The translations under genes and the position numbers were made by a program. A DNA stretch of 42,838 bases from an uncultured Bacteroidales bacterium (GTDB taxonomy: Bacteria; Bacteroidota; Bacteroidia; Bacteroidales; Paludibacteraceae). This document shows positions 1 to 42,838 of the stretch, piece after piece. The notes beneath the pieces are model-generated. The model saw nothing but the letters and a program-made list of their open reading frames with translations, searched no databases and was not told the origin of the DNA. The stretch lies in contig CACZEL010000018.1 in the NCBI GenBank assembly GCA_902780235.1, positions 1-42,838 on the forward strand, written 5' to 3'. How positions within the stretch are numbered: position 1 is the first letter of the stretch; each line of letters begins with the position of its first letter.

Positions 1-184
1 CGATAATAACCAGTTTGCCCAGCTGCAGACCACCCGTCAACGGCCAGGACACATTGTCCGTCATGGCAATGACCGTTTGCGGATTATTGAAATCATCTTT
101 GGTAAACTCTGTATCCCATGCCAACTGCGCATGGATACCTAATGAGAGCATCAACGATGCTACTATACTGAAAATCTTTTTCAT
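1..184 (-). CDS. Secreted protein of unknown function, 5' part only
   Basis: The window holds only the first 61 codons. The start is an ATG at 182-184. The N-terminus is a clear signal peptide (MKKIF, then a hydrophobic stretch, then IHAQ), so cleavage is likely after the alanine of HAQ. The remaining mature residues (LAWDTEF, then NNPQTVIAMTDNVSWPL) match no family I recognise. The gene has its own promoter at 204-235, with a perfect palindrome over the -33 box, which suggests it is individually controlled. It is separated from the exb operon by a hairpin terminator. Function unknown; the signal peptide is the only firm call. Confidence 0.75.
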   Translation of the reverse strand, partial: MKKIFSIVASLMLSLGIHAQLAWDTEFTKDDFNNPQTVIAMTDNVSWPLTGGLQLGKLVII

Positions 185-203
185 ACCTGCCAATTATTGC
201 GTG

Positions 204-235
204 CAAAATTACAAAAAATACCCCATATAGGCAAA
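204..235 (-). promoter_or_regulatory. Bacteroidetes-type promoter for the partial secreted-protein gene
   Basis: On the minus strand a TTTG box (232-235) is followed by 20 nt and TAATTTTG (204-211), the Bacteroidetes primary-sigma consensus. The start codon is about 20 nt further on. The spacer ends in a T6 run. Confidence 0.75.
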
Positions 236-246
236 TATTGCCTATA
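226..246. promoter_or_regulatory. Perfect 9-bp inverted repeat over a -33 box, candidate operator
   Basis: TATAGGCAA and TTGCCTATA are separated by ATA. The dyad covers the -33 TTTG at 232-235. A short symmetric site placed on a promoter box is typical of a repressor operator. The regulator is unknown and is not encoded beside it in this window. Confidence 0.45.
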
Positions 247-263
247 CTTCCTTAATAAGAGAC

Positions 264-294
264 AAAAAAAAAGCAACTCTCGTTGCTTTTTTTT
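264..294 (-). terminator. Rho-independent terminator of the exb operon
   Basis: GCAAC (273-277) pairs with GTTGC (282-286) around a TCTC loop. The stem is extended by A- and T-runs, giving a 9-nt T-tract on the minus strand just past the exbD stop. It could also act on the plus strand. Confidence 0.8.
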
Positions 295-310
295 CACTAT
301 GCAGTTATGA

Positions 311-781
311 TTAATAACTGGTACGCTGGGTAGCAGCGTAACTGATTTTCAATGCGTAAGCGCGACGTAACTCCTGCTTGATATCGGCGATGATACCCAT
401 CTTGGTATCCTTATCCGCCTTGATCGAAACAGTCATCAATCCTTGCTCGCTCTCTTTCATGGACGAACGCTCATTGACAATATACTCGCCAATCTCTTTC
501 GTCTCAGCGAAAGCGTCATCGAGCTGGATACGCGTTTCTGCACCGTACTGCTTGCGGAACTCTGCGGTCGGCGTACCGACGTAGATATAACGCACGAGCG
601 ATTTCTTCTCCAGCTTCGTCAGCTCAGTCGCCTGCGGGTTCTTGAACTGCACCTTATAGCTGACCTCTTTCATGGACGTAACGGACATGAAGAAGAACAG
701 CAGCATGAAGATTATATCAGGGAGAGACGACGTATTGAGCGCCGGCATCTCACGTTTCTCATTTCTACGTATCTTTGCCAT
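311..781 (-). CDS. exbD: ExbD/TolR-family proton-channel subunit (second copy)
   Basis: This is a 156-residue membrane-anchored subunit of a TolQ/ExbB-type proton-driven motor, which energises TonB- or Tol-like envelope processes. A short basic cytoplasmic N-terminus leads into one transmembrane helix (about residues 21-38) whose first residues, SSLPDIIFML, carry the conserved membrane aspartate, here D22. A periplasmic domain follows. The open frame runs 46 codons further upstream, but that part overlaps the preceding exbD, is basic and low in complexity, and lacks family similarity. The ATG at 779-781 lies 1 nt after the upstream stop and fits the family. It is the last gene of the exbB-membrane protein-exbD-exbD operon. 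Two ExbD copies in series are usual in Bacteroidetes. Confidence 0.9.
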   Translation of the reverse strand: MAKIRRNEKREMPALNTSSLPDIIFMLLFFFMSVTSMKEVSYKVQFKNPQATELTKLEKKSLVRYIYVGTPTAEFRKQYGAETRIQLDDAFAETKEIGEYIVNERSSMKESEQGLMTVSIKADKDTKMGIIADIKQELRRAYALKISYAATQRTSY

Positions 782-782
782 A

Positions 783-1361
783 TCAATTACCGTAATTTTT
801 AGGTTCAGCCTCCGAAATCTTCTGAGGATAGATCTTTTGGATCTGCTTTTGCTGCTCCTCGTCGAGTTCGTTATAAGCCTTGTGGAAATACTTCTGCGCG
901 CATTCTTCACGCAATTCATTATATGCCGCTACGAGTTCATTCTGAACTTCGAGATAAGCCTGATACTGGGTATCCACATCGTTCTGCACGGAGATGACGT
1001 GATCCTTGGTGTATTTAAGCACACCGAACGGAGCACCGAAATCCTCTTCGAACAACTTCGGATAGTAGTCCGCATTCTCTTCGTTCTTAATGAACTTCTT
1101 GGCATTCTCTCGAAGTTGCTTCACATCCATCAACTGGCCTTGCACCATCAGTTGGTTAGCCGAGTTGATCTTGACTACCAAGAGGTTGCGCTTGTTGATA
1201 TCCTTATCCTCCACTTTCTGGTCGGGCGGAATAGGAGCAGGCAGACGGCGAGCCAGTCCCTGGTTAACATCCATAGAGGTGGTCACCAGGAAGAAAATCA
1301 GCAACAGGAACGAGATGTCGGCCATAGAGCTGGCGTTGATCTGTGGGACTTTCTTTGCCAT
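783..1361 (-). CDS. exbD: ExbD/TolR-family proton-channel subunit (first copy)
   Basis: 192 residues. The N-terminus MAKKVPQINASSMADISFLL is the classic ExbD start, with the proton-path aspartate at D15 at the cytoplasmic edge of a single transmembrane helix (about 16-32). The periplasmic part is longer than in the E. coli protein and ends in a charged region rich in Glu, Gln and Lys (about 155-192). The start is 12 nt after the upstream membrane-protein gene, and the stop is 1 nt before the second exbD, so the genes are translationally close. It probably forms the ExbB5-ExbD2-type motor with the ExbB encoded upstream. Which outer-membrane process it drives cannot be told from the window; no TonB gene is present. 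Confidence 0.92.
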   Translation of the reverse strand: MAKKVPQINASSMADISFLLLIFFLVTTSMDVNQGLARRLPAPIPPDQKVEDKDINKRNLLVVKINSANQLMVQGQLMDVKQLRENAKKFIKNEENADYYPKLFEEDFGAPFGVLKYTKDHVISVQNDVDTQYQAYLEVQNELVAAYNELREECAQKYFHKAYNELDEEQQKQIQKIYPQKISEAEPKNYGN

Positions 1362-1373
1362 GATAAATGTGAT

Positions 1374-1853
1374 TTACTTCGACAGTTTTTTAGTATGTAC
1401 ATATCCCCAGATCATCGTACCGATGGTCGCGATGAAGAGGAAATAGCAAGCATAGATAACAGCGTCAGCCAATTGAGCCCAAGCGCCTTCGTTATCTGTA
1501 CCTTCGTAACCGATGATATTGATTTTCTCCGGGCTACCGAGGAACCAGCAGATGAGTGCCAAAGCGATGAAACCACCTACTACGCCAAGCGTCATGTACG
1601 CTTTGCGGCGGTTGGTCTTCCAGTTATTGGCAAACTCAACGCAAACCACAGCCAGAGTAATCAGGACTACCAATCCGACAAGGATGTAGACCCAGATGAG
1701 GAATGCATCGGTGAAGCGAGGAATATCCAGGAAATCACCGGCTACCTCGAGACTACCGTTGGATCCACCGAGGAAGAACAGCGCGATGAACACGAGTCCC
1801 AAACCCAGCAGCGCCCAAAGGGCAATCTTAGGAATCATTTTATAGTTTTTCAT
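1374..1853 (-). CDS. Three-helix membrane protein of the exbB-exbD operon, unknown function
   Basis: 159 residues with three or four predicted hydrophobic helices: about 9-28, 48-70, 85-104 and 128-148. A conserved-looking cytoplasmic stretch ANNWKTNRRKAY follows helix 2. There is no enzymatic motif. Its position between exbB and exbD is characteristic of Bacteroidales, where an uncharacterised membrane protein commonly sits there, so a structural or assembly role with the ExbB/ExbD motor is the best inference. The gene is preceded by a heptamer array at the exbB end (1879-1910) and followed 12 nt later by exbD. Confidence 0.85.
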   Translation of the reverse strand: MKNYKMIPKIALWALLGLGLVFIALFFLGGSNGSLEVAGDFLDIPRFTDAFLIWVYILVGLVVLITLAVVCVEFANNWKTNRRKAYMTLGVVGGFIALALICWFLGSPEKINIIGYEGTDNEGAWAQLADAVIYACYFLFIATIGTMIWGYVHTKKLSK

Positions 1854-1878
1854 ATTGCTCAGAATGTTTGTTGTTAAA

Positions 1879-1910
1879 CATTAGCTATTAGCAGTTGGCT
1901 ATTAGCTTAT
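1879..1910. repeat. Degenerate heptamer array (GCTAATA / GCCAACT words)
   Basis: On the minus strand the words GCTAATA, GCCAACT, GCTAATA and GCTAATG follow each other at an exact 7-nt period, directly after the exbB stop codon. Confidence 0.75.
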
Positions 1911-2728
1911 TATTTCTTCTGGGCAGCGTCGTACTCTACTACGATATCGAGCAAGCTAATCGAGCTGTCTTCCATTTCGTTAACCAGACCCTCAACGAGG
2001 CTGAGGATGTAGTTGTAGAACAACTGGAGAACAACAGCAATAATCAAACCGAGGAGGGTAGTCAACAGAGCGACCTTAATACCACCGGCAACAACGGTAG
2101 CCGAGATATCACCAACTTGCTGGATCTTATCGAATGCCTCGATCATACCAATAATGGTACCCAAGAATCCGAGAGACGGGGCGATAGCGATGAAGAGGGT
2201 GATCCAAGAGAGGTTCTTCTCCAAGAGACCGAGTTGAACGCCACCATAGGAAGCAACGGTCTTCTCTACTACGTCGATACCTTCGTCATAGCGGCTCAGA
2301 CCCTGATAGAAGATCGAAGCGACAGGACCACGGGTGTTACGGCAAACCTCAAGAGCTTTCTCGATACCACCGGCTTTGAGAGCAGCCTCAATATTAGCGA
2401 GCAACTCTTTGGTGTTCGTTTTGCTCAAGGACAGATAGATAATACGCTCGATACAGAGTGCGAGACCGAATACGAGGGTCACGAGGGTCAGAGCCATAAA
2501 GCCTGCGCCACCTTCGATAAATTTGGTCTTCAGCGTTTTGTGGAGCGCTACCATACCTCCGGCTTCCTCAGCAGGAGCCTCAGCTACTTCTTCAGCTGCA
2601 GGAGCAGCCTCATCTACTTGTTCAACAGCAGCCTCTTCTACAGCAGCTGCTTCATCTTGTGCCATCATAACTGCGCTACCAAAGGTAAGCATCGCCAGCA
2701 CGGTCAGAGTTGCAAAAATTTTTTTCAT
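1910..2728 (-). CDS. exbB: MotA/TolQ/ExbB-family proton channel with signal peptide
   Basis: 272 residues. Unlike E. coli ExbB it begins with a signal peptide (about 1-23, ending VMMAQ). An Ala/Glu-rich periplasmic stretch (about 24-57, EEAAVEQ, then PAEEAGG) leads to a first membrane helix (about 76-96). The MotA/ExbB domain follows: a cytoplasmic part, then two helices that include LGFLGTIIGMIEAF and the TLLGLIIAVVLQL region, which line the proton path in this family. N-terminal extensions with a signal peptide are common in Bacteroidetes ExbB. It is the first gene of the operon. No promoter box is visible just upstream, so transcription may come from the tRNA-Ser promoter at 3049-3080. Confidence 0.92.
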   Translation of the reverse strand: MKKIFATLTVLAMLTFGSAVMMAQDEAAAVEEAAVEQVDEAAPAAEEVAEAPAEEAGGMVALHKTLKTKFIEGGAGFMALTLVTLVFGLALCIERIIYLSLSKTNTKELLANIEAALKAGGIEKALEVCRNTRGPVASIFYQGLSRYDEGIDVVEKTVASYGGVQLGLLEKNLSWITLFIAIAPSLGFLGTIIGMIEAFDKIQQVGDISATVVAGGIKVALLTTLLGLIIAVVLQLFYNYILSLVEGLVNEMEDSSISLLDIVVEYDAAQKK

Positions 2729-2927
2729 GAGAATAATAAATTAATTTAAGTTATTGTGTTTATTTGTGTTTTCATACAACGGGGATTTCTTATCTCACCA
2801 TTCGGTTCGAACGATTATTTCTTCGAAATCCCCACAGCCTGCCCGGCGGGCATCCTGTGCAAAGCTTTTGGTCTTCGCCGCGTCAGTAAGCGAGCTTTCT
2901 TCCCCGGCTTGACGAAAAATCTTTTGC
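2729..2927 (-). other. Leader between tRNA-Ser and exbB with two inverted repeats
   Basis: This 199-nt gap has no credible gene. GGGGATTTC (2781-2789) is inverted at 2825-2833 around a 35-nt loop that itself contains TTCGAA. TGCCCGGCGGGCA forms a second small dyad just after it. It may be the untranslated leader of the exb operon if transcription runs on from tRNA-Ser. No known riboswitch fold was recognised. Confidence 0.4.
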
Positions 2928-3014
2928 GGAGAGACGGGGATTCGAACCCCGGAAACCCTTTTGGAGTTTACACGCTTTCCAGGCGTGCCTCTTCAACCAC
3001 TCGAGCATCTCTCC
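2928..3014 (-). tRNA. tRNA-Ser (anticodon GGA)
   Basis: The cloverleaf has acceptor GGAGAGA paired with TCTCTCC, anticodon loop CTGGAAA on a CACGC/GCGTG stem, a long serine-type variable arm and a canonical T-loop TTCGAAT. The D-loop keeps GG. CCA is not encoded (GCA follows). A promoter lies about 35 nt upstream at 3049-3080. Confidence 0.95.
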
Positions 3015-3048
3015 TTCGCGCATCAAGGCGCTTTTTCATAATCGGCTA

Positions 3049-3080
3049 CAAAATTACTGCTTTTTTTTGATATATGCAAA
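3049..3080 (-). promoter_or_regulatory. Promoter of tRNA-Ser(GGA)
   Basis: On the minus strand TTTG (3077-3080), a 20-nt spacer with an A8 run followed by GCAG, then TAATTTTG (3049-3056). Confidence 0.8.
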
Positions 3081-3104
3081 CATTTATGCATTTTTTCTAT
3101 TATT

Positions 3105-3872
3105 TTATGCAAAAATTTGCCTTGCATTGGCATTTGTCACCTCAATAATGTGTTCAACGGAGCAATTATAGACTTGTGCGAGCCGTTCCGCGACATGAAT
3201 CATGAATCGACTCTCATTGCGTTCTCCCCGATGCGGAACAGGAGCCATGTAAGGTGCGTCCGTCTCCAAAACGATACGTTCCAAAGGCACGACATCCAAT
3301 TTCTCCGCCAACTTGCTGTTCTTGAACGTCAATACGCCGCCTATTCCAAGATAGAATCCCATGTTCAAAATCTGTTGTGCCGTTTCACGACTTCCGTTGA
3401 AGCAATGAAAAACTCCTCGTCCCCCTACCTTTTTTACAATGCGCATGATGTCCTCTGTCGCCTCTCTATTGTGCAAGATGACCGGTAAGTCCAGTTCTTT
3501 GGCCAATTCCATTTGTAGCCGCAAGACTTCCTGCTGTTCCTCCTTATAGGTCTTGTCCCAATAATAGTCCAAGCCGATCTCGCCGATCGCAACCAGTTCG
3601 TTCCGATGGTCCCGAATAGCTTGTTCAACGATCGTCAGTTGTTCTTGCCAATCGTCTTTGACATCTTCCGGATGTAAGCCCAAAGCCGGATAACAATAAC
3701 CGGGATGCGCACGACATACCTGCATGACCGTTTCAATCGAGGCCACATTGACACCGGGCACGATCATCAACTCTACCCCGCTCTCTCGCTGAAGCGCAAT
3801 GACTTCCTCGCGGTCGGCATCAAAAGCCTCTTCATCAATATGGCAATGTGTATCTATCAAACCATTTACCAT
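3105..3872 (-). CDS. tatD: TatD-family metal-dependent DNase
   Basis: About 255 residues from the chosen start, matching the usual TatD length of 255-265. TatD proteins are TIM-barrel metal-dependent hydrolases with 3'-5' exonuclease or D-aminoacyl-tRNA deacylase-like activity in the cytoplasm. Visible metal motifs are DTHCHID at the N-terminus, GEIGLDYYW, the histidine of HNREA, HCFNG and ETDAPY near the end, all in the expected order. The frame is open to 3923, but that extension overlaps queA. The ATG at 3870-3872 directly precedes the conserved GLIDTHCH. Another ATG at 3885-3887 is possible. Both start codons lie inside a repeat array of AAATGGT-like words just behind the queA stop, so the array itself supplies the starts. 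Confidence 0.92.
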   Translation of the reverse strand: MVNGLIDTHCHIDEEAFDADREEVIALQRESGVELMIVPGVNVASIETVMQVCRAHPGYCYPALGLHPEDVKDDWQEQLTIVEQAIRDHRNELVAIGEIGLDYYWDKTYKEEQQEVLRLQMELAKELDLPVILHNREATEDIMRIVKKVGGRGVFHCFNGSRETAQQILNMGFYLGIGGVLTFKNSKLAEKLDVVPLERIVLETDAPYMAPVPHRGERNESRFMIHVAERLAQVYNCSVEHIIEVTNANARQIFA

Positions 3873-3899
3873 TTTATCATTTACCATTTGGTCATTTAC
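3861..3899. repeat. Degenerate array (AAATGGT words) spanning the queA stop and tatD start
   Basis: On the minus strand GTAAATGACCAAATG is followed by GTAAATGATAAAATG and GTAAATGG, a 15-nt unit made of 7-8 nt words. It contains the queA stop codon and both candidate tatD ATGs. Confidence 0.7.
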
Positions 3900-5073
3900 G
3901 ATTGAGAATACTGGAATCGCCATAACTCAGGAAGCGGAAATCATGACTCAGGGCATAGTCATAGATTGTGTGCCAATCGCCGCCGACAAAAGCGCTCACT
4001 AACAACAGCAAAGTCGATTGAGGTTGGTGGAAATTGGTGATCAGTTGATCAACAACATGGAAGGTATAACCGGGTTTGATCATGATCTGCGTCTCGGCAT
4101 GGAGCGTCTGTTGACCTGTTTTGTCCAAATAATCGAGGAGAGCCTGCAATGAGTCGAAAGTCGAAAGTCGAAAGTCAAAAGCCTCTTCGTAGGGTTCGAA
4201 CTGAGACACGGTCGCATTTTCCGGGTGACATCCGATAAAATAGAGCGATTCAAGGGTACGCATAGAAGTCGTACCGACCGCCACTATCTTACCTAAGTTG
4301 TCCCGAATCGCCTCAATTGCCTCTTTGGGAACGGCGATGATCTCCGTGTGCATCGTGTGCTCGTTGGCGTCGGCGGTCTTGACCGGCAAGAAAGTACCGG
4401 CTCCGACATGCAGCGTCAGTTCAGTCGTCTTAATACCCCGCTCATGCAGATCCGCGAGCACTTTCTCCGTAAAATGCAGACCGGCGGTAGGAGCTGCTAC
4501 CGAACCCTTGATGCGCGAATATACCGTTTGGTAGGTGCGCAGGTCCGACTCCTCGGTCTTGCGGTTGAGGTACGGAGGAATCGGCAGTTCTCCTGCGGCA
4601 TCAAGGATCTCGGCGAAGGACACATTCTCTTCGCTCCAATCAAAACGAACCGCAAACGTATTCCCTAAACTTTGCTCCTTGTACGCACGAAGCGTAAAGT
4701 TGCCGGCCTTCAATTCGATCGCCTCATCATGCCATTTCTTCGCGTTGCCGACCATACATTTCCATGTACAACCGGTGGTAGAACCCAAGGATAACTGGTA
4801 GTCATGCGGCATGAGCGGTTCAAGGCAGAAAACCTCGATTCGGGCACCCGTCGGTTTATGAAACTCCAGACGAGCTTGTATCACGCGCGTATTATTATAT
4901 ATAAGGAGTGCACCCGGCGCGATGTAGTCGCCGACGTTGTAAAAACGATCCTCTGACACCTGTCCGTCACGATAGACCAGCAGTTTGCTGTGGTCACGCT
5001 CGGCCAGCGGATATTTGGCAATGCGCTCGTCCGGAAGCGGGTAATTATAATCAGCTATGTAAATGGGCTTCAT
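3892..5073 (-). CDS. queA: S-adenosylmethionine:tRNA ribosyltransferase-isomerase
   Basis: 393 residues. QueA transfers and isomerises the ribosyl part of AdoMet onto preQ1 in tRNA wobble position 34, making epoxyqueuosine. Family motifs are the N-terminal YPLPDERIAKYPLAERD, NNTRVIQARL, SVAAPTAGLHFT, LHVGAGTFLPV and the C-terminal LITNFHQPQSTLLLLVSAF. The residues FDFRLSTFDS (about 297-306) are encoded by an in-frame array of GACTTTC words, in a surface-loop position just after a low-complexity stretch. The gene starts inside the end of rlmL (23-nt overlap) and its stop lies in the array that supplies the tatD start, so rlmL-queA-tatD is one tightly coupled RNA/DNA-metabolism operon. Confidence 0.96.
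   Translation of the reverse strand: MKPIYIADYNYPLPDERIAKYPLAERDHSKLLVYRDGQVSEDRFYNVGDYIAPGALLIYNNTRVIQARLEFHKPTGARIEVFCLEPLMPHDYQLSLGSTTGCTWKCMVGNAKKWHDEAIELKAGNFTLRAYKEQSLGNTFAVRFDWSEENVSFAEILDAAGELPIPPYLNRKTEESDLRTYQTVYSRIKGSVAAPTAGLHFTEKVLADLHERGIKTTELTLHVGAGTFLPVKTADANEHTMHTEIIAVPKEAIEAIRDNLGKIVAVGTTSMRTLESLYFIGCHPENATVSQFEPYEEAFDFRLSTFDSLQALLDYLDKTGQQTLHAETQIMIKPGYTFHVVDQLITNFHQPQSTLLLLVSAFVGGDWHTIYDYALSHDFRFLSYGDSSILNRK
4152..4180. repeat. In-frame heptamer array in queA (GACTTTC words)
   Basis: On the coding strand GACTTTC occurs three times at a strict 7-nt period, then GACTC. It is translated as part of QueA. Confidence 0.8.
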
Positions 5074-6220
5074 TTCGTTTTCCTTGGAAAAGTTCGTATT
5101 TATTAAATTGGCAATCGAGTTCGCCGTTCAGCAAACGGAATTTCTTGGAGGGTTTGAGACCGATACATTTCATGGCCTCCACATTGGACGAGATGATCCA
5201 AGCCGTTGCGCCGGTGAACTGATGTTTAAGCGCCGTACCGATCGCGCCATAGAGATCTTCCATCTCTTTGTTGCTATGCAGACGCTCACCGTAAGGCGGA
5301 TTCATCATGACCAAAGCACCCTCTGCTCGTACATCCTTGATCTCCTCCATGCGGATCTGCTTGAGGTCGATATCCTTGGCGACTCCGGCGGACTTGACAT
5401 TCTTGGTAGCCTGTTGGATGGCATAGAAAGAGGCGTCAGAGCCGTAGATATGATGAGTAAAATCCTGCTCGGCTGAGTCGTCGTTATAAATGTCATTCCA
5501 AAGTTCGGCATCAAAATCGCGCCATTTCTCAAAAGCAAAAGACGAGCGGAAGACACCGGGGGCAATGTTACGTGCGATGAGAGCCGCCTCAATGAGCAGC
5601 GTACCCGAACCGCACATAGGGTCGTAGAAATCCGATTGCCCTTTCCACCCTGCAAGCAGTAACATTCCTGCCGCAAGCGCCTCGTTGATCGGCGCCTCGG
5701 TGGTCGCCACGCGGTAACCGCGCTTATGCAGACTATCACCACTACTATCCAGCGAAACGGTCACTTGTTCATTCGCCACATGCACGTTGATGAACAAATC
5801 CGGCGTCTGCGTACTCACATTCGGGCGCTTATGAGCGGTCTCGATCCAATAGTCGGCAATAGCGTCTTTGACACGATAGGTCACAAAACGGCTGCTTCGG
5901 AATGACTCGCTATAGACGGTTGCATCAATCGCAAACGTATTATCAGCGGTCATGAATCGACTCCAATCGAGCGCTTTGACCTGCTCATAAAGGGCGTCTG
6001 TATCTTTCGCTTTAAAGGTAGCAATCGGCACAAGCACACGAATAGCGGTGCGCAGACAAAGGTTCGCGCGGTACAGGAGCGCCTTGTCACCGCGGAAAGA
6101 GACAGCCCGTCTCTCCAGCTGCACGTCATTCGCACCGAGTTCAATCAATTCTTGGGCTAATACCTCTTCCAAACCCTTAAAGGTCTTGGCTAACATTAAA
6201 AAATCAGCCTTTTGCTTCAT
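5051..6220 (-). CDS. rlmL: RlmL/Trm14-type THUMP-domain rRNA N2-guanine methyltransferase
   Basis: 389 residues, the length of the single-domain RlmL N-terminal type; E. coli RlmL is a larger fusion with RlmK. A THUMP RNA-binding domain (about 45-155) precedes a Rossmann methyltransferase domain. Visible motifs are YDPMCGSGTLLIEAAL (AdoMet binding), GSDAS and the catalytic NPPYGERL (around 305). The likely substrate is the 23S rRNA position-2445 guanine, but the exact target cannot be read from sequence. It heads the rlmL-queA-tatD operon and overlaps queA by 23 nt. No promoter box is obvious directly upstream on the minus strand; the divergent tRNA-Ser promoter occupies that space. Confidence 0.88.
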   Translation of the reverse strand: MKQKADFLMLAKTFKGLEEVLAQELIELGANDVQLERRAVSFRGDKALLYRANLCLRTAIRVLVPIATFKAKDTDALYEQVKALDWSRFMTADNTFAIDATVYSESFRSSRFVTYRVKDAIADYWIETAHKRPNVSTQTPDLFINVHVANEQVTVSLDSSGDSLHKRGYRVATTEAPINEALAAGMLLLAGWKGQSDFYDPMCGSGTLLIEAALIARNIAPGVFRSSFAFEKWRDFDAELWNDIYNDDSAEQDFTHHIYGSDASFYAIQQATKNVKSAGVAKDIDLKQIRMEEIKDVRAEGALVMMNPPYGERLHSNKEMEDLYGAIGTALKHQFTGATAWIISSNVEAMKCIGLKPSKKFRLLNGELDCQFNKYELFQGKRNEAHLHS

Positions 6221-6235
6221 TTTTTTGTCGATTTA

Positions 6236-6267
6236 TTTGGTCATGTCGATTTTTTGTAGTACCTTTG
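6236..6267 (+). promoter_or_regulatory. Promoter of tRNA-Ser(UGA)
   Basis: TTTG (6236-6239), 20 nt, then TACCTTTG (6260-6267), followed by GCACCCGCTTTTGA, a downstream sequence nearly repeated at the tRNA-Lys and tRNA-Cys promoters. Mature tRNA begins 13 nt after the -7 box. Confidence 0.85.
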
Positions 6268-6280
6268 CACCCGCTTTTGA

Positions 6281-6365
6281 GGAAAGATGGCAGAGTGGTC
6301 TATTGCGTCGGTCTTGAAAACCGAAGTACTGAAAGGTACCGGGGGTTCGAATCCCTCTCTTTCCG
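6281..6365 (+). tRNA. tRNA-Ser (anticodon UGA)
   Basis: Acceptor GGAAAGA pairs with TCTTTCC, the anticodon loop is CTTGAAA on TCGGT/ACCGA, with a long variable arm and a canonical TTCGAAT T-loop. The D-loop has GG. CCA is not encoded. The gene is followed by a hairpin terminator 9 nt on. Confidence 0.95.
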
Positions 6366-6374
6366 CTTAAAATC

Positions 6375-6410
6375 AGTAGGAGCATCTTTAGTAGGTGCTC
6401 CTACTAATTT
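6375..6410 (+). terminator. Hairpin terminator after tRNA-Ser(UGA)
   Basis: AGTAGGAGCA (6375-6384) and TGCTCCTACT (6396-6405) form a 10-bp stem followed by AATTTTATT. It can also serve the convergent coiled-coil gene that ends at 6438. Confidence 0.7.
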
Positions 6411-6437
6411 TATTGAGATGACAGGGCCTTCTCATAT

Positions 6438-7319
6438 CTATTTTTTTATCTGGAAGGGGAACGAGCCGATCAGGTTGCCGTCGCAGAAGAAGTCGATGGT
6501 ATAAAAACCGGATTGTACCGCCTCATCTGCCGCAAAAGGATAATAGCACGTACCATTATAGGCTTCGCCGGCGTACTCGATCTCTTGCACCAACGAATAC
6601 GGGATCTCTCCGCTCTCAAACGCAAAGAGTTTGGTTTCGTTCTCGCCCAACAGCTTACCGTCAGGGGCATTGATTCGTGCATACAACTCCTTTAGTCCCG
6701 GCGTACAGGTGATATTCTTCGCAATCACAAAATCAAATTGCAACTTGCGGATATGCCCTGCCATTCTCGTCTTATGATCGTTCTTGTTGAGCGTCGTCAG
6801 GGTGCATGAAGTGATCTCCAGCATCGAAGCGCGGGTCACGGTCTCGGACAGTTGCGAATTGAGCGTGGACAATTGCGAGTTCTGCTCCTTGACCTGCTTG
6901 TTCTCCTCTTTGACCAACAGGTTCTCCTCCGTAAGGCGGGCATTGGTCGCATTGAGCGAGTCGATCTGACGAACGTAATCCTTCATGACCGCACGTACGG
7001 TTGCCAACTCTTTCTTCAGTTCAGCAATTCGGCGGGCATTGGAAGCCTTGGTCTGACGCAGTTCCTCCAGCAGGTCCTGCACACGCTGTTGCTCACGGCT
7101 CAACAGGTCTTGCAACGAGTCGTTGCGTATATCCATCTGCTGAAAACCGTCGAACTGAATCGCCAAGTCCTCGTACTCCTCTTCCAACTCTTCTTTCTCG
7201 ATGGTCATCTGCTCCACCATCTCGTTCATCTCATGACGCTGGCTGATATTCCAAATGACCAAGCCGGCGATGACCACCGCCAAAACGGCTACTATGATTA
7301 CAAAGGTTTTCTTATTCAT
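6438..7319 (-). CDS. Membrane-anchored coiled-coil protein, unknown function
   Basis: 293 residues. A short basic N-terminus and one membrane helix (about 5-24) are followed by a long coiled coil (about 28-155) rich in Glu, Gln, Leu and Lys heptads. A globular C-terminal domain (about 165-293) contains KLQFDFVIAKN, then a cysteine-containing stretch and a final FFCDGNLIGSFPFQIK; its composition suggests a beta-rich domain. The segment NSQLSTLNSQLSE is encoded by a heptamer array and extends the coiled coil by one 7-residue repeat. The gene overlaps the murF stop by 4 nt (ATGA type), suggesting coupled translation and a cell-envelope role. Family not recognised by name. Confidence 0.8.
   Translation of the reverse strand: MNKKTFVIIVAVLAVVIAGLVIWNISQRHEMNEMVEQMTIEKEELEEEYEDLAIQFDGFQQMDIRNDSLQDLLSREQQRVQDLLEELRQTKASNARRIAELKKELATVRAVMKDYVRQIDSLNATNARLTEENLLVKEENKQVKEQNSQLSTLNSQLSETVTRASMLEITSCTLTTLNKNDHKTRMAGHIRKLQFDFVIAKNITCTPGLKELYARINAPDGKLLGENETKLFAFESGEIPYSLVQEIEYAGEAYNGTCYYPFAADEAVQSGFYTIDFFCDGNLIGSFPFQIKK
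6847..6881. repeat. In-frame heptamer array in the coiled-coil gene
   Basis: On the coding strand AACTCGC, AATTGTC, CACGCTC, AATTCGC and AACTGTC follow at a 7-nt period and are translated as NSQLSTL plus NSQLS. Confidence 0.7.
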
Positions 7320-8467
7320 AATAAAGGAATTACTTTTTCTAATTGATTACTGCGGCTACCTTTGAGCAACACATGATAGCCGATAAGGGGTTCTTTTTGC
7401 AGGTACTCGCATAGTGCTTCAACATCGTCAAAAATCGGATAAGGCGCGGTGGTCTGCTTGTATTCTTCGCCAACGAGTAGCACCTTGTCCGCCTTACGCT
7501 CCAATAACATATTGACGATATTCTGATGCTCCAAATGGCTATAGTCCCCCAACTCACGCATGGCTCCGAGGATATAACAGTTTCCTTTGAAGGCATTGAT
7601 CGCGGCCTGCATGGACGTCGGGTTCGCGTTATAGGCATCTACGACCAGCGCATTGCGCTCGGTCTGCATGAACTGCGAACGATTGTTCGAAGGGACATAG
7701 GCGCGAATAGCAGCCAAGGCCTCCTCTTCGCTGATACCGAAATGTTTACCGACACAGATCGCCGCAGAAATATTCTCCGCGTTATAGGCTCCAACAAGGT
7801 GCGTACCTTCCGGCATCATGCCCGTTTGGTATGCAACCGTCTTCAAGTCACCCGCCATCTGCGCCAGATAGGGATTATCCGTATTTCGGAAACAATAACC
7901 GCCATGCGTACGCAAGTAGTCATACAACTCCGCTTTGGTTGCCATCACCCCTTCGAAAGAACCGAAGCCCTGCAAGTGCGCTTTGCCTACGTTGGTGATC
8001 AGACCGAAATCAGGTTCGGCAATGTCCACCAGCTCCTTGATGTCACCCGGGTGACTGGCTCCCATCTCCACGATCGCCATTTCGTGCGCGCTCGTAATAG
8101 ATAATAAGGTGAGGGGCACACCCAATTGATTATTCAGATTGCCCTGCGTGTAATAAAGATTGTACTTCGTACTGAGCACCGCCGCACAGAGTTCCTTGGT
8201 CGTCGTCTTTCCGTTCGTACCGGTGATACCCAAAATCGGCAAACCTAACGCACGACGCCAAGCACGCGCCAAATCCTGCAACTCTTTCAACGCGTTCTCA
8301 CCGCAAATCACATATTCCGCACCCTCCGCTTTCGCCTGCTCCACAAATGCGTTTCCGTCAAAATGTTCACCTTTGAGCGCCACGAAAACACAGCCGGGAG
8401 TTACCTTCCTACTGTCCGTCGTGACACAAAGCGCGTCTTTGCCTTTTATCAAAAAATCCCAGTTCAT
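7316..8467 (-). CDS. murF: UDP-N-acetylmuramoyl-tripeptide--D-Ala-D-Ala ligase, compact form
   Basis: 383 residues, against about 430-450 usual for MurF. It adds D-Ala-D-Ala to the UDP-MurNAc tripeptide in the cytoplasm. Motifs: the N-terminal substrate domain with DSRKVTPGCVFVALKG, the ATP loop GITGTNGKTTTKE, then ITNVGKAHLQGFGS, GAYNAENISAAI and DAYNANPTSM. The central domain is short. After VAYQTG only about six residues precede the LVGAYNAENI motif, where most MurF proteins have some 45-50 residues of beta structure. The ATP, Mg and tripeptide motifs remain, so activity is likely. It has its own promoter (8491-8522) and a GGA ribosome-binding site. Confidence 0.93.
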   Translation of the reverse strand: MNWDFLIKGKDALCVTTDSRKVTPGCVFVALKGEHFDGNAFVEQAKAEGAEYVICGENALKELQDLARAWRRALGLPILGITGTNGKTTTKELCAAVLSTKYNLYYTQGNLNNQLGVPLTLLSITSAHEMAIVEMGASHPGDIKELVDIAEPDFGLITNVGKAHLQGFGSFEGVMATKAELYDYLRTHGGYCFRNTDNPYLAQMAGDLKTVAYQTGMMPEGTHLVGAYNAENISAAICVGKHFGISEEEALAAIRAYVPSNNRSQFMQTERNALVVDAYNANPTSMQAAINAFKGNCYILGAMRELGDYSHLEHQNIVNMLLERKADKVLLVGEEYKQTTAPYPIFDDVEALCEYLQKEPLIGYHVLLKGSRSNQLEKVIPLL

Positions 8468-8490
8468 TCAATCATTTCCAATTTTGCTTG

Positions 8491-8522
8491 CAAAATTACT
8501 GCTTTTTTTTGACATGTGCAAG
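8491..8522 (-). promoter_or_regulatory. Promoter of murF
   Basis: On the minus strand CTTG (8519-8522) stands in for TTTG, then a 20-nt spacer with A8-GCAG and TAATTTTG (8491-8498). The leader before the murF ATG is under 25 nt. Confidence 0.75.
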
Positions 8523-8530
8523 TAAAAGTA

Positions 8531-8565
8531 AAAAAAAATCCGAGACGCGGTTGGCATCTCGGATT
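8531..8565 (-). terminator. Terminator of the long dnaN-to-MFS operon
   Basis: AATCCGAGA (8537-8545) and TCTCGGATT (8557-8565) form a 9-bp stem, with a 9-nt T-run on the minus strand. It lies 12 nt past the MFS stop codon and just upstream of the murF promoter. Confidence 0.88.
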
Positions 8566-8576
8566 AGAAATTTAGA

Positions 8577-9962
8577 TTACTCTTCTTTTTTCTTCTTTTT
8601 GTTCGGAAGCTCGAGACCGTAGTTCTTGCGACGATCTTCAACCTTGAGCGCGAGACTCAAAAGGAAGGCGAGTACGCCGAAAGAAGCAAAGACAGCCATC
8701 GGAACGAGGTAACCGTTGGTAGCTACACGCAGTTTACCGATAAGCAGCGGTACCAAGCAAAGACCTATATTCTGCACCCAGAAAATGAGGCAGTAAGCCG
8801 AACCCAGCACTTTCTCATCGATGATCTTCGGTACAGACGGCCACATCGATGCCGGAACCAGCGAGAAGCTGACACCTAACACGAGAATCGTGACAAGGGC
8901 AAGCGTCTTGCTCGGGTACATCGGCAGTACGAACGCGAAGACACTATGGCAAACGATCATGATGACCGCACCGATCAGCATCATAGATGCCCCTTTACCC
9001 TTATAGTCGATAAACGCACCCAAGAACGGCGTGAGAACCATCGCGAGTATCGGGAACCATTTGAATAAACCTGCAGCCTCCGCATTGGAGATAGAAAGGG
9101 TCTCTTCGAGGAAGTTCGTCGCAAAACGCTGGAACGGGAAGATAGCCGAATAATAGAGCACGCAGAGCAGCGCTACAATCCAGAACATTTTTGACTTGAA
9201 GATCTGACCCAGATCCGATACATGGAACTCATCCTCCGGATCCTTAACCGCCGTCGCTTCACCGATAGCAACCAATTGATTGTCAAAGGTCTTATCCATG
9301 ATGGTGAACACGAAGAAGTTCAGCAAGCCTACTACCAAAAGGAGAGACGCGAAGAGCAGCGGTGCAGTAATCGAGTTTGTGCCATCTACTGCGAAATGCG
9401 CACTCAACATCGGCGAGAACCACATAGCTGCGAACACACCGAGACGAGCAATTGCCATCTCCAGACCCATAGCGAGCGCCATCTCTTTGCCTTTGAACCA
9501 CTTGGCAAGGATCTTACTTACCGTCGTTCCCGCCATCTCACAGCCGCAGCCGAAGATCATAAAACCGAACATCGCCAGTTTGGCAGAACCGGGCATGGAC
9601 GGCCACCAAGCGTTGAGCCATTCCACTGTATTAGCCTCAGCCCATGAGATACCGAAATATTTGATACCTGCGCCGATAACCATCAGGCTGGCGGAGAGCA
9701 GACCCGTGAAACGGACACCCATCTTATCGAGGATGATACCGGCGATGATGAGAAAACCGAACACATTGAGCAGGAACTCACCTGCCGCGTATGTACCGAA
9801 CACACCATGATCCCAACCGAGCGAGTCGTTGAGAAGCGATGCCAGAGGCGAGAGGATGTCCACGAACATATATGCGAAGAACATCATCGACGCCACGAGG
9901 ACGAGGACAGTCCAACGCGCTGCTGCGCTGTCACGCAGGGTTTGTTGAATCTTTTTTTCCAT
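8577..9962 (-). CDS. Major facilitator superfamily transporter
   Basis: 461 residues with about twelve membrane helices and a lysine-rich cytoplasmic tail (NKKKKKEE). The loop between helices 2 and 3 has the MFS motif-A-like stretch GIILDKMGVR, and helix 4 is preceded by SKILAKWFKGKEMALAMGLE, a helical stretch common in the NarK/MFSD1-like branch. The substrate cannot be inferred; MFSD1-like dipeptide export or anion uptake are both possible. It is the last gene of the long operon and its start lies inside the 40-codon ORF upstream, so it is translationally coupled. Confidence 0.88.
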   Translation of the reverse strand: MEKKIQQTLRDSAAARWTVLVLVASMMFFAYMFVDILSPLASLLNDSLGWDHGVFGTYAAGEFLLNVFGFLIIAGIILDKMGVRFTGLLSASLMVIGAGIKYFGISWAEANTVEWLNAWWPSMPGSAKLAMFGFMIFGCGCEMAGTTVSKILAKWFKGKEMALAMGLEMAIARLGVFAAMWFSPMLSAHFAVDGTNSITAPLLFASLLLVVGLLNFFVFTIMDKTFDNQLVAIGEATAVKDPEDEFHVSDLGQIFKSKMFWIVALLCVLYYSAIFPFQRFATNFLEETLSISNAEAAGLFKWFPILAMVLTPFLGAFIDYKGKGASMMLIGAVIMIVCHSVFAFVLPMYPSKTLALVTILVLGVSFSLVPASMWPSVPKIIDEKVLGSAYCLIFWVQNIGLCLVPLLIGKLRVATNGYLVPMAVFASFGVLAFLLSLALKVEDRRKNYGLELPNKKKKKEE

Positions 9963-10053
9963 GATTGTAGGAGTATTTGGATTTTTTCTTGAGCCATTCT
10001 GCCTTTTTCTTCTCGTATTCAGCGTAATGACTCTCTAAATAGCCATCAGCCAT
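9931..10053 (-). CDS. Small basic protein of 40 residues, hypothetical
   Basis: The ATG at 10051-10053 is 1 nt after the skp stop. The product starts MADGYLESHYAEYEKKKAEW and is strongly charged, with a Lys/Glu helix and a His/Lys-rich end. The last 11 codons overlap the start of the MFS gene in another frame. Small proteins with a YLExHYxEYExxKxxWLKKK pattern seem familiar from Bacteroidales, but I cannot name a family. The exact packing between skp and the MFS gene favours a real gene. It could also act mainly as a translational coupler for the MFS start. Confidence 0.5.
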   Translation of the reverse strand: MADGYLESHYAEYEKKKAEWLKKKSKYSYNHGKKDSTNPA

Positions 10054-10054
10054 A

Positions 10055-10546
10055 TTACTTGATGCCCAGTTCTTTCTTAACGGAAGGAGTAGCGTCAATA
10101 GCATCAGCTCCGATATGAACCATCGCTGCAGAGTCGAAGATATAGGTATATCCTTCGCGCTCACCGACAGCCTTGATGGCCTTGGTCATCTTCTCATGAA
10201 CGGGTGCAAGGAGTTCTTGCTGCTGACGTTGGATATCCTGCTCTGCGATCTGATAGAACTGCTGCAGACGTTGTTGCATCTCCTGCAACTCTTGCTGACG
10301 AACCTGCTTGATGGCGTCAGTCATCGTTGCTTCCTGTGCCTGATAGTCCTGATATTTCTTCTGGATCTCCTCGGTCATCGAGGTTACCTGACTCTCATAC
10401 TGGGACTGGATCGTGTCCATTTTGAGTTTAACTTGCGCTACTTCAGGCATTTGTGTGAAGAGCTCTTGACTGTTGATGTGACCAAATTTCTGTGCGCTGG
10501 CAAGCATCGGCAAGGCCAGCAAAACTGCAATAATAATTTTTTTCAT
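10055..10546 (-). CDS. skp: Skp/OmpH-family periplasmic chaperone (second copy)
   Basis: 163 residues. Signal peptide 1-19 (ending LASAQ), then the Skp fold: a short strand with KFGHINSQELFTQMP, two long Gln/Glu-rich helices (about 40-125) that form the tentacle coiled coil, and the returning strand GYTYIFDSAA. Skp trimers hold unfolded outer-membrane proteins in the periplasm before delivery to BamA, whose gene is two genes upstream. Tandem skp copies are the rule in Bacteroidetes. It lies 45 nt after the first skp gene and 1 nt before the 40-codon ORF. Confidence 0.93.
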   Translation of the reverse strand: MKKIIIAVLLALPMLASAQKFGHINSQELFTQMPEVAQVKLKMDTIQSQYESQVTSMTEEIQKKYQDYQAQEATMTDAIKQVRQQELQEMQQRLQQFYQIAEQDIQRQQQELLAPVHEKMTKAIKAVGEREGYTYIFDSAAMVHIGADAIDATPSVKKELGIK

Positions 10547-10591
10547 TGTTATAATTAATTTTTCGTTATTTCGTAATTACGTCATGACGGG

Positions 10592-11110
10592 TTATTTCGC
10601 GCCAAGTTTTCGGAGCACTTGATCCGAAATGTCCAACTTGGAGGACATATAGATGAGCGAAGGATCTGCCGATCGGTCTTTGACCACCTCGATACGTTTC
10701 TCGCTCGCAAGATCCTGAATGGCGTTGTATATCTCGTCTTGGATCGGCTTGATGAGCGCTTCGCGCTTCTTGTACAACTCGCCATCCTGACCGAAATACT
10801 TACGTTTGAGTTCAAGCACCTCGTTCTCTTTCTTGACGATTTCCTGTTCGCGCTCGGCACGCATGGTCTCGCTTAGGAAGATCTGCTCGGTCTGATAGTT
10901 AGTCGCAAGCACACGCGCTTCCTGTTGAGCAGCATCAATCTCTTTCTGCCAGCGCTTGGAGAGCATCGCCAACTGCTCATTCGCCTGCTCGTACTGAGGC
11001 AGGTTCTTCAGGATATAACTCATGTCAATAAACGCTACTGACTGATCTTTAGCAAAAGTCGTGCCAATTGCCATCACGCTGACGAATAATAGTATAATGA
11101 TTCTTTTCAT
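10592..11110 (-). CDS. skp: Skp/OmpH-family periplasmic chaperone (first copy)
   Basis: 172 residues with a signal peptide (about 1-20, ending GTTFAK), the SVAFIDMSYILKNLP strand-turn typical of OmpH, and a long charged helical hairpin (about 42-130). It ends in a strand with RIEVVKDRSADPSLIYMSSKLDISD. It works with BamA in outer-membrane protein assembly. Its ribosome-binding site (GAAAGG, about 10 nt before the ATG) is supplied by a heptamer array filling the 39-nt gap behind bamA. Confidence 0.93.
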   Translation of the reverse strand: MKRIIILLFVSVMAIGTTFAKDQSVAFIDMSYILKNLPQYEQANEQLAMLSKRWQKEIDAAQQEARVLATNYQTEQIFLSETMRAEREQEIVKKENEVLELKRKYFGQDGELYKKREALIKPIQDEIYNAIQDLASEKRIEVVKDRSADPSLIYMSSKLDISDQVLRKLGAK

Positions 11111-11112
11111 AA

Positions 11113-11152
11113 CTTTAACCTTTCAACTTTCAATTTTCACCTTTCACCTTTA
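11113..11152. repeat. Heptamer array (AAAGGTG words) between bamA and skp
   Basis: On the minus strand AAAGGTG, AAAGGTG, AAAATTG, AAAGTTG and AAAGGTT run at a strict 7-nt period from the bamA stop to within 5 nt of the skp start, and include its purine-rich ribosome-binding site. Confidence 0.85.
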
Positions 11153-13753
11153 TAGTTCTTGTCCCAAAACGAAGTGGAACTGACTTCCGCCGTACTGTTT
11201 GGATCCGTTGATCTCATCGAAGCCCCATCCCCAGTCGATACCGAGCAAACCGAACATCGGAAGGAAGATACGGACACCCAAACCAGCCGAACGCTTGAGG
11301 TTGAACGGGTTATACTCGCGAATATCGGAGAAGCAGTTACCGGCCTCCAGGAACACATGCGCCCAGATAGTCGCACTCTGCTCCAACGAGATCGGGTAAC
11401 GAAGCTCCATCGTAAACTTGTTATACAAATAACCCATATTACGTCCGGTAGCCACATCGTACGGCGTCAACGAACCCGACGAGTAACCACGCATAGCAAC
11501 GTACTCGGTCGCATAACTCGTATAACTTGACATTCCGTCACCGCCCATATAATAAGTCTCGAAAGGCGACTTCAGGTTGTTATTGTAATGTCCCAAATAA
11601 CCGAACTCTGCACGGGTCATAAGAACCAACTTGCTGTCTTTGGTAAGCGGAGTGAAGACCTTTCCGGTGAATTTCCACTTATGGTACTCAATAAGATGGT
11701 ATTTCTCATTGACCGTCATATTCGCATAGTCAGCAGGGAAGAAGAGCGACCAAGGCGGCGTGATCTTGAGTCCCAACGTGAACTGCGAACCGCGACGCGT
11801 ATAGATCGGGTTGTCAATAGACGAACGGCTGAGTTGCAGGTTGAGCGCCAAGTTATGACTCGTACCGTTCGAGATGAGCAGGTACGGCCAGTCTTTCATC
11901 ATGTACATCTGGTAACTCAACTCGCCGTAGAACATGAAATAGTCGTCCGGCCAGCGCAGACGCTTACCGTATCCGACCGATACTCCGAGTGTACGCAGGT
12001 AGATATCTTTATCGGCCTCAGCCTCAGCGAGTTGCTGGTAATAATTGCTGTTACCCGAATAATAGTAATAACTCGAATAAGTGTTATAGAGGTTCTGGTA
12101 TGCCTCTCTATACCGCTTCGAATAGCCGGTCTGGTTCGCAAAATAGATCGAAGCACTCAGACTGTTCGGTCGCTTACCACCGAGCCAAGGCTCCAAGAAC
12201 GAAAGCGATGCCGACGTATAATATATACCGTTCGTGCGCGCGTTAATGGAGAAAGTCTGTCCTTCGCCCTGCGGCACGATACGATACGCTTTCTTGTTAA
12301 ACAGATTCTGGATGGCGAAGTTGGTGAATTTCAATCCCAACGAACCGACAAGACCGGTCGCTCCCCAGCCTAACGAGAACTCGATCTGGTCACTCGACTT
12401 CGTCTCCAACTGATAGGTAATATCCACCGTTCCCTCTTCCGGATTCGGCTGAATATCAGGCACTAACTTCTCTTGGTCAAAGTGACCCATCTGCGCCAAC
12501 TCACGAAGCGAACGCATAATGTCCGATTGCGAATAGAGTTGTCCCGGCTTCGTGTATAACTCACGCCGAACCACATGCTCATACACGCGGGTGTTTCCGA
12601 CGATTTTCACCTCATTGATAGTAGCCGGCTTGCCCTCATAAATACGCATCTCGAAGTCAATTGAGTCATTCTCCACATTCGTCTCAATAGGCTCCACGTT
12701 AAAGAAGAGGTATCCGTTGTCGGTATACAGTTTGCTGACAGCATCATCGTCTCCGTTCAAACGGTCGTTGAGGGTCTTCAGATTATACACATCGCCGGGT
12801 TTGACACCCAAAGTCATGTCCAAATACTCGTACGGATAAACCGTGTTTCCTACCCATTTGACAGAACGAATATAGTATTTATCTCCTTCGGAGATCGTCA
12901 TATAGACATCAACGCGAGTCGGATCTTCGGGGTTCGGCACCACAGAGTCAGCCACAATATAAGCATCTCTATAACCATACTCGTTGTACTTCTCGATAAC
13001 GGCTGCCTTGTCTTTCTCATACTCCTCGGTAACGAATTTCTTGGTCCGGAAAAGGTTGATGATATTATTATCATTCGTCTTTTTCATCGCCTTGTTGATC
13101 TGCACATCCGTCAAGGCTTCGTTACCCGTGATATAGATCTTACCGACCTTGGTCTTCACTTTCTTGTCCACACCTACCAGCACACGCACATAGCCCGGAT
13201 GATCCGGATCTTCGCGCTGTACCACATGTACCTCCGCATTGTGAAAACCTTTCTCAGCGAAATATTTCTTGATGACCGTCTTCGCGTGATCTTCAAGGTT
13301 CGGCGTCATCTGCGAACCCTGACGAATACCGGCCTTAACCTCAATATCCTCTTTCTCACTCTTCTTGAGACCCTCATAACGCACCTCACTCACACGGGGA
13401 CGCTGCTCCAACTGAATGACCAGCCAGATCTTATTCCCCTCTATTTTACGGGCTTTGATCTTCACATTCGAGAACAAGCCTTGTTTCCAGAAACGCCGTA
13501 TAGCCTTCGTGATCTGGTCTCCCGGCACTTCAATCTTGTCTCCAACGGCTAAACCGGAGAAGCCGATAAGCACAAAATCCTCGTAACTGTCCGCTCCCTC
13601 AACCTCGATATTGGCGATCTCGTACGTCTTACGCGTCATGCCGTACTCAATATCCTGCGCGAAAGCGCCGACACTGAATACCAAGAATAATACTATCTTA
13701 ATGAATCTGTTCACTTGTTTTCCCAAATCTTCTTTCACGTTTCTGATAATCAA
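11150..13753 (-). CDS. bamA: BamA outer-membrane protein assembly factor
   Basis: 867 residues. After the signal peptide (ending VGAFAQ) come about five POTRA domains (roughly residues 45-440; for example [20 protein letters not shown] opens the first), then the 16-strand barrel (about 460-867). The VRGYSS-type loop motif appears as [10 protein letters not shown], and the protein ends in an aromatic strand, [10 protein letters not shown]. BamA inserts beta-barrel proteins into the outer membrane. The frame opens 56 nt inside uppS with ATG at 13753. A GTG at 13714 (giving [10 protein letters not shown]) is a more typical signal-peptide start. Context with skp, skp, uppS and porG matches the Porphyromonas Omp85 locus. 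Confidence 0.96.
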
Positions 13754-14438
13754 CTATGGCTTTATAGAACTCCTCTTCGGTGAATTCCGGCCAGAGACAA
13801 TCGGTAAAATACAATTCACTGTACGCCAATTGCCATAACAGGAAATTGCTGATGCGATATTCACCGCTGGTACGAATCAGCAAGTCCGGATCCGGCATCT
13901 CACGCGTGGTCATCAGCGAAGAGACAAGCTGCTCGTTCACGTCTTCGGGACGCAAATGACCGTTCTGCGCTTCGCGTACGGCTTGACGAACCGCCTCGGT
14001 GATCTCCCAACGGGCCGAATAACTGAGCGCAATAACCATCGTCAGACCGGTATTCTTACTCGTCTCGTCGATGCAGCCCAAGAATTTCTGACGTGTTCCT
14101 TCGGGCAGACGCTCGATGTCACCGATGGTCTGCAACCGAACGTTGTTATTCATCAGCGTCGGCGTCTCTTTGACGATCGTATCCACTAACAACGTCATCA
14201 ATGCATCGACCTCCTCTTTGGGGCGATTCCAGTTCTCCGTACTGAACGTGTATAACGTCAGATACTCCACGCCTAATTTCGTCGCTGCAACGGTGATATT
14301 ATGCACGGTCTCCACGCCTTGTTTATGACCGAACATACGCGCGAGGCCTTGTTTCTTCGCCCATCTGCCGTTACCGTCCATGATGATGGCGATATGCCGA
14401 GGCAGACGCTCTTTGTCTATTTGTTCCCTATAATCCAT
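13698..14438 (-). CDS. uppS: Undecaprenyl diphosphate synthase (cis-prenyltransferase)
   Basis: 246 residues from the ATG at 14436-14438. It makes the C55 lipid carrier for peptidoglycan and O-antigen. Family motifs: [18 protein letters not shown] (catalytic Asp), [30 protein letters not shown] and the final [20 protein letters not shown] and LWPEF. The open frame extends 19 codons further upstream from a TTG, but that part overlaps porG and is not family-like. Start spacing to the porG stop is 4 nt. The end overlaps the bamA start, consistent with coupled translation. Confidence 0.97.
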
Positions 14439-14442
14439 GATC

Positions 14443-15153
14443 TTACCAATTACAAATCTTGCACGCTTTGGGAGCCTGCACGAACTCAAACACAAGACCG
14501 GCGGTTAACATACCCGTCACGTCGCAGTTCATCCAGTTCCAACCGTTCATGTGATATTTGTTATTCAGTTCATTCTTCCCTTCCAAATCATCCGCAAAAT
14601 AAATATTATGTTGCCAAGCGATGTTCAATCCGCAATGTTCGGAGAACTTCCACTTGAAGCCTATGCCCAACGGGATATATCCCGATGCACTCATTTTCTC
14701 TTTTCCCACGCCGGACACACCTGCCCCAAGACCGATGAAGATATACGGCGTGTAAGGTTTGATGCGGCTGTCGTTCAGGTTCGTCTCGCCGAAACGGAAG
14801 AAATTGAACTCTGCCATCACATCGGCGTTCACCAGTTGGCTCTGCCATTTAGTGTCCAGTTTCTCGCCGCGCATCGTATAATCATAGCCCATGATACGCT
14901 GCCCTGACACTTTCGCCTGTATCGCCCATCTTTTGGTGAACTTATACCGGAAATGCAGCCCATACGCCTCCAACGGGTGCATGAAGATATGTGGCGCAGC
15001 ATCGCCCACATAATACCCGCAACCTGCCTGTACACCCAGTTCACAGATATACGTCTGACCCTGCGCACAGAGAGGTGAAAGGTGAAAAGTGAAAGGTGAA
15101 AGGAGCGCCATCACCAACACAATTATCCGATATATTTTCCTTTCAATTTTCAT
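14443..15153 (-). CDS. porG: PorG-like type IX secretion outer-membrane protein (DUF6089)
   Basis: 236 residues. A signal peptide (ending LCAQG) precedes an outer-membrane beta-barrel: [67 protein letters not shown] and [20 protein letters not shown] are alternating amphipathic strands typical of the PorG family. In Porphyromonas gingivalis porG (PG0189) sits directly next to uppS and the Omp85 gene, the same order as here, which makes this the best call. PorG is part of the PorK/N ring assembly of the type IX system. The ATG at 15151-15153 is preferred to an upstream TTG. The signal-peptide core ([10 protein letters not shown]) is encoded by a heptamer array. Confidence 0.82.
15072..15105. 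repeat. Heptamer array forming the porG signal-peptide core
   Basis: On the porG coding strand CCTTTCA, CCTTTCA, CTTTTCA and CCTTTCA follow at a 7-nt period. It is the same word family as the AAAGGTG arrays, but in inverse orientation. Confidence 0.85.
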
Positions 15154-15171
15154 TTCCAATTTTCAATTCCC
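15138..15171. repeat. Heptamer array (GAAAATT words) over the porG start
   Basis: On the minus strand GAATTGA, AAATTGG, AAATGAA and AATTGAA form a near-regular 6-7 nt array that spans the radA-porG gap and encodes the first porG codons (MKIERK). Confidence 0.7.
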
Positions 15172-16527
15172 CTTTATCAATAACCGAAATGCATCTGTCA
15201 CTCGTTTGACCGGTACTATCTCTATAGTAAATCGTTTACAGTCAATCTTCTGTTCTGCAGGAATCATGATTCGCTTAAAGCCCAATTTCTGCGCCTCAGC
15301 GATACGCTGTTCGATTCGGTTAACCGATCGGATCTCACCTGCCAAACCCACTTCGCCACAAAGGCATGTACTCGGATCCAACGCAATATCCATGTTACTG
15401 CTCAGCACAGCCGCCAAGACCGCCAAGTCAATAGCCGGGTCTTGTACCCTTAATCCGCCGGCGATATTCAGGAATACATCTTTCTGCAGCAACTTAAACC
15501 CTACGCGTTTCTCCAGCACTGCCAACAACATGTTCAATCGTCTGCCGTCAAACCCTGTGGAGGAACGTTGAGGTGTACCGTACGCTGCCGATGAGACCAG
15601 TGCCTGCACCTCAATCAAGAACGGCCGCACACCTTCCACCGCCGCAGCAATAGCGATGCCGCTTAGTCCTTCGCGCGACGTAGAAAGCAACAACTCCGAT
15701 GGGTTCGTTACCTCTCGCAAACCGTCTTGTCGCATCTCATAGATACCCAACTCAGAGGTCGAACCGAAACGGTTCTTCTGCGCCCGCAGGATTCGGTACA
15801 TATACTGCTGATCGCCTTCGAACTGAAGCACGGTGTCCACGATATGTTCCAGCACTTTCGGTCCGGCCAGCGACCCCTCTTTGTTGATATGTCCGATGAT
15901 GATAAACGGAATATTACGCGTCTTGGCAAAATCCAATATCCGTGCCGCACACTCGCGCACTTGACTCAACGAACCGATAGAAGCCTCAATAGCATCGGTG
16001 CCTACCGTCTGAATCGAATCAATCACCACGATCTCGGGTTCTAACTCTTTGACTTGCTCCAAGATACGCTCCAGCGATGTCTCCGCAGAGATATACAGGT
16101 TCTCCGCATTGCCCGCTAACCGTTCGGCACGCAGTTTCAACTGCTTCGCACTCTCTTCACCCGAAGCGTAGAAGGTCTTGCGCTCCCCCATCTGCATCAA
16201 CACTTGCAATGCTAACGTCGATTTACCGATACCGGGTTCACCGCCCAACAACACCAGACTTCCGGGCACTAAACCGCCACCCAACACGCGGTTCAACTCT
16301 CCGTTGCACATGTCGATCCGCATCTCGTTCGTCGCTACCACATCTTGCAGACGCTGAGGAAGATTACTTCCGAGATTTCGAGATCTCGATACTTCGACAC
16401 CTCGACCTTTTTCGATCACTTCCTCTTCATACGTTCCCCACTCTCCGCAAACCGGACAGCGACCGAGCAGCTGCGGGGCCTTAGCTCCGCAGGACGAACA
16501 GACATATTGTATCGTTGCTTTTGCCAT
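15163..16527 (-). CDS. radA: DNA repair protein RadA (Sms)
   Basis: 454 residues, normal length. RadA is a hexameric RecA-like helicase that promotes branch migration in recombination. An N-terminal C4 zinc finger (CSSCGAKAPQLLGRCPVCGEW) precedes the ATPase domain with Walker A GGEPGIGKST, Walker B IVVIDSIQT and the RadA-specific KNRFGSTSELGIYEM. A C-terminal Lon-like domain follows. The linker between zinc finger and ATPase (about residues 35-52, EKGRGVEVSRSRNLG) is encoded by an octamer array of TCGA-led words. The gene overlaps the rnz stop by 1 nt. Confidence 0.97.
   Translation of the reverse strand: MAKATIQYVCSSCGAKAPQLLGRCPVCGEWGTYEEEVIEKGRGVEVSRSRNLGSNLPQRLQDVVATNEMRIDMCNGELNRVLGGGLVPGSLVLLGGEPGIGKSTLALQVLMQMGERKTFYASGEESAKQLKLRAERLAGNAENLYISAETSLERILEQVKELEPEIVVIDSIQTVGTDAIEASIGSLSQVRECAARILDFAKTRNIPFIIIGHINKEGSLAGPKVLEHIVDTVLQFEGDQQYMYRILRAQKNRFGSTSELGIYEMRQDGLREVTNPSELLLSTSREGLSGIAIAAAVEGVRPFLIEVQALVSSAAYGTPQRSSTGFDGRRLNMLLAVLEKRVGFKLLQKDVFLNIAGGLRVQDPAIDLAVLAAVLSSNMDIALDPSTCLCGEVGLAGEIRSVNRIEQRIAEAQKLGFKRIMIPAEQKIDCKRFTIEIVPVKRVTDAFRLLIKGN
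16370..16416. repeat. In-frame octamer array in radA (TCGAnnnn words)
   Basis: On the coding strand TCGAGGTG, TCGAAGTA, TCGAGATC, TCGAAATC and TCGG recur every 8 nt. The array encodes the linker after the zinc finger. Confidence 0.7.
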
Positions 16528-17357
16528 CAGATCTCAATCACATCATTTTCCTCCGCCAACACAGTATTGTCAAATATCGGCTTGGCTTCCTTTAAGAACA
16601 GACTGTGGTCTTCCACACGCGCCGAGTAGTGACCCAAGATGAGTTTACCTACATTCGCCATCTTAGCGATGGTAGCCGCTTGTTCTGCCGTCGAGTGCAT
16701 GACCTCTTTGCTGCGTGCGCCATGTTCATTGAGGAAAGTGGACTCATGGTAAAGCGCCTCTACTCCCTCAATGATCGGAACGATCTTTTCGCTGTACTGC
16801 GTATCCGAACAATAAGCGTACCGTTTCGTGGTCACATACTCAAACGAACCATCTTCTTGCTTCACCCGACGCGTCTCCTTAAACAGGAACCCACACGTCG
16901 GTACGCCGTGCTTCAACGGGATTGTCTCCACACTCACCGTTCGGTCTTCGTAGATCACCTCATGTTTACGCGGATTGATCGGATGGAAGATAATCTCATA
17001 CTCGCGGTCATTCGCGTGGTAAGCCAAGAGCGGCGTCAGTAACTTCTCCAAATCGGGCTGCGCATAGATATGCATCGGCTGCGTACGCTTGAGCATGCCG
17101 AGCGTCGTCAACAGACCGATCAAACCAAAACAATGGTCGCCATGCAGATGGGAGATAAAAATGTTATACAGACGACCGGTTCGAATTCCCAGTTTCTGCA
17201 TCGTCAGGATCACGCCTTCTCCGCAGTCCACCAAGAACCGTTTATCGCCTATATCCACCAACTGCGCCGAAGGAGACGTGGTCTTCGTCGGCTTGGCACT
17301 ACCGCAACCTAATATAGTTACCTTTGCTTCGCTCACAATCTTCAATCTTAAATGCAA
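16527..17357 (-). CDS. rnz: Ribonuclease Z
   Basis: 276 residues, slightly below the usual 300-310. RNase Z cuts tRNA precursors after the discriminator base, which matters here because no tRNA in the window encodes CCA. Metallo-beta-lactamase motifs are present: SHLHGDHCFGL (HxHxDH), DTQYSEKI (the metal-bridging aspartate), HESTF and GHYSAR. The flexible-arm region is short. The ATG at 17357 overlaps the DUF4954 stop; a GTG at 17336 (giving VSEAKVTILG) would give a more usual N-terminus. The stop overlaps the radA start by 1 nt. Confidence 0.94.
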   Translation of the reverse strand: MHLRLKIVSEAKVTILGCGSAKPTKTTSPSAQLVDIGDKRFLVDCGEGVILTMQKLGIRTGRLYNIFISHLHGDHCFGLIGLLTTLGMLKRTQPMHIYAQPDLEKLLTPLLAYHANDREYEIIFHPINPRKHEVIYEDRTVSVETIPLKHGVPTCGFLFKETRRVKQEDGSFEYVTTKRYAYCSDTQYSEKIVPIIEGVEALYHESTFLNEHGARSKEVMHSTAEQAATIAKMANVGKLILGHYSARVEDHSLFLKEAKPIFDNTVLAEENDVIEI

Positions 17358-19327
17358 GCGAGTTTTTCTAAAACTCGATTGCCTAAAGCCGTTTTTTTCT
17401 CAATATGTTCAAGCACCGCTTTCACGAACGAGTTGGATTCAAACGAACCGCGAACCTCTTCGAAATCAGCCTCCGCCTGATGACGGTCTCCGTCCACGCC
17501 AAAACCGGTCTGACTGTTCAAATCGAACTCCTTGCGGGCATCGTTATAAACCATCTTATCGAGGTTCACTACCGCGTTCTGCCATTCCCTAACCGTCTTC
17601 TGCAACTGCTCCAAGCTCACTTTCTCTACGCTGCAGCCCCATACTTGCTCCAGTTTCTCCAACGCCCAAGTCCACTCGTACGAGTAGTAATGGGCATGCA
17701 TCTGCTCCAAACGAGCCTGGATATCGCTTAGACTCAACGCGCCCGCTTGGATGTCATCCAACAGACGTTTCACTTCGTTTCTCGGAGCGATCAAACCTGC
17801 CATATCTACCCAATCGCCCGTTCCGGCATCGCTGTCCGGACGCAGGGCCTTGCGTAACTCGTCCATCGTCTTCCACTCGCTTTTCTCCAAGCGGCTGATG
17901 AGACTGTTACCCAAGAATTTCTGAATACCGATCGTATAGAGTTCCACGCCATGCTTGAGAGACGAGTTACGGATCTTGCAGTTTCGATAGCCGTAAACCT
18001 CTGTGTTCTCTCCGCTCAGCGCCACCAACTCATTGAGCACTTCGCGACCACGCCACATCTTCTGTACCGTGTACGGACTCAGCAGGTTGAAATTGATCTG
18101 ATCCAACTTATGCGGATCTTTTCGATTATCACGTTTCGGCCATTTTTGTGCGTCACGGATCGTACCTACGGTACGCAGGTTTGCACCCGGCACTAAGAAA
18201 CTCTCCGATTGGTTCTCAATCAGATAAGAGAACGGCAGATCGCTCGTGTCCGCATGGTGGGTATGACGACCCATTACCAGACTGAACGCACCGATTTTGG
18301 ACGGCCACAACAGGTAACTGTCTGATGTCGTCTTTGCGCCGCGCTCGGCAATGCCCTGATGGATCGGGCCCAACTTATACATATGGTTACTCTGGTTACT
18401 ACCCGAACCGGCGTTCAAGAACGAGAACATACCTGCGATAAGCAGCGTACTCTTATGGTGAGTTACCGTATAAGGACCGGCAAAGATCGCACATGCCTCG
18501 CCGTGCATGCCTTGACAGTTCGAGAAGAACAGACTCTCACCTGCCGAATAGTGCTTGTCAAAGATACAACCCTGACCGACAAAACACTTATCTACCAAGG
18601 TTGAGTCTCCGATCTCTACGCCCGAAGCGATGATAAAATTAGCGCACTTCACACCACTTCCAAGACGAACCGGCGCCTGCTCATTCGAGTTGATCGTTCC
18701 GTTCTTCAAACGGCTCACGCCCGTCAGTTCTGCAAAATCACCCACACGCACGTTCTTGATCGAACCGCAGTTCAGAATACGTACGTGATCACCGATATAG
18801 CCGTGATCGGAAGCATGCTCCTCGGCATAGGCATCAATCAGTTTCTCCACCTGATGGATCATCTCCGGGCGGTGACGATAAAGCGTCAAGATATACGCCA
18901 GACTCGCACTTAACTCATTGAAAATAGGGATCTCGCGACCACCTCCTTCGTTCATCACCGGCACACGTACACCATTACCGAAAGTGGTCTTACCATCCAC
19001 AAGGATCGCGTTCACGTTCTCGATACAGGTGTTGCAACCAATATGATAATTGGCGATGTAATTATGGATATTATACAGATGCGCATCGTCACCTACCTCG
19101 CAGTTATGCAAGGTCGCGTTATAGATACCCGAATGGATCTTCAACCCGCCCGGCAATTCTATCTCACGACGAAAAGCGCCTATCTGGTTATGTCCGGAGA
19201 AACGGGTATGACGCACGTATTGCGCATCAAAATCCTGCGCCACTTCCACCTCAGCCCAATTGGTCGCCGAGCAACCCTGTGCCTCCATCTGCGCAATCTC
19301 TTGCGCTGTCAATGAACGATAGTTCAT
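17348..19327 (-). CDS. DUF4954-family protein with left-handed beta-helix repeats
   Basis: 659 residues. The first 400 residues have the hexapeptide periodicity of a left-handed beta helix, for example NATLHNCEVGDDAHLYNIHN, GSIKNVRVGDFAELTGVSRL and IASGVEIGDSTLVDKCFVG. Histidine-rich loops (YTVTHHKS, MGRHTHHAD) resemble sugar-nucleotide acyl- or nucleotidyltransferase active-site edges. The C-terminal third is helical. This matches the Bacteroidetes-specific DUF4954 family, whose function is unknown to me. Sugar-nucleotide or cell-wall precursor modification is only a guess from the fold. It follows dnaN after a 24-nt A/T-rich heptamer array. Confidence 0.85.
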   Translation of the reverse strand: MNYRSLTAQEIAQMEAQGCSATNWAEVEVAQDFDAQYVRHTRFSGHNQIGAFRREIELPGGLKIHSGIYNATLHNCEVGDDAHLYNIHNYIANYHIGCNTCIENVNAILVDGKTTFGNGVRVPVMNEGGGREIPIFNELSASLAYILTLYRHRPEMIHQVEKLIDAYAEEHASDHGYIGDHVRILNCGSIKNVRVGDFAELTGVSRLKNGTINSNEQAPVRLGSGVKCANFIIASGVEIGDSTLVDKCFVGQGCIFDKHYSAGESLFFSNCQGMHGEACAIFAGPYTVTHHKSTLLIAGMFSFLNAGSGSNQSNHMYKLGPIHQGIAERGAKTTSDSYLLWPSKIGAFSLVMGRHTHHADTSDLPFSYLIENQSESFLVPGANLRTVGTIRDAQKWPKRDNRKDPHKLDQINFNLLSPYTVQKMWRGREVLNELVALSGENTEVYGYRNCKIRNSSLKHGVELYTIGIQKFLGNSLISRLEKSEWKTMDELRKALRPDSDAGTGDWVDMAGLIAPRNEVKRLLDDIQAGALSLSDIQARLEQMHAHYYSYEWTWALEKLEQVWGCSVEKVSLEQLQKTVREWQNAVVNLDKMVYNDARKEFDLNSQTGFGVDGDRHQAEADFEEVRGSFESNSFVKAVLEHIEKKTALGNRVLEKLACI

Positions 19328-19355
19328 TAATTCTTAATTTTTAATTTTTAATTAA
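19327..19355. repeat. Heptamer array (AATTAAA words) before the DUF4954 start
   Basis: On the minus strand AATTAAA, AATTAAA, AATTAAG and AATTAATG fill the gap between dnaN and the next gene at a 7-nt period and run into its ATG. Confidence 0.75.
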
Positions 19356-20476
19356 TCGTTGAGCAGCATCGGCATCAACAACATGAGGATATCCTCATTC
19401 TCCTCGTTCTCTGCCGGCAAGATCAAACCTGCGCGTGCAGGATCAGCCAACTTCAACAGCACATCAGCCGAAGCGATAGAACCGAGCAGATCAATCAGGA
19501 ACGGAGCCTTGAAACCAATAGCCATCGGCGTACCGTTATAGTCGCAACTGATCGTCTCTTCTGCACTCGTCGAGAAATCGATATCCTGTGCACTAATCTT
19601 GATCTGGTTCTCGCTCAACGCCAAACGCAACTGCGCCGTACCGTTGTTAGCGAACACAGCCACACGCTTGCAAGCGTTCAGCATCGTCTGACGATCAACC
19701 GTCACAACGTTCTGGTTCGCCTGCGGGATAACAGCATTGTAGTTCGGGAAACGGCCCTCGATCTGACGGCAAACGATGATCGTGCTGCCAAACTCAAAAC
19801 GAGCGTTCTTAGCACCGAAAGTCACTCTCACATCCTCCTCTGCTTTTGCCAACAGGTTCTTCAGCAGACTTGCCGGCTTCTTCGGCAGGATGAACGAAGC
19901 AGCCACACCTGCATTCACACCCGTGTTCGTGTAACGAACCAGACGGTGAGCGTCCGTTGCAACCATCGTCACCTTATCCGCTGCGATGTCAAAGAAAATA
20001 CCATTCATCACAGGACGAAGATCATCGTCTGCGGTGCAGAAAATCGTTTTCTCAATAGCGTTCTGCAGCACATTTGCCGGAACAATCACGCTCTGTGCGT
20101 CACCTTCAACAGCCGGCATCTCCGGGTACTCGTTGCCGTTCACGCCGACAAACGAATACGTACCGTTCTGACTAACCATGCTCACAGCAAAGTTGTTCTC
20201 GTCAATCGTGAATGCCAAGGGTTGCTCGCTGAACTCCTTCAGGGTCTCCAGTAACAACTTAGCTGCAGATGCCACTTTACCTGCACCTTCTACGCCCTCT
20301 ACTTCTACGCTCGTACGAATGGTCGATTCTCCGTCCGAAGCGGTCAAAGTCAAAGTCGTTCCGGCCAACTCAAACAGCACGTCGTCCAAGATAGGCAACG
20401 CATTCTTACTGTTAATCACGCGGCTTACTGCCTGCAATTGAGAAAAGAGTTTTGAACTCGAAATAGTAAATTTCAT
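19352..20476 (-). CDS. dnaN: DNA polymerase III beta sliding clamp
   Basis: 374 residues, normal length, with three repeated clamp domains. Recognisable stretches are the N-terminal MKFTISSSKLFSQLQAVSRV, the second-domain FILPKKPASLLKNLL and the C-terminal NGTPMAIGFKAPFLIDLL, ending LMPMLLND (the family usually ends in a hydrophobic MPM-R/L pattern that lines the partner-binding cleft). The clamp tethers replicative polymerase to DNA. It is the first gene of the 12-kb leftward operon. Its promoter at 20535-20566 interleaves with that of murI. There is no dnaA or replication-origin signal nearby. Confidence 0.97.
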   Translation of the reverse strand: MKFTISSSKLFSQLQAVSRVINSKNALPILDDVLFELAGTTLTLTASDGESTIRTSVEVEGVEGAGKVASAAKLLLETLKEFSEQPLAFTIDENNFAVSMVSQNGTYSFVGVNGNEYPEMPAVEGDAQSVIVPANVLQNAIEKTIFCTADDDLRPVMNGIFFDIAADKVTMVATDAHRLVRYTNTGVNAGVAASFILPKKPASLLKNLLAKAEEDVRVTFGAKNARFEFGSTIIVCRQIEGRFPNYNAVIPQANQNVVTVDRQTMLNACKRVAVFANNGTAQLRLALSENQIKISAQDIDFSTSAEETISCDYNGTPMAIGFKAPFLIDLLGSIASADVLLKLADPARAGLILPAENEENEDILMLLMPMLLND

Positions 20477-20534
20477 ATACGTATATTTTTAGTTATTTTT
20501 TACAATTTTATTGTAACTTACACAAATTAGCGTG

Positions 20535-20566
20535 CAAAGATACACTTTTTTTTGCACATATGCAAA
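20535..20566 (-). promoter_or_regulatory. Promoter of the dnaN operon
   Basis: On the minus strand TTTG (20563-20566), a 20-nt spacer containing A8, then TATCTTTG (20535-20542). The -33 box lies between the murI -33 and -7 boxes. Confidence 0.85.
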
Positions 20567-20582
20567 TTTTTTTGTAATTTTG
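20551..20582 (+). promoter_or_regulatory. Promoter of murI
   Basis: TTTG (20551-20554), 20 nt, then TAATTTTG (20575-20582). The murI ATG is 9 nt after the -7 box, so the leader is nearly absent. Confidence 0.82.
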
Positions 20583-20591
20583 CAGCCGAAA

Positions 20592-21515
20592 ATGGCAAAA
20601 ATAGGTATTTTTGATAGCGGATACGGTGGTTTAACGATCTTGGAAGCCATCCGAAAAGAGTTACCTCAGTATGATTACTTGTACTTAGGCGACAACGCAC
20701 GTGCGCCTTATGGCACGCACTCGTTCGATGTCATTTATCGCTATACGCTCCAAGCGGTCAAATACCTCTTTTCCCAAGATTGCGCCCTCGTCATCCTCGC
20801 CTGCAATACCGCCTCTGCCAAAGCCTTGAGGACGATTCAGCAACGCGACCTTCCGCTTATAAATGAGGAAATAAGAAAATGTGAAAATGCGAAAATGGTG
20901 AATGTGCTGGGGGTGATTCGTCCGACGGTAGAAGCCGTGCCGGGGATTACCAAGACCGGGCATGTGGGAATTTTGGCAACACCTGCGACTGTTTCTTCCG
21001 AGAGTTACGTGCTGGAATTGCAAAAAATAGCAGAGGGTTTACAAGTCACACAGCAGGCGTGTCCGCTATGGGTTCCGTTAATTGAAAACGGCGAACACAA
21101 TGGTCCCGGAGCCAAGTATTTTGTGGGCAAGTATCTGCGTGAACTCTTGGCGAAAGATTCGCAAATAGATACCTTGGTTCTGGGCTGTACGCACTATCCG
21201 CTTCTCAAAGAGATGATTGAGGGTTGGCTTCGCTACCATGAGGAGATTGAGGAATCGAATTTCCCGCAGGCGATTCATACCGAACATATCCGAATCATTT
21301 CACAGGGAACGCTGGTGGCAAAAAGCCTCGCAGACTACCTCCGACGCCATCCGGAATACGAATCCCGGCTCACCAAGGCGACTCCTCTATCGACGGATTC
21401 GACGGCTTGCGGTTCCTGCCGCTACTTGACCACAGAAAATGCGGACCGCTTTTCGCAATCCGCATCCATCTTCCTCTCCTCCCCCGTCCAGGCGGAGCAC
21501 ATCGATCTGGAGTAA
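20592..21515 (+). CDS. murI: Glutamate racemase
   Basis: 307 residues from the ATG at 20592, giving MAKIGIFDSGYGGLTIL. The longer frame starting at 20532 runs through the promoter and is rejected. MurI makes D-glutamate for peptidoglycan. Both catalytic cysteines are in place (ILACNTASA and GCTHYPLL), with DNARAPYG and GVIRPTVEA. An extra segment NEEIRKCENAKMVN (about residues 93-106) is encoded by an octamer array of GAAAATGn words just before the VLGVIRP motif. The C-terminal 45 residues (CGSCRYLTTENADRFSQSAS) are the usual Bacteroidetes extension. Transcript probably nearly leaderless; no ribosome-binding site fits. Confidence 0.95.
   Translation: MAKIGIFDSGYGGLTILEAIRKELPQYDYLYLGDNARAPYGTHSFDVIYRYTLQAVKYLFSQDCALVILACNTASAKALRTIQQRDLPLINEEIRKCENAKMVNVLGVIRPTVEAVPGITKTGHVGILATPATVSSESYVLELQKIAEGLQVTQQACPLWVPLIENGEHNGPGAKYFVGKYLRELLAKDSQIDTLVLGCTHYPLLKEMIEGWLRYHEEIEESNFPQAIHTEHIRIISQGTLVAKSLADYLRRHPEYESRLTKATPLSTDSTACGSCRYLTTENADRFSQSASIFLSSPVQAEHIDLE
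20875..20904. repeat. In-frame octamer array in murI (GAAAATGn words)
   Basis: GAAAATGT, GAAAATGC and GAAAATGG at an 8-nt period followed by TGAATG, translated within MurI as part of KCENAKMVN. Confidence 0.75.
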
Positions 21516-21726
21516 TTTTCATAAATTTTAGCGTAAAAAGCAGAATAACTGCGGGTACAGGGGTCTGTAACCCTATATAATCGTCCGCGTATGGTCAAAT
21601 GAATAACCTACTAATCACCTACTAATAACCTACTAAACACATACTAATTATATACTAATCGCGTAGTATAATACAGGAATACGTAGGCAAAAACAAAAAA
21701 CTAATACAACGCAAACACAAAACGAC
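21516..21726. other. Non-coding gap after murI with an 11-nt array
   Basis: No gene is supported here. The gap holds the 11-nt array at 21604-21669 and A/T-rich sequence before the shared terminator. A GGGTCTGTAACCC dyad lies at about 21561-21573. Confidence 0.5.
21604..21669. repeat. Undecamer array (nnnCCTACTAA words)
   Basis: Five copies of an 11-nt word ending CTACTAA or ATACTAA (ends at 21614, 21625, 21636, 21647 and 21658) plus a decayed sixth copy. The period equals about one DNA helical turn. Confidence 0.8.
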
Positions 21727-21766
21727 AAAAAAAAATGACATACGCAAGAGGGTATGCCATTTTTTG
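21727..21766. terminator. Bidirectional terminator between murI and the FISUMP-like gene
   Basis: AATGACATAC (21734-21743) pairs with GTATGCCATT (21752-21761), flanked by A9 and T6 runs. The single A/C mismatch becomes a G-U wobble in minus-strand RNA. The same arms recur at 23130-23157. Confidence 0.8.
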
Positions 21767-21784
21767 TACTAATTTAGTTTTTTG

Positions 21785-22792
21785 TTACCTCACTTTCTGT
21801 CCTGTGATGGTATATACCTTCTCCCCGCGGAGAATGAGGAGTTGACCGTCACGGAGGATCTTTTGCGTGGCAGGTTGTGTTTGTCCTGCAAGCGTATTTT
21901 CTATGGCAGTGGGATTGGCGTCAGGTATGTGAGTTTGTACAAGACGAACAGACAGGCCTATGTTGGCTTGCATATGGTACAGAAGTGTAGAGTTAGCACC
22001 GTGTATAAATAAGATACGTTTAAGAACTCCATTCTGCACAGAAGATGTCCAATAGTAGCCACGTTCATTTATAAAGTTGATTTTGTTCTCATTGACTCTA
22101 CAGCCGGCTGCTGGCAGAAAGACTGCGCCTGCAGCCTCCATTTGCCGCCATGCAGTAGTATCATACACATTAGTCGTCCAATCTTCCGCCATGGCAATGA
22201 ATGAAATCCCCTCAGGTAGTATGAATTCATCGGGCAAAATGGCATATCCGTTCACACCATTCACAGCGACCTGTGAGCGAAGATTTGTGGCATTTTTGCG
22301 CGTATTGAAAAGATAATTCAATTCATTGAAATTCAGTGTACGCCATAGTCCTGCCTCATTCCCCCCGTTTGAAATCGCATTATATACGCCCCAATCTGCG
22401 TTTGCATAATCTCCCGTCATGTTATAGTAAAACCAAAGATCATGCAAACTAAAGTCACTCGGATTAGTTGAAGTAGAATATGGCTGATAGGCGCTATTGC
22501 CACAGCCACTTTCCCAACCGCTCGTTGCCCAGCCGAATAAATCTATCCAACCTGAGTATGTAGAGGAAATGTTGGAATTCGCTGCACCTATTATATCCCA
22601 CTGGTTTTCCGCAAAACGCCATGTTCCGGTAGAGGCCTGGTATTGTAAATTGCCTTGCGAAAATTGTACTTTGTCGCCGCTACCATTTATGGTAAATGTG
22701 CCGTTCAATGCTCCTTCTTCCGTAGCACTGGCATAAAAACAAACCATCAACATAGATAGTAAAGATAGTAAATACTTATTCATGTTACTCAT
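21785..22792 (-). CDS. Secreted FISUMP-like protein with short C-terminal sorting-type tail
   Basis: 335 residues from the first ATG; the ATG at 22783 (MNKYLLSLLSML) is an equally good start. A signal peptide ends about YASA. The body (about 30-290) has aromatic, Gly/Asn-rich strands such as KVQFSQGNLQYQASTGTWRF, FGWATSGWESGCGN, LWRTLNFNELNYLF and GYYWTSSVQNGVLKRILFI, reminiscent of the Fibrobacter succinogenes major paralogous (FISUMP) domain, which is abundant in Bacteroidales surface proteins. After a Pro/Thr linker the protein ends QKILRDGQLLILRGEKVYTI and TGQKVR, a tail shared with the genes at 25589 and 38656 and likely a type IX export signal. Function unknown. Confidence 0.8.
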   Translation of the reverse strand: MSNMNKYLLSLLSMLMVCFYASATEEGALNGTFTINGSGDKVQFSQGNLQYQASTGTWRFAENQWDIIGAANSNISSTYSGWIDLFGWATSGWESGCGNSAYQPYSTSTNPSDFSLHDLWFYYNMTGDYANADWGVYNAISNGGNEAGLWRTLNFNELNYLFNTRKNATNLRSQVAVNGVNGYAILPDEFILPEGISFIAMAEDWTTNVYDTTAWRQMEAAGAVFLPAAGCRVNENKINFINERGYYWTSSVQNGVLKRILFIHGANSTLLYHMQANIGLSVRLVQTHIPDANPTAIENTLAGQTQPATQKILRDGQLLILRGEKVYTITGQKVR

Positions 22793-22835
22793 TTTTTTAT
22801 TTTACCTACTCACTTATTTTAATATCACCGCTTTT

Positions 22836-23039
22836 TTACGCTGTCGGTGCCAGCATTTTCAAGGTTGCATTTTTACCATCAGCTGCAGTATATTCCAAAA
22901 TGGAATGAACTGAATTTTTATCTAATTCGCCCTCCCGAAAGATATTTGATAAGTGTTTAGACACAGCTGGTTGCTTCACTCCGAACAAATCAGCTATCTG
23001 CTGTTGAGTTAACCATACGGTCTCATCTTTCATCGTCAA
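22836..23039 (-). pseudogene. Truncated RhuM-family (virulence/mobile-element) protein remnant
   Basis: 67 codons. The winged-helix-like N-terminus ETVWLTQQQIADLFGVKQPA, then SKHLSNIFREGELDKNSV and TAADGKN, follows the start of RhuM-family proteins, which are normally about 300 residues. After TAADGK the sequence diverges into LKMLAPTA and stops, so most of the protein is missing. RhuM genes are often carried on pathogenicity islands or with Fic/KilA-type accessory genes, so this is probably the scar of an accessory gene. A short DNA-binding protein cannot be excluded. A promoter fused to a terminator lies 74 nt upstream. Confidence 0.65.
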
Positions 23040-23112
23040 TAAACGTCTTTTATTATATCTTCATCTGTTTAACGTCATTGAGTGACGGAGAGGTTCTAAA
23101 CCATTGCGGCTG

Positions 23113-23144
23113 CAAAGGTACACAAAAAAAATGACATACACAAA
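23113..23144 (-). promoter_or_regulatory. Promoter embedded in the aqpZ terminator
   Basis: On the minus strand TTTG (23141-23144) sits in the loop of the terminator hairpin. The 3' arm and its T-run form the 20-nt spacer, then TACCTTTG (23113-23120). It would drive the RhuM remnant and FISUMP-like gene. Confidence 0.75.
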
Positions 23145-23157
23145 TTTGTATGCCATT
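23123..23157 (-). terminator. Terminator of the sufB-aqpZ operon
   Basis: A 10-bp stem with one wobble (AATGACATACA / TGTATGCCATT, 23130-23140 and 23147-23157) is followed on the minus strand by a 9-nt T-run. Nearly the same sequence occurs at 21727-21766. Confidence 0.8.
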
Positions 23158-23189
23158 TTTTGAGATTTTTCGATAAATCGAAGATGCTC

Positions 23190-23903
23190 TTATTTCTTGC
23201 AGTTACCTTCGCAGGTGATGCACTTGTAGCAGAGGCCTGCGAGCGCTGCGCCAACGAGCGGAGCTACGATGAAGAGCCAGAGCTGCGGGAGAGCGAGTGC
23301 GTTCTCGGAGAAGAGTGCCTGCGAGATCGAACGTGCGGGGTTAACCGACGTGTTGGTCAACGGAATAGAGATCAAGTGGATGAGGGTCAGGGTCAGACCG
23401 ATAGCCAAGCCACCGAAAGCACCGTTGCTATGCTTGCTGTCCGTCACGCCGAGGATCACCATAAGGAAGACAAACGTCAGGACGCACTCGGTAGCGAAAG
23501 CACCCCACACATTCGTCTGGAGGTAACCAGCCTCTACGTCAGCAGCGGAGAAGAAGTCTCCGTAGCCGTTAGCCGCGAAGGTACCGATCTCCATGCCTGC
23601 GGATTTAGCGATACCGAAGAGGATAGCAGCCGCAGCAATAGCGCCGAGGATCTGTGCACACCAGTAGCAGAACATCTCTTTCGCGGACATACGTCCGTTC
23701 ACAAAAACACCGAGGCTGACAGCCGGATTGAGATGTGCGCCACTAATGTGGCCGATTCCGTAAGCCGCAGCGACGATCGTCAGACCGAACGCGAGGGCTA
23801 CGCCCAGAAAACCAACATGTCCAAACAGGGCCGTTCCACAACCGCCCAGAACCAATACTGCCGTTCCGAAGAACTCAGCAGCAAACTTGTTACATAATTT
23901 CAT
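23190..23903 (-). CDS. aqpZ: Aquaporin Z-type water channel
   Basis: 237 residues, normal length, six membrane helices. Both pore signatures are present: HISGAHLNPAVSLG (first NPA) and TNTSVNPARSISQALF (second NPA). The selectivity-filter pattern with SVNPARS and an H in the fifth helix (TLTLIHLISIPLTNTSVNPA) fits the water-specific AqpZ branch rather than glycerol facilitators. It ends CYKCITCEGNCKK, an unusual cysteine-rich cytoplasmic tail with four cysteines in 13 residues that could bind metal. It follows sufB by 40 nt in the same direction and is followed by a terminator, so it is probably expressed with sufB, an odd pairing. Confidence 0.94.
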   Translation of the reverse strand: MKLCNKFAAEFFGTAVLVLGGCGTALFGHVGFLGVALAFGLTIVAAAYGIGHISGAHLNPAVSLGVFVNGRMSAKEMFCYWCAQILGAIAAAAILFGIAKSAGMEIGTFAANGYGDFFSAADVEAGYLQTNVWGAFATECVLTFVFLMVILGVTDSKHSNGAFGGLAIGLTLTLIHLISIPLTNTSVNPARSISQALFSENALALPQLWLFIVAPLVGAALAGLCYKCITCEGNCKK

Positions 23904-23943
23904 TTCTTTTTATTATTTAAGGGTTAAACAATAAATGGCTATT

Positions 23944-25398
23944 TTATCCGACAGAGCCTTCAAGACTCACTTGCAGAAGCTTCTGCGCCTCGACAGCAAA
24001 CTCCATCGGCAGTTTGTCCATGACCTCTTTGGCATATCCGTTCACGATCAACCCAACCGCGTCCTCCAATCCTATCCCTCGTTGCTGGCAGTAGAACAAC
24101 TGATCTTCATTGATCTTACTCGTCGTTGCCTCATGTTCCACCGTTGCCGTCGGGTTCATGATGATCATATCAGGGAACGTGTGCGCACCGCACTTGTCCC
24201 CCAATAGCAAACTATCGCATTGACTGTAATTCCTTGCATTCTCGGCTTTCGCGCCCATCTTCACCAGACCACGGTACGCGTTCTGGCTATGCCCAGCGGA
24301 GATACCTTTGGAGATGATGCGTGAGCGGGTGTTTTTACCGATATGGATCATCTTCGTTCCCGTATCCGCCTGTTGGTAATTATTGGTTACGGCTACCGAA
24401 TAGAACTCTGCCGTTGAGTTGTCGCCTCGCAGAATACAGGACGGATATTTCCATGTGATCGCACTACCCGTTTCTACCTGCGTCCAACTCAAGCGTGCGT
24501 TCTCGTGCGTGATGCCGCGTTTGGTTACGAAATTATAAATTCCGCCCTTACCGTTTTTGTCTCCCGGATACCAGTTTTGCACGGTTGAGTACTTCACCTC
24601 CGCGTCTTTGTGTACCACGATTTCCACGATTGCAGCATGCAACTGATTCTCATCCCTCATCGGCGCCGTACACCCCTCCAAATAGGACAAATACGCGCCC
24701 TCATCTGCAACCAACAATGTCCGCTCAAACTGACCTGTATTACCGGCATTGATTCGGAAATACGTACTCAGCTCCATCGGGCATCGTACCCCTTTCGGCA
24801 CATAGACAAAACTTCCGTCAGAAAACACAGCCGAGTTCAAGGCTGCATAGAAATTATCGGTCGGCGGCACAACAGAACCCAAATACTTCTGTACCAACTC
24901 CGGATACTCGCGTACGGCTTCGCTGATCGAACAGAAGATAATTCCCTTCTCCGCTAAGGTCTCCCGAAACGTCGTCTTCACGCTCACCGAATCCATCACG
25001 GCATCCACCGCCATGTTTCCTGCCAGCGCCGCACGTTCTTCCAACGGAATACCGAGCTTGTCGAAGGTCTTCATGATCTCAGGGTCAATCTCATCGGAAG
25101 GTTGTTGGCTGTTGGCTGTTGGCTGTTGGCTCTTCGTTTTTGGGGCAGCGTAATAAGAGATGGCTTGGAAATCGATCTCGGGTATATTGAGGTGCGCCCA
25201 GGTCGGCACTTGCATCGTCTGCCATTTACGGAAAGCCTTCAAACGGAACTCTAACAACCATTCCGGTTCATGTTTCTTCGCCGAAATCAACCGAACGATA
25301 TCCTCGTTCAGTCCCGCCGGTACGATCTCCGTCTCTACATCGGTCGTAAAGCCGTACTTGTACTCCTGTTCCGTTATGTCCTTGATGATTTCTTCCAT
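23944..25398 (-). CDS. sufB: Fe-S cluster scaffold protein SufB
   Basis: 484 residues, usual length about 470-495. SufB is the Fe-S assembly scaffold that works with SufC and SufD. Conserved stretches are [72 protein letters not shown] and [20 protein letters not shown]. The segment [15 protein letters not shown] (about residues 88-102) is encoded by a CCAACAG heptamer array and lies in the poorly conserved N-terminal region. SufC, SufD and SufS genes are not adjacent, which is unusual. The start codon lies 6 nt after a strong hairpin that follows tRNA-Cys, so translation begins with almost no leader. Confidence 0.97.
25101..25132. repeat. In-frame heptamer array in sufB (CCAACAG words)
   Basis: On the coding strand AGCCAAC repeats four times at a strict 7-nt period, translated as SQQPTAN plus SQQP. 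Confidence 0.88.
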
Positions 25399-25404
25399 AA
25401 AAAT

Positions 25405-25429
25405 AAGCCGCCCCTTTTTCGGGCGGCTT
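25405..25429 (-). terminator. Strong hairpin between tRNA-Cys and sufB
   Basis: AAGCCGCCC (25405-25413) and GGGCGGCTT (25421-25429) are perfectly paired around a 7-nt loop. On the minus strand it starts 2 nt after the tRNA-Cys discriminator base and is followed by ATTTTT and the sufB ATG. It is either a tRNA terminator read through to express sufB or a 3' stabiliser. Confidence 0.75.
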
Positions 25430-25431
25430 GG

Positions 25432-25503
25432 AGGCCGGTAGCGGAGTCAAACCGCTCTAAACGGTTTTGCAGACCGCTGACTAAGTCGCTCATCCAACCG
25501 GCC
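25432..25503 (-). tRNA. tRNA-Cys (anticodon GCA), non-canonical elbow
   Basis: Acceptor GGCCGGT pairs with ACCGGCC; the anticodon loop is CTGCAAA on GCGGT/ACCGT; the discriminator is U, as expected for cysteine. Cysteine-type features such as U21, a purine mismatch at 13-22 and G15/G48 fit. The D-loop has GA where GG is standard, and the T-loop is TTTGACT instead of TTCGAnT, an A19-U56 elbow pair. CCA not encoded. Confidence 0.88.
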
Positions 25504-25522
25504 GTTTTGTCAAAAGCGGGTG

Positions 25523-25554
25523 CAAAGGTACTGCTTTTTTTTCAAATACACAAA
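25523..25554 (-). promoter_or_regulatory. Promoter of tRNA-Cys and probably sufB-aqpZ
   Basis: On the minus strand TTTG (25551-25554), 20 nt with A8-GCAG, then TACCTTTG (25523-25530) and GCACCCGCTTTTGA. Confidence 0.82.
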
Positions 25555-25564
25555 TTTTTCTCCT

Positions 25565-25590
25565 AAAAAATGCAAAAAACTACATTTTTT
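25565..25590 (-). terminator. Possible weak A/T terminator after the CotH gene
   Basis: AAAAAATG and CATTTTTT form an A/T stem overlapping the CotH stop region on the minus strand. It is weak, with only two G-C pairs. Confidence 0.3.
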
Positions 25591-27295
25591 ATTCAATTAA
25601 CGTTCCCGAAGCAGTATATTTGTGCCCATTTCGCATAATAATCAATTCTCCATCATGCAATATTTTTATACACTCCGTCGGTGATTTTTGATTCTCCATT
25701 CCTTCCTTATTCAGCGAGCTGCGGTCAAAATGCAACTTGTTATCCATCCACGCTATACGATAATTGATATAGCGCCGCACATTCTCCACTTCCGCTTCAT
25801 ACGAACCATACGTTCTCGGATTCTGGTGTACGTATTCATTCAAAATGGGCCAACGCATAAAATTGAGGCGTTGCGATTGTTGCAACAAGGCAGCCTGCTC
25901 ATCTATATAAGCAATAAAAGACTCCTCCGTAAAACCGGCTTGACGAATCGCTGCCCATATCGCCTCCAACCGACTTTTTGCCTCTGCATCTCGCACAACG
26001 ATCATGTCCACCAGGGTTTTCATATAGCCCGTTGTACTACCGCAAGTACGATAGATATAATCTGTTTTGTTACTGATCGGATAAGTACGGTTGTCATTCT
26101 CAAATGCCAAGTCAAAATCCCAACACGGCCCGACGTACATCGTATCATTTAGGCGGTGCTTGTACATATATACGCTCCAATAGGTATCTGTATTACCACT
26201 CATCTCGCCGACAAGGAAATGGCGTAAGAAGGTGTTTATATCCAAGTAGTTCTTCCAATTGATTTCCATCGTGCTATAATGTGCACGGATATACTCTTTC
26301 TGTTCCGGAGTGATCTCATCGTCTCCCGGTGATTTGATGGTAACACCTGTTCCTTTATCCGACCAGAACATGCTTTGTTCCGGTTCTTCTTCAGCATATG
26401 CATCTACTTCGATCAGATATCCACCGGTCAATGCCTCGCCGCTATTATCCTCCGGTGTCATCTCTTCAATGTCCACCCGGTTCTTACGCACCTCTATTTG
26501 GTCGCACAACTGATAACACCCCTTATAATCACCGTTCAACACAACATCCACATAGGCGCAGAACGGCGTGTATGGCATTCCGAAACGACGACTCAGTTCA
26601 AACGCCAACTGGTTACGCATCAAGGTCTTGTCTCCGTAATTATTGATCAACGTCCATTTCTTGGCATTCGCTTTCGAACCCAACACTTTATGCTTGTTGG
26701 CAAACTTGATACGATAGGGCTTCTTGGGAAAACCGCGAGAGTAATTACCTCGTTCACGAATAGTCGCCGTATCGGTCAAAACACTCGCTCCATCATTAGA
26801 GATGATGGTTACCAGACAAGTGATCTCATGCTCTTTGTCATAAGGCGCCACATTATCCTGAGTATGAATAACGACAGTCGGCAAGTTCGTCAACTGAGCC
26901 AAATGGCTATCGTCCCCTGCGCCTAAATCACCGTAAAACTCCAACGAACTTATCTTATACTCACCCTTGTTGTCCGACTTCCGATAGCGCACGTAGCGAA
27001 AACCACGCGAACAGTTTACCTCGGCATAGTTCATCTGATTGGCTTGAGAAGCTCCATCATGCATATACAAAGGCAATGCGTCCATAAAATCCGGGCTGTT
27101 AGCTCCTTCAAACATACCCAATTCAGCAGTAGTGGTACTCGTCGGTTTCCAACCCACTTGCGTAATGACGTAGGGTTGCCCCAGATCCAGACCACGCCAT
27201 CCATCACCGCTGAGCGATGTACCGTTTAATAACTCACCTCCCCATACATAGGCACACAGGACGATGAAATAGATAGATATAAGAAGTCTCTTCAT
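25589..27295 (-). CDS. Secreted CotH-kinase-family protein with short C-terminal tail
   Basis: 568 residues from the ATG at 27295 (MKRLLISIYFIVLC). A signal peptide is followed by a discoidin-like stretch (about 25-125: DGWRGLDLGQPYVITQVGWK, then FRYVRYRKSDNKGEYKISSL) that may bind glycans. A CotH kinase-like domain follows (about 130-510): IRERGNYSRGFPKKPYRIKF, KWTLINNYGDKTLMRNQLAF, GCYQLCDQIEVRKNRVDIEE, GYLIEVD and GPCWDFDLAFEND with its catalytic-type aspartates. CotH proteins phosphorylate spore-coat proteins in Bacillus; Bacteroidetes homologues are secreted and uncharacterised. The protein ends CIKILHDGELIIMRNGHKYT and ASGTLIE, the same tail as two other secreted proteins here. It starts 1 nt after the exonuclease stop. 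Confidence 0.85.
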   Translation of the reverse strand: MKRLLISIYFIVLCAYVWGGELLNGTSLSGDGWRGLDLGQPYVITQVGWKPTSTTTAELGMFEGANSPDFMDALPLYMHDGASQANQMNYAEVNCSRGFRYVRYRKSDNKGEYKISSLEFYGDLGAGDDSHLAQLTNLPTVVIHTQDNVAPYDKEHEITCLVTIISNDGASVLTDTATIRERGNYSRGFPKKPYRIKFANKHKVLGSKANAKKWTLINNYGDKTLMRNQLAFELSRRFGMPYTPFCAYVDVVLNGDYKGCYQLCDQIEVRKNRVDIEEMTPEDNSGEALTGGYLIEVDAYAEEEPEQSMFWSDKGTGVTIKSPGDDEITPEQKEYIRAHYSTMEINWKNYLDINTFLRHFLVGEMSGNTDTYWSVYMYKHRLNDTMYVGPCWDFDLAFENDNRTYPISNKTDYIYRTCGSTTGYMKTLVDMIVVRDAEAKSRLEAIWAAIRQAGFTEESFIAYIDEQAALLQQSQRLNFMRWPILNEYVHQNPRTYGSYEAEVENVRRYINYRIAWMDNKLHFDRSSLNKEGMENQKSPTECIKILHDGELIIMRNGHKYTASGTLIE

Positions 27296-27296
27296 T

Positions 27297-28154
27297 TTAG
27301 AACAAGCATAAATCAGCATCAGAAATGGTACCTTTCGGACGTTTTTTACCTCTCGAGGGTGTCAAAGAGGGCGAGAAAGGAGAAGTGTATCGACCGATAT
27401 ACGGATTGATAATATTCCTCGTCTGGTCGTCCGTCCATTGACATTTATCTACGATCCACTCCAGATAACTCCGATCGATCCGAACCATCGACTCTATACT
27501 CTCGTTCTTATGCGCGCCTTGCGTCAGATAGTAATAGTCGCCTTTCTTCATTAACCATCGGTCAAAGCAGATAAACCCGAACTCATCCCGTTGTGCCCAA
27601 CTCCAACCATGTACCGCAACTTGCGCTTTGAAAACTTCGATCGTTGCCATCACATCGTCCAGCGAGTTATGCGCACCCTCGAACGGATGACCGTAATAAC
27701 GCGTGTATGCGCTCGTTAAGTTATTATGCAATTTCTCGCCGTTCTCATCTACCATTCCTGCTGTATGGATCCGCTCCAGCAGCAACGCATCGTACCATGT
27801 TCTGCCCTCAAAAGCGAAATCCAGCCCCAGACGTTTCAAGTTATAGTGCAGCAACGGCGCATCATATCCGTTTCCGTTGTACGACAACATATCGCACCCT
27901 TTCGTGAAAGCGATAAAATCATCATACACGCTTTTCAGACTCACGCCATGTTCCAACAAGAAATCCTTGCTGATATGGTGAACCGCCTCCGCTTCTGCAG
28001 GGATCGTAAACTCTCCTTCCGGTAAGATATACCAATCCCGCTGATCCAGTACTTGCCAACTCTCGGTGTCAAACTTCACCAACGACAACTGGATGATATG
28101 CTCTTTCTGCACATCCAATCCCGTCGTCTCCGTGTCAAAACAAACTAATTGCAT
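27297..28154 (-). CDS. DnaQ-like DEDDh 3'-5' exonuclease
   Basis: 285 residues. The RNase T/DnaQ exonuclease fold covers about 1-180: FDTETTGLD carries the first DE pair, YNGNGYDAPLLHYNL the second acidic site, and AHNSLDDVMATIEVF the HxxxxD end of the DEDDh set. The C-terminal 100 residues include an aromatic, charged region (YLTQGAHKNESIESMVRIDR) found in Bacteroidetes homologues annotated as 3'-5' exonucleases. Near the C-terminus TSPFSPSLTPSRGKKRP is encoded by a palindrome-like GC-rich element and looks inserted. It is 1 nt behind rlmI, in the MTAN-rlmI-exonuclease-CotH operon. Repair or RNA-processing role unclear. Confidence 0.87.
   Translation of the reverse strand: MQLVCFDTETTGLDVQKEHIIQLSLVKFDTESWQVLDQRDWYILPEGEFTIPAEAEAVHHISKDFLLEHGVSLKSVYDDFIAFTKGCDMLSYNGNGYDAPLLHYNLKRLGLDFAFEGRTWYDALLLERIHTAGMVDENGEKLHNNLTSAYTRYYGHPFEGAHNSLDDVMATIEVFKAQVAVHGWSWAQRDEFGFICFDRWLMKKGDYYYLTQGAHKNESIESMVRIDRSYLEWIVDKCQWTDDQTRNIINPYIGRYTSPFSPSLTPSRGKKRPKGTISDADLCLF
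27343..27387. repeat. Possible third copy of the in-frame GC-rich element
   Basis: On the coding strand a pyrimidine-rich run, CACCCTCGAGAGG and the peptide SPSLTPSRGK resemble the elements at 28811 and 34628 (SPQGRE / SPQGER). Similarity is weaker than between those two. Confidence 0.4.
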
Positions 28155-28155
28155 A

Positions 28156-29415
28156 TTATTCGACGTATAATACTAATCCTTTTAAATACTCTCCTTCCGG
28201 GTGATAAATATTGATCGGATGATCTTGCGGCTGATGCAACTGATGCAAGATCCGCACTTTTCTTCCCACCTGCGCCGCAGCACTGAACACGGCCAAACGG
28301 AACGCCTCTTTATCTACCGCTTGCGAACAAGAGAACGTGAACAATAGTCCTCCCTTTCGAATCATCTCGATCGCCTTCGCATTGATGCGCTGATAGCCCC
28401 TCAAGGCATTCTTCACCGCATCCCGATGCTTTGCAAAAGCAGGCGGGTCCAGAATAATGAGATCGTACGTCTTTCCTGCTTCTTTCTGTGCGGTCAGATA
28501 CTCAAACGCATCAGCCGCAACGGCAGTATGATTGGTCGCTTCAGGAAAATTCTTCGCCACATTGATATTCACCAGATCAATCGCTTTCTGACTGACATCC
28601 ACCGAATCCACGCTCTTCGCACCGCCTCGCAAGGCATACAACGAGAAACCACCCGTGTAGCAGAACATATTCAGTACATCCTTATCCTTCGCATAGCGCT
28701 CTACCAAGGCTCGGTTCTCCCGCTGATCTACAAAGAATCCTGTCTTCTGTCCCCTCAACCAGTCGATGCGGAACTGGAGTCCGTTCTCAATGCTCCAAAA
28801 CTCTTCTGACTCCCGCCCTTGAGGGGAGGGCTGGGGAGGGGTTATTATCCATCCTGTCTTCTCCCCCTCAATAGGAGCTTTGAATGGTAAAGTATCGTCG
28901 GATTTATAATAGACATTTTGGATCTGCGGCACGACCTCCACCAAAGCCTCAGCGATCTCTTTTCGGAACACATGCATACCTACCGAGTGCGCCTGTACGA
29001 CCGCAGTATCGGCATATACATCCACGATCAATCCCGGCAACCAATCTCCCTCTCCATGCACCAACCGATAGGTATCATTAAAAAGCTTTTGGCTCTTAGC
29101 TCTTAGCTCTTGGCTCACAAGTCCTATGGACTTTCTTACTTCGTACGCAGCCCGGATTCGTTCTTTCCAAAAATCCTTCGGCAATGCCTCCACCCCGAAT
29201 GCCAAGATTCGCACTGCGATAGAGCCCACCTGCCAATGACCGACACCTAACACCTCATTCGCTGTTGAACGGACGCACACTACCTCACCCTCTTCAGGTG
29301 CATCGCCCTTATGCTTGGCATCCAGTACTACCTTCGCGATCGCTCCGCTAAACACCCACGGGTGAAAACGCTTCAGCGACTCTTCTTTATGTGGCTTTAA
29401 AATGACAGTTGTCAT
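28156..29415 (-). CDS. rlmI: RlmI-type 23S rRNA m5C methyltransferase carrying two inserted repeats
   Basis: 419 residues against about 395 in E. coli RlmI (m5C1962). A PUA domain (about 1-75, KRFHPWVFSGAIAKV) and a middle domain precede the methyltransferase domain: VLNMFCYTGGFSLYALRGGA, then DVSQKAIDL, LIILDPPAFAKHR and FTFSCSQAVD with the catalytic cysteine. Two segments look inserted: SQELRAKSQKLFND (about 100-113), from an AGCTAAG heptamer array, and ITPPQPSPQGRESEEF (about 196-211), from a GC-rich palindromic element. Both lie between conserved blocks, so activity is likely kept. It shares an operon with the MTAN-like gene upstream and the exonuclease downstream. Confidence 0.92.
   Translation of the reverse strand: MTTVILKPHKEESLKRFHPWVFSGAIAKVVLDAKHKGDAPEEGEVVCVRSTANEVLGVGHWQVGSIAVRILAFGVEALPKDFWKERIRAAYEVRKSIGLVSQELRAKSQKLFNDTYRLVHGEGDWLPGLIVDVYADTAVVQAHSVGMHVFRKEIAEALVEVVPQIQNVYYKSDDTLPFKAPIEGEKTGWIITPPQPSPQGRESEEFWSIENGLQFRIDWLRGQKTGFFVDQRENRALVERYAKDKDVLNMFCYTGGFSLYALRGGAKSVDSVDVSQKAIDLVNINVAKNFPEATNHTAVAADAFEYLTAQKEAGKTYDLIILDPPAFAKHRDAVKNALRGYQRINAKAIEMIRKGGLLFTFSCSQAVDKEAFRLAVFSAAAQVGRKVRILHQLHQPQDHPINIYHPEGEYLKGLVLYVE
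28811..28847. repeat. In-frame GC-rich palindromic element in rlmI
   Basis: CCCTTGAGGGGAGGG and GGGGAGGGGTTATTA match the element at 34628-34665 over most of about 33 positions. It is translated as ITPPQPSPQGRES. Confidence 0.75.
29083..29117. repeat. In-frame heptamer array in rlmI (AGCTAAG words)
   Basis: On the coding strand AGCCAAG, AGCTAAG, AGCTAAG, AGCCAAA and AGCTTTT follow at a strict 7-nt period, translated as SQELRAK plus SQKLF. Confidence 0.88.
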
Positions 29416-29475
29416 AACATTATCCTTTCACTTTCCATACCTTCAGATCGTGCCTTTGGGCAGAGAACTTTCACC

Positions 29476-29961
29476 TTACTCCACTCCGTTGGATAATTCG
29501 TGATAGGCATGCAAACTCAGATTATCGCTCACATACTTCAAACTATGCAGATTCTTGAATCCTAACGCCGCAATAAACGCCAACTCCATATCAAACACGC
29601 AGTCCTTATACTCCGACGCCAGCACAAAATCACAATTCGTATAACAAATCGCTTGCTTAGCCAACGGCCAACAGCTAACAGCTAATGTTAATTCCGGCTC
29701 TTTATACGTCACATTCGGATGATTCAATCGCACTTCCGTCACCTCAACCCACGTACCCAAATCAAAATTCGCACTACCGGCATACCCGATATTGTACAAC
29801 TCGGCCTCGCGGTCCAGATCTTGCAGACTTCGAATGATATTGATCCCGCCGACACCCGTGAAGATGATTTCAGCCTCACTCAGATCCAAGCCTAATTGCT
29901 CACGTGCCTTGTCCAACAACTCACGCTCGCCTTCTTCCGCCATGATGATATATTTTGCCAT
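29476..29961 (-). CDS. Nucleoside phosphorylase-like (MTAN-type) protein
   Basis: 161 residues, shorter than the 230 of full 5'-methylthioadenosine/SAH nucleosidases. IIFTGVGGINIIRSLQDL resembles the TGVGKVNAA motif, NIGYAGSANFDLGTWVEV the GxAG region, and DMELAFIAALGFKNLHSLKY with VSDN the VDMExAA and SDN motifs of the phosphorylase superfamily, so a reduced Bacteroidetes version of that fold is likely. Substrate unknown. The ATG at 29961 has a strong GGAGG ribosome-binding site and lies about 20 nt from a promoter, so the upstream ATG at 30003 is rejected. SCWPLAK is encoded by a heptamer array. First gene of a four-gene operon. Confidence 0.8.
   Translation of the reverse strand: MAKYIIMAEEGERELLDKAREQLGLDLSEAEIIFTGVGGINIIRSLQDLDREAELYNIGYAGSANFDLGTWVEVTEVRLNHPNVTYKEPELTLAVSCWPLAKQAICYTNCDFVLASEYKDCVFDMELAFIAALGFKNLHSLKYVSDNLSLHAYHELSNGVE
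29658..29689. repeat. In-frame heptamer array in the MTAN-like gene (TTAGCTG words)
   Basis: On the coding strand TTAGCTG, TTAGCTG, TTGGCCG and TTGGC at a 7-nt period, translated as LAVSCWPLAK. Confidence 0.8.
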
Positions 29962-29980
29962 ATTCCTCCAAATTATGCTG

Positions 29981-30012
29981 CAAAAGTACAAAAAAAAATG
30001 CATATTTGCAAA
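29981..30012 (-). promoter_or_regulatory. Promoter of the MTAN-rlmI-exonuclease-CotH operon
   Basis: On the minus strand TTTG (30009-30012), a 20-nt spacer with a T9 run, then TACTTTTG (29981-29988). Confidence 0.83.
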
Positions 30013-30037
30013 AAAATCACAAAAAATCGCTCAAAAA

Positions 30038-30069
30038 TTTGCATAATTAAAAAAAATGTAGTAATTTTG
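30038..30069 (+). promoter_or_regulatory. Promoter of initiator tRNA and the nuclease gene
   Basis: TTTG (30038-30041), a 20-nt spacer with A8, then TAATTTTG (30062-30069), followed by GCAGCCCCTTTTGA as at other tRNA promoters. Confidence 0.85.
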
Positions 30070-30097
30070 CAGCCCCTTTTGAAAGAAAGGTGTGTAT

Positions 30098-30169
<72 letters not shown>

Positions 30170-30170
30170 C

Positions 30171-31448
30171 ATGGCAAAAAAGCTAATTTTTCTCTTAATG
30201 GTGGTTTGCACGCTCTCCGCACAAGCGGTGGAGCGTGTTTTGTTAGAACAACTCCAAGCCGATTGGTCTTCTTACACCAACCGCGCAGTATGCATCACTA
30301 CACCGCTCATCGTTTGCGGCAGTTTTTATGACTCACTAATCCTTGCCCCGCAGCGGCTCTTCTGTCCCGAAGAGCGTGCAATCGGTTTGGCAGACGGTGA
30401 CAGCACGATGTACTATGACCTGCTTGCGCAGAACCAAGCAGCCGGCATCGTTGTTCATTGTCGCAATAACTACTACAACGTGCGTTGCGGAGACATCATC
30501 CGTAACCTCGAAGCGCGTGTTACCGGCGAGCGACACTTGCTGACCGGAAAATCCCTCTCTACGCGACATGCACCGGCAGATAAGTTACCGAATCCCAAGA
30601 AAAACGAACTGCGAGTAGTAGGCGCGAACATCGAGAACTACTTCGCCGACCTTGGCGGCTATGCCCATAAACGCACTACCACCGCTCAACAAGCGGTCAA
30701 GACCAAAAAACTCGTCAAAGCCCTAAAGGCAATGCACGCAGACATCTATGCGCTATGCGAGATGCAGGTTGGCGACAAAGCGCCCACCATGCTCCTCGAA
30801 GCCCTCAACAAGGGCGGTAAGAAATACGCTTTTGTCTCTATGCCGCTCGAGAATATGGATCGTATCGGAGGATGTTTTATTTATGATACGGAACGTGTGC
30901 GCACGTACGCGCAACCCCTCTCCGCCTACAAGGACACTGCCAGCCATTATTACGGACGTATGTTCACCGTACCGTTTGAAGAGATCCGTACCGGAGAACA
31001 TCTCATCATCGGCATCAACCACTTCAAGTCCAAAAGACCCGGTCGTACACAGTATGACACCAACCTCCGTCGCATGCAGAACGCGGATTCGCTTTTAGCC
31101 ATGCTCCCGAACGCCGTACAACGTTTCGGAGATGAAGACATCTTGCTGCTGGGCGATTACAACTGCTACACCCAAGAGCAACCCATCCAGACCATCGTTC
31201 GTGCCGGGTACGCCGACATGCTGCCTTTGGGCAACGACAATGACTACTCCTATAGTTTCAAAGGGGAAGCCGGCTACCTCGATCGCTGTTTTGCCAGCCC
31301 TTCGATGGCTACGCAGATCGTTCGGGTTCGCCCGTGGCACATCAACGCCGATTGGTACTACTCCCACGGTGCGTATAAGATGAAAGACAAATCCCTTCAC
31401 CGCTACGCCGACCACGATCCAATCATCGTAGATATATATCTACGATAG
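30171..31448 (+). CDS. Secreted endonuclease/exonuclease/phosphatase-family nuclease
   Basis: 425 residues with signal peptide MAKKLIFLLMVVCTLSAQA. The N-terminal part (about 25-120) resembles an OB-fold-like segment seen before the catalytic domain in NucH/ExeM-type extracellular nucleases. The catalytic domain (about 145-425) has VVGANIENYF, ALCEMQVGD (catalytic Glu), GINHFKSKRPG, LLLGDYNCYTQE and the terminal YADHDPIIVDIYL, the complete metal and His/Asp set of the family. It probably degrades extracellular DNA. The ATG lies 1 nt after the initiator tRNA; upstream sequence is tRNA acceptor, with no ribosome-binding site. An inverted repeat array and a terminator follow. Confidence 0.9.
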   Translation: MAKKLIFLLMVVCTLSAQAVERVLLEQLQADWSSYTNRAVCITTPLIVCGSFYDSLILAPQRLFCPEERAIGLADGDSTMYYDLLAQNQAAGIVVHCRNNYYNVRCGDIIRNLEARVTGERHLLTGKSLSTRHAPADKLPNPKKNELRVVGANIENYFADLGGYAHKRTTTAQQAVKTKKLVKALKAMHADIYALCEMQVGDKAPTMLLEALNKGGKKYAFVSMPLENMDRIGGCFIYDTERVRTYAQPLSAYKDTASHYYGRMFTVPFEEIRTGEHLIIGINHFKSKRPGRTQYDTNLRRMQNADSLLAMLPNAVQRFGDEDILLLGDYNCYTQEQPIQTIVRAGYADMLPLGNDNDYSYSFKGEAGYLDRCFASPSMATQIVRVRPWHINADWYYSHGAYKMKDKSLHRYADHDPIIVDIYLR

Positions 31449-31523
31449 TTTGAAAGTTTGATGGTTTGATAGTTTGAACGACATCAAACGCGAAGCATCA
31501 AACAATATCAAACAACTTCAAAC
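31446..31523. repeat. Octamer array followed by its inverted counterpart
   Basis: Four GTTTGAnn words (AGTTTGAA, AGTTTGAT, GGTTTGAT, AGTTTGAA) at 8-nt spacing begin at the nuclease stop. Four TCAAAC words follow at looser spacing, so the two halves can fold into a long imperfect hairpin. Confidence 0.75.
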
Positions 31524-31527
31524 ACAT

Positions 31528-31559
31528 AAAAATAGCAGCCAATCTTGGCTGCTATTTTT
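31528..31559. terminator. Bidirectional terminator between the nuclease gene and tRNA-Arg
   Basis: AAAAATAGCAGCC and GGCTGCTATTTTT form a 13-bp stem around AATCTT, with T-runs on both strands. It serves the rightward nuclease transcript and the leftward tRNA-Arg transcript. Confidence 0.88.
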
Positions 31560-31560
31560 G

Positions 31561-31634
31561 TGACCCCGCTGGGGCTCAAACCCAGAACCTTCAGAACCGG
31601 AATCTGACACTCTATTCAATTGAGCTACGGGGCC
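31561..31634 (-). tRNA. tRNA-Arg (anticodon CCG), non-canonical elbow
   Basis: Acceptor GGCCCCG pairs with CGGGGTC, the anticodon loop is TTCCGGT on TCAGA/TCTGA, T-stem CTGGG/CCCAG. The D-loop AATTGAATA has G18-A19, and the T-loop TTTGAGC has U56, an A19-U56 pair in place of G19-C56. CCA not encoded. It lies 5 nt after the YugP gene, so it is probably co-transcribed with it. Confidence 0.92.
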
Positions 31635-31639
31635 GATAC

Positions 31640-32329
31640 TTATCTCCTGTCGCCCAGGAAGATCAGTATGTAATATATCAAAGTAGCCAGCGCACTGAGG
31701 GCTGCCACTACGTACGTATATGCTGCGCCGTGAAGGGCATCACTCGCCATCTCGGTTGTCTCCCGATCGGTGATACCGGCTTCTTGCAACCAGTTCACTG
31801 CCCGCTGGCTGGCGTTCACCTCCACCGGCAAGGTAATGAACGAGAAAAGCGTGATCATCGCGTAGAGACATATACCGATCAGCAACATGATTCGACCTGC
31901 GCCGGTACCTAACAGCAACAGACCGCCCAAGATGATCCATGTCACCCATTTGCTACTGAACGACACTACCGGAACCAAAGCCGAACGCATTCCTAACGGA
32001 CCATACTCCGTCGCATGTTGTACCGCGTGTCCACATTCGTGAGCGGCTACTGCAGCTGCTGCTACATTCGCTCCGTTATAGACATCTTCGGACAGGTTCA
32101 CCGTCTTCGTTGCCGGGTTATAATGGTCGGTCAGGTGTCCGCGCACGCAGGTCACCTGTACATCCAGGATACCGTTGTCGCGCAGCATCTTCTCTGCCAC
32201 CTGACGACCGGTCATCCGCAACGGCACTTTCGCGTATTTCTTGATCTTACGCTCCAGCGCTGCAGACACAATCCAACTCACCAGCGCAATGCCGATGAAT
32301 AAGATCCAATATATAGACATTCCTCCCAT
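31640..32329 (-). CDS. YugP-type zinc metallopeptidase, membrane-bound
   Basis: 229 residues. Membrane helix about 4-24, then VAEKMLRDNGILDVQVTCVR and the DHYNPATKTVNLSEDVY strand typical of the neutral zinc metallopeptidase 2 (YugP) family. The zinc site AAVAAHECGHAVQHATEYGP has the HExxH-like HECGH. Three further membrane helices surround LPVEVNASQRAVNWL, with the third zinc-ligand region, and the protein ends in a membrane helix. Substrate unknown; these are probably quality-control proteases of the inner membrane. Start is the first ATG or ATG4 (MSIYWI), just after the Fur gene. It is upstream of tRNA-Arg in the same transcript. Confidence 0.9.
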   Translation of the reverse strand: MGGMSIYWILFIGIALVSWIVSAALERKIKKYAKVPLRMTGRQVAEKMLRDNGILDVQVTCVRGHLTDHYNPATKTVNLSEDVYNGANVAAAAVAAHECGHAVQHATEYGPLGMRSALVPVVSFSSKWVTWIILGGLLLLGTGAGRIMLLIGICLYAMITLFSFITLPVEVNASQRAVNWLQEAGITDRETTEMASDALHGAAYTYVVAALSALATLIYYILIFLGDRR

Positions 32330-32330
32330 T

Positions 32331-32798
32331 TTATTTTCTTTTTACGGCCAACCGTCGACAAATCTTACATTCGCCGTACACGACCAGCGTGTAGTTTTGT
32401 ATATTAAAATTCGAGTACGGTCGCTCCATCACCAGACGCTGCAAGGCTTTGTCATAGATGAACGTCCGCCTTCCGCATTTGCGGCAGATGATCTGCATGT
32501 GCGAGCGGGACACTTCCGTCACCAACTCGTATTCTGTCACCGTCTGACCGATACCTCGGTCGTACGGACGAACAAGCGATGCCTCAATCAATACGTGCAG
32601 TACATTATAGACCGTTCCGGTCGAGATACGTTCCGCCTTACATACTTCCTCCAGTTGGGCGGCGGTGAAAGGTTGCGGCAATCGGCAAATCTGCTCCAAT
32701 ACCATGTTCCTCACCTGCGAACGTCGCATCTCGTGCGCCTGCACGTACGCATTCAACTGCGCCTGCGCGGCCTTATATATATCTTCCGCTTCCTTCAC
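32331..32798 (-). CDS. Fur-family metal- or peroxide-responsive repressor
   Basis: 155 residues, typical length. The winged helix (about 28-95) contains FTAAQLEEVCKAERISTGTVYNVLHVLIEASLV. The dimerisation/metal domain has SRSHMQIICRKCGRRTFI and GECKICRR, giving the two CxxC motifs of a structural zinc site. The DNA-binding helix TVYNVLHVL replaces the usual TVYRTLxxL. No histidine-rich regulatory site is obvious, so whether it senses iron, zinc or peroxide is open. It is 2 nt after the GNAT gene and directly before the YugP gene. Confidence 0.9.
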   Translation of the reverse strand: MKEAEDIYKAAQAQLNAYVQAHEMRRSQVRNMVLEQICRLPQPFTAAQLEEVCKAERISTGTVYNVLHVLIEASLVRPYDRGIGQTVTEYELVTEVSRSHMQIICRKCGRRTFIYDKALQRLVMERPYSNFNIQNYTLVVYGECKICRRLAVKRK

Positions 32799-32800
32799 TC

Positions 32801-33931
32801 CTATATCTGCTTGATATATGCGCGGTGCTGTTTGTGAACCTTATGGTCAAACTGCGTGAAGTTAGCGATATTCTTCGCATTCGTCTCCAATATATTCGTC
32901 GTCTCCAGACGCTTGATGCCGTACTGATTGATATACGGAATCTGGTCTTGGAAGAAGAGCGCATTGATACCCTTGTCCTGATAGTCCGGGCGAACGGCGA
33001 TCAGCAGGAAACTGAACGAATCCATCTGTTTGGCCTTCAGCGCCTTGAGCAAGTGATACCAACCGAACGGCAATAACTGACCGCCACATTTGCGTAACGC
33101 ATCGGATATGTCCGGCATACCTACTGCTACACCCACGATCTCGTTTTTCTCGTTCACCACGATCGTTACGAAATCGAAGTTCAGCAAGGGGAAGTACATA
33201 TCCTTGTAGTAGTTCTTCTGCTTGTCGGTCATGGGCTGGAAGTTATACAACTTCTGATACGCTTCGTCAATCACGTCCATATACTGGATGCCGTACTTAC
33301 GCACCAACTCACGTGTATCCTTCACCTTATCAACCCGTACGTTCGAACGCTCTTTGACAGCCTCTGCCAGACGATTCAAACGTTCAGGACACTCGGTAGG
33401 CGGATAGACTTGTATCTCCACCCAATCGGCCTCTTTCACCAAACCGTACGCATCCAGATGGCGCACGTAGTACGGATAGTTATACAGACTTGCCATCACC
33501 GCCGGATAGTCATATCCGTCCAACAGCAGCCCCTCGTGGTCAAAATCGGTGAAACCGACCGGACCGTTCAAACCGTCCATACCATGCTCCTTGCCCCATG
33601 CGGCCACTACGTCCAGCAGCGCGTGACTCACCTCCATGTCATCAATGAAGTCGAACCAACCGAAACGCACATGCTTGTAGTTCCATTTCTCATTCGCCTT
33701 ATGATTGATGATACCGGCGATTCGGCCAACAGGCTCTTTGCCGCGATAGGCCATCCAAAGCTTAAACTCACAAACCTGCAAGGCCGGGTTTCTCTCCGGA
33801 TCAAAGCAGTTCATCTCGTCAAAGAACAAAGGCGGGCAGTAGTACGGACAATCTGCATATAAGTCATTAGCGAACTGAATAAATTGTCTCAGTTCACGCT
33901 TCGTCTGTATGGGTCTTATCTCTACTGCCAT
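32801..33931 (-). CDS. GNAT-fold protein, putative N-acyltransferase
   Basis: 376 residues from the ATG at 33931 (MAVEIRPIQTKRELRQFIQF). The frame extends to 33997 but crosses the promoter. It resembles a Bacteroidetes family of double-GNAT proteins: CEFKLWMAYRGKEPVGRIAG with LNGPVGFTDFDHEGLLLDG in the first half, and FVTIVVNEKNEIVGVAVGMP with VRPDYQDKGINALFF (acetyl-CoA loop-like) in the second. Substrate unknown; metabolic rather than ribosomal acetylation seems likely. First gene of the GNAT-fur-yugP-tRNA-Arg transcript. Confidence 0.8.
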   Translation of the reverse strand: MAVEIRPIQTKRELRQFIQFANDLYADCPYYCPPLFFDEMNCFDPERNPALQVCEFKLWMAYRGKEPVGRIAGIINHKANEKWNYKHVRFGWFDFIDDMEVSHALLDVVAAWGKEHGMDGLNGPVGFTDFDHEGLLLDGYDYPAVMASLYNYPYYVRHLDAYGLVKEADWVEIQVYPPTECPERLNRLAEAVKERSNVRVDKVKDTRELVRKYGIQYMDVIDEAYQKLYNFQPMTDKQKNYYKDMYFPLLNFDFVTIVVNEKNEIVGVAVGMPDISDALRKCGGQLLPFGWYHLLKALKAKQMDSFSFLLIAVRPDYQDKGINALFFQDQIPYINQYGIKRLETTNILETNAKNIANFTQFDHKVHKQHRAYIKQI

Positions 33932-33966
33932 GCTGCTTATAGAACTCTTTTTGTTCAAATCGGCTG

Positions 33967-33998
33967 CAAAATTACATAAAAAATCTGATATATACAAA
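33967..33998 (-). promoter_or_regulatory. Promoter of the GNAT-fur-yugP-tRNA-Arg operon
   Basis: On the minus strand TTTG (33995-33998), 20 nt, then TAATTTTG (33967-33974) and GCAGCCGATTTGAA. Confidence 0.82.
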
Positions 33999-34034
33999 GA
34001 AAAACGCTTTTTTTTGAAAAAAAATGCAAAAAAA

Positions 34035-34066
34035 TTTGCTCATGTCAAAAAAAAGCAGTACTTTTG
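34035..34066 (+). promoter_or_regulatory. Promoter of tRNA-Lys
   Basis: TTTG (34035-34038), a 20-nt spacer with A8-GCAG, then TACTTTTG (34059-34066) followed by GCACCCGCTTTTGA. Confidence 0.87.
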
Positions 34067-34099
34067 CACCCGCTTTTGAAAAAAGGCATACTACAGATT

Positions 34100-34172
34100 G
34101 TCTCCCTAGCTCAGTTGGTAGAGCAACTGACTCTTAATCAGTGGGTCGAGAGTTCGAGCCTCTCGGGGGACA
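34100..34172 (+). tRNA. tRNA-Lys (anticodon CUU)
   Basis: GTCTCCC/GGGGGAC acceptor, D-arm GCTC/GAGC with GG, anticodon loop CTCTTAA on ACTGA/TCAGT, T-arm GAGAG/CTCTC with TTCGAGC. CCA not encoded. Confidence 0.95.
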
Positions 34173-34174
34173 CA

Positions 34175-34207
34175 AAAGGACACCAAACGGTGCCCTTTAT
34201 TTTTTTG
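34175..34207. terminator. Terminator between tRNA-Lys and the MurU-like gene
   Basis: AAAGGACACC (34175-34184) and GGTGCCCTTT (34189-34198) form a 10-bp stem with one mismatch, followed on the plus strand by ATTTTTTT. The mismatch is a G-U wobble in minus-strand RNA. Confidence 0.78.
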
Positions 34208-34209
34208 TC

Positions 34210-34941
34210 TTATATGCTTTTTGCGAACCTTTCCGCCTCTTCTATCTGGTCGATTTTGCCGACATCCATCATTCGATAGTCCTTCGGCACATACGCCTTC
34301 AACTCGACCTCTCCCATGACCTTCAGATAGAAATCGATCATCGAGAATTTGCTTTCCTGCATCTCCTTAAGACGTGCCAACACCTCCGGACTCAGGATCT
34401 GCATGCCACTGAAAGCCAGATGACGACCGTCGGTACCTTTTAGTTCGCCGGTAGCCATATTGGTCCATCCGCAGAGCGTATGATGCTCATCAAAACAGAG
34501 ATAGCGTTGGGTCTGACGGTCGGAGACCACGAGTTGGCTGATCCCGCTTTCCTCATATCGCGCAATGAGCGACGGGATATCGATATTAGAAAGGATATCC
34601 ACGTTGCAAGCGAGAATGGGCTCATTCACCCTCTCCCCTTGTGGGGAGAGCCGGAGAGGGGTTATCTTTCTCAATCCTCCGCCGGTATCAAGAAGCAAGT
34701 TCCGCTCGTCAGAGATCATAATATTGCATCCCCAACCGCTATTTTGGCGAATCGTATCGATGATCATATCGGGAAAATGATGCACATTGACGATGATATC
34801 GGTGATACCGGCGCCACGCAGTTTTTCCACCTGCCATTGAAGCAGCGGTTTGCCGGCTAACGGCACCAAGGCCTTCGGCATCGTATCGGTGAGCGGTTTG
34901 AGACGCGTACCCAAACCCGCTGCAAAGATCATTCCAACCAT
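34210..34941 (-). CDS. MurU/MobA-like sugar-1-phosphate nucleotidyltransferase
   Basis: 243 residues. N-terminal GMIFAAGLGTRLKPLTDTMP is the nucleotide-binding signature, PKALVPLAGKPLLQW the next block, and ACNVDILSNID the metal-binding aspartate region. The combination with an AmgK-like kinase directly upstream points to MurU, which makes UDP-MurNAc from MurNAc-1-phosphate in peptidoglycan recycling. Between GGGLRK and EPILACNVDIL lies ITPLRLSPQGERVN, encoded by a GC-rich palindromic element and absent from the usual family pattern. The start (ATG1 or ATG4) overlaps the RapZ-C gene by 13 nt. Confidence 0.85.
   Translation of the reverse strand: MVGMIFAAGLGTRLKPLTDTMPKALVPLAGKPLLQWQVEKLRGAGITDIIVNVHHFPDMIIDTIRQNSGWGCNIMISDERNLLLDTGGGLRKITPLRLSPQGERVNEPILACNVDILSNIDIPSLIARYEESGISQLVVSDRQTQRYLCFDEHHTLCGWTNMATGELKGTDGRHLAFSGMQILSPEVLARLKEMQESKFSMIDFYLKVMGEVELKAYVPKDYRMMDVGKIDQIEEAERFAKSI
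34628..34665. repeat. In-frame GC-rich palindromic element in the MurU-like gene
   Basis: CTCTCCCC and GGGGAGAG (34631-34638 and 34642-34649) form a near-perfect dyad, followed by GGAGAGGGGTTAT. It matches the rlmI element and is translated as ITPLRLSPQGERV. Confidence 0.78.
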
Positions 34942-35333
34942 CGGTCAATGTCCCTTTCTCTATGAATCAGATGAATCTTCACATCATATTTCTCTTTCAG
35001 ATGCTTCGCCAAATGCTCCGCACAATAAACCGATCGATGTTGACCGCCGGTACATCCGAAAGCCACCTGCATATGACTAAAATCGCGTTCGATAAAACGC
35101 TCTACATGATGATCAACCAGTTTGTCCACACTCTCTAAGAACGTCAAGATCTCGCCGTCTTTCTCCAAGAAATCAATCACCGGCTGATCCAAACCCGTCA
35201 GACTCTTATACTCGTCGTACTTCCCGGGGTTGTGTGTCGAACGACAATCGAAGACATACCCGCCTCCGTTGCCGGACTCATCCACAGGCAGCCCGCGCTT
35301 AAAGGAGAAAGAGTAAATCGTTACTGATAGCAT
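34929..35333 (-). CDS. Stand-alone RapZ C-terminal-like domain protein
   Basis: 134 residues. SFSFKRGLPVDESGNGGGYV, then DCRSTHNPGKYDEYKSLTGL, HHVERFIERDFSHMQVAFGC and TGGQHRSVYCAEHLAKHL match the C-terminal half of RapZ (YvcJ). In E. coli that half binds glucosamine-6-phosphate and the GlmZ sRNA. The N-terminal P-loop kinase half is absent. Here it lies between a putative amino-sugar kinase and a nucleotidyltransferase and overlaps both genes (35 nt with the kinase, 13 nt with the nucleotidyltransferase), so a role in sensing or channelling amino sugars for the cell wall is likely. In some Bacteroidetes I believe kinase and RapZ-C are fused in one protein; here they are separate frames. Confidence 0.85.
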   Translation of the reverse strand: MLSVTIYSFSFKRGLPVDESGNGGGYVFDCRSTHNPGKYDEYKSLTGLDQPVIDFLEKDGEILTFLESVDKLVDHHVERFIERDFSHMQVAFGCTGGQHRSVYCAEHLAKHLKEKYDVKIHLIHRERDIDRWLE

Positions 35334-36210
35334 ACAAATAAGGATATTGGTTTTTCAACTCTTCGTTCGTCTCAAACAATTCTTTCAGGTTCTTGATCGC
35401 TAACGGGATCGACTCTAAAAAATGCGGCTTGCGCTCAAAATAACCCCGATAGCCATATGCGCCAAGTACCTGCAGCGTCCGGAACAACACAAAATGCGGG
35501 AGTGCCTTCTTCCATTCGACAATCGATAATCGATCATCGATAATCGCTAATTCTTCCAAATACGCCTCAATCATCTTCTCCCTTACCTCCGGCGCGAAGT
35601 TTGCCTTCGCTTGCCACAACAGCGACGCTACATCATATTGCGTCGGACCGCGACGACCTCCCTGAAAATCGATAAAGTACGGCTTTCCGTCCTTAATCAT
35701 GATATTTCGACTCTGACAATCCCGGTACAAGAACGTATCCGCCGGCTGCGCCAAAATAACCCGGACCATCGTATCGAAATCATCTTCCAACTTAGGCTCC
35801 GAGAACTCAATCTTCGTGCCCTTCAAGAAGCAGTACTTGAAATAGTTGAGGTCCCAACGGATTGATCGCTCGTCCATCGACGGTACAGGAAAACATACCG
35901 ACCAATCGAAATCGCGCGCGCCCGTGACCTGTATATGCGCGAGGGCGCGTATCGCGCGTTCTAATAAGGAAAGGTCATCCAGATGATCGAACAGCAAGGT
36001 ATCGCCCAAATCCTCTTGGGTATAACTCATCTCATCCTCGCTCACCCAATACAGCTCAGGCACCGGCAGACCAAGCGCGTGAAAATGCCGCGCCATATAG
36101 ATGAACGCCCGGTTCTCATCGAGGTTCGTTCCCTGCACGCGAATGACCGATCGCCCGGTCTCATCCTTCTCCCGCGTATATACCCTATTCGATCCCTGCT
36201 GTTGAATCAT
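35299..36210 (-). CDS. AmgK-like sugar kinase (aminoglycoside phosphotransferase fold)
   Basis: 303 residues from the ATG at 36210; a GTG three codons earlier is possible. The catalytic loop FLYRDCQSRNIMIKDGKPYF and metal loop FIDFQGGRRGPTQYDVASLL are typical of the AmgK branch, which phosphorylates MurNAc or GlcNAc at C1 for MurU. Its gene order with RapZ-C and MurU-like genes supports a cell-wall sugar salvage role. AIIDDRLSIVEW (about residues 225-236) is encoded by a CGATTAT heptamer array. The ribosome-binding site (GAAAGG just before ATG) comes from another heptamer array. Confidence 0.85.
   Translation of the reverse strand: MIQQQGSNRVYTREKDETGRSVIRVQGTNLDENRAFIYMARHFHALGLPVPELYWVSEDEMSYTQEDLGDTLLFDHLDDLSLLERAIRALAHIQVTGARDFDWSVCFPVPSMDERSIRWDLNYFKYCFLKGTKIEFSEPKLEDDFDTMVRVILAQPADTFLYRDCQSRNIMIKDGKPYFIDFQGGRRGPTQYDVASLLWQAKANFAPEVREKMIEAYLEELAIIDDRLSIVEWKKALPHFVLFRTLQVLGAYGYRGYFERKPHFLESIPLAIKNLKELFETNEELKNQYPYLYAISNDLLFLL
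35519..35552. repeat. In-frame heptamer array in the AmgK-like gene (ATTATCG words)
   Basis: On the coding strand ATTAGCG, ATTATCG, ATGATCG, ATTATCG and ATTG at a 7-nt period, translated as LAIIDDRLSIV. Confidence 0.82.
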
Positions 36211-36211
36211 T

Positions 36212-36244
36212 CCTTTCACCTTTCACTTTTCACCTTTCAACACC
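36212..36244. repeat. Heptamer array (AAAGGTG words) at the AmgK-like ribosome-binding site
   Basis: On the minus strand AAAGGTG, AAAAGTG, AAAGGTG and AAAGG at a 7-nt period end 1 nt before the ATG, filling the gap behind the lipid-kinase gene. Confidence 0.85.
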
Positions 36245-37160
36245 TGAACTGCAGCGCATTGTGAATACACGTCACCTTACAAGGTGCAATGAAATTCTCC
36301 AGAATACCATCTGCCTCGATCATCACATGTTTCTTGTACCCGATCTCGATCTCCTTACCGATCAGCGGATAGACGAACGGCAGTTCGGTCAACTTTCCGT
36401 TGAACAAGTTCGGCAGCGCTTTACAAACCTGCTTGAAGGTCGGCTTACAGATGAACATTCCGTGGAAGACGCCATCCGAAGGATCGGCATCGGGGTTCTG
36501 CTTGATTCCGCCGCCCGAGAATGGTCCGTTACCTATATTCATCGTGAACAGCAGATCATTCACCGCCTCTTTGCCGTCCACGGTCAGGATCATATGTTGC
36601 GCCTTATGCTGCATGATCGCGCCGATCAGGCCGAACACATAGTTCACATGGTGCGAGCCGATATAGTACTTGAGCGTCTCCGCTTTCTGGCAGCAGAGAG
36701 GATCGACGCCAAAACCGACGGAATTGATGAAATAGCGGTGATGCTCGATGCCGTTCCGCCAATAGGTGACGCAACCGATATCGATCGGATGACCTTCGCC
36801 CTCAAAGAATCGCCGCAGACTCTCTTTGAACCGCTTGTCCAGATTCCAATAGCGTCCCCAATCGTTACCCGTTCCGCGCGGCATCAAGCCCACTTGTATC
36901 TTCGCCCGTTGCTCTGCCGTCAGGTCGGCACGCATGATGCCGTTGATCGCTTCGGACAGCGTTCCATCGCCGCCGAGAATCAGGATCTCGTCGTATCCTT
37001 TCTCCACCAACTCACGCGCCAACTCGATCGCATGACCCGCAAATTTGGTCACACGATACGCAAAAGGCATATGCCGTTTGCGCAGCAATTTCCATAAATA
37101 GATACGCTGCGCGCGAAAAGCTTTCTTACCCGATTTGGGATTGATAATTATTCCTAACAT
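36237..37160 (-). CDS. Diacylglycerol/lipid kinase family protein (YegS/DgkB type)
   Basis: 307 residues from the ATG at 37160 (MLGIIINPKSGKKAF). The open frame to 37214 crosses the promoter and is rejected. ILILGGDGTLSEAINGIM is the catalytic GGDGT motif, GLMPRGTGNDWGRYWNL the second nucleotide loop, and INSVGFGVDPLCCQKAETLK with GGGIKQNPDADPSDGVFHGM belong to the C-terminal domain. These kinases phosphorylate diacylglycerol or related lipids at the membrane. Promoter boxes lie immediately upstream, inside the terminator of the ribosomal-protein operon. It is followed by the AmgK cluster, probably in one transcript. Confidence 0.92.
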   Translation of the reverse strand: MLGIIINPKSGKKAFRAQRIYLWKLLRKRHMPFAYRVTKFAGHAIELARELVEKGYDEILILGGDGTLSEAINGIMRADLTAEQRAKIQVGLMPRGTGNDWGRYWNLDKRFKESLRRFFEGEGHPIDIGCVTYWRNGIEHHRYFINSVGFGVDPLCCQKAETLKYYIGSHHVNYVFGLIGAIMQHKAQHMILTVDGKEAVNDLLFTMNIGNGPFSGGGIKQNPDADPSDGVFHGMFICKPTFKQVCKALPNLFNGKLTELPFVYPLIGKEIEIGYKKHVMIEADGILENFIAPCKVTCIHNALQFRC

Positions 37161-37183
37161 GGTATCATTTACAAAATCGAGTG

Positions 37184-37215
37184 CAAAGGTACAAAAAAAA
37201 ATGCGTACTACCAAA
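37184..37215 (-). promoter_or_regulatory. Promoter of the lipid-kinase/AmgK operon, embedded in a terminator
   Basis: On the minus strand TTTG (37212-37215) lies in the hairpin loop. The 3' arm and T9 run form the 20-nt spacer, then TACCTTTG (37184-37191). Confidence 0.83.
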
Positions 37216-37229
37216 TTTTAGTACGCATT
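37192..37229 (-). terminator. Terminator of the rpmB-rpmG-DUF4295 operon
   Basis: AATGCGTACTA (37200-37210) and TAGTACGCATT (37219-37229) form a perfect 11-bp stem; a 9-nt T-run follows on the minus strand. It is 13 nt past the DUF4295 stop. Confidence 0.88.
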
Positions 37230-37241
37230 TTCTTGTTTTTT

Positions 37242-37394
37242 TTACTTAAAGAACTCTTGAACCTTCTCGTTCAGAACAATTTCTTCCTGGAAGATGTAAG
37301 CCCCGGTCTTAGGCGACTTAACCATCTTGATGCACTTAGTGTGTGCGCGTCCGGAGTTACCGGTTTGCAGTGTTGCGACCGCTTTCTTTGCCAT
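37242..37394 (-). CDS. DUF4295 small basic protein of the L28/L33 operon
   Basis: 50 residues, MAKKAVATLQTGNSGRAHTK to the end VLNEKVQEFFK. It matches the short Bacteroidetes DUF4295 proteins encoded after rpmB and rpmG. Lysine-rich, with KMVKSPKTGAYIFQEEIV in the middle; probably a ribosome-associated protein, function not known to me. The ATG at 37392-37394 is 29 nt after the rpmG stop. The operon terminator follows. Confidence 0.92.
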   Translation of the reverse strand: MAKKAVATLQTGNSGRAHTKCIKMVKSPKTGAYIFQEEIVLNEKVQEFFK

Positions 37395-37423
37395 AGTTCT
37401 AAGCCTTTCTAATTAGGGGTTAA

Positions 37424-37612
37424 TTACTTAATCTCTTTGTGCAGCGTGTAGCGCTTCAAATAGGGATTGTACTTCATGAGCTCCAAACGATCCGGAGTGT
37501 TCTTGCGGTTCTTGGTGGTAATGTAACGAGACATTCCCGGAACTCCGCTGGCTTTCTGCTCAGTGCACTCAAGGATTACTTGGACACGCGCTTCTTTTTG
37601 TTTCTTTGCCAT
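37424..37612 (-). CDS. rpmG: 50S ribosomal protein bL33
   Basis: 62 residues: [20 protein letters not shown], then [20 protein letters not shown] and [20 protein letters not shown]. This is the full bL33 pattern of Bacteroidetes. Only one cysteine remains of the zinc-binding set, so it is the zinc-free C-minus form. It lies 16 nt after rpmB and 29 nt before DUF4295. Confidence 0.97.
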
Positions 37613-37628
37613 TGTTCAACTCCTTTCG

Positions 37629-37873
37629 TTAATAGAGATAGCCCTTCTCCGCAGCTTGTTTCAGCGCGTTGTCGAGGCCGATCTTGTTAATAGTTCTCAG
37701 ACCTGCTGCACTCACGTTCAGCTCGATAGCTCGATCCATACATCGCGTTCTACCCAGTAGAACTTGCGGCGGAATAGGTTCACATCAAACGTGCGTTTGG
37801 TGTGACGCTTCGAGTGCGAAACGTTGCATCCGCCCATGGCTTTCTTGCCTGTAATTTGACAAATTTTTGACAT
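37629..37873 (-). pseudogene. rpmB: 50S ribosomal protein bL28, frameshifted by an 8-bp tandem duplication
   Basis: The gene starts [20 protein letters not shown] and continues through the bL28 pattern [20 protein letters not shown] to WIEL, where AGCTCGAT is directly duplicated (37720-37735 on the plus strand). The duplication shifts the frame to a TGA at 37718-37720. Removing one copy restores [20 protein letters not shown] and QAAEKGYLY with stop at 37629, a normal 78-residue bL28. The promoter and downstream genes look intact. Since bL28 is nearly indispensable, this is either an assembly or sequencing error or a very recent slippage event in some cells. Confidence 0.9.
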
Positions 37874-37939
37874 TGTAGTATATATTTATATTTTTCTTCA
37901 AATTCGGGGATTCTTCGCACAATTACACGAAAAATCGCG

Positions 37940-37971
37940 CAAAGGTACTGCTTTTTTTTGAGATGACCAAA
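37940..37971 (-). promoter_or_regulatory. Promoter of rpmB-rpmG-DUF4295
   Basis: On the minus strand TTTG (37968-37971), a 20-nt spacer with A8-GCAG, then TACCTTTG (37940-37947). Confidence 0.85.
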
Positions 37972-38142
37972 TTTTTTTGCAAAAAAATGCGATTTTTCTT
38001 CTTTTTGCTCCCAATTCCCCCTATCTTCAAAGACTTGTTTGTCCTCTTCAGCCAACAATGATTGTACTCGCAGAGTTGTGGATATTGATGATAAAAAGTA
38101 CTAAAAGTAAAAGTGTTTATCTATGTTTATTTTCTTAGACAA
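37972..38142. other. Non-coding gap upstream of rpmB
   Basis: No gene is supported. A minus-strand frame stays open here but has no family similarity and crosses the rpmB promoter. One DnaA-box-like 9-mer (ATATCCACA, minus strand, near 38085) is present; a single copy is not meaningful. Confidence 0.4.
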
Positions 38143-38177
38143 CAAAAAACCACCGCGGCTCTCACGAGTGGCGGTGG
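38143..38177 (-). terminator. Terminator after the C-terminally anchored protein gene
   Basis: CCACCGC (38150-38156) pairs with GCGGTGG (38171-38177); the minus-strand transcript continues into a T6 run. It ends the operon from 42492. Confidence 0.78.
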
Positions 38178-38203
38178 CGGATATAAAAATATTATGAAAA
38201 TAA

Positions 38204-38233
38204 CCACTCCTCTCAGGAGGGTTTGGGTCAAAT
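38204..38233. repeat. Intergenic GC-rich element related to the in-frame elements
   Basis: CTCCTCTCAGGAGGG is an imperfect dyad followed by TTTGGGTCAAATT. It resembles in layout the elements in rlmI and the MurU-like gene, but is untranslated and lies next to a heptamer-type array. Confidence 0.45.
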
Positions 38234-38237
38234 TCCC

Positions 38238-38270
38238 TTTTAACGATTTAACCGTTTAACGGCTTAACGC
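38238..38270. repeat. Octamer array (CGGTTAAA words) over a stop codon
   Basis: On the minus strand GCGTTAAG, CCGTTAAA, CGGTTAAA and TCGTTAAA follow at an 8-nt period. The second word contains the TAA stop of the gene at 38256. Confidence 0.8.
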
Positions 38271-38621
38271 GGAGCGTTTTCTACGAAGCGCAATGACTCC
38301 GCAGAAAACAGCTGCGCATAATATCAACGGCAACACAGCATCACCGATAGGAGATTCTGTAGAACCCGTTGATACATCACCCGGGTTACGACCGGACTCG
38401 CCCATTCGTCTCGGACCACTTGATGCTTTCGCAGGTGAATAGGATTCCGTGGTAGTAGCCATCTCGGTCGCTGCCGTAGCTCCTACGGCATTGATCTGCG
38501 GCGCATAACTGCTACCGGTACCTTGCATGGTAGAAGTCGACTTCCACTCTTGCTGTTGCGCCATGGTCGGCAGCGCTATCAGCGCCACCGCCATGAGTAT
38601 CATTACAATTCTTGCTTTCAT
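38256..38621 (-). CDS. Small secreted protein with C-terminal membrane anchor and basic end
   Basis: 121 residues from the ATG at 38621 (MKARIVMILMAVALIALPTM). Signal peptide 1-22, then a low-complexity Ser/Thr/Ala/Gly region (about 25-90) with no fold. The C-terminus is SPIGDAVLPLILCAAVFCGV and IALRRKRSALSR: a short motif, one hydrophobic helix and a basic cluster. That three-part layout resembles sortase/exosortase substrates, though I do not know an enzyme for this exact PIGD motif. Encoded directly after the 1278-residue secreted protein and probably co-transcribed. A heptamer array supplies its ribosome-binding site and another covers its stop. Confidence 0.75.
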   Translation of the reverse strand: MKARIVMILMAVALIALPTMAQQQEWKSTSTMQGTGSSYAPQINAVGATAATEMATTTESYSPAKASSGPRRMGESGRNPGDVSTGSTESPIGDAVLPLILCAAVFCGVIALRRKRSALSR

Positions 38622-38630
38622 ATCTGATTT

Positions 38631-38660
38631 CCTTTCAATTTTCACTTTTCACCTTTCATT
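38631..38660. repeat. Heptamer array (AAAAGTG words) between the two secreted-protein genes
   Basis: On the minus strand AAAGGTG, AAAAGTG, AAAATTG and AAAGG run at a 7-nt period from the stop of the large gene to the ribosome-binding site of the small one. Confidence 0.87.
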
Positions 38661-41600
38661 TAACTCGGTTTCCTTGTGCGTCGAATACTACGCCATCTTT
38701 GACGATGTACAAGATTCCATCAACCATCACTTTGCGTGCTCCACTAATCTCTAATCGCTCATCGCTAATCGTTTCAACGTCCGTTGGGGTTTGTGCGATC
38801 GGCGACAACTCCAACTCAAAGCGCTCATCGTACGTGCCTGCCGTCAGGTTAACGGTATAATCCGTCAATGCAAGGTTCGTGCGCGTGTCTGCGACTTTAT
38901 CTATAAGGACTACACCGGTTCCGTAAGTTCCATCCGGCAAAGCGAAGGTATAGTTGCCATCGGCAGCCATCTGTACACCAACCGGCAAGACCGTCACAGT
39001 GTCAGGGATACAGTTACCAGCCATCTTATAGAGTTCTCCCATCGTATAGATGTTCGCACTATTGGCATTGATCATCTTGCTCAAGTCCATATTGAGGTCG
39101 TAACCCATCGTTGCTCCAAACGCCATTCGGCTGATATAAGCCACATCGGCTTCACGCGCGCCTTGTTGGAGTACCAAACGGAGGGTTTGCTCTGTAGTTT
39201 CTTCCTCTTGATGACGTTTGGGAGCGGCAACAGGATTGTCTTGAATAACTACTAATGGGTTTCCTGTATTCCATTTTTGCCATGTAATATCACCTGCGTA
39301 TTGCACAAGGTATGCGTGAGTCGCAGGAATGGCACGATTTGTTGTACTTGTAACCGTGAATTGGGGTTCTCCTGCAGATACACGCCAAGTATAGAAATAT
39401 TTCAGACCATACGCTCCATATTTAGCGAGAGAGTCTTTGTATTGCTCATCTGTCAAATCTGGAGCAAAGAAAGTAGGTGCAACTATTTTAGTACTATCGA
39501 AACTCGGTGAGCCAATAATACGCCAGTTAGAGTCAATCGCACGTCTATCCCAGATTGGGTTATTCTCGCCTTCTGTCGGATCTACATCTTTTGATCTCTT
39601 ATGCCATTTGGTACATTTCAGAGAATCCAATGTTGTAGTAATAGAACCGCTTTCATTAGGTGCAATTGTTAAATCCTTGATGTTTGCCGAAGGGAAGTAC
39701 AAGGTTAGTTTTCCATTTCCTCCCAAAGAACCAGCGAAGCGGCGAGTACCTACACCTTCACCAGCTAAGTTAGTCAAACGAATCACATATCCCTGATTGG
39801 CTTTCAATGTATCAGTAAGATCAAGATCATACCACCAAGCATTGGTTTCTGCCCACCAACCCTTTTCTGCGCGTAGATCACCACGATAGGTCTGAATTAC
39901 CCACGAGTGACTATTTGAACTACCATTGCCGTATCCTTCAATACCGAAGATGTCTTTCACATGACATTCATATGGCAATGAAATCCAATAGTACTCATCA
40001 GTATAGTCCGGAGAAACGGCTTTGTCTGTCATTCTTCGATCTGTATTTACTCCATCTTCCCAATTCTTTTGCGATATCTCAAATGCAGTATAAACACGTG
40101 TGATATCAGTAAGGGGAGTAATAGAACCATTCCCATCTTTATCCCTGATATTCAACACTGTAGGAGCACCATTTTCCGTACGAACGACCATTAAGTTGGA
40201 TTGTAAATCAAATCCTTCAAAGTCTCCATTTGGTTCCCATGCTGCCAACAGCCGATTAGTTTTAAAGTCATAGGTAATAAGCACATGATATGGTTCGGTC
40301 GTCTTACCACCCATTAACTTTTTATCAGTAACCAAGTCAAAAGAAGTAACATATGTAGTGGAAATGGTTGCTGTTGCTTGACCTTTAATATTGGCATCAA
40401 TTGTATAAACCCATGCAGAAGCATCGTTGAAAGAGGCTTCTTCTCCATATGAATCGTCTTTGTTAGGATCTACATTCTCACCTTGTATCTTAATCTTTTT
40501 TCCGCTACCGGCAATGATAGAACGACTAAAATAGTTTGTCGACGGATTATATCCGAAACGTACGTTACCTCCCCATTCTGCACTATCGTAGTCATCAGTT
40601 TTAATGGTAACTCCGTCTGGGGCATTCTCGTCCGCCCCTAACTCTCCGGCCAAATTGTCGTTGTAATCATTTCCGACAGTAGCAATAACTGTTTGTCCAT
40701 TATCAAACCAATCTACCCAATAATAGTTAAACAATTCGCCTGGGAACACAAGCGTGTTCGGAGAGAAATACGTAAATTGTGTACCAATAGTACCATATCT
40801 TCCCTCTCCAGATATTAAGTAATTCGCCGTAGTTGCTTTACAACGTATATGATAATTTCCATCGTAGAAGACGAAATTATTAGTTGTATTACTTCCATTG
40901 AAATCTGCCACATAGACACTATCTTTAGTTATACCAGTGCGAGTGATGGTAGAAGCCATATCTGTCCATGTAGAACCTATTATGTGTTGCAGTGTCAATG
41001 TTCCTGCACTTTGTGCATAGAGCGAGAACTTACCTGCATTCATGAGTGTGTTTGAATAATATGTCTTCGCTCCGGCACAAGCTGATTTCAAACGATAGAA
41101 TTCCACACAAGGATCTATTTGGTGCGTATAACATTTCTTGTAGCCTTCTGTTTGTTGGATATCGTAGCAATTTCCTTCATAAGACGCTTTATCATGGCTC
41201 ATACCTCCATCATAAGTTTGCTGACTTCCATCACTATTTGCCAACATGAATTTATCATATTTAGAATCTAAGGTAACAAAATACCAATCATGTACTCCAT
41301 CATTTGCGATAAATTCAGTAACTGCTTCGCCTGGGAAAGCTGTGTTTTTAACCACATTATCGGCGCTACGGAACATATACAATTTCAATTCACTCCAATC
41401 GAACGTGTTTTGTACTTTAATCTTGTATTTCTCATATACCCGAATCTTCATATCTGCGGCACATAGATAAATGTCTTGTCCGTTGAATGTAAAATGAATG
41501 CGTGCAGAGATGGATTTCATACCTGCTGATGTCGGTGTATACGAAAACGTTCTACTTGTTCCGGAACCGGAAGGTGTACCAGCTAATTTAACACCATCTT

Positions 41601-42492
41601 CCCAAATCTCCAGGCCATCTAATCCTGTTAATGGAGAAACGGCATTTATCGTAAAGGTGGTATTGTCCCCAACATACAATTCATATGCATTGGATACTAC
41701 CTCAATTTTTATTCCGGTATTATAGAAGTCTCCCAAGTTTGCTCCTCCTGTCCAGTAATATGTACCATCTTTGCGACAATCTGAGTCAAAAGAATATGCA
41801 GTGGCATAAAAAGTGCCAGATTGGTTTTGTGAGCCACCGTTATTACAGTTTAATATATATTTTCGTCCTTCTGTTACATAATACGCATATACACCATTTG
41901 TTTTTGTGAGAGCACCTCCGCGCCATCCTCCGAATTCTTCTTCTTCAGCCCCTCCCCAATTTTTAAAAGAATAAACATAAGAATTTGCTTGGTGTGCTGC
42001 CCCACTATTCACGACTTGCGAAACTCGGCTATCATTTCCATCGTAAACATACGTATATGGATGATATACACTCCATGTAAATGTGGCATCATTAGTTACT
42101 GCTCCGCTTGGAACGCAGAGACAGTTCTGTGAATCGTAAGAACGATCCTTTGCGTACATTTTTCCTGAATAGTTATATTGCTGACTGTGATCGCTGGGGT
42201 TAAGACGAATTATCTGAAAGCCACCTATTCCGTCGCTTGGAACTTGGAAACGATAAATATTTGTGGTATAATATTCTGCCCCAATATAATTTCCTTTTGA
42301 ATTTCCTTGAGAGTCAAACCAGTTCATCTTTAATGTACAACTACTTGCCCAATTTGAGCAATTAGTTACATCAATATAGATATAACTTCCCTGATTGACA
42401 TTAGCCATTGTTGCCCACACCTGAGCTGTTAAACTTGTTACCAATAGCCCAATTGCTACCAATAACGATTTTAGAAATAAATGTTTTTTCAT
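38656..42492 (-). CDS. Large secreted multidomain protein with starch-binding-like module and C-terminal tail
   Basis: 1278 residues with a signal peptide (about 1-27, ending VWA). Several beta-rich segments follow, full of Asn, Thr, Tyr and Trp. YKIKVQNTFDWSELKLYMFR with NTAFPGEAV and a later Trp-Tyr strand resemble a family-26-like starch-binding module; two or three related stretches may be repeats. GWWAETNAWWYDLDLTDTLK with NQGYVIRL appears in the C-terminal half. No catalytic motif was found, so a glycan-binding or structural surface protein is likely. The end, ARKVMVDGILYIVKDGVVFD and AQGNRVK, is the tail shared with two other secreted proteins. The linker before it (ISDERLEISG) is encoded by a heptamer array. 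Confidence 0.8.
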   Translation of the reverse strand: MKKHLFLKSLLVAIGLLVTSLTAQVWATMANVNQGSYIYIDVTNCSNWASSCTLKMNWFDSQGNSKGNYIGAEYYTTNIYRFQVPSDGIGGFQIIRLNPSDHSQQYNYSGKMYAKDRSYDSQNCLCVPSGAVTNDATFTWSVYHPYTYVYDGNDSRVSQVVNSGAAHQANSYVYSFKNWGGAEEEEFGGWRGGALTKTNGVYAYYVTEGRKYILNCNNGGSQNQSGTFYATAYSFDSDCRKDGTYYWTGGANLGDFYNTGIKIEVVSNAYELYVGDNTTFTINAVSPLTGLDGLEIWEDGVKLAGTPSGSGTSRTFSYTPTSAGMKSISARIHFTFNGQDIYLCAADMKIRVYEKYKIKVQNTFDWSELKLYMFRSADNVVKNTAFPGEAVTEFIANDGVHDWYFVTLDSKYDKFMLANSDGSQQTYDGGMSHDKASYEGNCYDIQQTEGYKKCYTHQIDPCVEFYRLKSACAGAKTYYSNTLMNAGKFSLYAQSAGTLTLQHIIGSTWTDMASTITRTGITKDSVYVADFNGSNTTNNFVFYDGNYHIRCKATTANYLISGEGRYGTIGTQFTYFSPNTLVFPGELFNYYWVDWFDNGQTVIATVGNDYNDNLAGELGADENAPDGVTIKTDDYDSAEWGGNVRFGYNPSTNYFSRSIIAGSGKKIKIQGENVDPNKDDSYGEEASFNDASAWVYTIDANIKGQATATISTTYVTSFDLVTDKKLMGGKTTEPYHVLITYDFKTNRLLAAWEPNGDFEGFDLQSNLMVVRTENGAPTVLNIRDKDGNGSITPLTDITRVYTAFEISQKNWEDGVNTDRRMTDKAVSPDYTDEYYWISLPYECHVKDIFGIEGYGNGSSNSHSWVIQTYRGDLRAEKGWWAETNAWWYDLDLTDTLKANQGYVIRLTNLAGEGVGTRRFAGSLGGNGKLTLYFPSANIKDLTIAPNESGSITTTLDSLKCTKWHKRSKDVDPTEGENNPIWDRRAIDSNWRIIGSPSFDSTKIVAPTFFAPDLTDEQYKDSLAKYGAYGLKYFYTWRVSAGEPQFTVTSTTNRAIPATHAYLVQYAGDITWQKWNTGNPLVVIQDNPVAAPKRHQEEETTEQTLRLVLQQGAREADVAYISRMAFGATMGYDLNMDLSKMINANSANIYTMGELYKMAGNCIPDTVTVLPVGVQMAADGNYTFALPDGTYGTGVVLIDKVADTRTNLALTDYTVNLTAGTYDERFELELSPIAQTPTDVETISDERLEISGARKVMVDGILYIVKDGVVFDAQGNRVK
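38743..38774. repeat. In-frame heptamer array before the C-terminal tail (CGATTAG words)
   Basis: On the coding strand CGATTAG, CGATGAG, CGATTAG and AGATTAG at a 7-nt period, translated as ISDERLEIS between the body and the export-type tail. Confidence 0.85.
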
Positions 42493-42838
42493 AATAGATT
42501 ATATTTTTAGTTCGTTAATTATCTTTTTTCTCTTTCCCTGCATAACACCAAGCTTCAATCAAGTTAGCTATCTCCCCTGCCCAATTTTCATTAAAGCGGG
42601 TTTGGATCCCTTTTGGCGCTACGCGCGGGTTATTATCTTTCTTGCTTTGCGCTTTCTGCACTTTTGCACTTTCCGGTTCTGCTCGCGGGGCTAATTCCCC
42701 GCGCTTTCCTCATCCTATAGTTTTTTCTTCGTCTATTATCCCCGAATCGTATTCGGGTTTCTTTGTTCTGTGCTCGGAGCGTCAGATCCGAGGTTTCGTC
42801 CATTGTCCCGGCATTGGATGCCGACTTATTAAAAATTT
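42493..42838 (-). other. Unassigned hairpin-rich region upstream of the large secreted-protein gene
   Basis: No gene could be assigned. Four short perfect dyads occur: CGCGGGG/CCCCGCG (42684-42703), CCCGAAT/ATTCGGG (42741-42757), CTCGGA/TCCGAG (42773-42792) and CGGCAT/ATGCCG (42809-42823). On the minus strand the spacers after the last two 3-nt-loop hairpins are alike (GGGACAATGGACGAA and GGGGATAATAGACGAA). A minus-strand frame is open from the window edge to a stop at 42633-42635 and another ends at 42515-42517; neither matches a family I know. No promoter box is visible. Confidence 0.5.

What the first reader, a model, noticed from the sequence alone, without database searches (positions are those of the whole stretch)
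1879..38774. About twenty degenerate near-tandem arrays with a shared 7-nt period but a different word at each locus
Loci at 1879, 3861, 4152, 6847, 11113, 15072, 15138, 19327, 25101, 29083, 29658, 35519, 36212, 38631 and 38743 carry 3-5 imperfect copies of a heptamer. Loci at 16370, 20875, 31446 and 38238 do so with 8 nt, and 21604 with 11 nt. Words fall into groups (AAAGGTG, GCTAATA/GCCAACA, CGATTAG, AATTAAA, AAATGGT, GACTTTC), so the period is conserved better than the sequence. They sit in core genes and gaps alike, roughly one per 2 kb. Heptanucleotide STRR repeats are known in heterocystous cyanobacteria. I do not know of a described equivalent with this word diversity in Bacteroidales. 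A generator acting on length, such as slippage or a templating enzyme, is inferred.
Basis: partly seen in the sequence, partly recalled or inferred. Interest (0 to 1): 0.74.

Follow-up and report, generated by a model that had tools for sequence, protein, structure and literature searches.

The report
Word-swapping heptanucleotide arrays in core genes
A gut bacterium carries many short stretches of a repeated seven-letter DNA word in and between essential genes; related species often carry a different repeated word, or none, at the same spot, so the spot and the rhythm last longer than the word.

Summary
In detail: 19 of the 20 listed loci are short tandem arrays; 6847 is not. Lag-7 self-similarity occurs at 9 places in the window and at none in 100 dinucleotide shuffles. 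The relatives are uncultured, mostly ruminant-gut Bacteroidales/Paludibacteraceae. In 180 kb of own genome chosen by contig position there are 40 period-7 arrays. The main finding comes from relatives: at the orthologous site a relative has a tandem array in 67 of 187 tests, against 78 of 4962 at random sites, but usually with another word. Between genomes 91-96% identical, 42 of 90 mapped arrays persist; between the window and four sisters near 80% identity, 1 of 41. Inside six genes the changes are in frame: 93 of 94 length differences are multiples of three and all 94 stretches stay open. Words are shared within a genome beyond chance and base composition, and one family's copy number is patchy across the genus. 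Best reading: a fast-turnover, genome-wide form of the known 5-11-nt repeats, spread by copying plus slippage and filtered by selection to linkers, signal peptides and gene gaps. A reverse-transcriptase generator is not supported. How words spread is inferred.

The parts
1880..1912 (.). 7-nt array (ATTAGCT) at a gene junction; three of four mapped sisters have another heptad word here
3861..3903 (-). AAATGGT-family array (7+8 = 15-nt super-period) at the N-terminal end of the TatD-family gene, overlapping the end of queA
4152..4181 (+). 30-nt AAAGTCG-family array inside the queA-like gene (about residue 297 of 393), within a stretch (278-326) that does not align to the solved QueA 1yy3
11111..11151 (-). 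AAAGTTG/AAAGGTG array filling the gap between an Omp85/POTRA (BamA-like) gene and an OmpH gene, up to the OmpH start codon
15073..15103 (+). AAAGGTG array, antisense to an outer-membrane protein gene, forming the hydrophobic core of its apparent signal peptide (signal-peptide reading by eye)
   Evidence: same word in L075, L076, L078
15134..15170 (.). 7/13-nt array (TTTCAAT) at the junction of the radA-like and outer-membrane protein genes
16371..16406 (.). 8-nt array in a radA-like gene (name inferred from domains), between zinc ribbon (residues 8-34) and ATPase (from 78); relatives carry 7-, 8-, 11- and 16-nt words
19327..19353 (-). AATTAAA array between the DNA polymerase III beta gene and the DUF4954 gene
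20861..20902 (+). 8/16-nt array in a glutamate racemase-like gene; its residues fall in an insertion relative to the solved 1b73
21602..21660 (.). 11-nt array (AATCACCTACT) in a gene gap; related 11-mers at this site in both mapped relatives (L068, L082)
25103..25131 (-). AACAGCC array in a SufB/SufD-family gene (about residue 89); 6 of 13 relatives are 18 nt shorter, 6 of 13 have arrays of 7, 8 or 9 nt
29084..29116 (.). AGCTCTT array in an RlmI-like gene, between PUA and methyltransferase domains; 27 nt shorter in 3 of 6 relatives, other words in G003 and L067
29659..29682 (.). AGCCAAC array in a 175-aa gene without Pfam match; five of six mapped relatives have an array here, five different words
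31444..31478 (.). 8-nt array at the 3' end of the 30171-31448 reading frame
31496..31524 (.). 10-nt array (CATCAAACAA), not in the original list
35516..35551 (.). 7-nt array (TCGATAA) in a phosphotransferase-family (APH Pfam) gene; not comparable in relatives (unmapped)
36212..36239 (-). AAAGGTG array at the junction of the DAGK-family and phosphotransferase-family genes
38239..38269 (.). 8-nt array (TTTAACGG)
38633..38658 (-). AAAAGTG-type array at the junction before the 38256-38645 reading frame
38744..38771 (.). 7-nt array (CTAATCG) near the 3' end of a 1278-aa reading frame
42646..42672 (.). 8-nt array (TTTGCACT), not in the original list

Best explanation
These are dispersed, short (about 25-40 nt) degenerate tandem arrays, mostly of period 7, that continually turn over in this Bacteroidales lineage. 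Shown: close relatives differ by whole units and by whole arrays; one word family occupies many unrelated loci of one genome; orthologous sites recur as array sites but usually with other words; inside genes they are in frame and open; array peptides near the N-terminus are more hydrophobic than internal ones. Inferred: a short word-bearing segment is copied from elsewhere in the same genome into a site (microhomology or illegitimate recombination); replication slippage then adds or removes units of 7-11 nt (loops too large for MutS repair, recalled); point mutation degrades them; and selection keeps copies only in domain linkers, signal-peptide cores and gaps between genes. They need no specific cellular role; individual copies have become signal-peptide cores or spacers before start codons.
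For: Excess at lag 7. Exact family AGTCRAAAGTCRAAAGTCRAAAG: 45 matches in the own genome, 69 in G007, 41 in G009, 40 in G021, 30 in G001, 20 in G017, but 0-1 in the three nearest sisters G006, G003, G004 and 2 in G002; the pattern read backwards matched once in all 41 genomes (overlapping matches inside one array are counted apart). Within-genome word similarity (at least 6 of 7): 87 of 427 pairs (20.4%), arrays over 300 nt apart, against a mean of 8.1% after free label permutation and 11.0% (maximum 15.9% of 300) after permutation within G+C bins. AAAGTCG family: 16 of 20 end in TCGAAAG, while copies in genes are read in different frames. Site recurrence 67 of 187 against 78 of 4962. Presence/absence and 7-, 14-, 11-nt steps in close pairs. 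Frame: 93 of 94 in six genes, 19 of 78 in four gaps. N-terminal array peptides mean hydropathy 0.19 (n=16), internal -0.96 (n=84), p=0.003.
Against: The copying step was never caught: the only pair with shared unique sequence is one of 134 nt, 88% identical, 1.4 kb apart. Order of variant units is only weakly shared between same-word arrays (6 to 176 of 300 shuffles as high over seven families). Fixed ends are clear in AAAGTCG only; in AATAGCC and AACAGCC the end phase is not significant (p=0.40, 0.65) and in AAAGGTG the start phase is not (p=0.09), and 16 of 19 AAAGTCG arrays lie in genes, where frame selection acts (the 3 outside end in AAAG too). Same-site arrays of non-close genomes share a similar word in 45 of 169 pairs against 410 of 4912 at other sites, so part is inheritance or site bias. 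Several sites hold non-repetitive sequence of similar length in sisters, so replacement rather than insertion is common. Gene boundaries without a window array also carry arrays in relatives often (40 of 245).
Confidence: 0.6

Rival explanations
1. Local slippage only: each array grows from the sequence already at its site; shared words reflect genome composition.
For: Unit-step differences of 7, 14 and 11 nt between close relatives. Periods below 7 are rare: 3 rows with periods 2-6 against 183 with 7, as expected if small loops are repaired; MutS found in 15 of 15 genomes searched.
Against: Word sharing far above 7-mer frequencies and above permutation within G+C bins; wholly different words at one site between genomes 92-94% identical (L066/L069, L070/L071).
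Confidence: 0.18
2. True mini-mobile elements of about 30 nt with defined ends, moved as units by something acting in trans (as RAYT with REPIN, or an RNA intermediate as proposed for cyanobacterial SDRs; both recalled).
For: 30-nt length and end phase of the AAAGTCG family; patchy copy number across the genus; clean presence/absence.
Against: No RT or Y1 transposase tracks the arrays (4 of 18 and 7 of 18 genomes); I saw no target duplication by eye; fixed ends fail in other families; many unrelated words would each need to be a substrate.
Confidence: 0.15
3. Allele import: strains recombine homologously, and a pool of array alleles is shuffled between them.
For: A nearly identical 67-nt array-bearing insertion at one site in L073 and L076, of different clusters, absent in L069, G021 and L075.
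Against: Does not explain how words spread to many loci in one genome, nor how alleles arise.
Confidence: 0.12
4. Arrays are translation or regulatory signals selected for their sequence (for example ribosome binding).
For: AAAGGTG, AAAAGTG and AAAGTTG arrays outside genes, between genes of one strand, are all in sense (11 of 11; 3 more lie between genes of opposite strands); the motif resembles a Shine-Dalgarno sequence (recalled).
Against: 106 of 182 arrays lie inside called genes; words are swapped freely; the class outside genes is biased, because sense words with stops end a reading frame.
Confidence: 0.05

Closest known systems
Long simple sequence repeats of 5-11 nt (Mrazek 2007, seen only as described in PMC4679880)
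   Same: 5-11-nt units with heptanucleotides most abundant in most genomes; polymerase slippage proposed
   Different: Here the arrays are short and degenerate, frequent inside core genes in frame, and recur at orthologous sites with other words
TAACTGA direct repeats of Beggiatoaceae, some Cyanobacteria and five Bacteroidetes (PMC4679880; abstract and sections 3, 12, 15 read)
   Same: Heptads, mostly two to six copies, many just before start codons, some inside reading frames; mobility considered; Paludibacter included
   Different: One word there, mostly intergenic; dozens of words here, 106 of 182 inside called genes
Nostoc trnL intron P6b heptad repeats (PMC4476775; passages)
   Same: One seven-nt repeat class repeatedly replaced by another at a fixed site
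   Different: One structured RNA locus there; genome-wide and often protein-coding here
Small dispersed repeats of Nostoc (Elhai 2008, PMC2527708; seen only in reference lists; content recalled)
   Same: 21-27 nt, often in heptameric tandem repeats, thought mobile
   Different: Some have a conserved predicted structure; not tested here
Rickettsia palindromic elements (PMC10969869; passages)
   Same: Small repeats inserted in frame in unrelated genes
   Different: About 150 bp and palindromic; these are about 30 nt and tandem
Microdiversity loci (PMC2884548; passages)
   Same: Short variable segments, often inside genes without breaking the frame, mostly by replacement
   Different: Most of that diversity is not repeats; here it is periodic repeats

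Membership tests
5-11-nt long simple sequence repeats | Excess of tandem units of 5-11 nt, heptamers most frequent, over chance | tested here: met
5-11-nt long simple sequence repeats | Copy number changes by whole units | tested here: met
   7-, 14- and 11-nt differences in close pairs
TAACTGA repeats | Word TAACTGA | tested here: not met
   Not among the 58 canonical words printed, nor the up to ten printed per genome; no dedicated search was run
Cyanobacterial SDR elements | Conserved secondary structure with compensatory changes (recalled) | not tested
   no fold was computed
Rickettsia palindromic elements | In-frame presence in unrelated genes | tested here: met
   six genes: 93 of 94 differences multiples of three, 94 of 94 open
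Rickettsia palindromic elements | About 150 bp, palindromic | tested here: not met
   median period-7 array length 31 nt, direct tandem units; palindromy not scored formally
REPIN/RAYT | A Y1 (REP-associated) transposase in array-bearing genomes | tested here: not met
   match in 7 of 18 genomes, 6 over cut-off; none in the own genome (78.6% complete)
RT-templated repeat synthesis | An RT gene in array-bearing genomes | tested here: not met
   4 of 18 genomes; many genomes incomplete

The most novel reading that the evidence does not exclude
Period-7 arrays are autonomous sequence units of about 30 nt with fixed ends, spread between loci and between species by an undescribed trans-acting mechanism that accepts many words but fixes the period, and they serve as a steady source of new linkers and signal-peptide cores in core proteins.
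Probability: 0.2. Interest if true: 0.88.

Novelty: new variant of a known kind. Interest (0 to 1): 0.62.

Why it matters
Heptanucleotide excess in bacteria has been reported for years with slippage only proposed as cause. This clade offers many sites, closely related genomes and rapid turnover, so slippage, copying and import can be told apart in isolates or deep population data. It also shows a route by which DNA-level repeats become protein sequence: the same word can give a hydrophilic linker in one orientation and a signal-peptide core in the other.

Tried and rejected
Locus 6847 as a heptad array: rejected. Templating reverse transcriptase: rejected as a general cause. Y1 transposase: no consistent presence. 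Loss of MutS: rejected, found in 15 of 15 genomes. Out-of-frame or bypassed inserts: rejected for six genes, all 94 orthologous stretches open. Unit-order test for descent of whole arrays: weak. First word-similarity test did not exclude neighbouring arrays or composition; repeated with both controls, the signal held. The stop-free-word comparison (75 of 106 in genes, 7 of 56 outside) is partly circular, because a called gene cannot run through a stop; I give it no weight. A self-comparison of own-genome stretches gave 109 non-tandem repeat loci; most of the 40 printed look like AT-rich promoter regions (by eye). Structure prediction was not run; loop positions rest on sequence alignment to solved homologues. 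Gene calls are a crude longest-ORF scheme. Secondary structure of the arrays was not computed.
Full report
Check of the observation. Tandem Repeats Finder lists arrays at 19 of the 20 places named; 6847 has no 7-nt array. With a strict measure (16 of 18 matches) the window holds 9 places at lag 7, none at lags 1-6, 8 and 9, one each at 10, 11, 15, 16, 22 and 30, and three at lag 14; 100 dinucleotide shuffles hold none at lag 7. A sample of 366,938 own-genome bases gives 118 at lag 7, 12 at lag 8, 7 at lag 9, 8 at lag 11 and 74 at lag 14. Its stretches beyond the window were chosen around matches to two window arrays, which inflates the words AAAGTCG and AAATGGT. Ten stretches chosen by contig position (180,000 bases) give 40 period-7 arrays, from 0 to 9 per stretch.

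Whose genome. The own assembly has 2.28 Mb in 58 contigs and is 78.6% complete. The best named relatives of the DUF4954 protein are Bacteroidales and Paludibacteraceae MAGs, many labelled from ruminants, up to 89% identical. Period-7 density varies within the genus, per 100 kb: 50 in the own (biased) sample, 19 in G003, 17 in G009, 16 in G007, 14 in G006, 13 in G021, 11 in G002, 10 in G016, 4 in G004 and G008, 0 in G012 and G015, and 0 in G032 of another family (samples of 40 to 367 kb). Among the 80 named loci, the 17 of Bacteroides, Phocaeicola and Caecibacteroides have at most one lag-7 place each, four of them one.

Sites persist, words do not. I mapped 15 of the window's array sites (those beyond 35 kb found no syntenic match) to five unnamed sisters and 62 of the 80 named loci. 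A relative has a tandem array at the site in 67 of 187 mapped cases, against 78 of 4962 at random positions and 40 of 245 at gene boundaries without a window array (relatives are not independent). The words differ: at radA, 16 arrays carry 11 words of periods 7, 8, 11 and 16; at 29659 five arrays carry five words. At 15073 three mutually close relatives carry the window's own word. By persistence, 42 of 90 mapped arrays are kept between eleven pairs of genomes 91-96% identical (34 unmapped; pairs not independent). Four pairs at 80-87% keep 4 of 35, and the window against G006, G003, G021 and G002 keeps 1 of 41 (39 unmapped). Among period-7 arrays of non-close genomes at one site, 45 of 169 pairs have similar words (at least 6 of 7), against 410 of 4912 at different sites, so some inheritance or site bias remains.

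Words belong to genomes. With arrays over 300 nt apart, 87 of 427 within-genome pairs have similar words (20.4%); permuting genome labels gives 8.1%, permuting within G+C bins 11.0% (maximum 15.9% of 300). With one genome per close cluster it is 78 of 375 against 11.2%. The exact AAAGTCR pattern has 45 matches in the own genome, 0-1 in the three nearest sisters by DUF4954 identity (G006, G003, G004), 40 in the fourth (G021), 2 in the fifth (G002), and 69 in the more distant G007. AAAGGTG and AAATGGT patterns are likewise patchy, with few matches; the backward AAAGGTG control matched once in the own genome and four times in G012. AAAGTCG arrays have fixed ends (start AGTCGAA 12 of 20, end TCGAAAG 16 of 20), and copies inside genes are read in different frames, so the unit is a DNA unit, not a peptide. 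Other families show weaker end phases, and the order of variant units is only weakly shared.

Effect on proteins. In six genes, 93 of 94 length differences between window and relatives are multiples of three and all 94 stretches are open; in four gaps 19 of 78 are multiples of three. Of 182 period-7 arrays in the biased own sample, 106 lie in called genes. Against solved homologues the racemase and methyltransferase arrays fall in insertions and the queA array in an unaligned stretch; in the radA-like gene the array lies between two Pfam domains. N-terminal array peptides are more hydrophobic than internal ones (p=0.003); several antisense arrays form the core of apparent signal peptides, as at window 15073 (by eye).

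Mechanism. Close pairs show 7-, 14- and 11-nt steps, presence/absence (a 35-nt array in L073, absent in G021) and whole replacement. RT and Y1 transposase do not track the arrays and MutS is present. I therefore favour copying plus slippage under selection, at 0.6. The copying step is inferred. A mini-mobile element with fixed ends is the bolder reading.

Comparison with print. Searches on heptanucleotide repeats, small dispersed repeats, long simple sequence repeats, Bacteroidales heptamers, small mobile repeats of cyanobacteria, Rickettsia elements and Nostoc intron repeats showed related phenomena but, in the listings I saw (some cut at 10 to 25 papers, empty), no account of this one. The library lacks most subscription papers. 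The closest are the 5-11-nt repeats and TAACTGA arrays, the Nostoc P6b class replacements, Rickettsia palindromic elements and microdiversity loci.

Noticed in passing
L193:2229-3242 (own genome C23): A retron-like reverse transcriptase, below NCBIfam cut-offs, near an IetA-like AAA ATPase and a weak DrmC-like match: a possible defence island.
   Followed up: partly
L068, L072, L076, L078, L082 in the dnaN-DUF4954 gap; L066, L067, L073, L083 in radA: A palindromic G/C-rich repeat and 16-nt words occupy the same sites as heptad arrays in other relatives.
   Followed up: partly
window 33948-34089, 37921-38016 and many own-genome loci: Dispersed AT-rich sequences with TTTGCA and TACTTTTGCA-like parts, probably Bacteroidota promoters (identification recalled).
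   Followed up: no
L009:11384-11520 and 12850-12990: Two gene starts 1.4 kb apart share 134 nt at 88% identity: an AAAGGTG array with an ACATATAAGG interruption followed by an apparent signal peptide holding an antisense array.
   Followed up: partly
window 38656-42492: A 1278-aa reading frame with no Pfam match.
   Followed up: no
L064, L068, L089, G009 stretches: 11-nt arrays outnumber 7-nt ones in some relatives.
   Followed up: no
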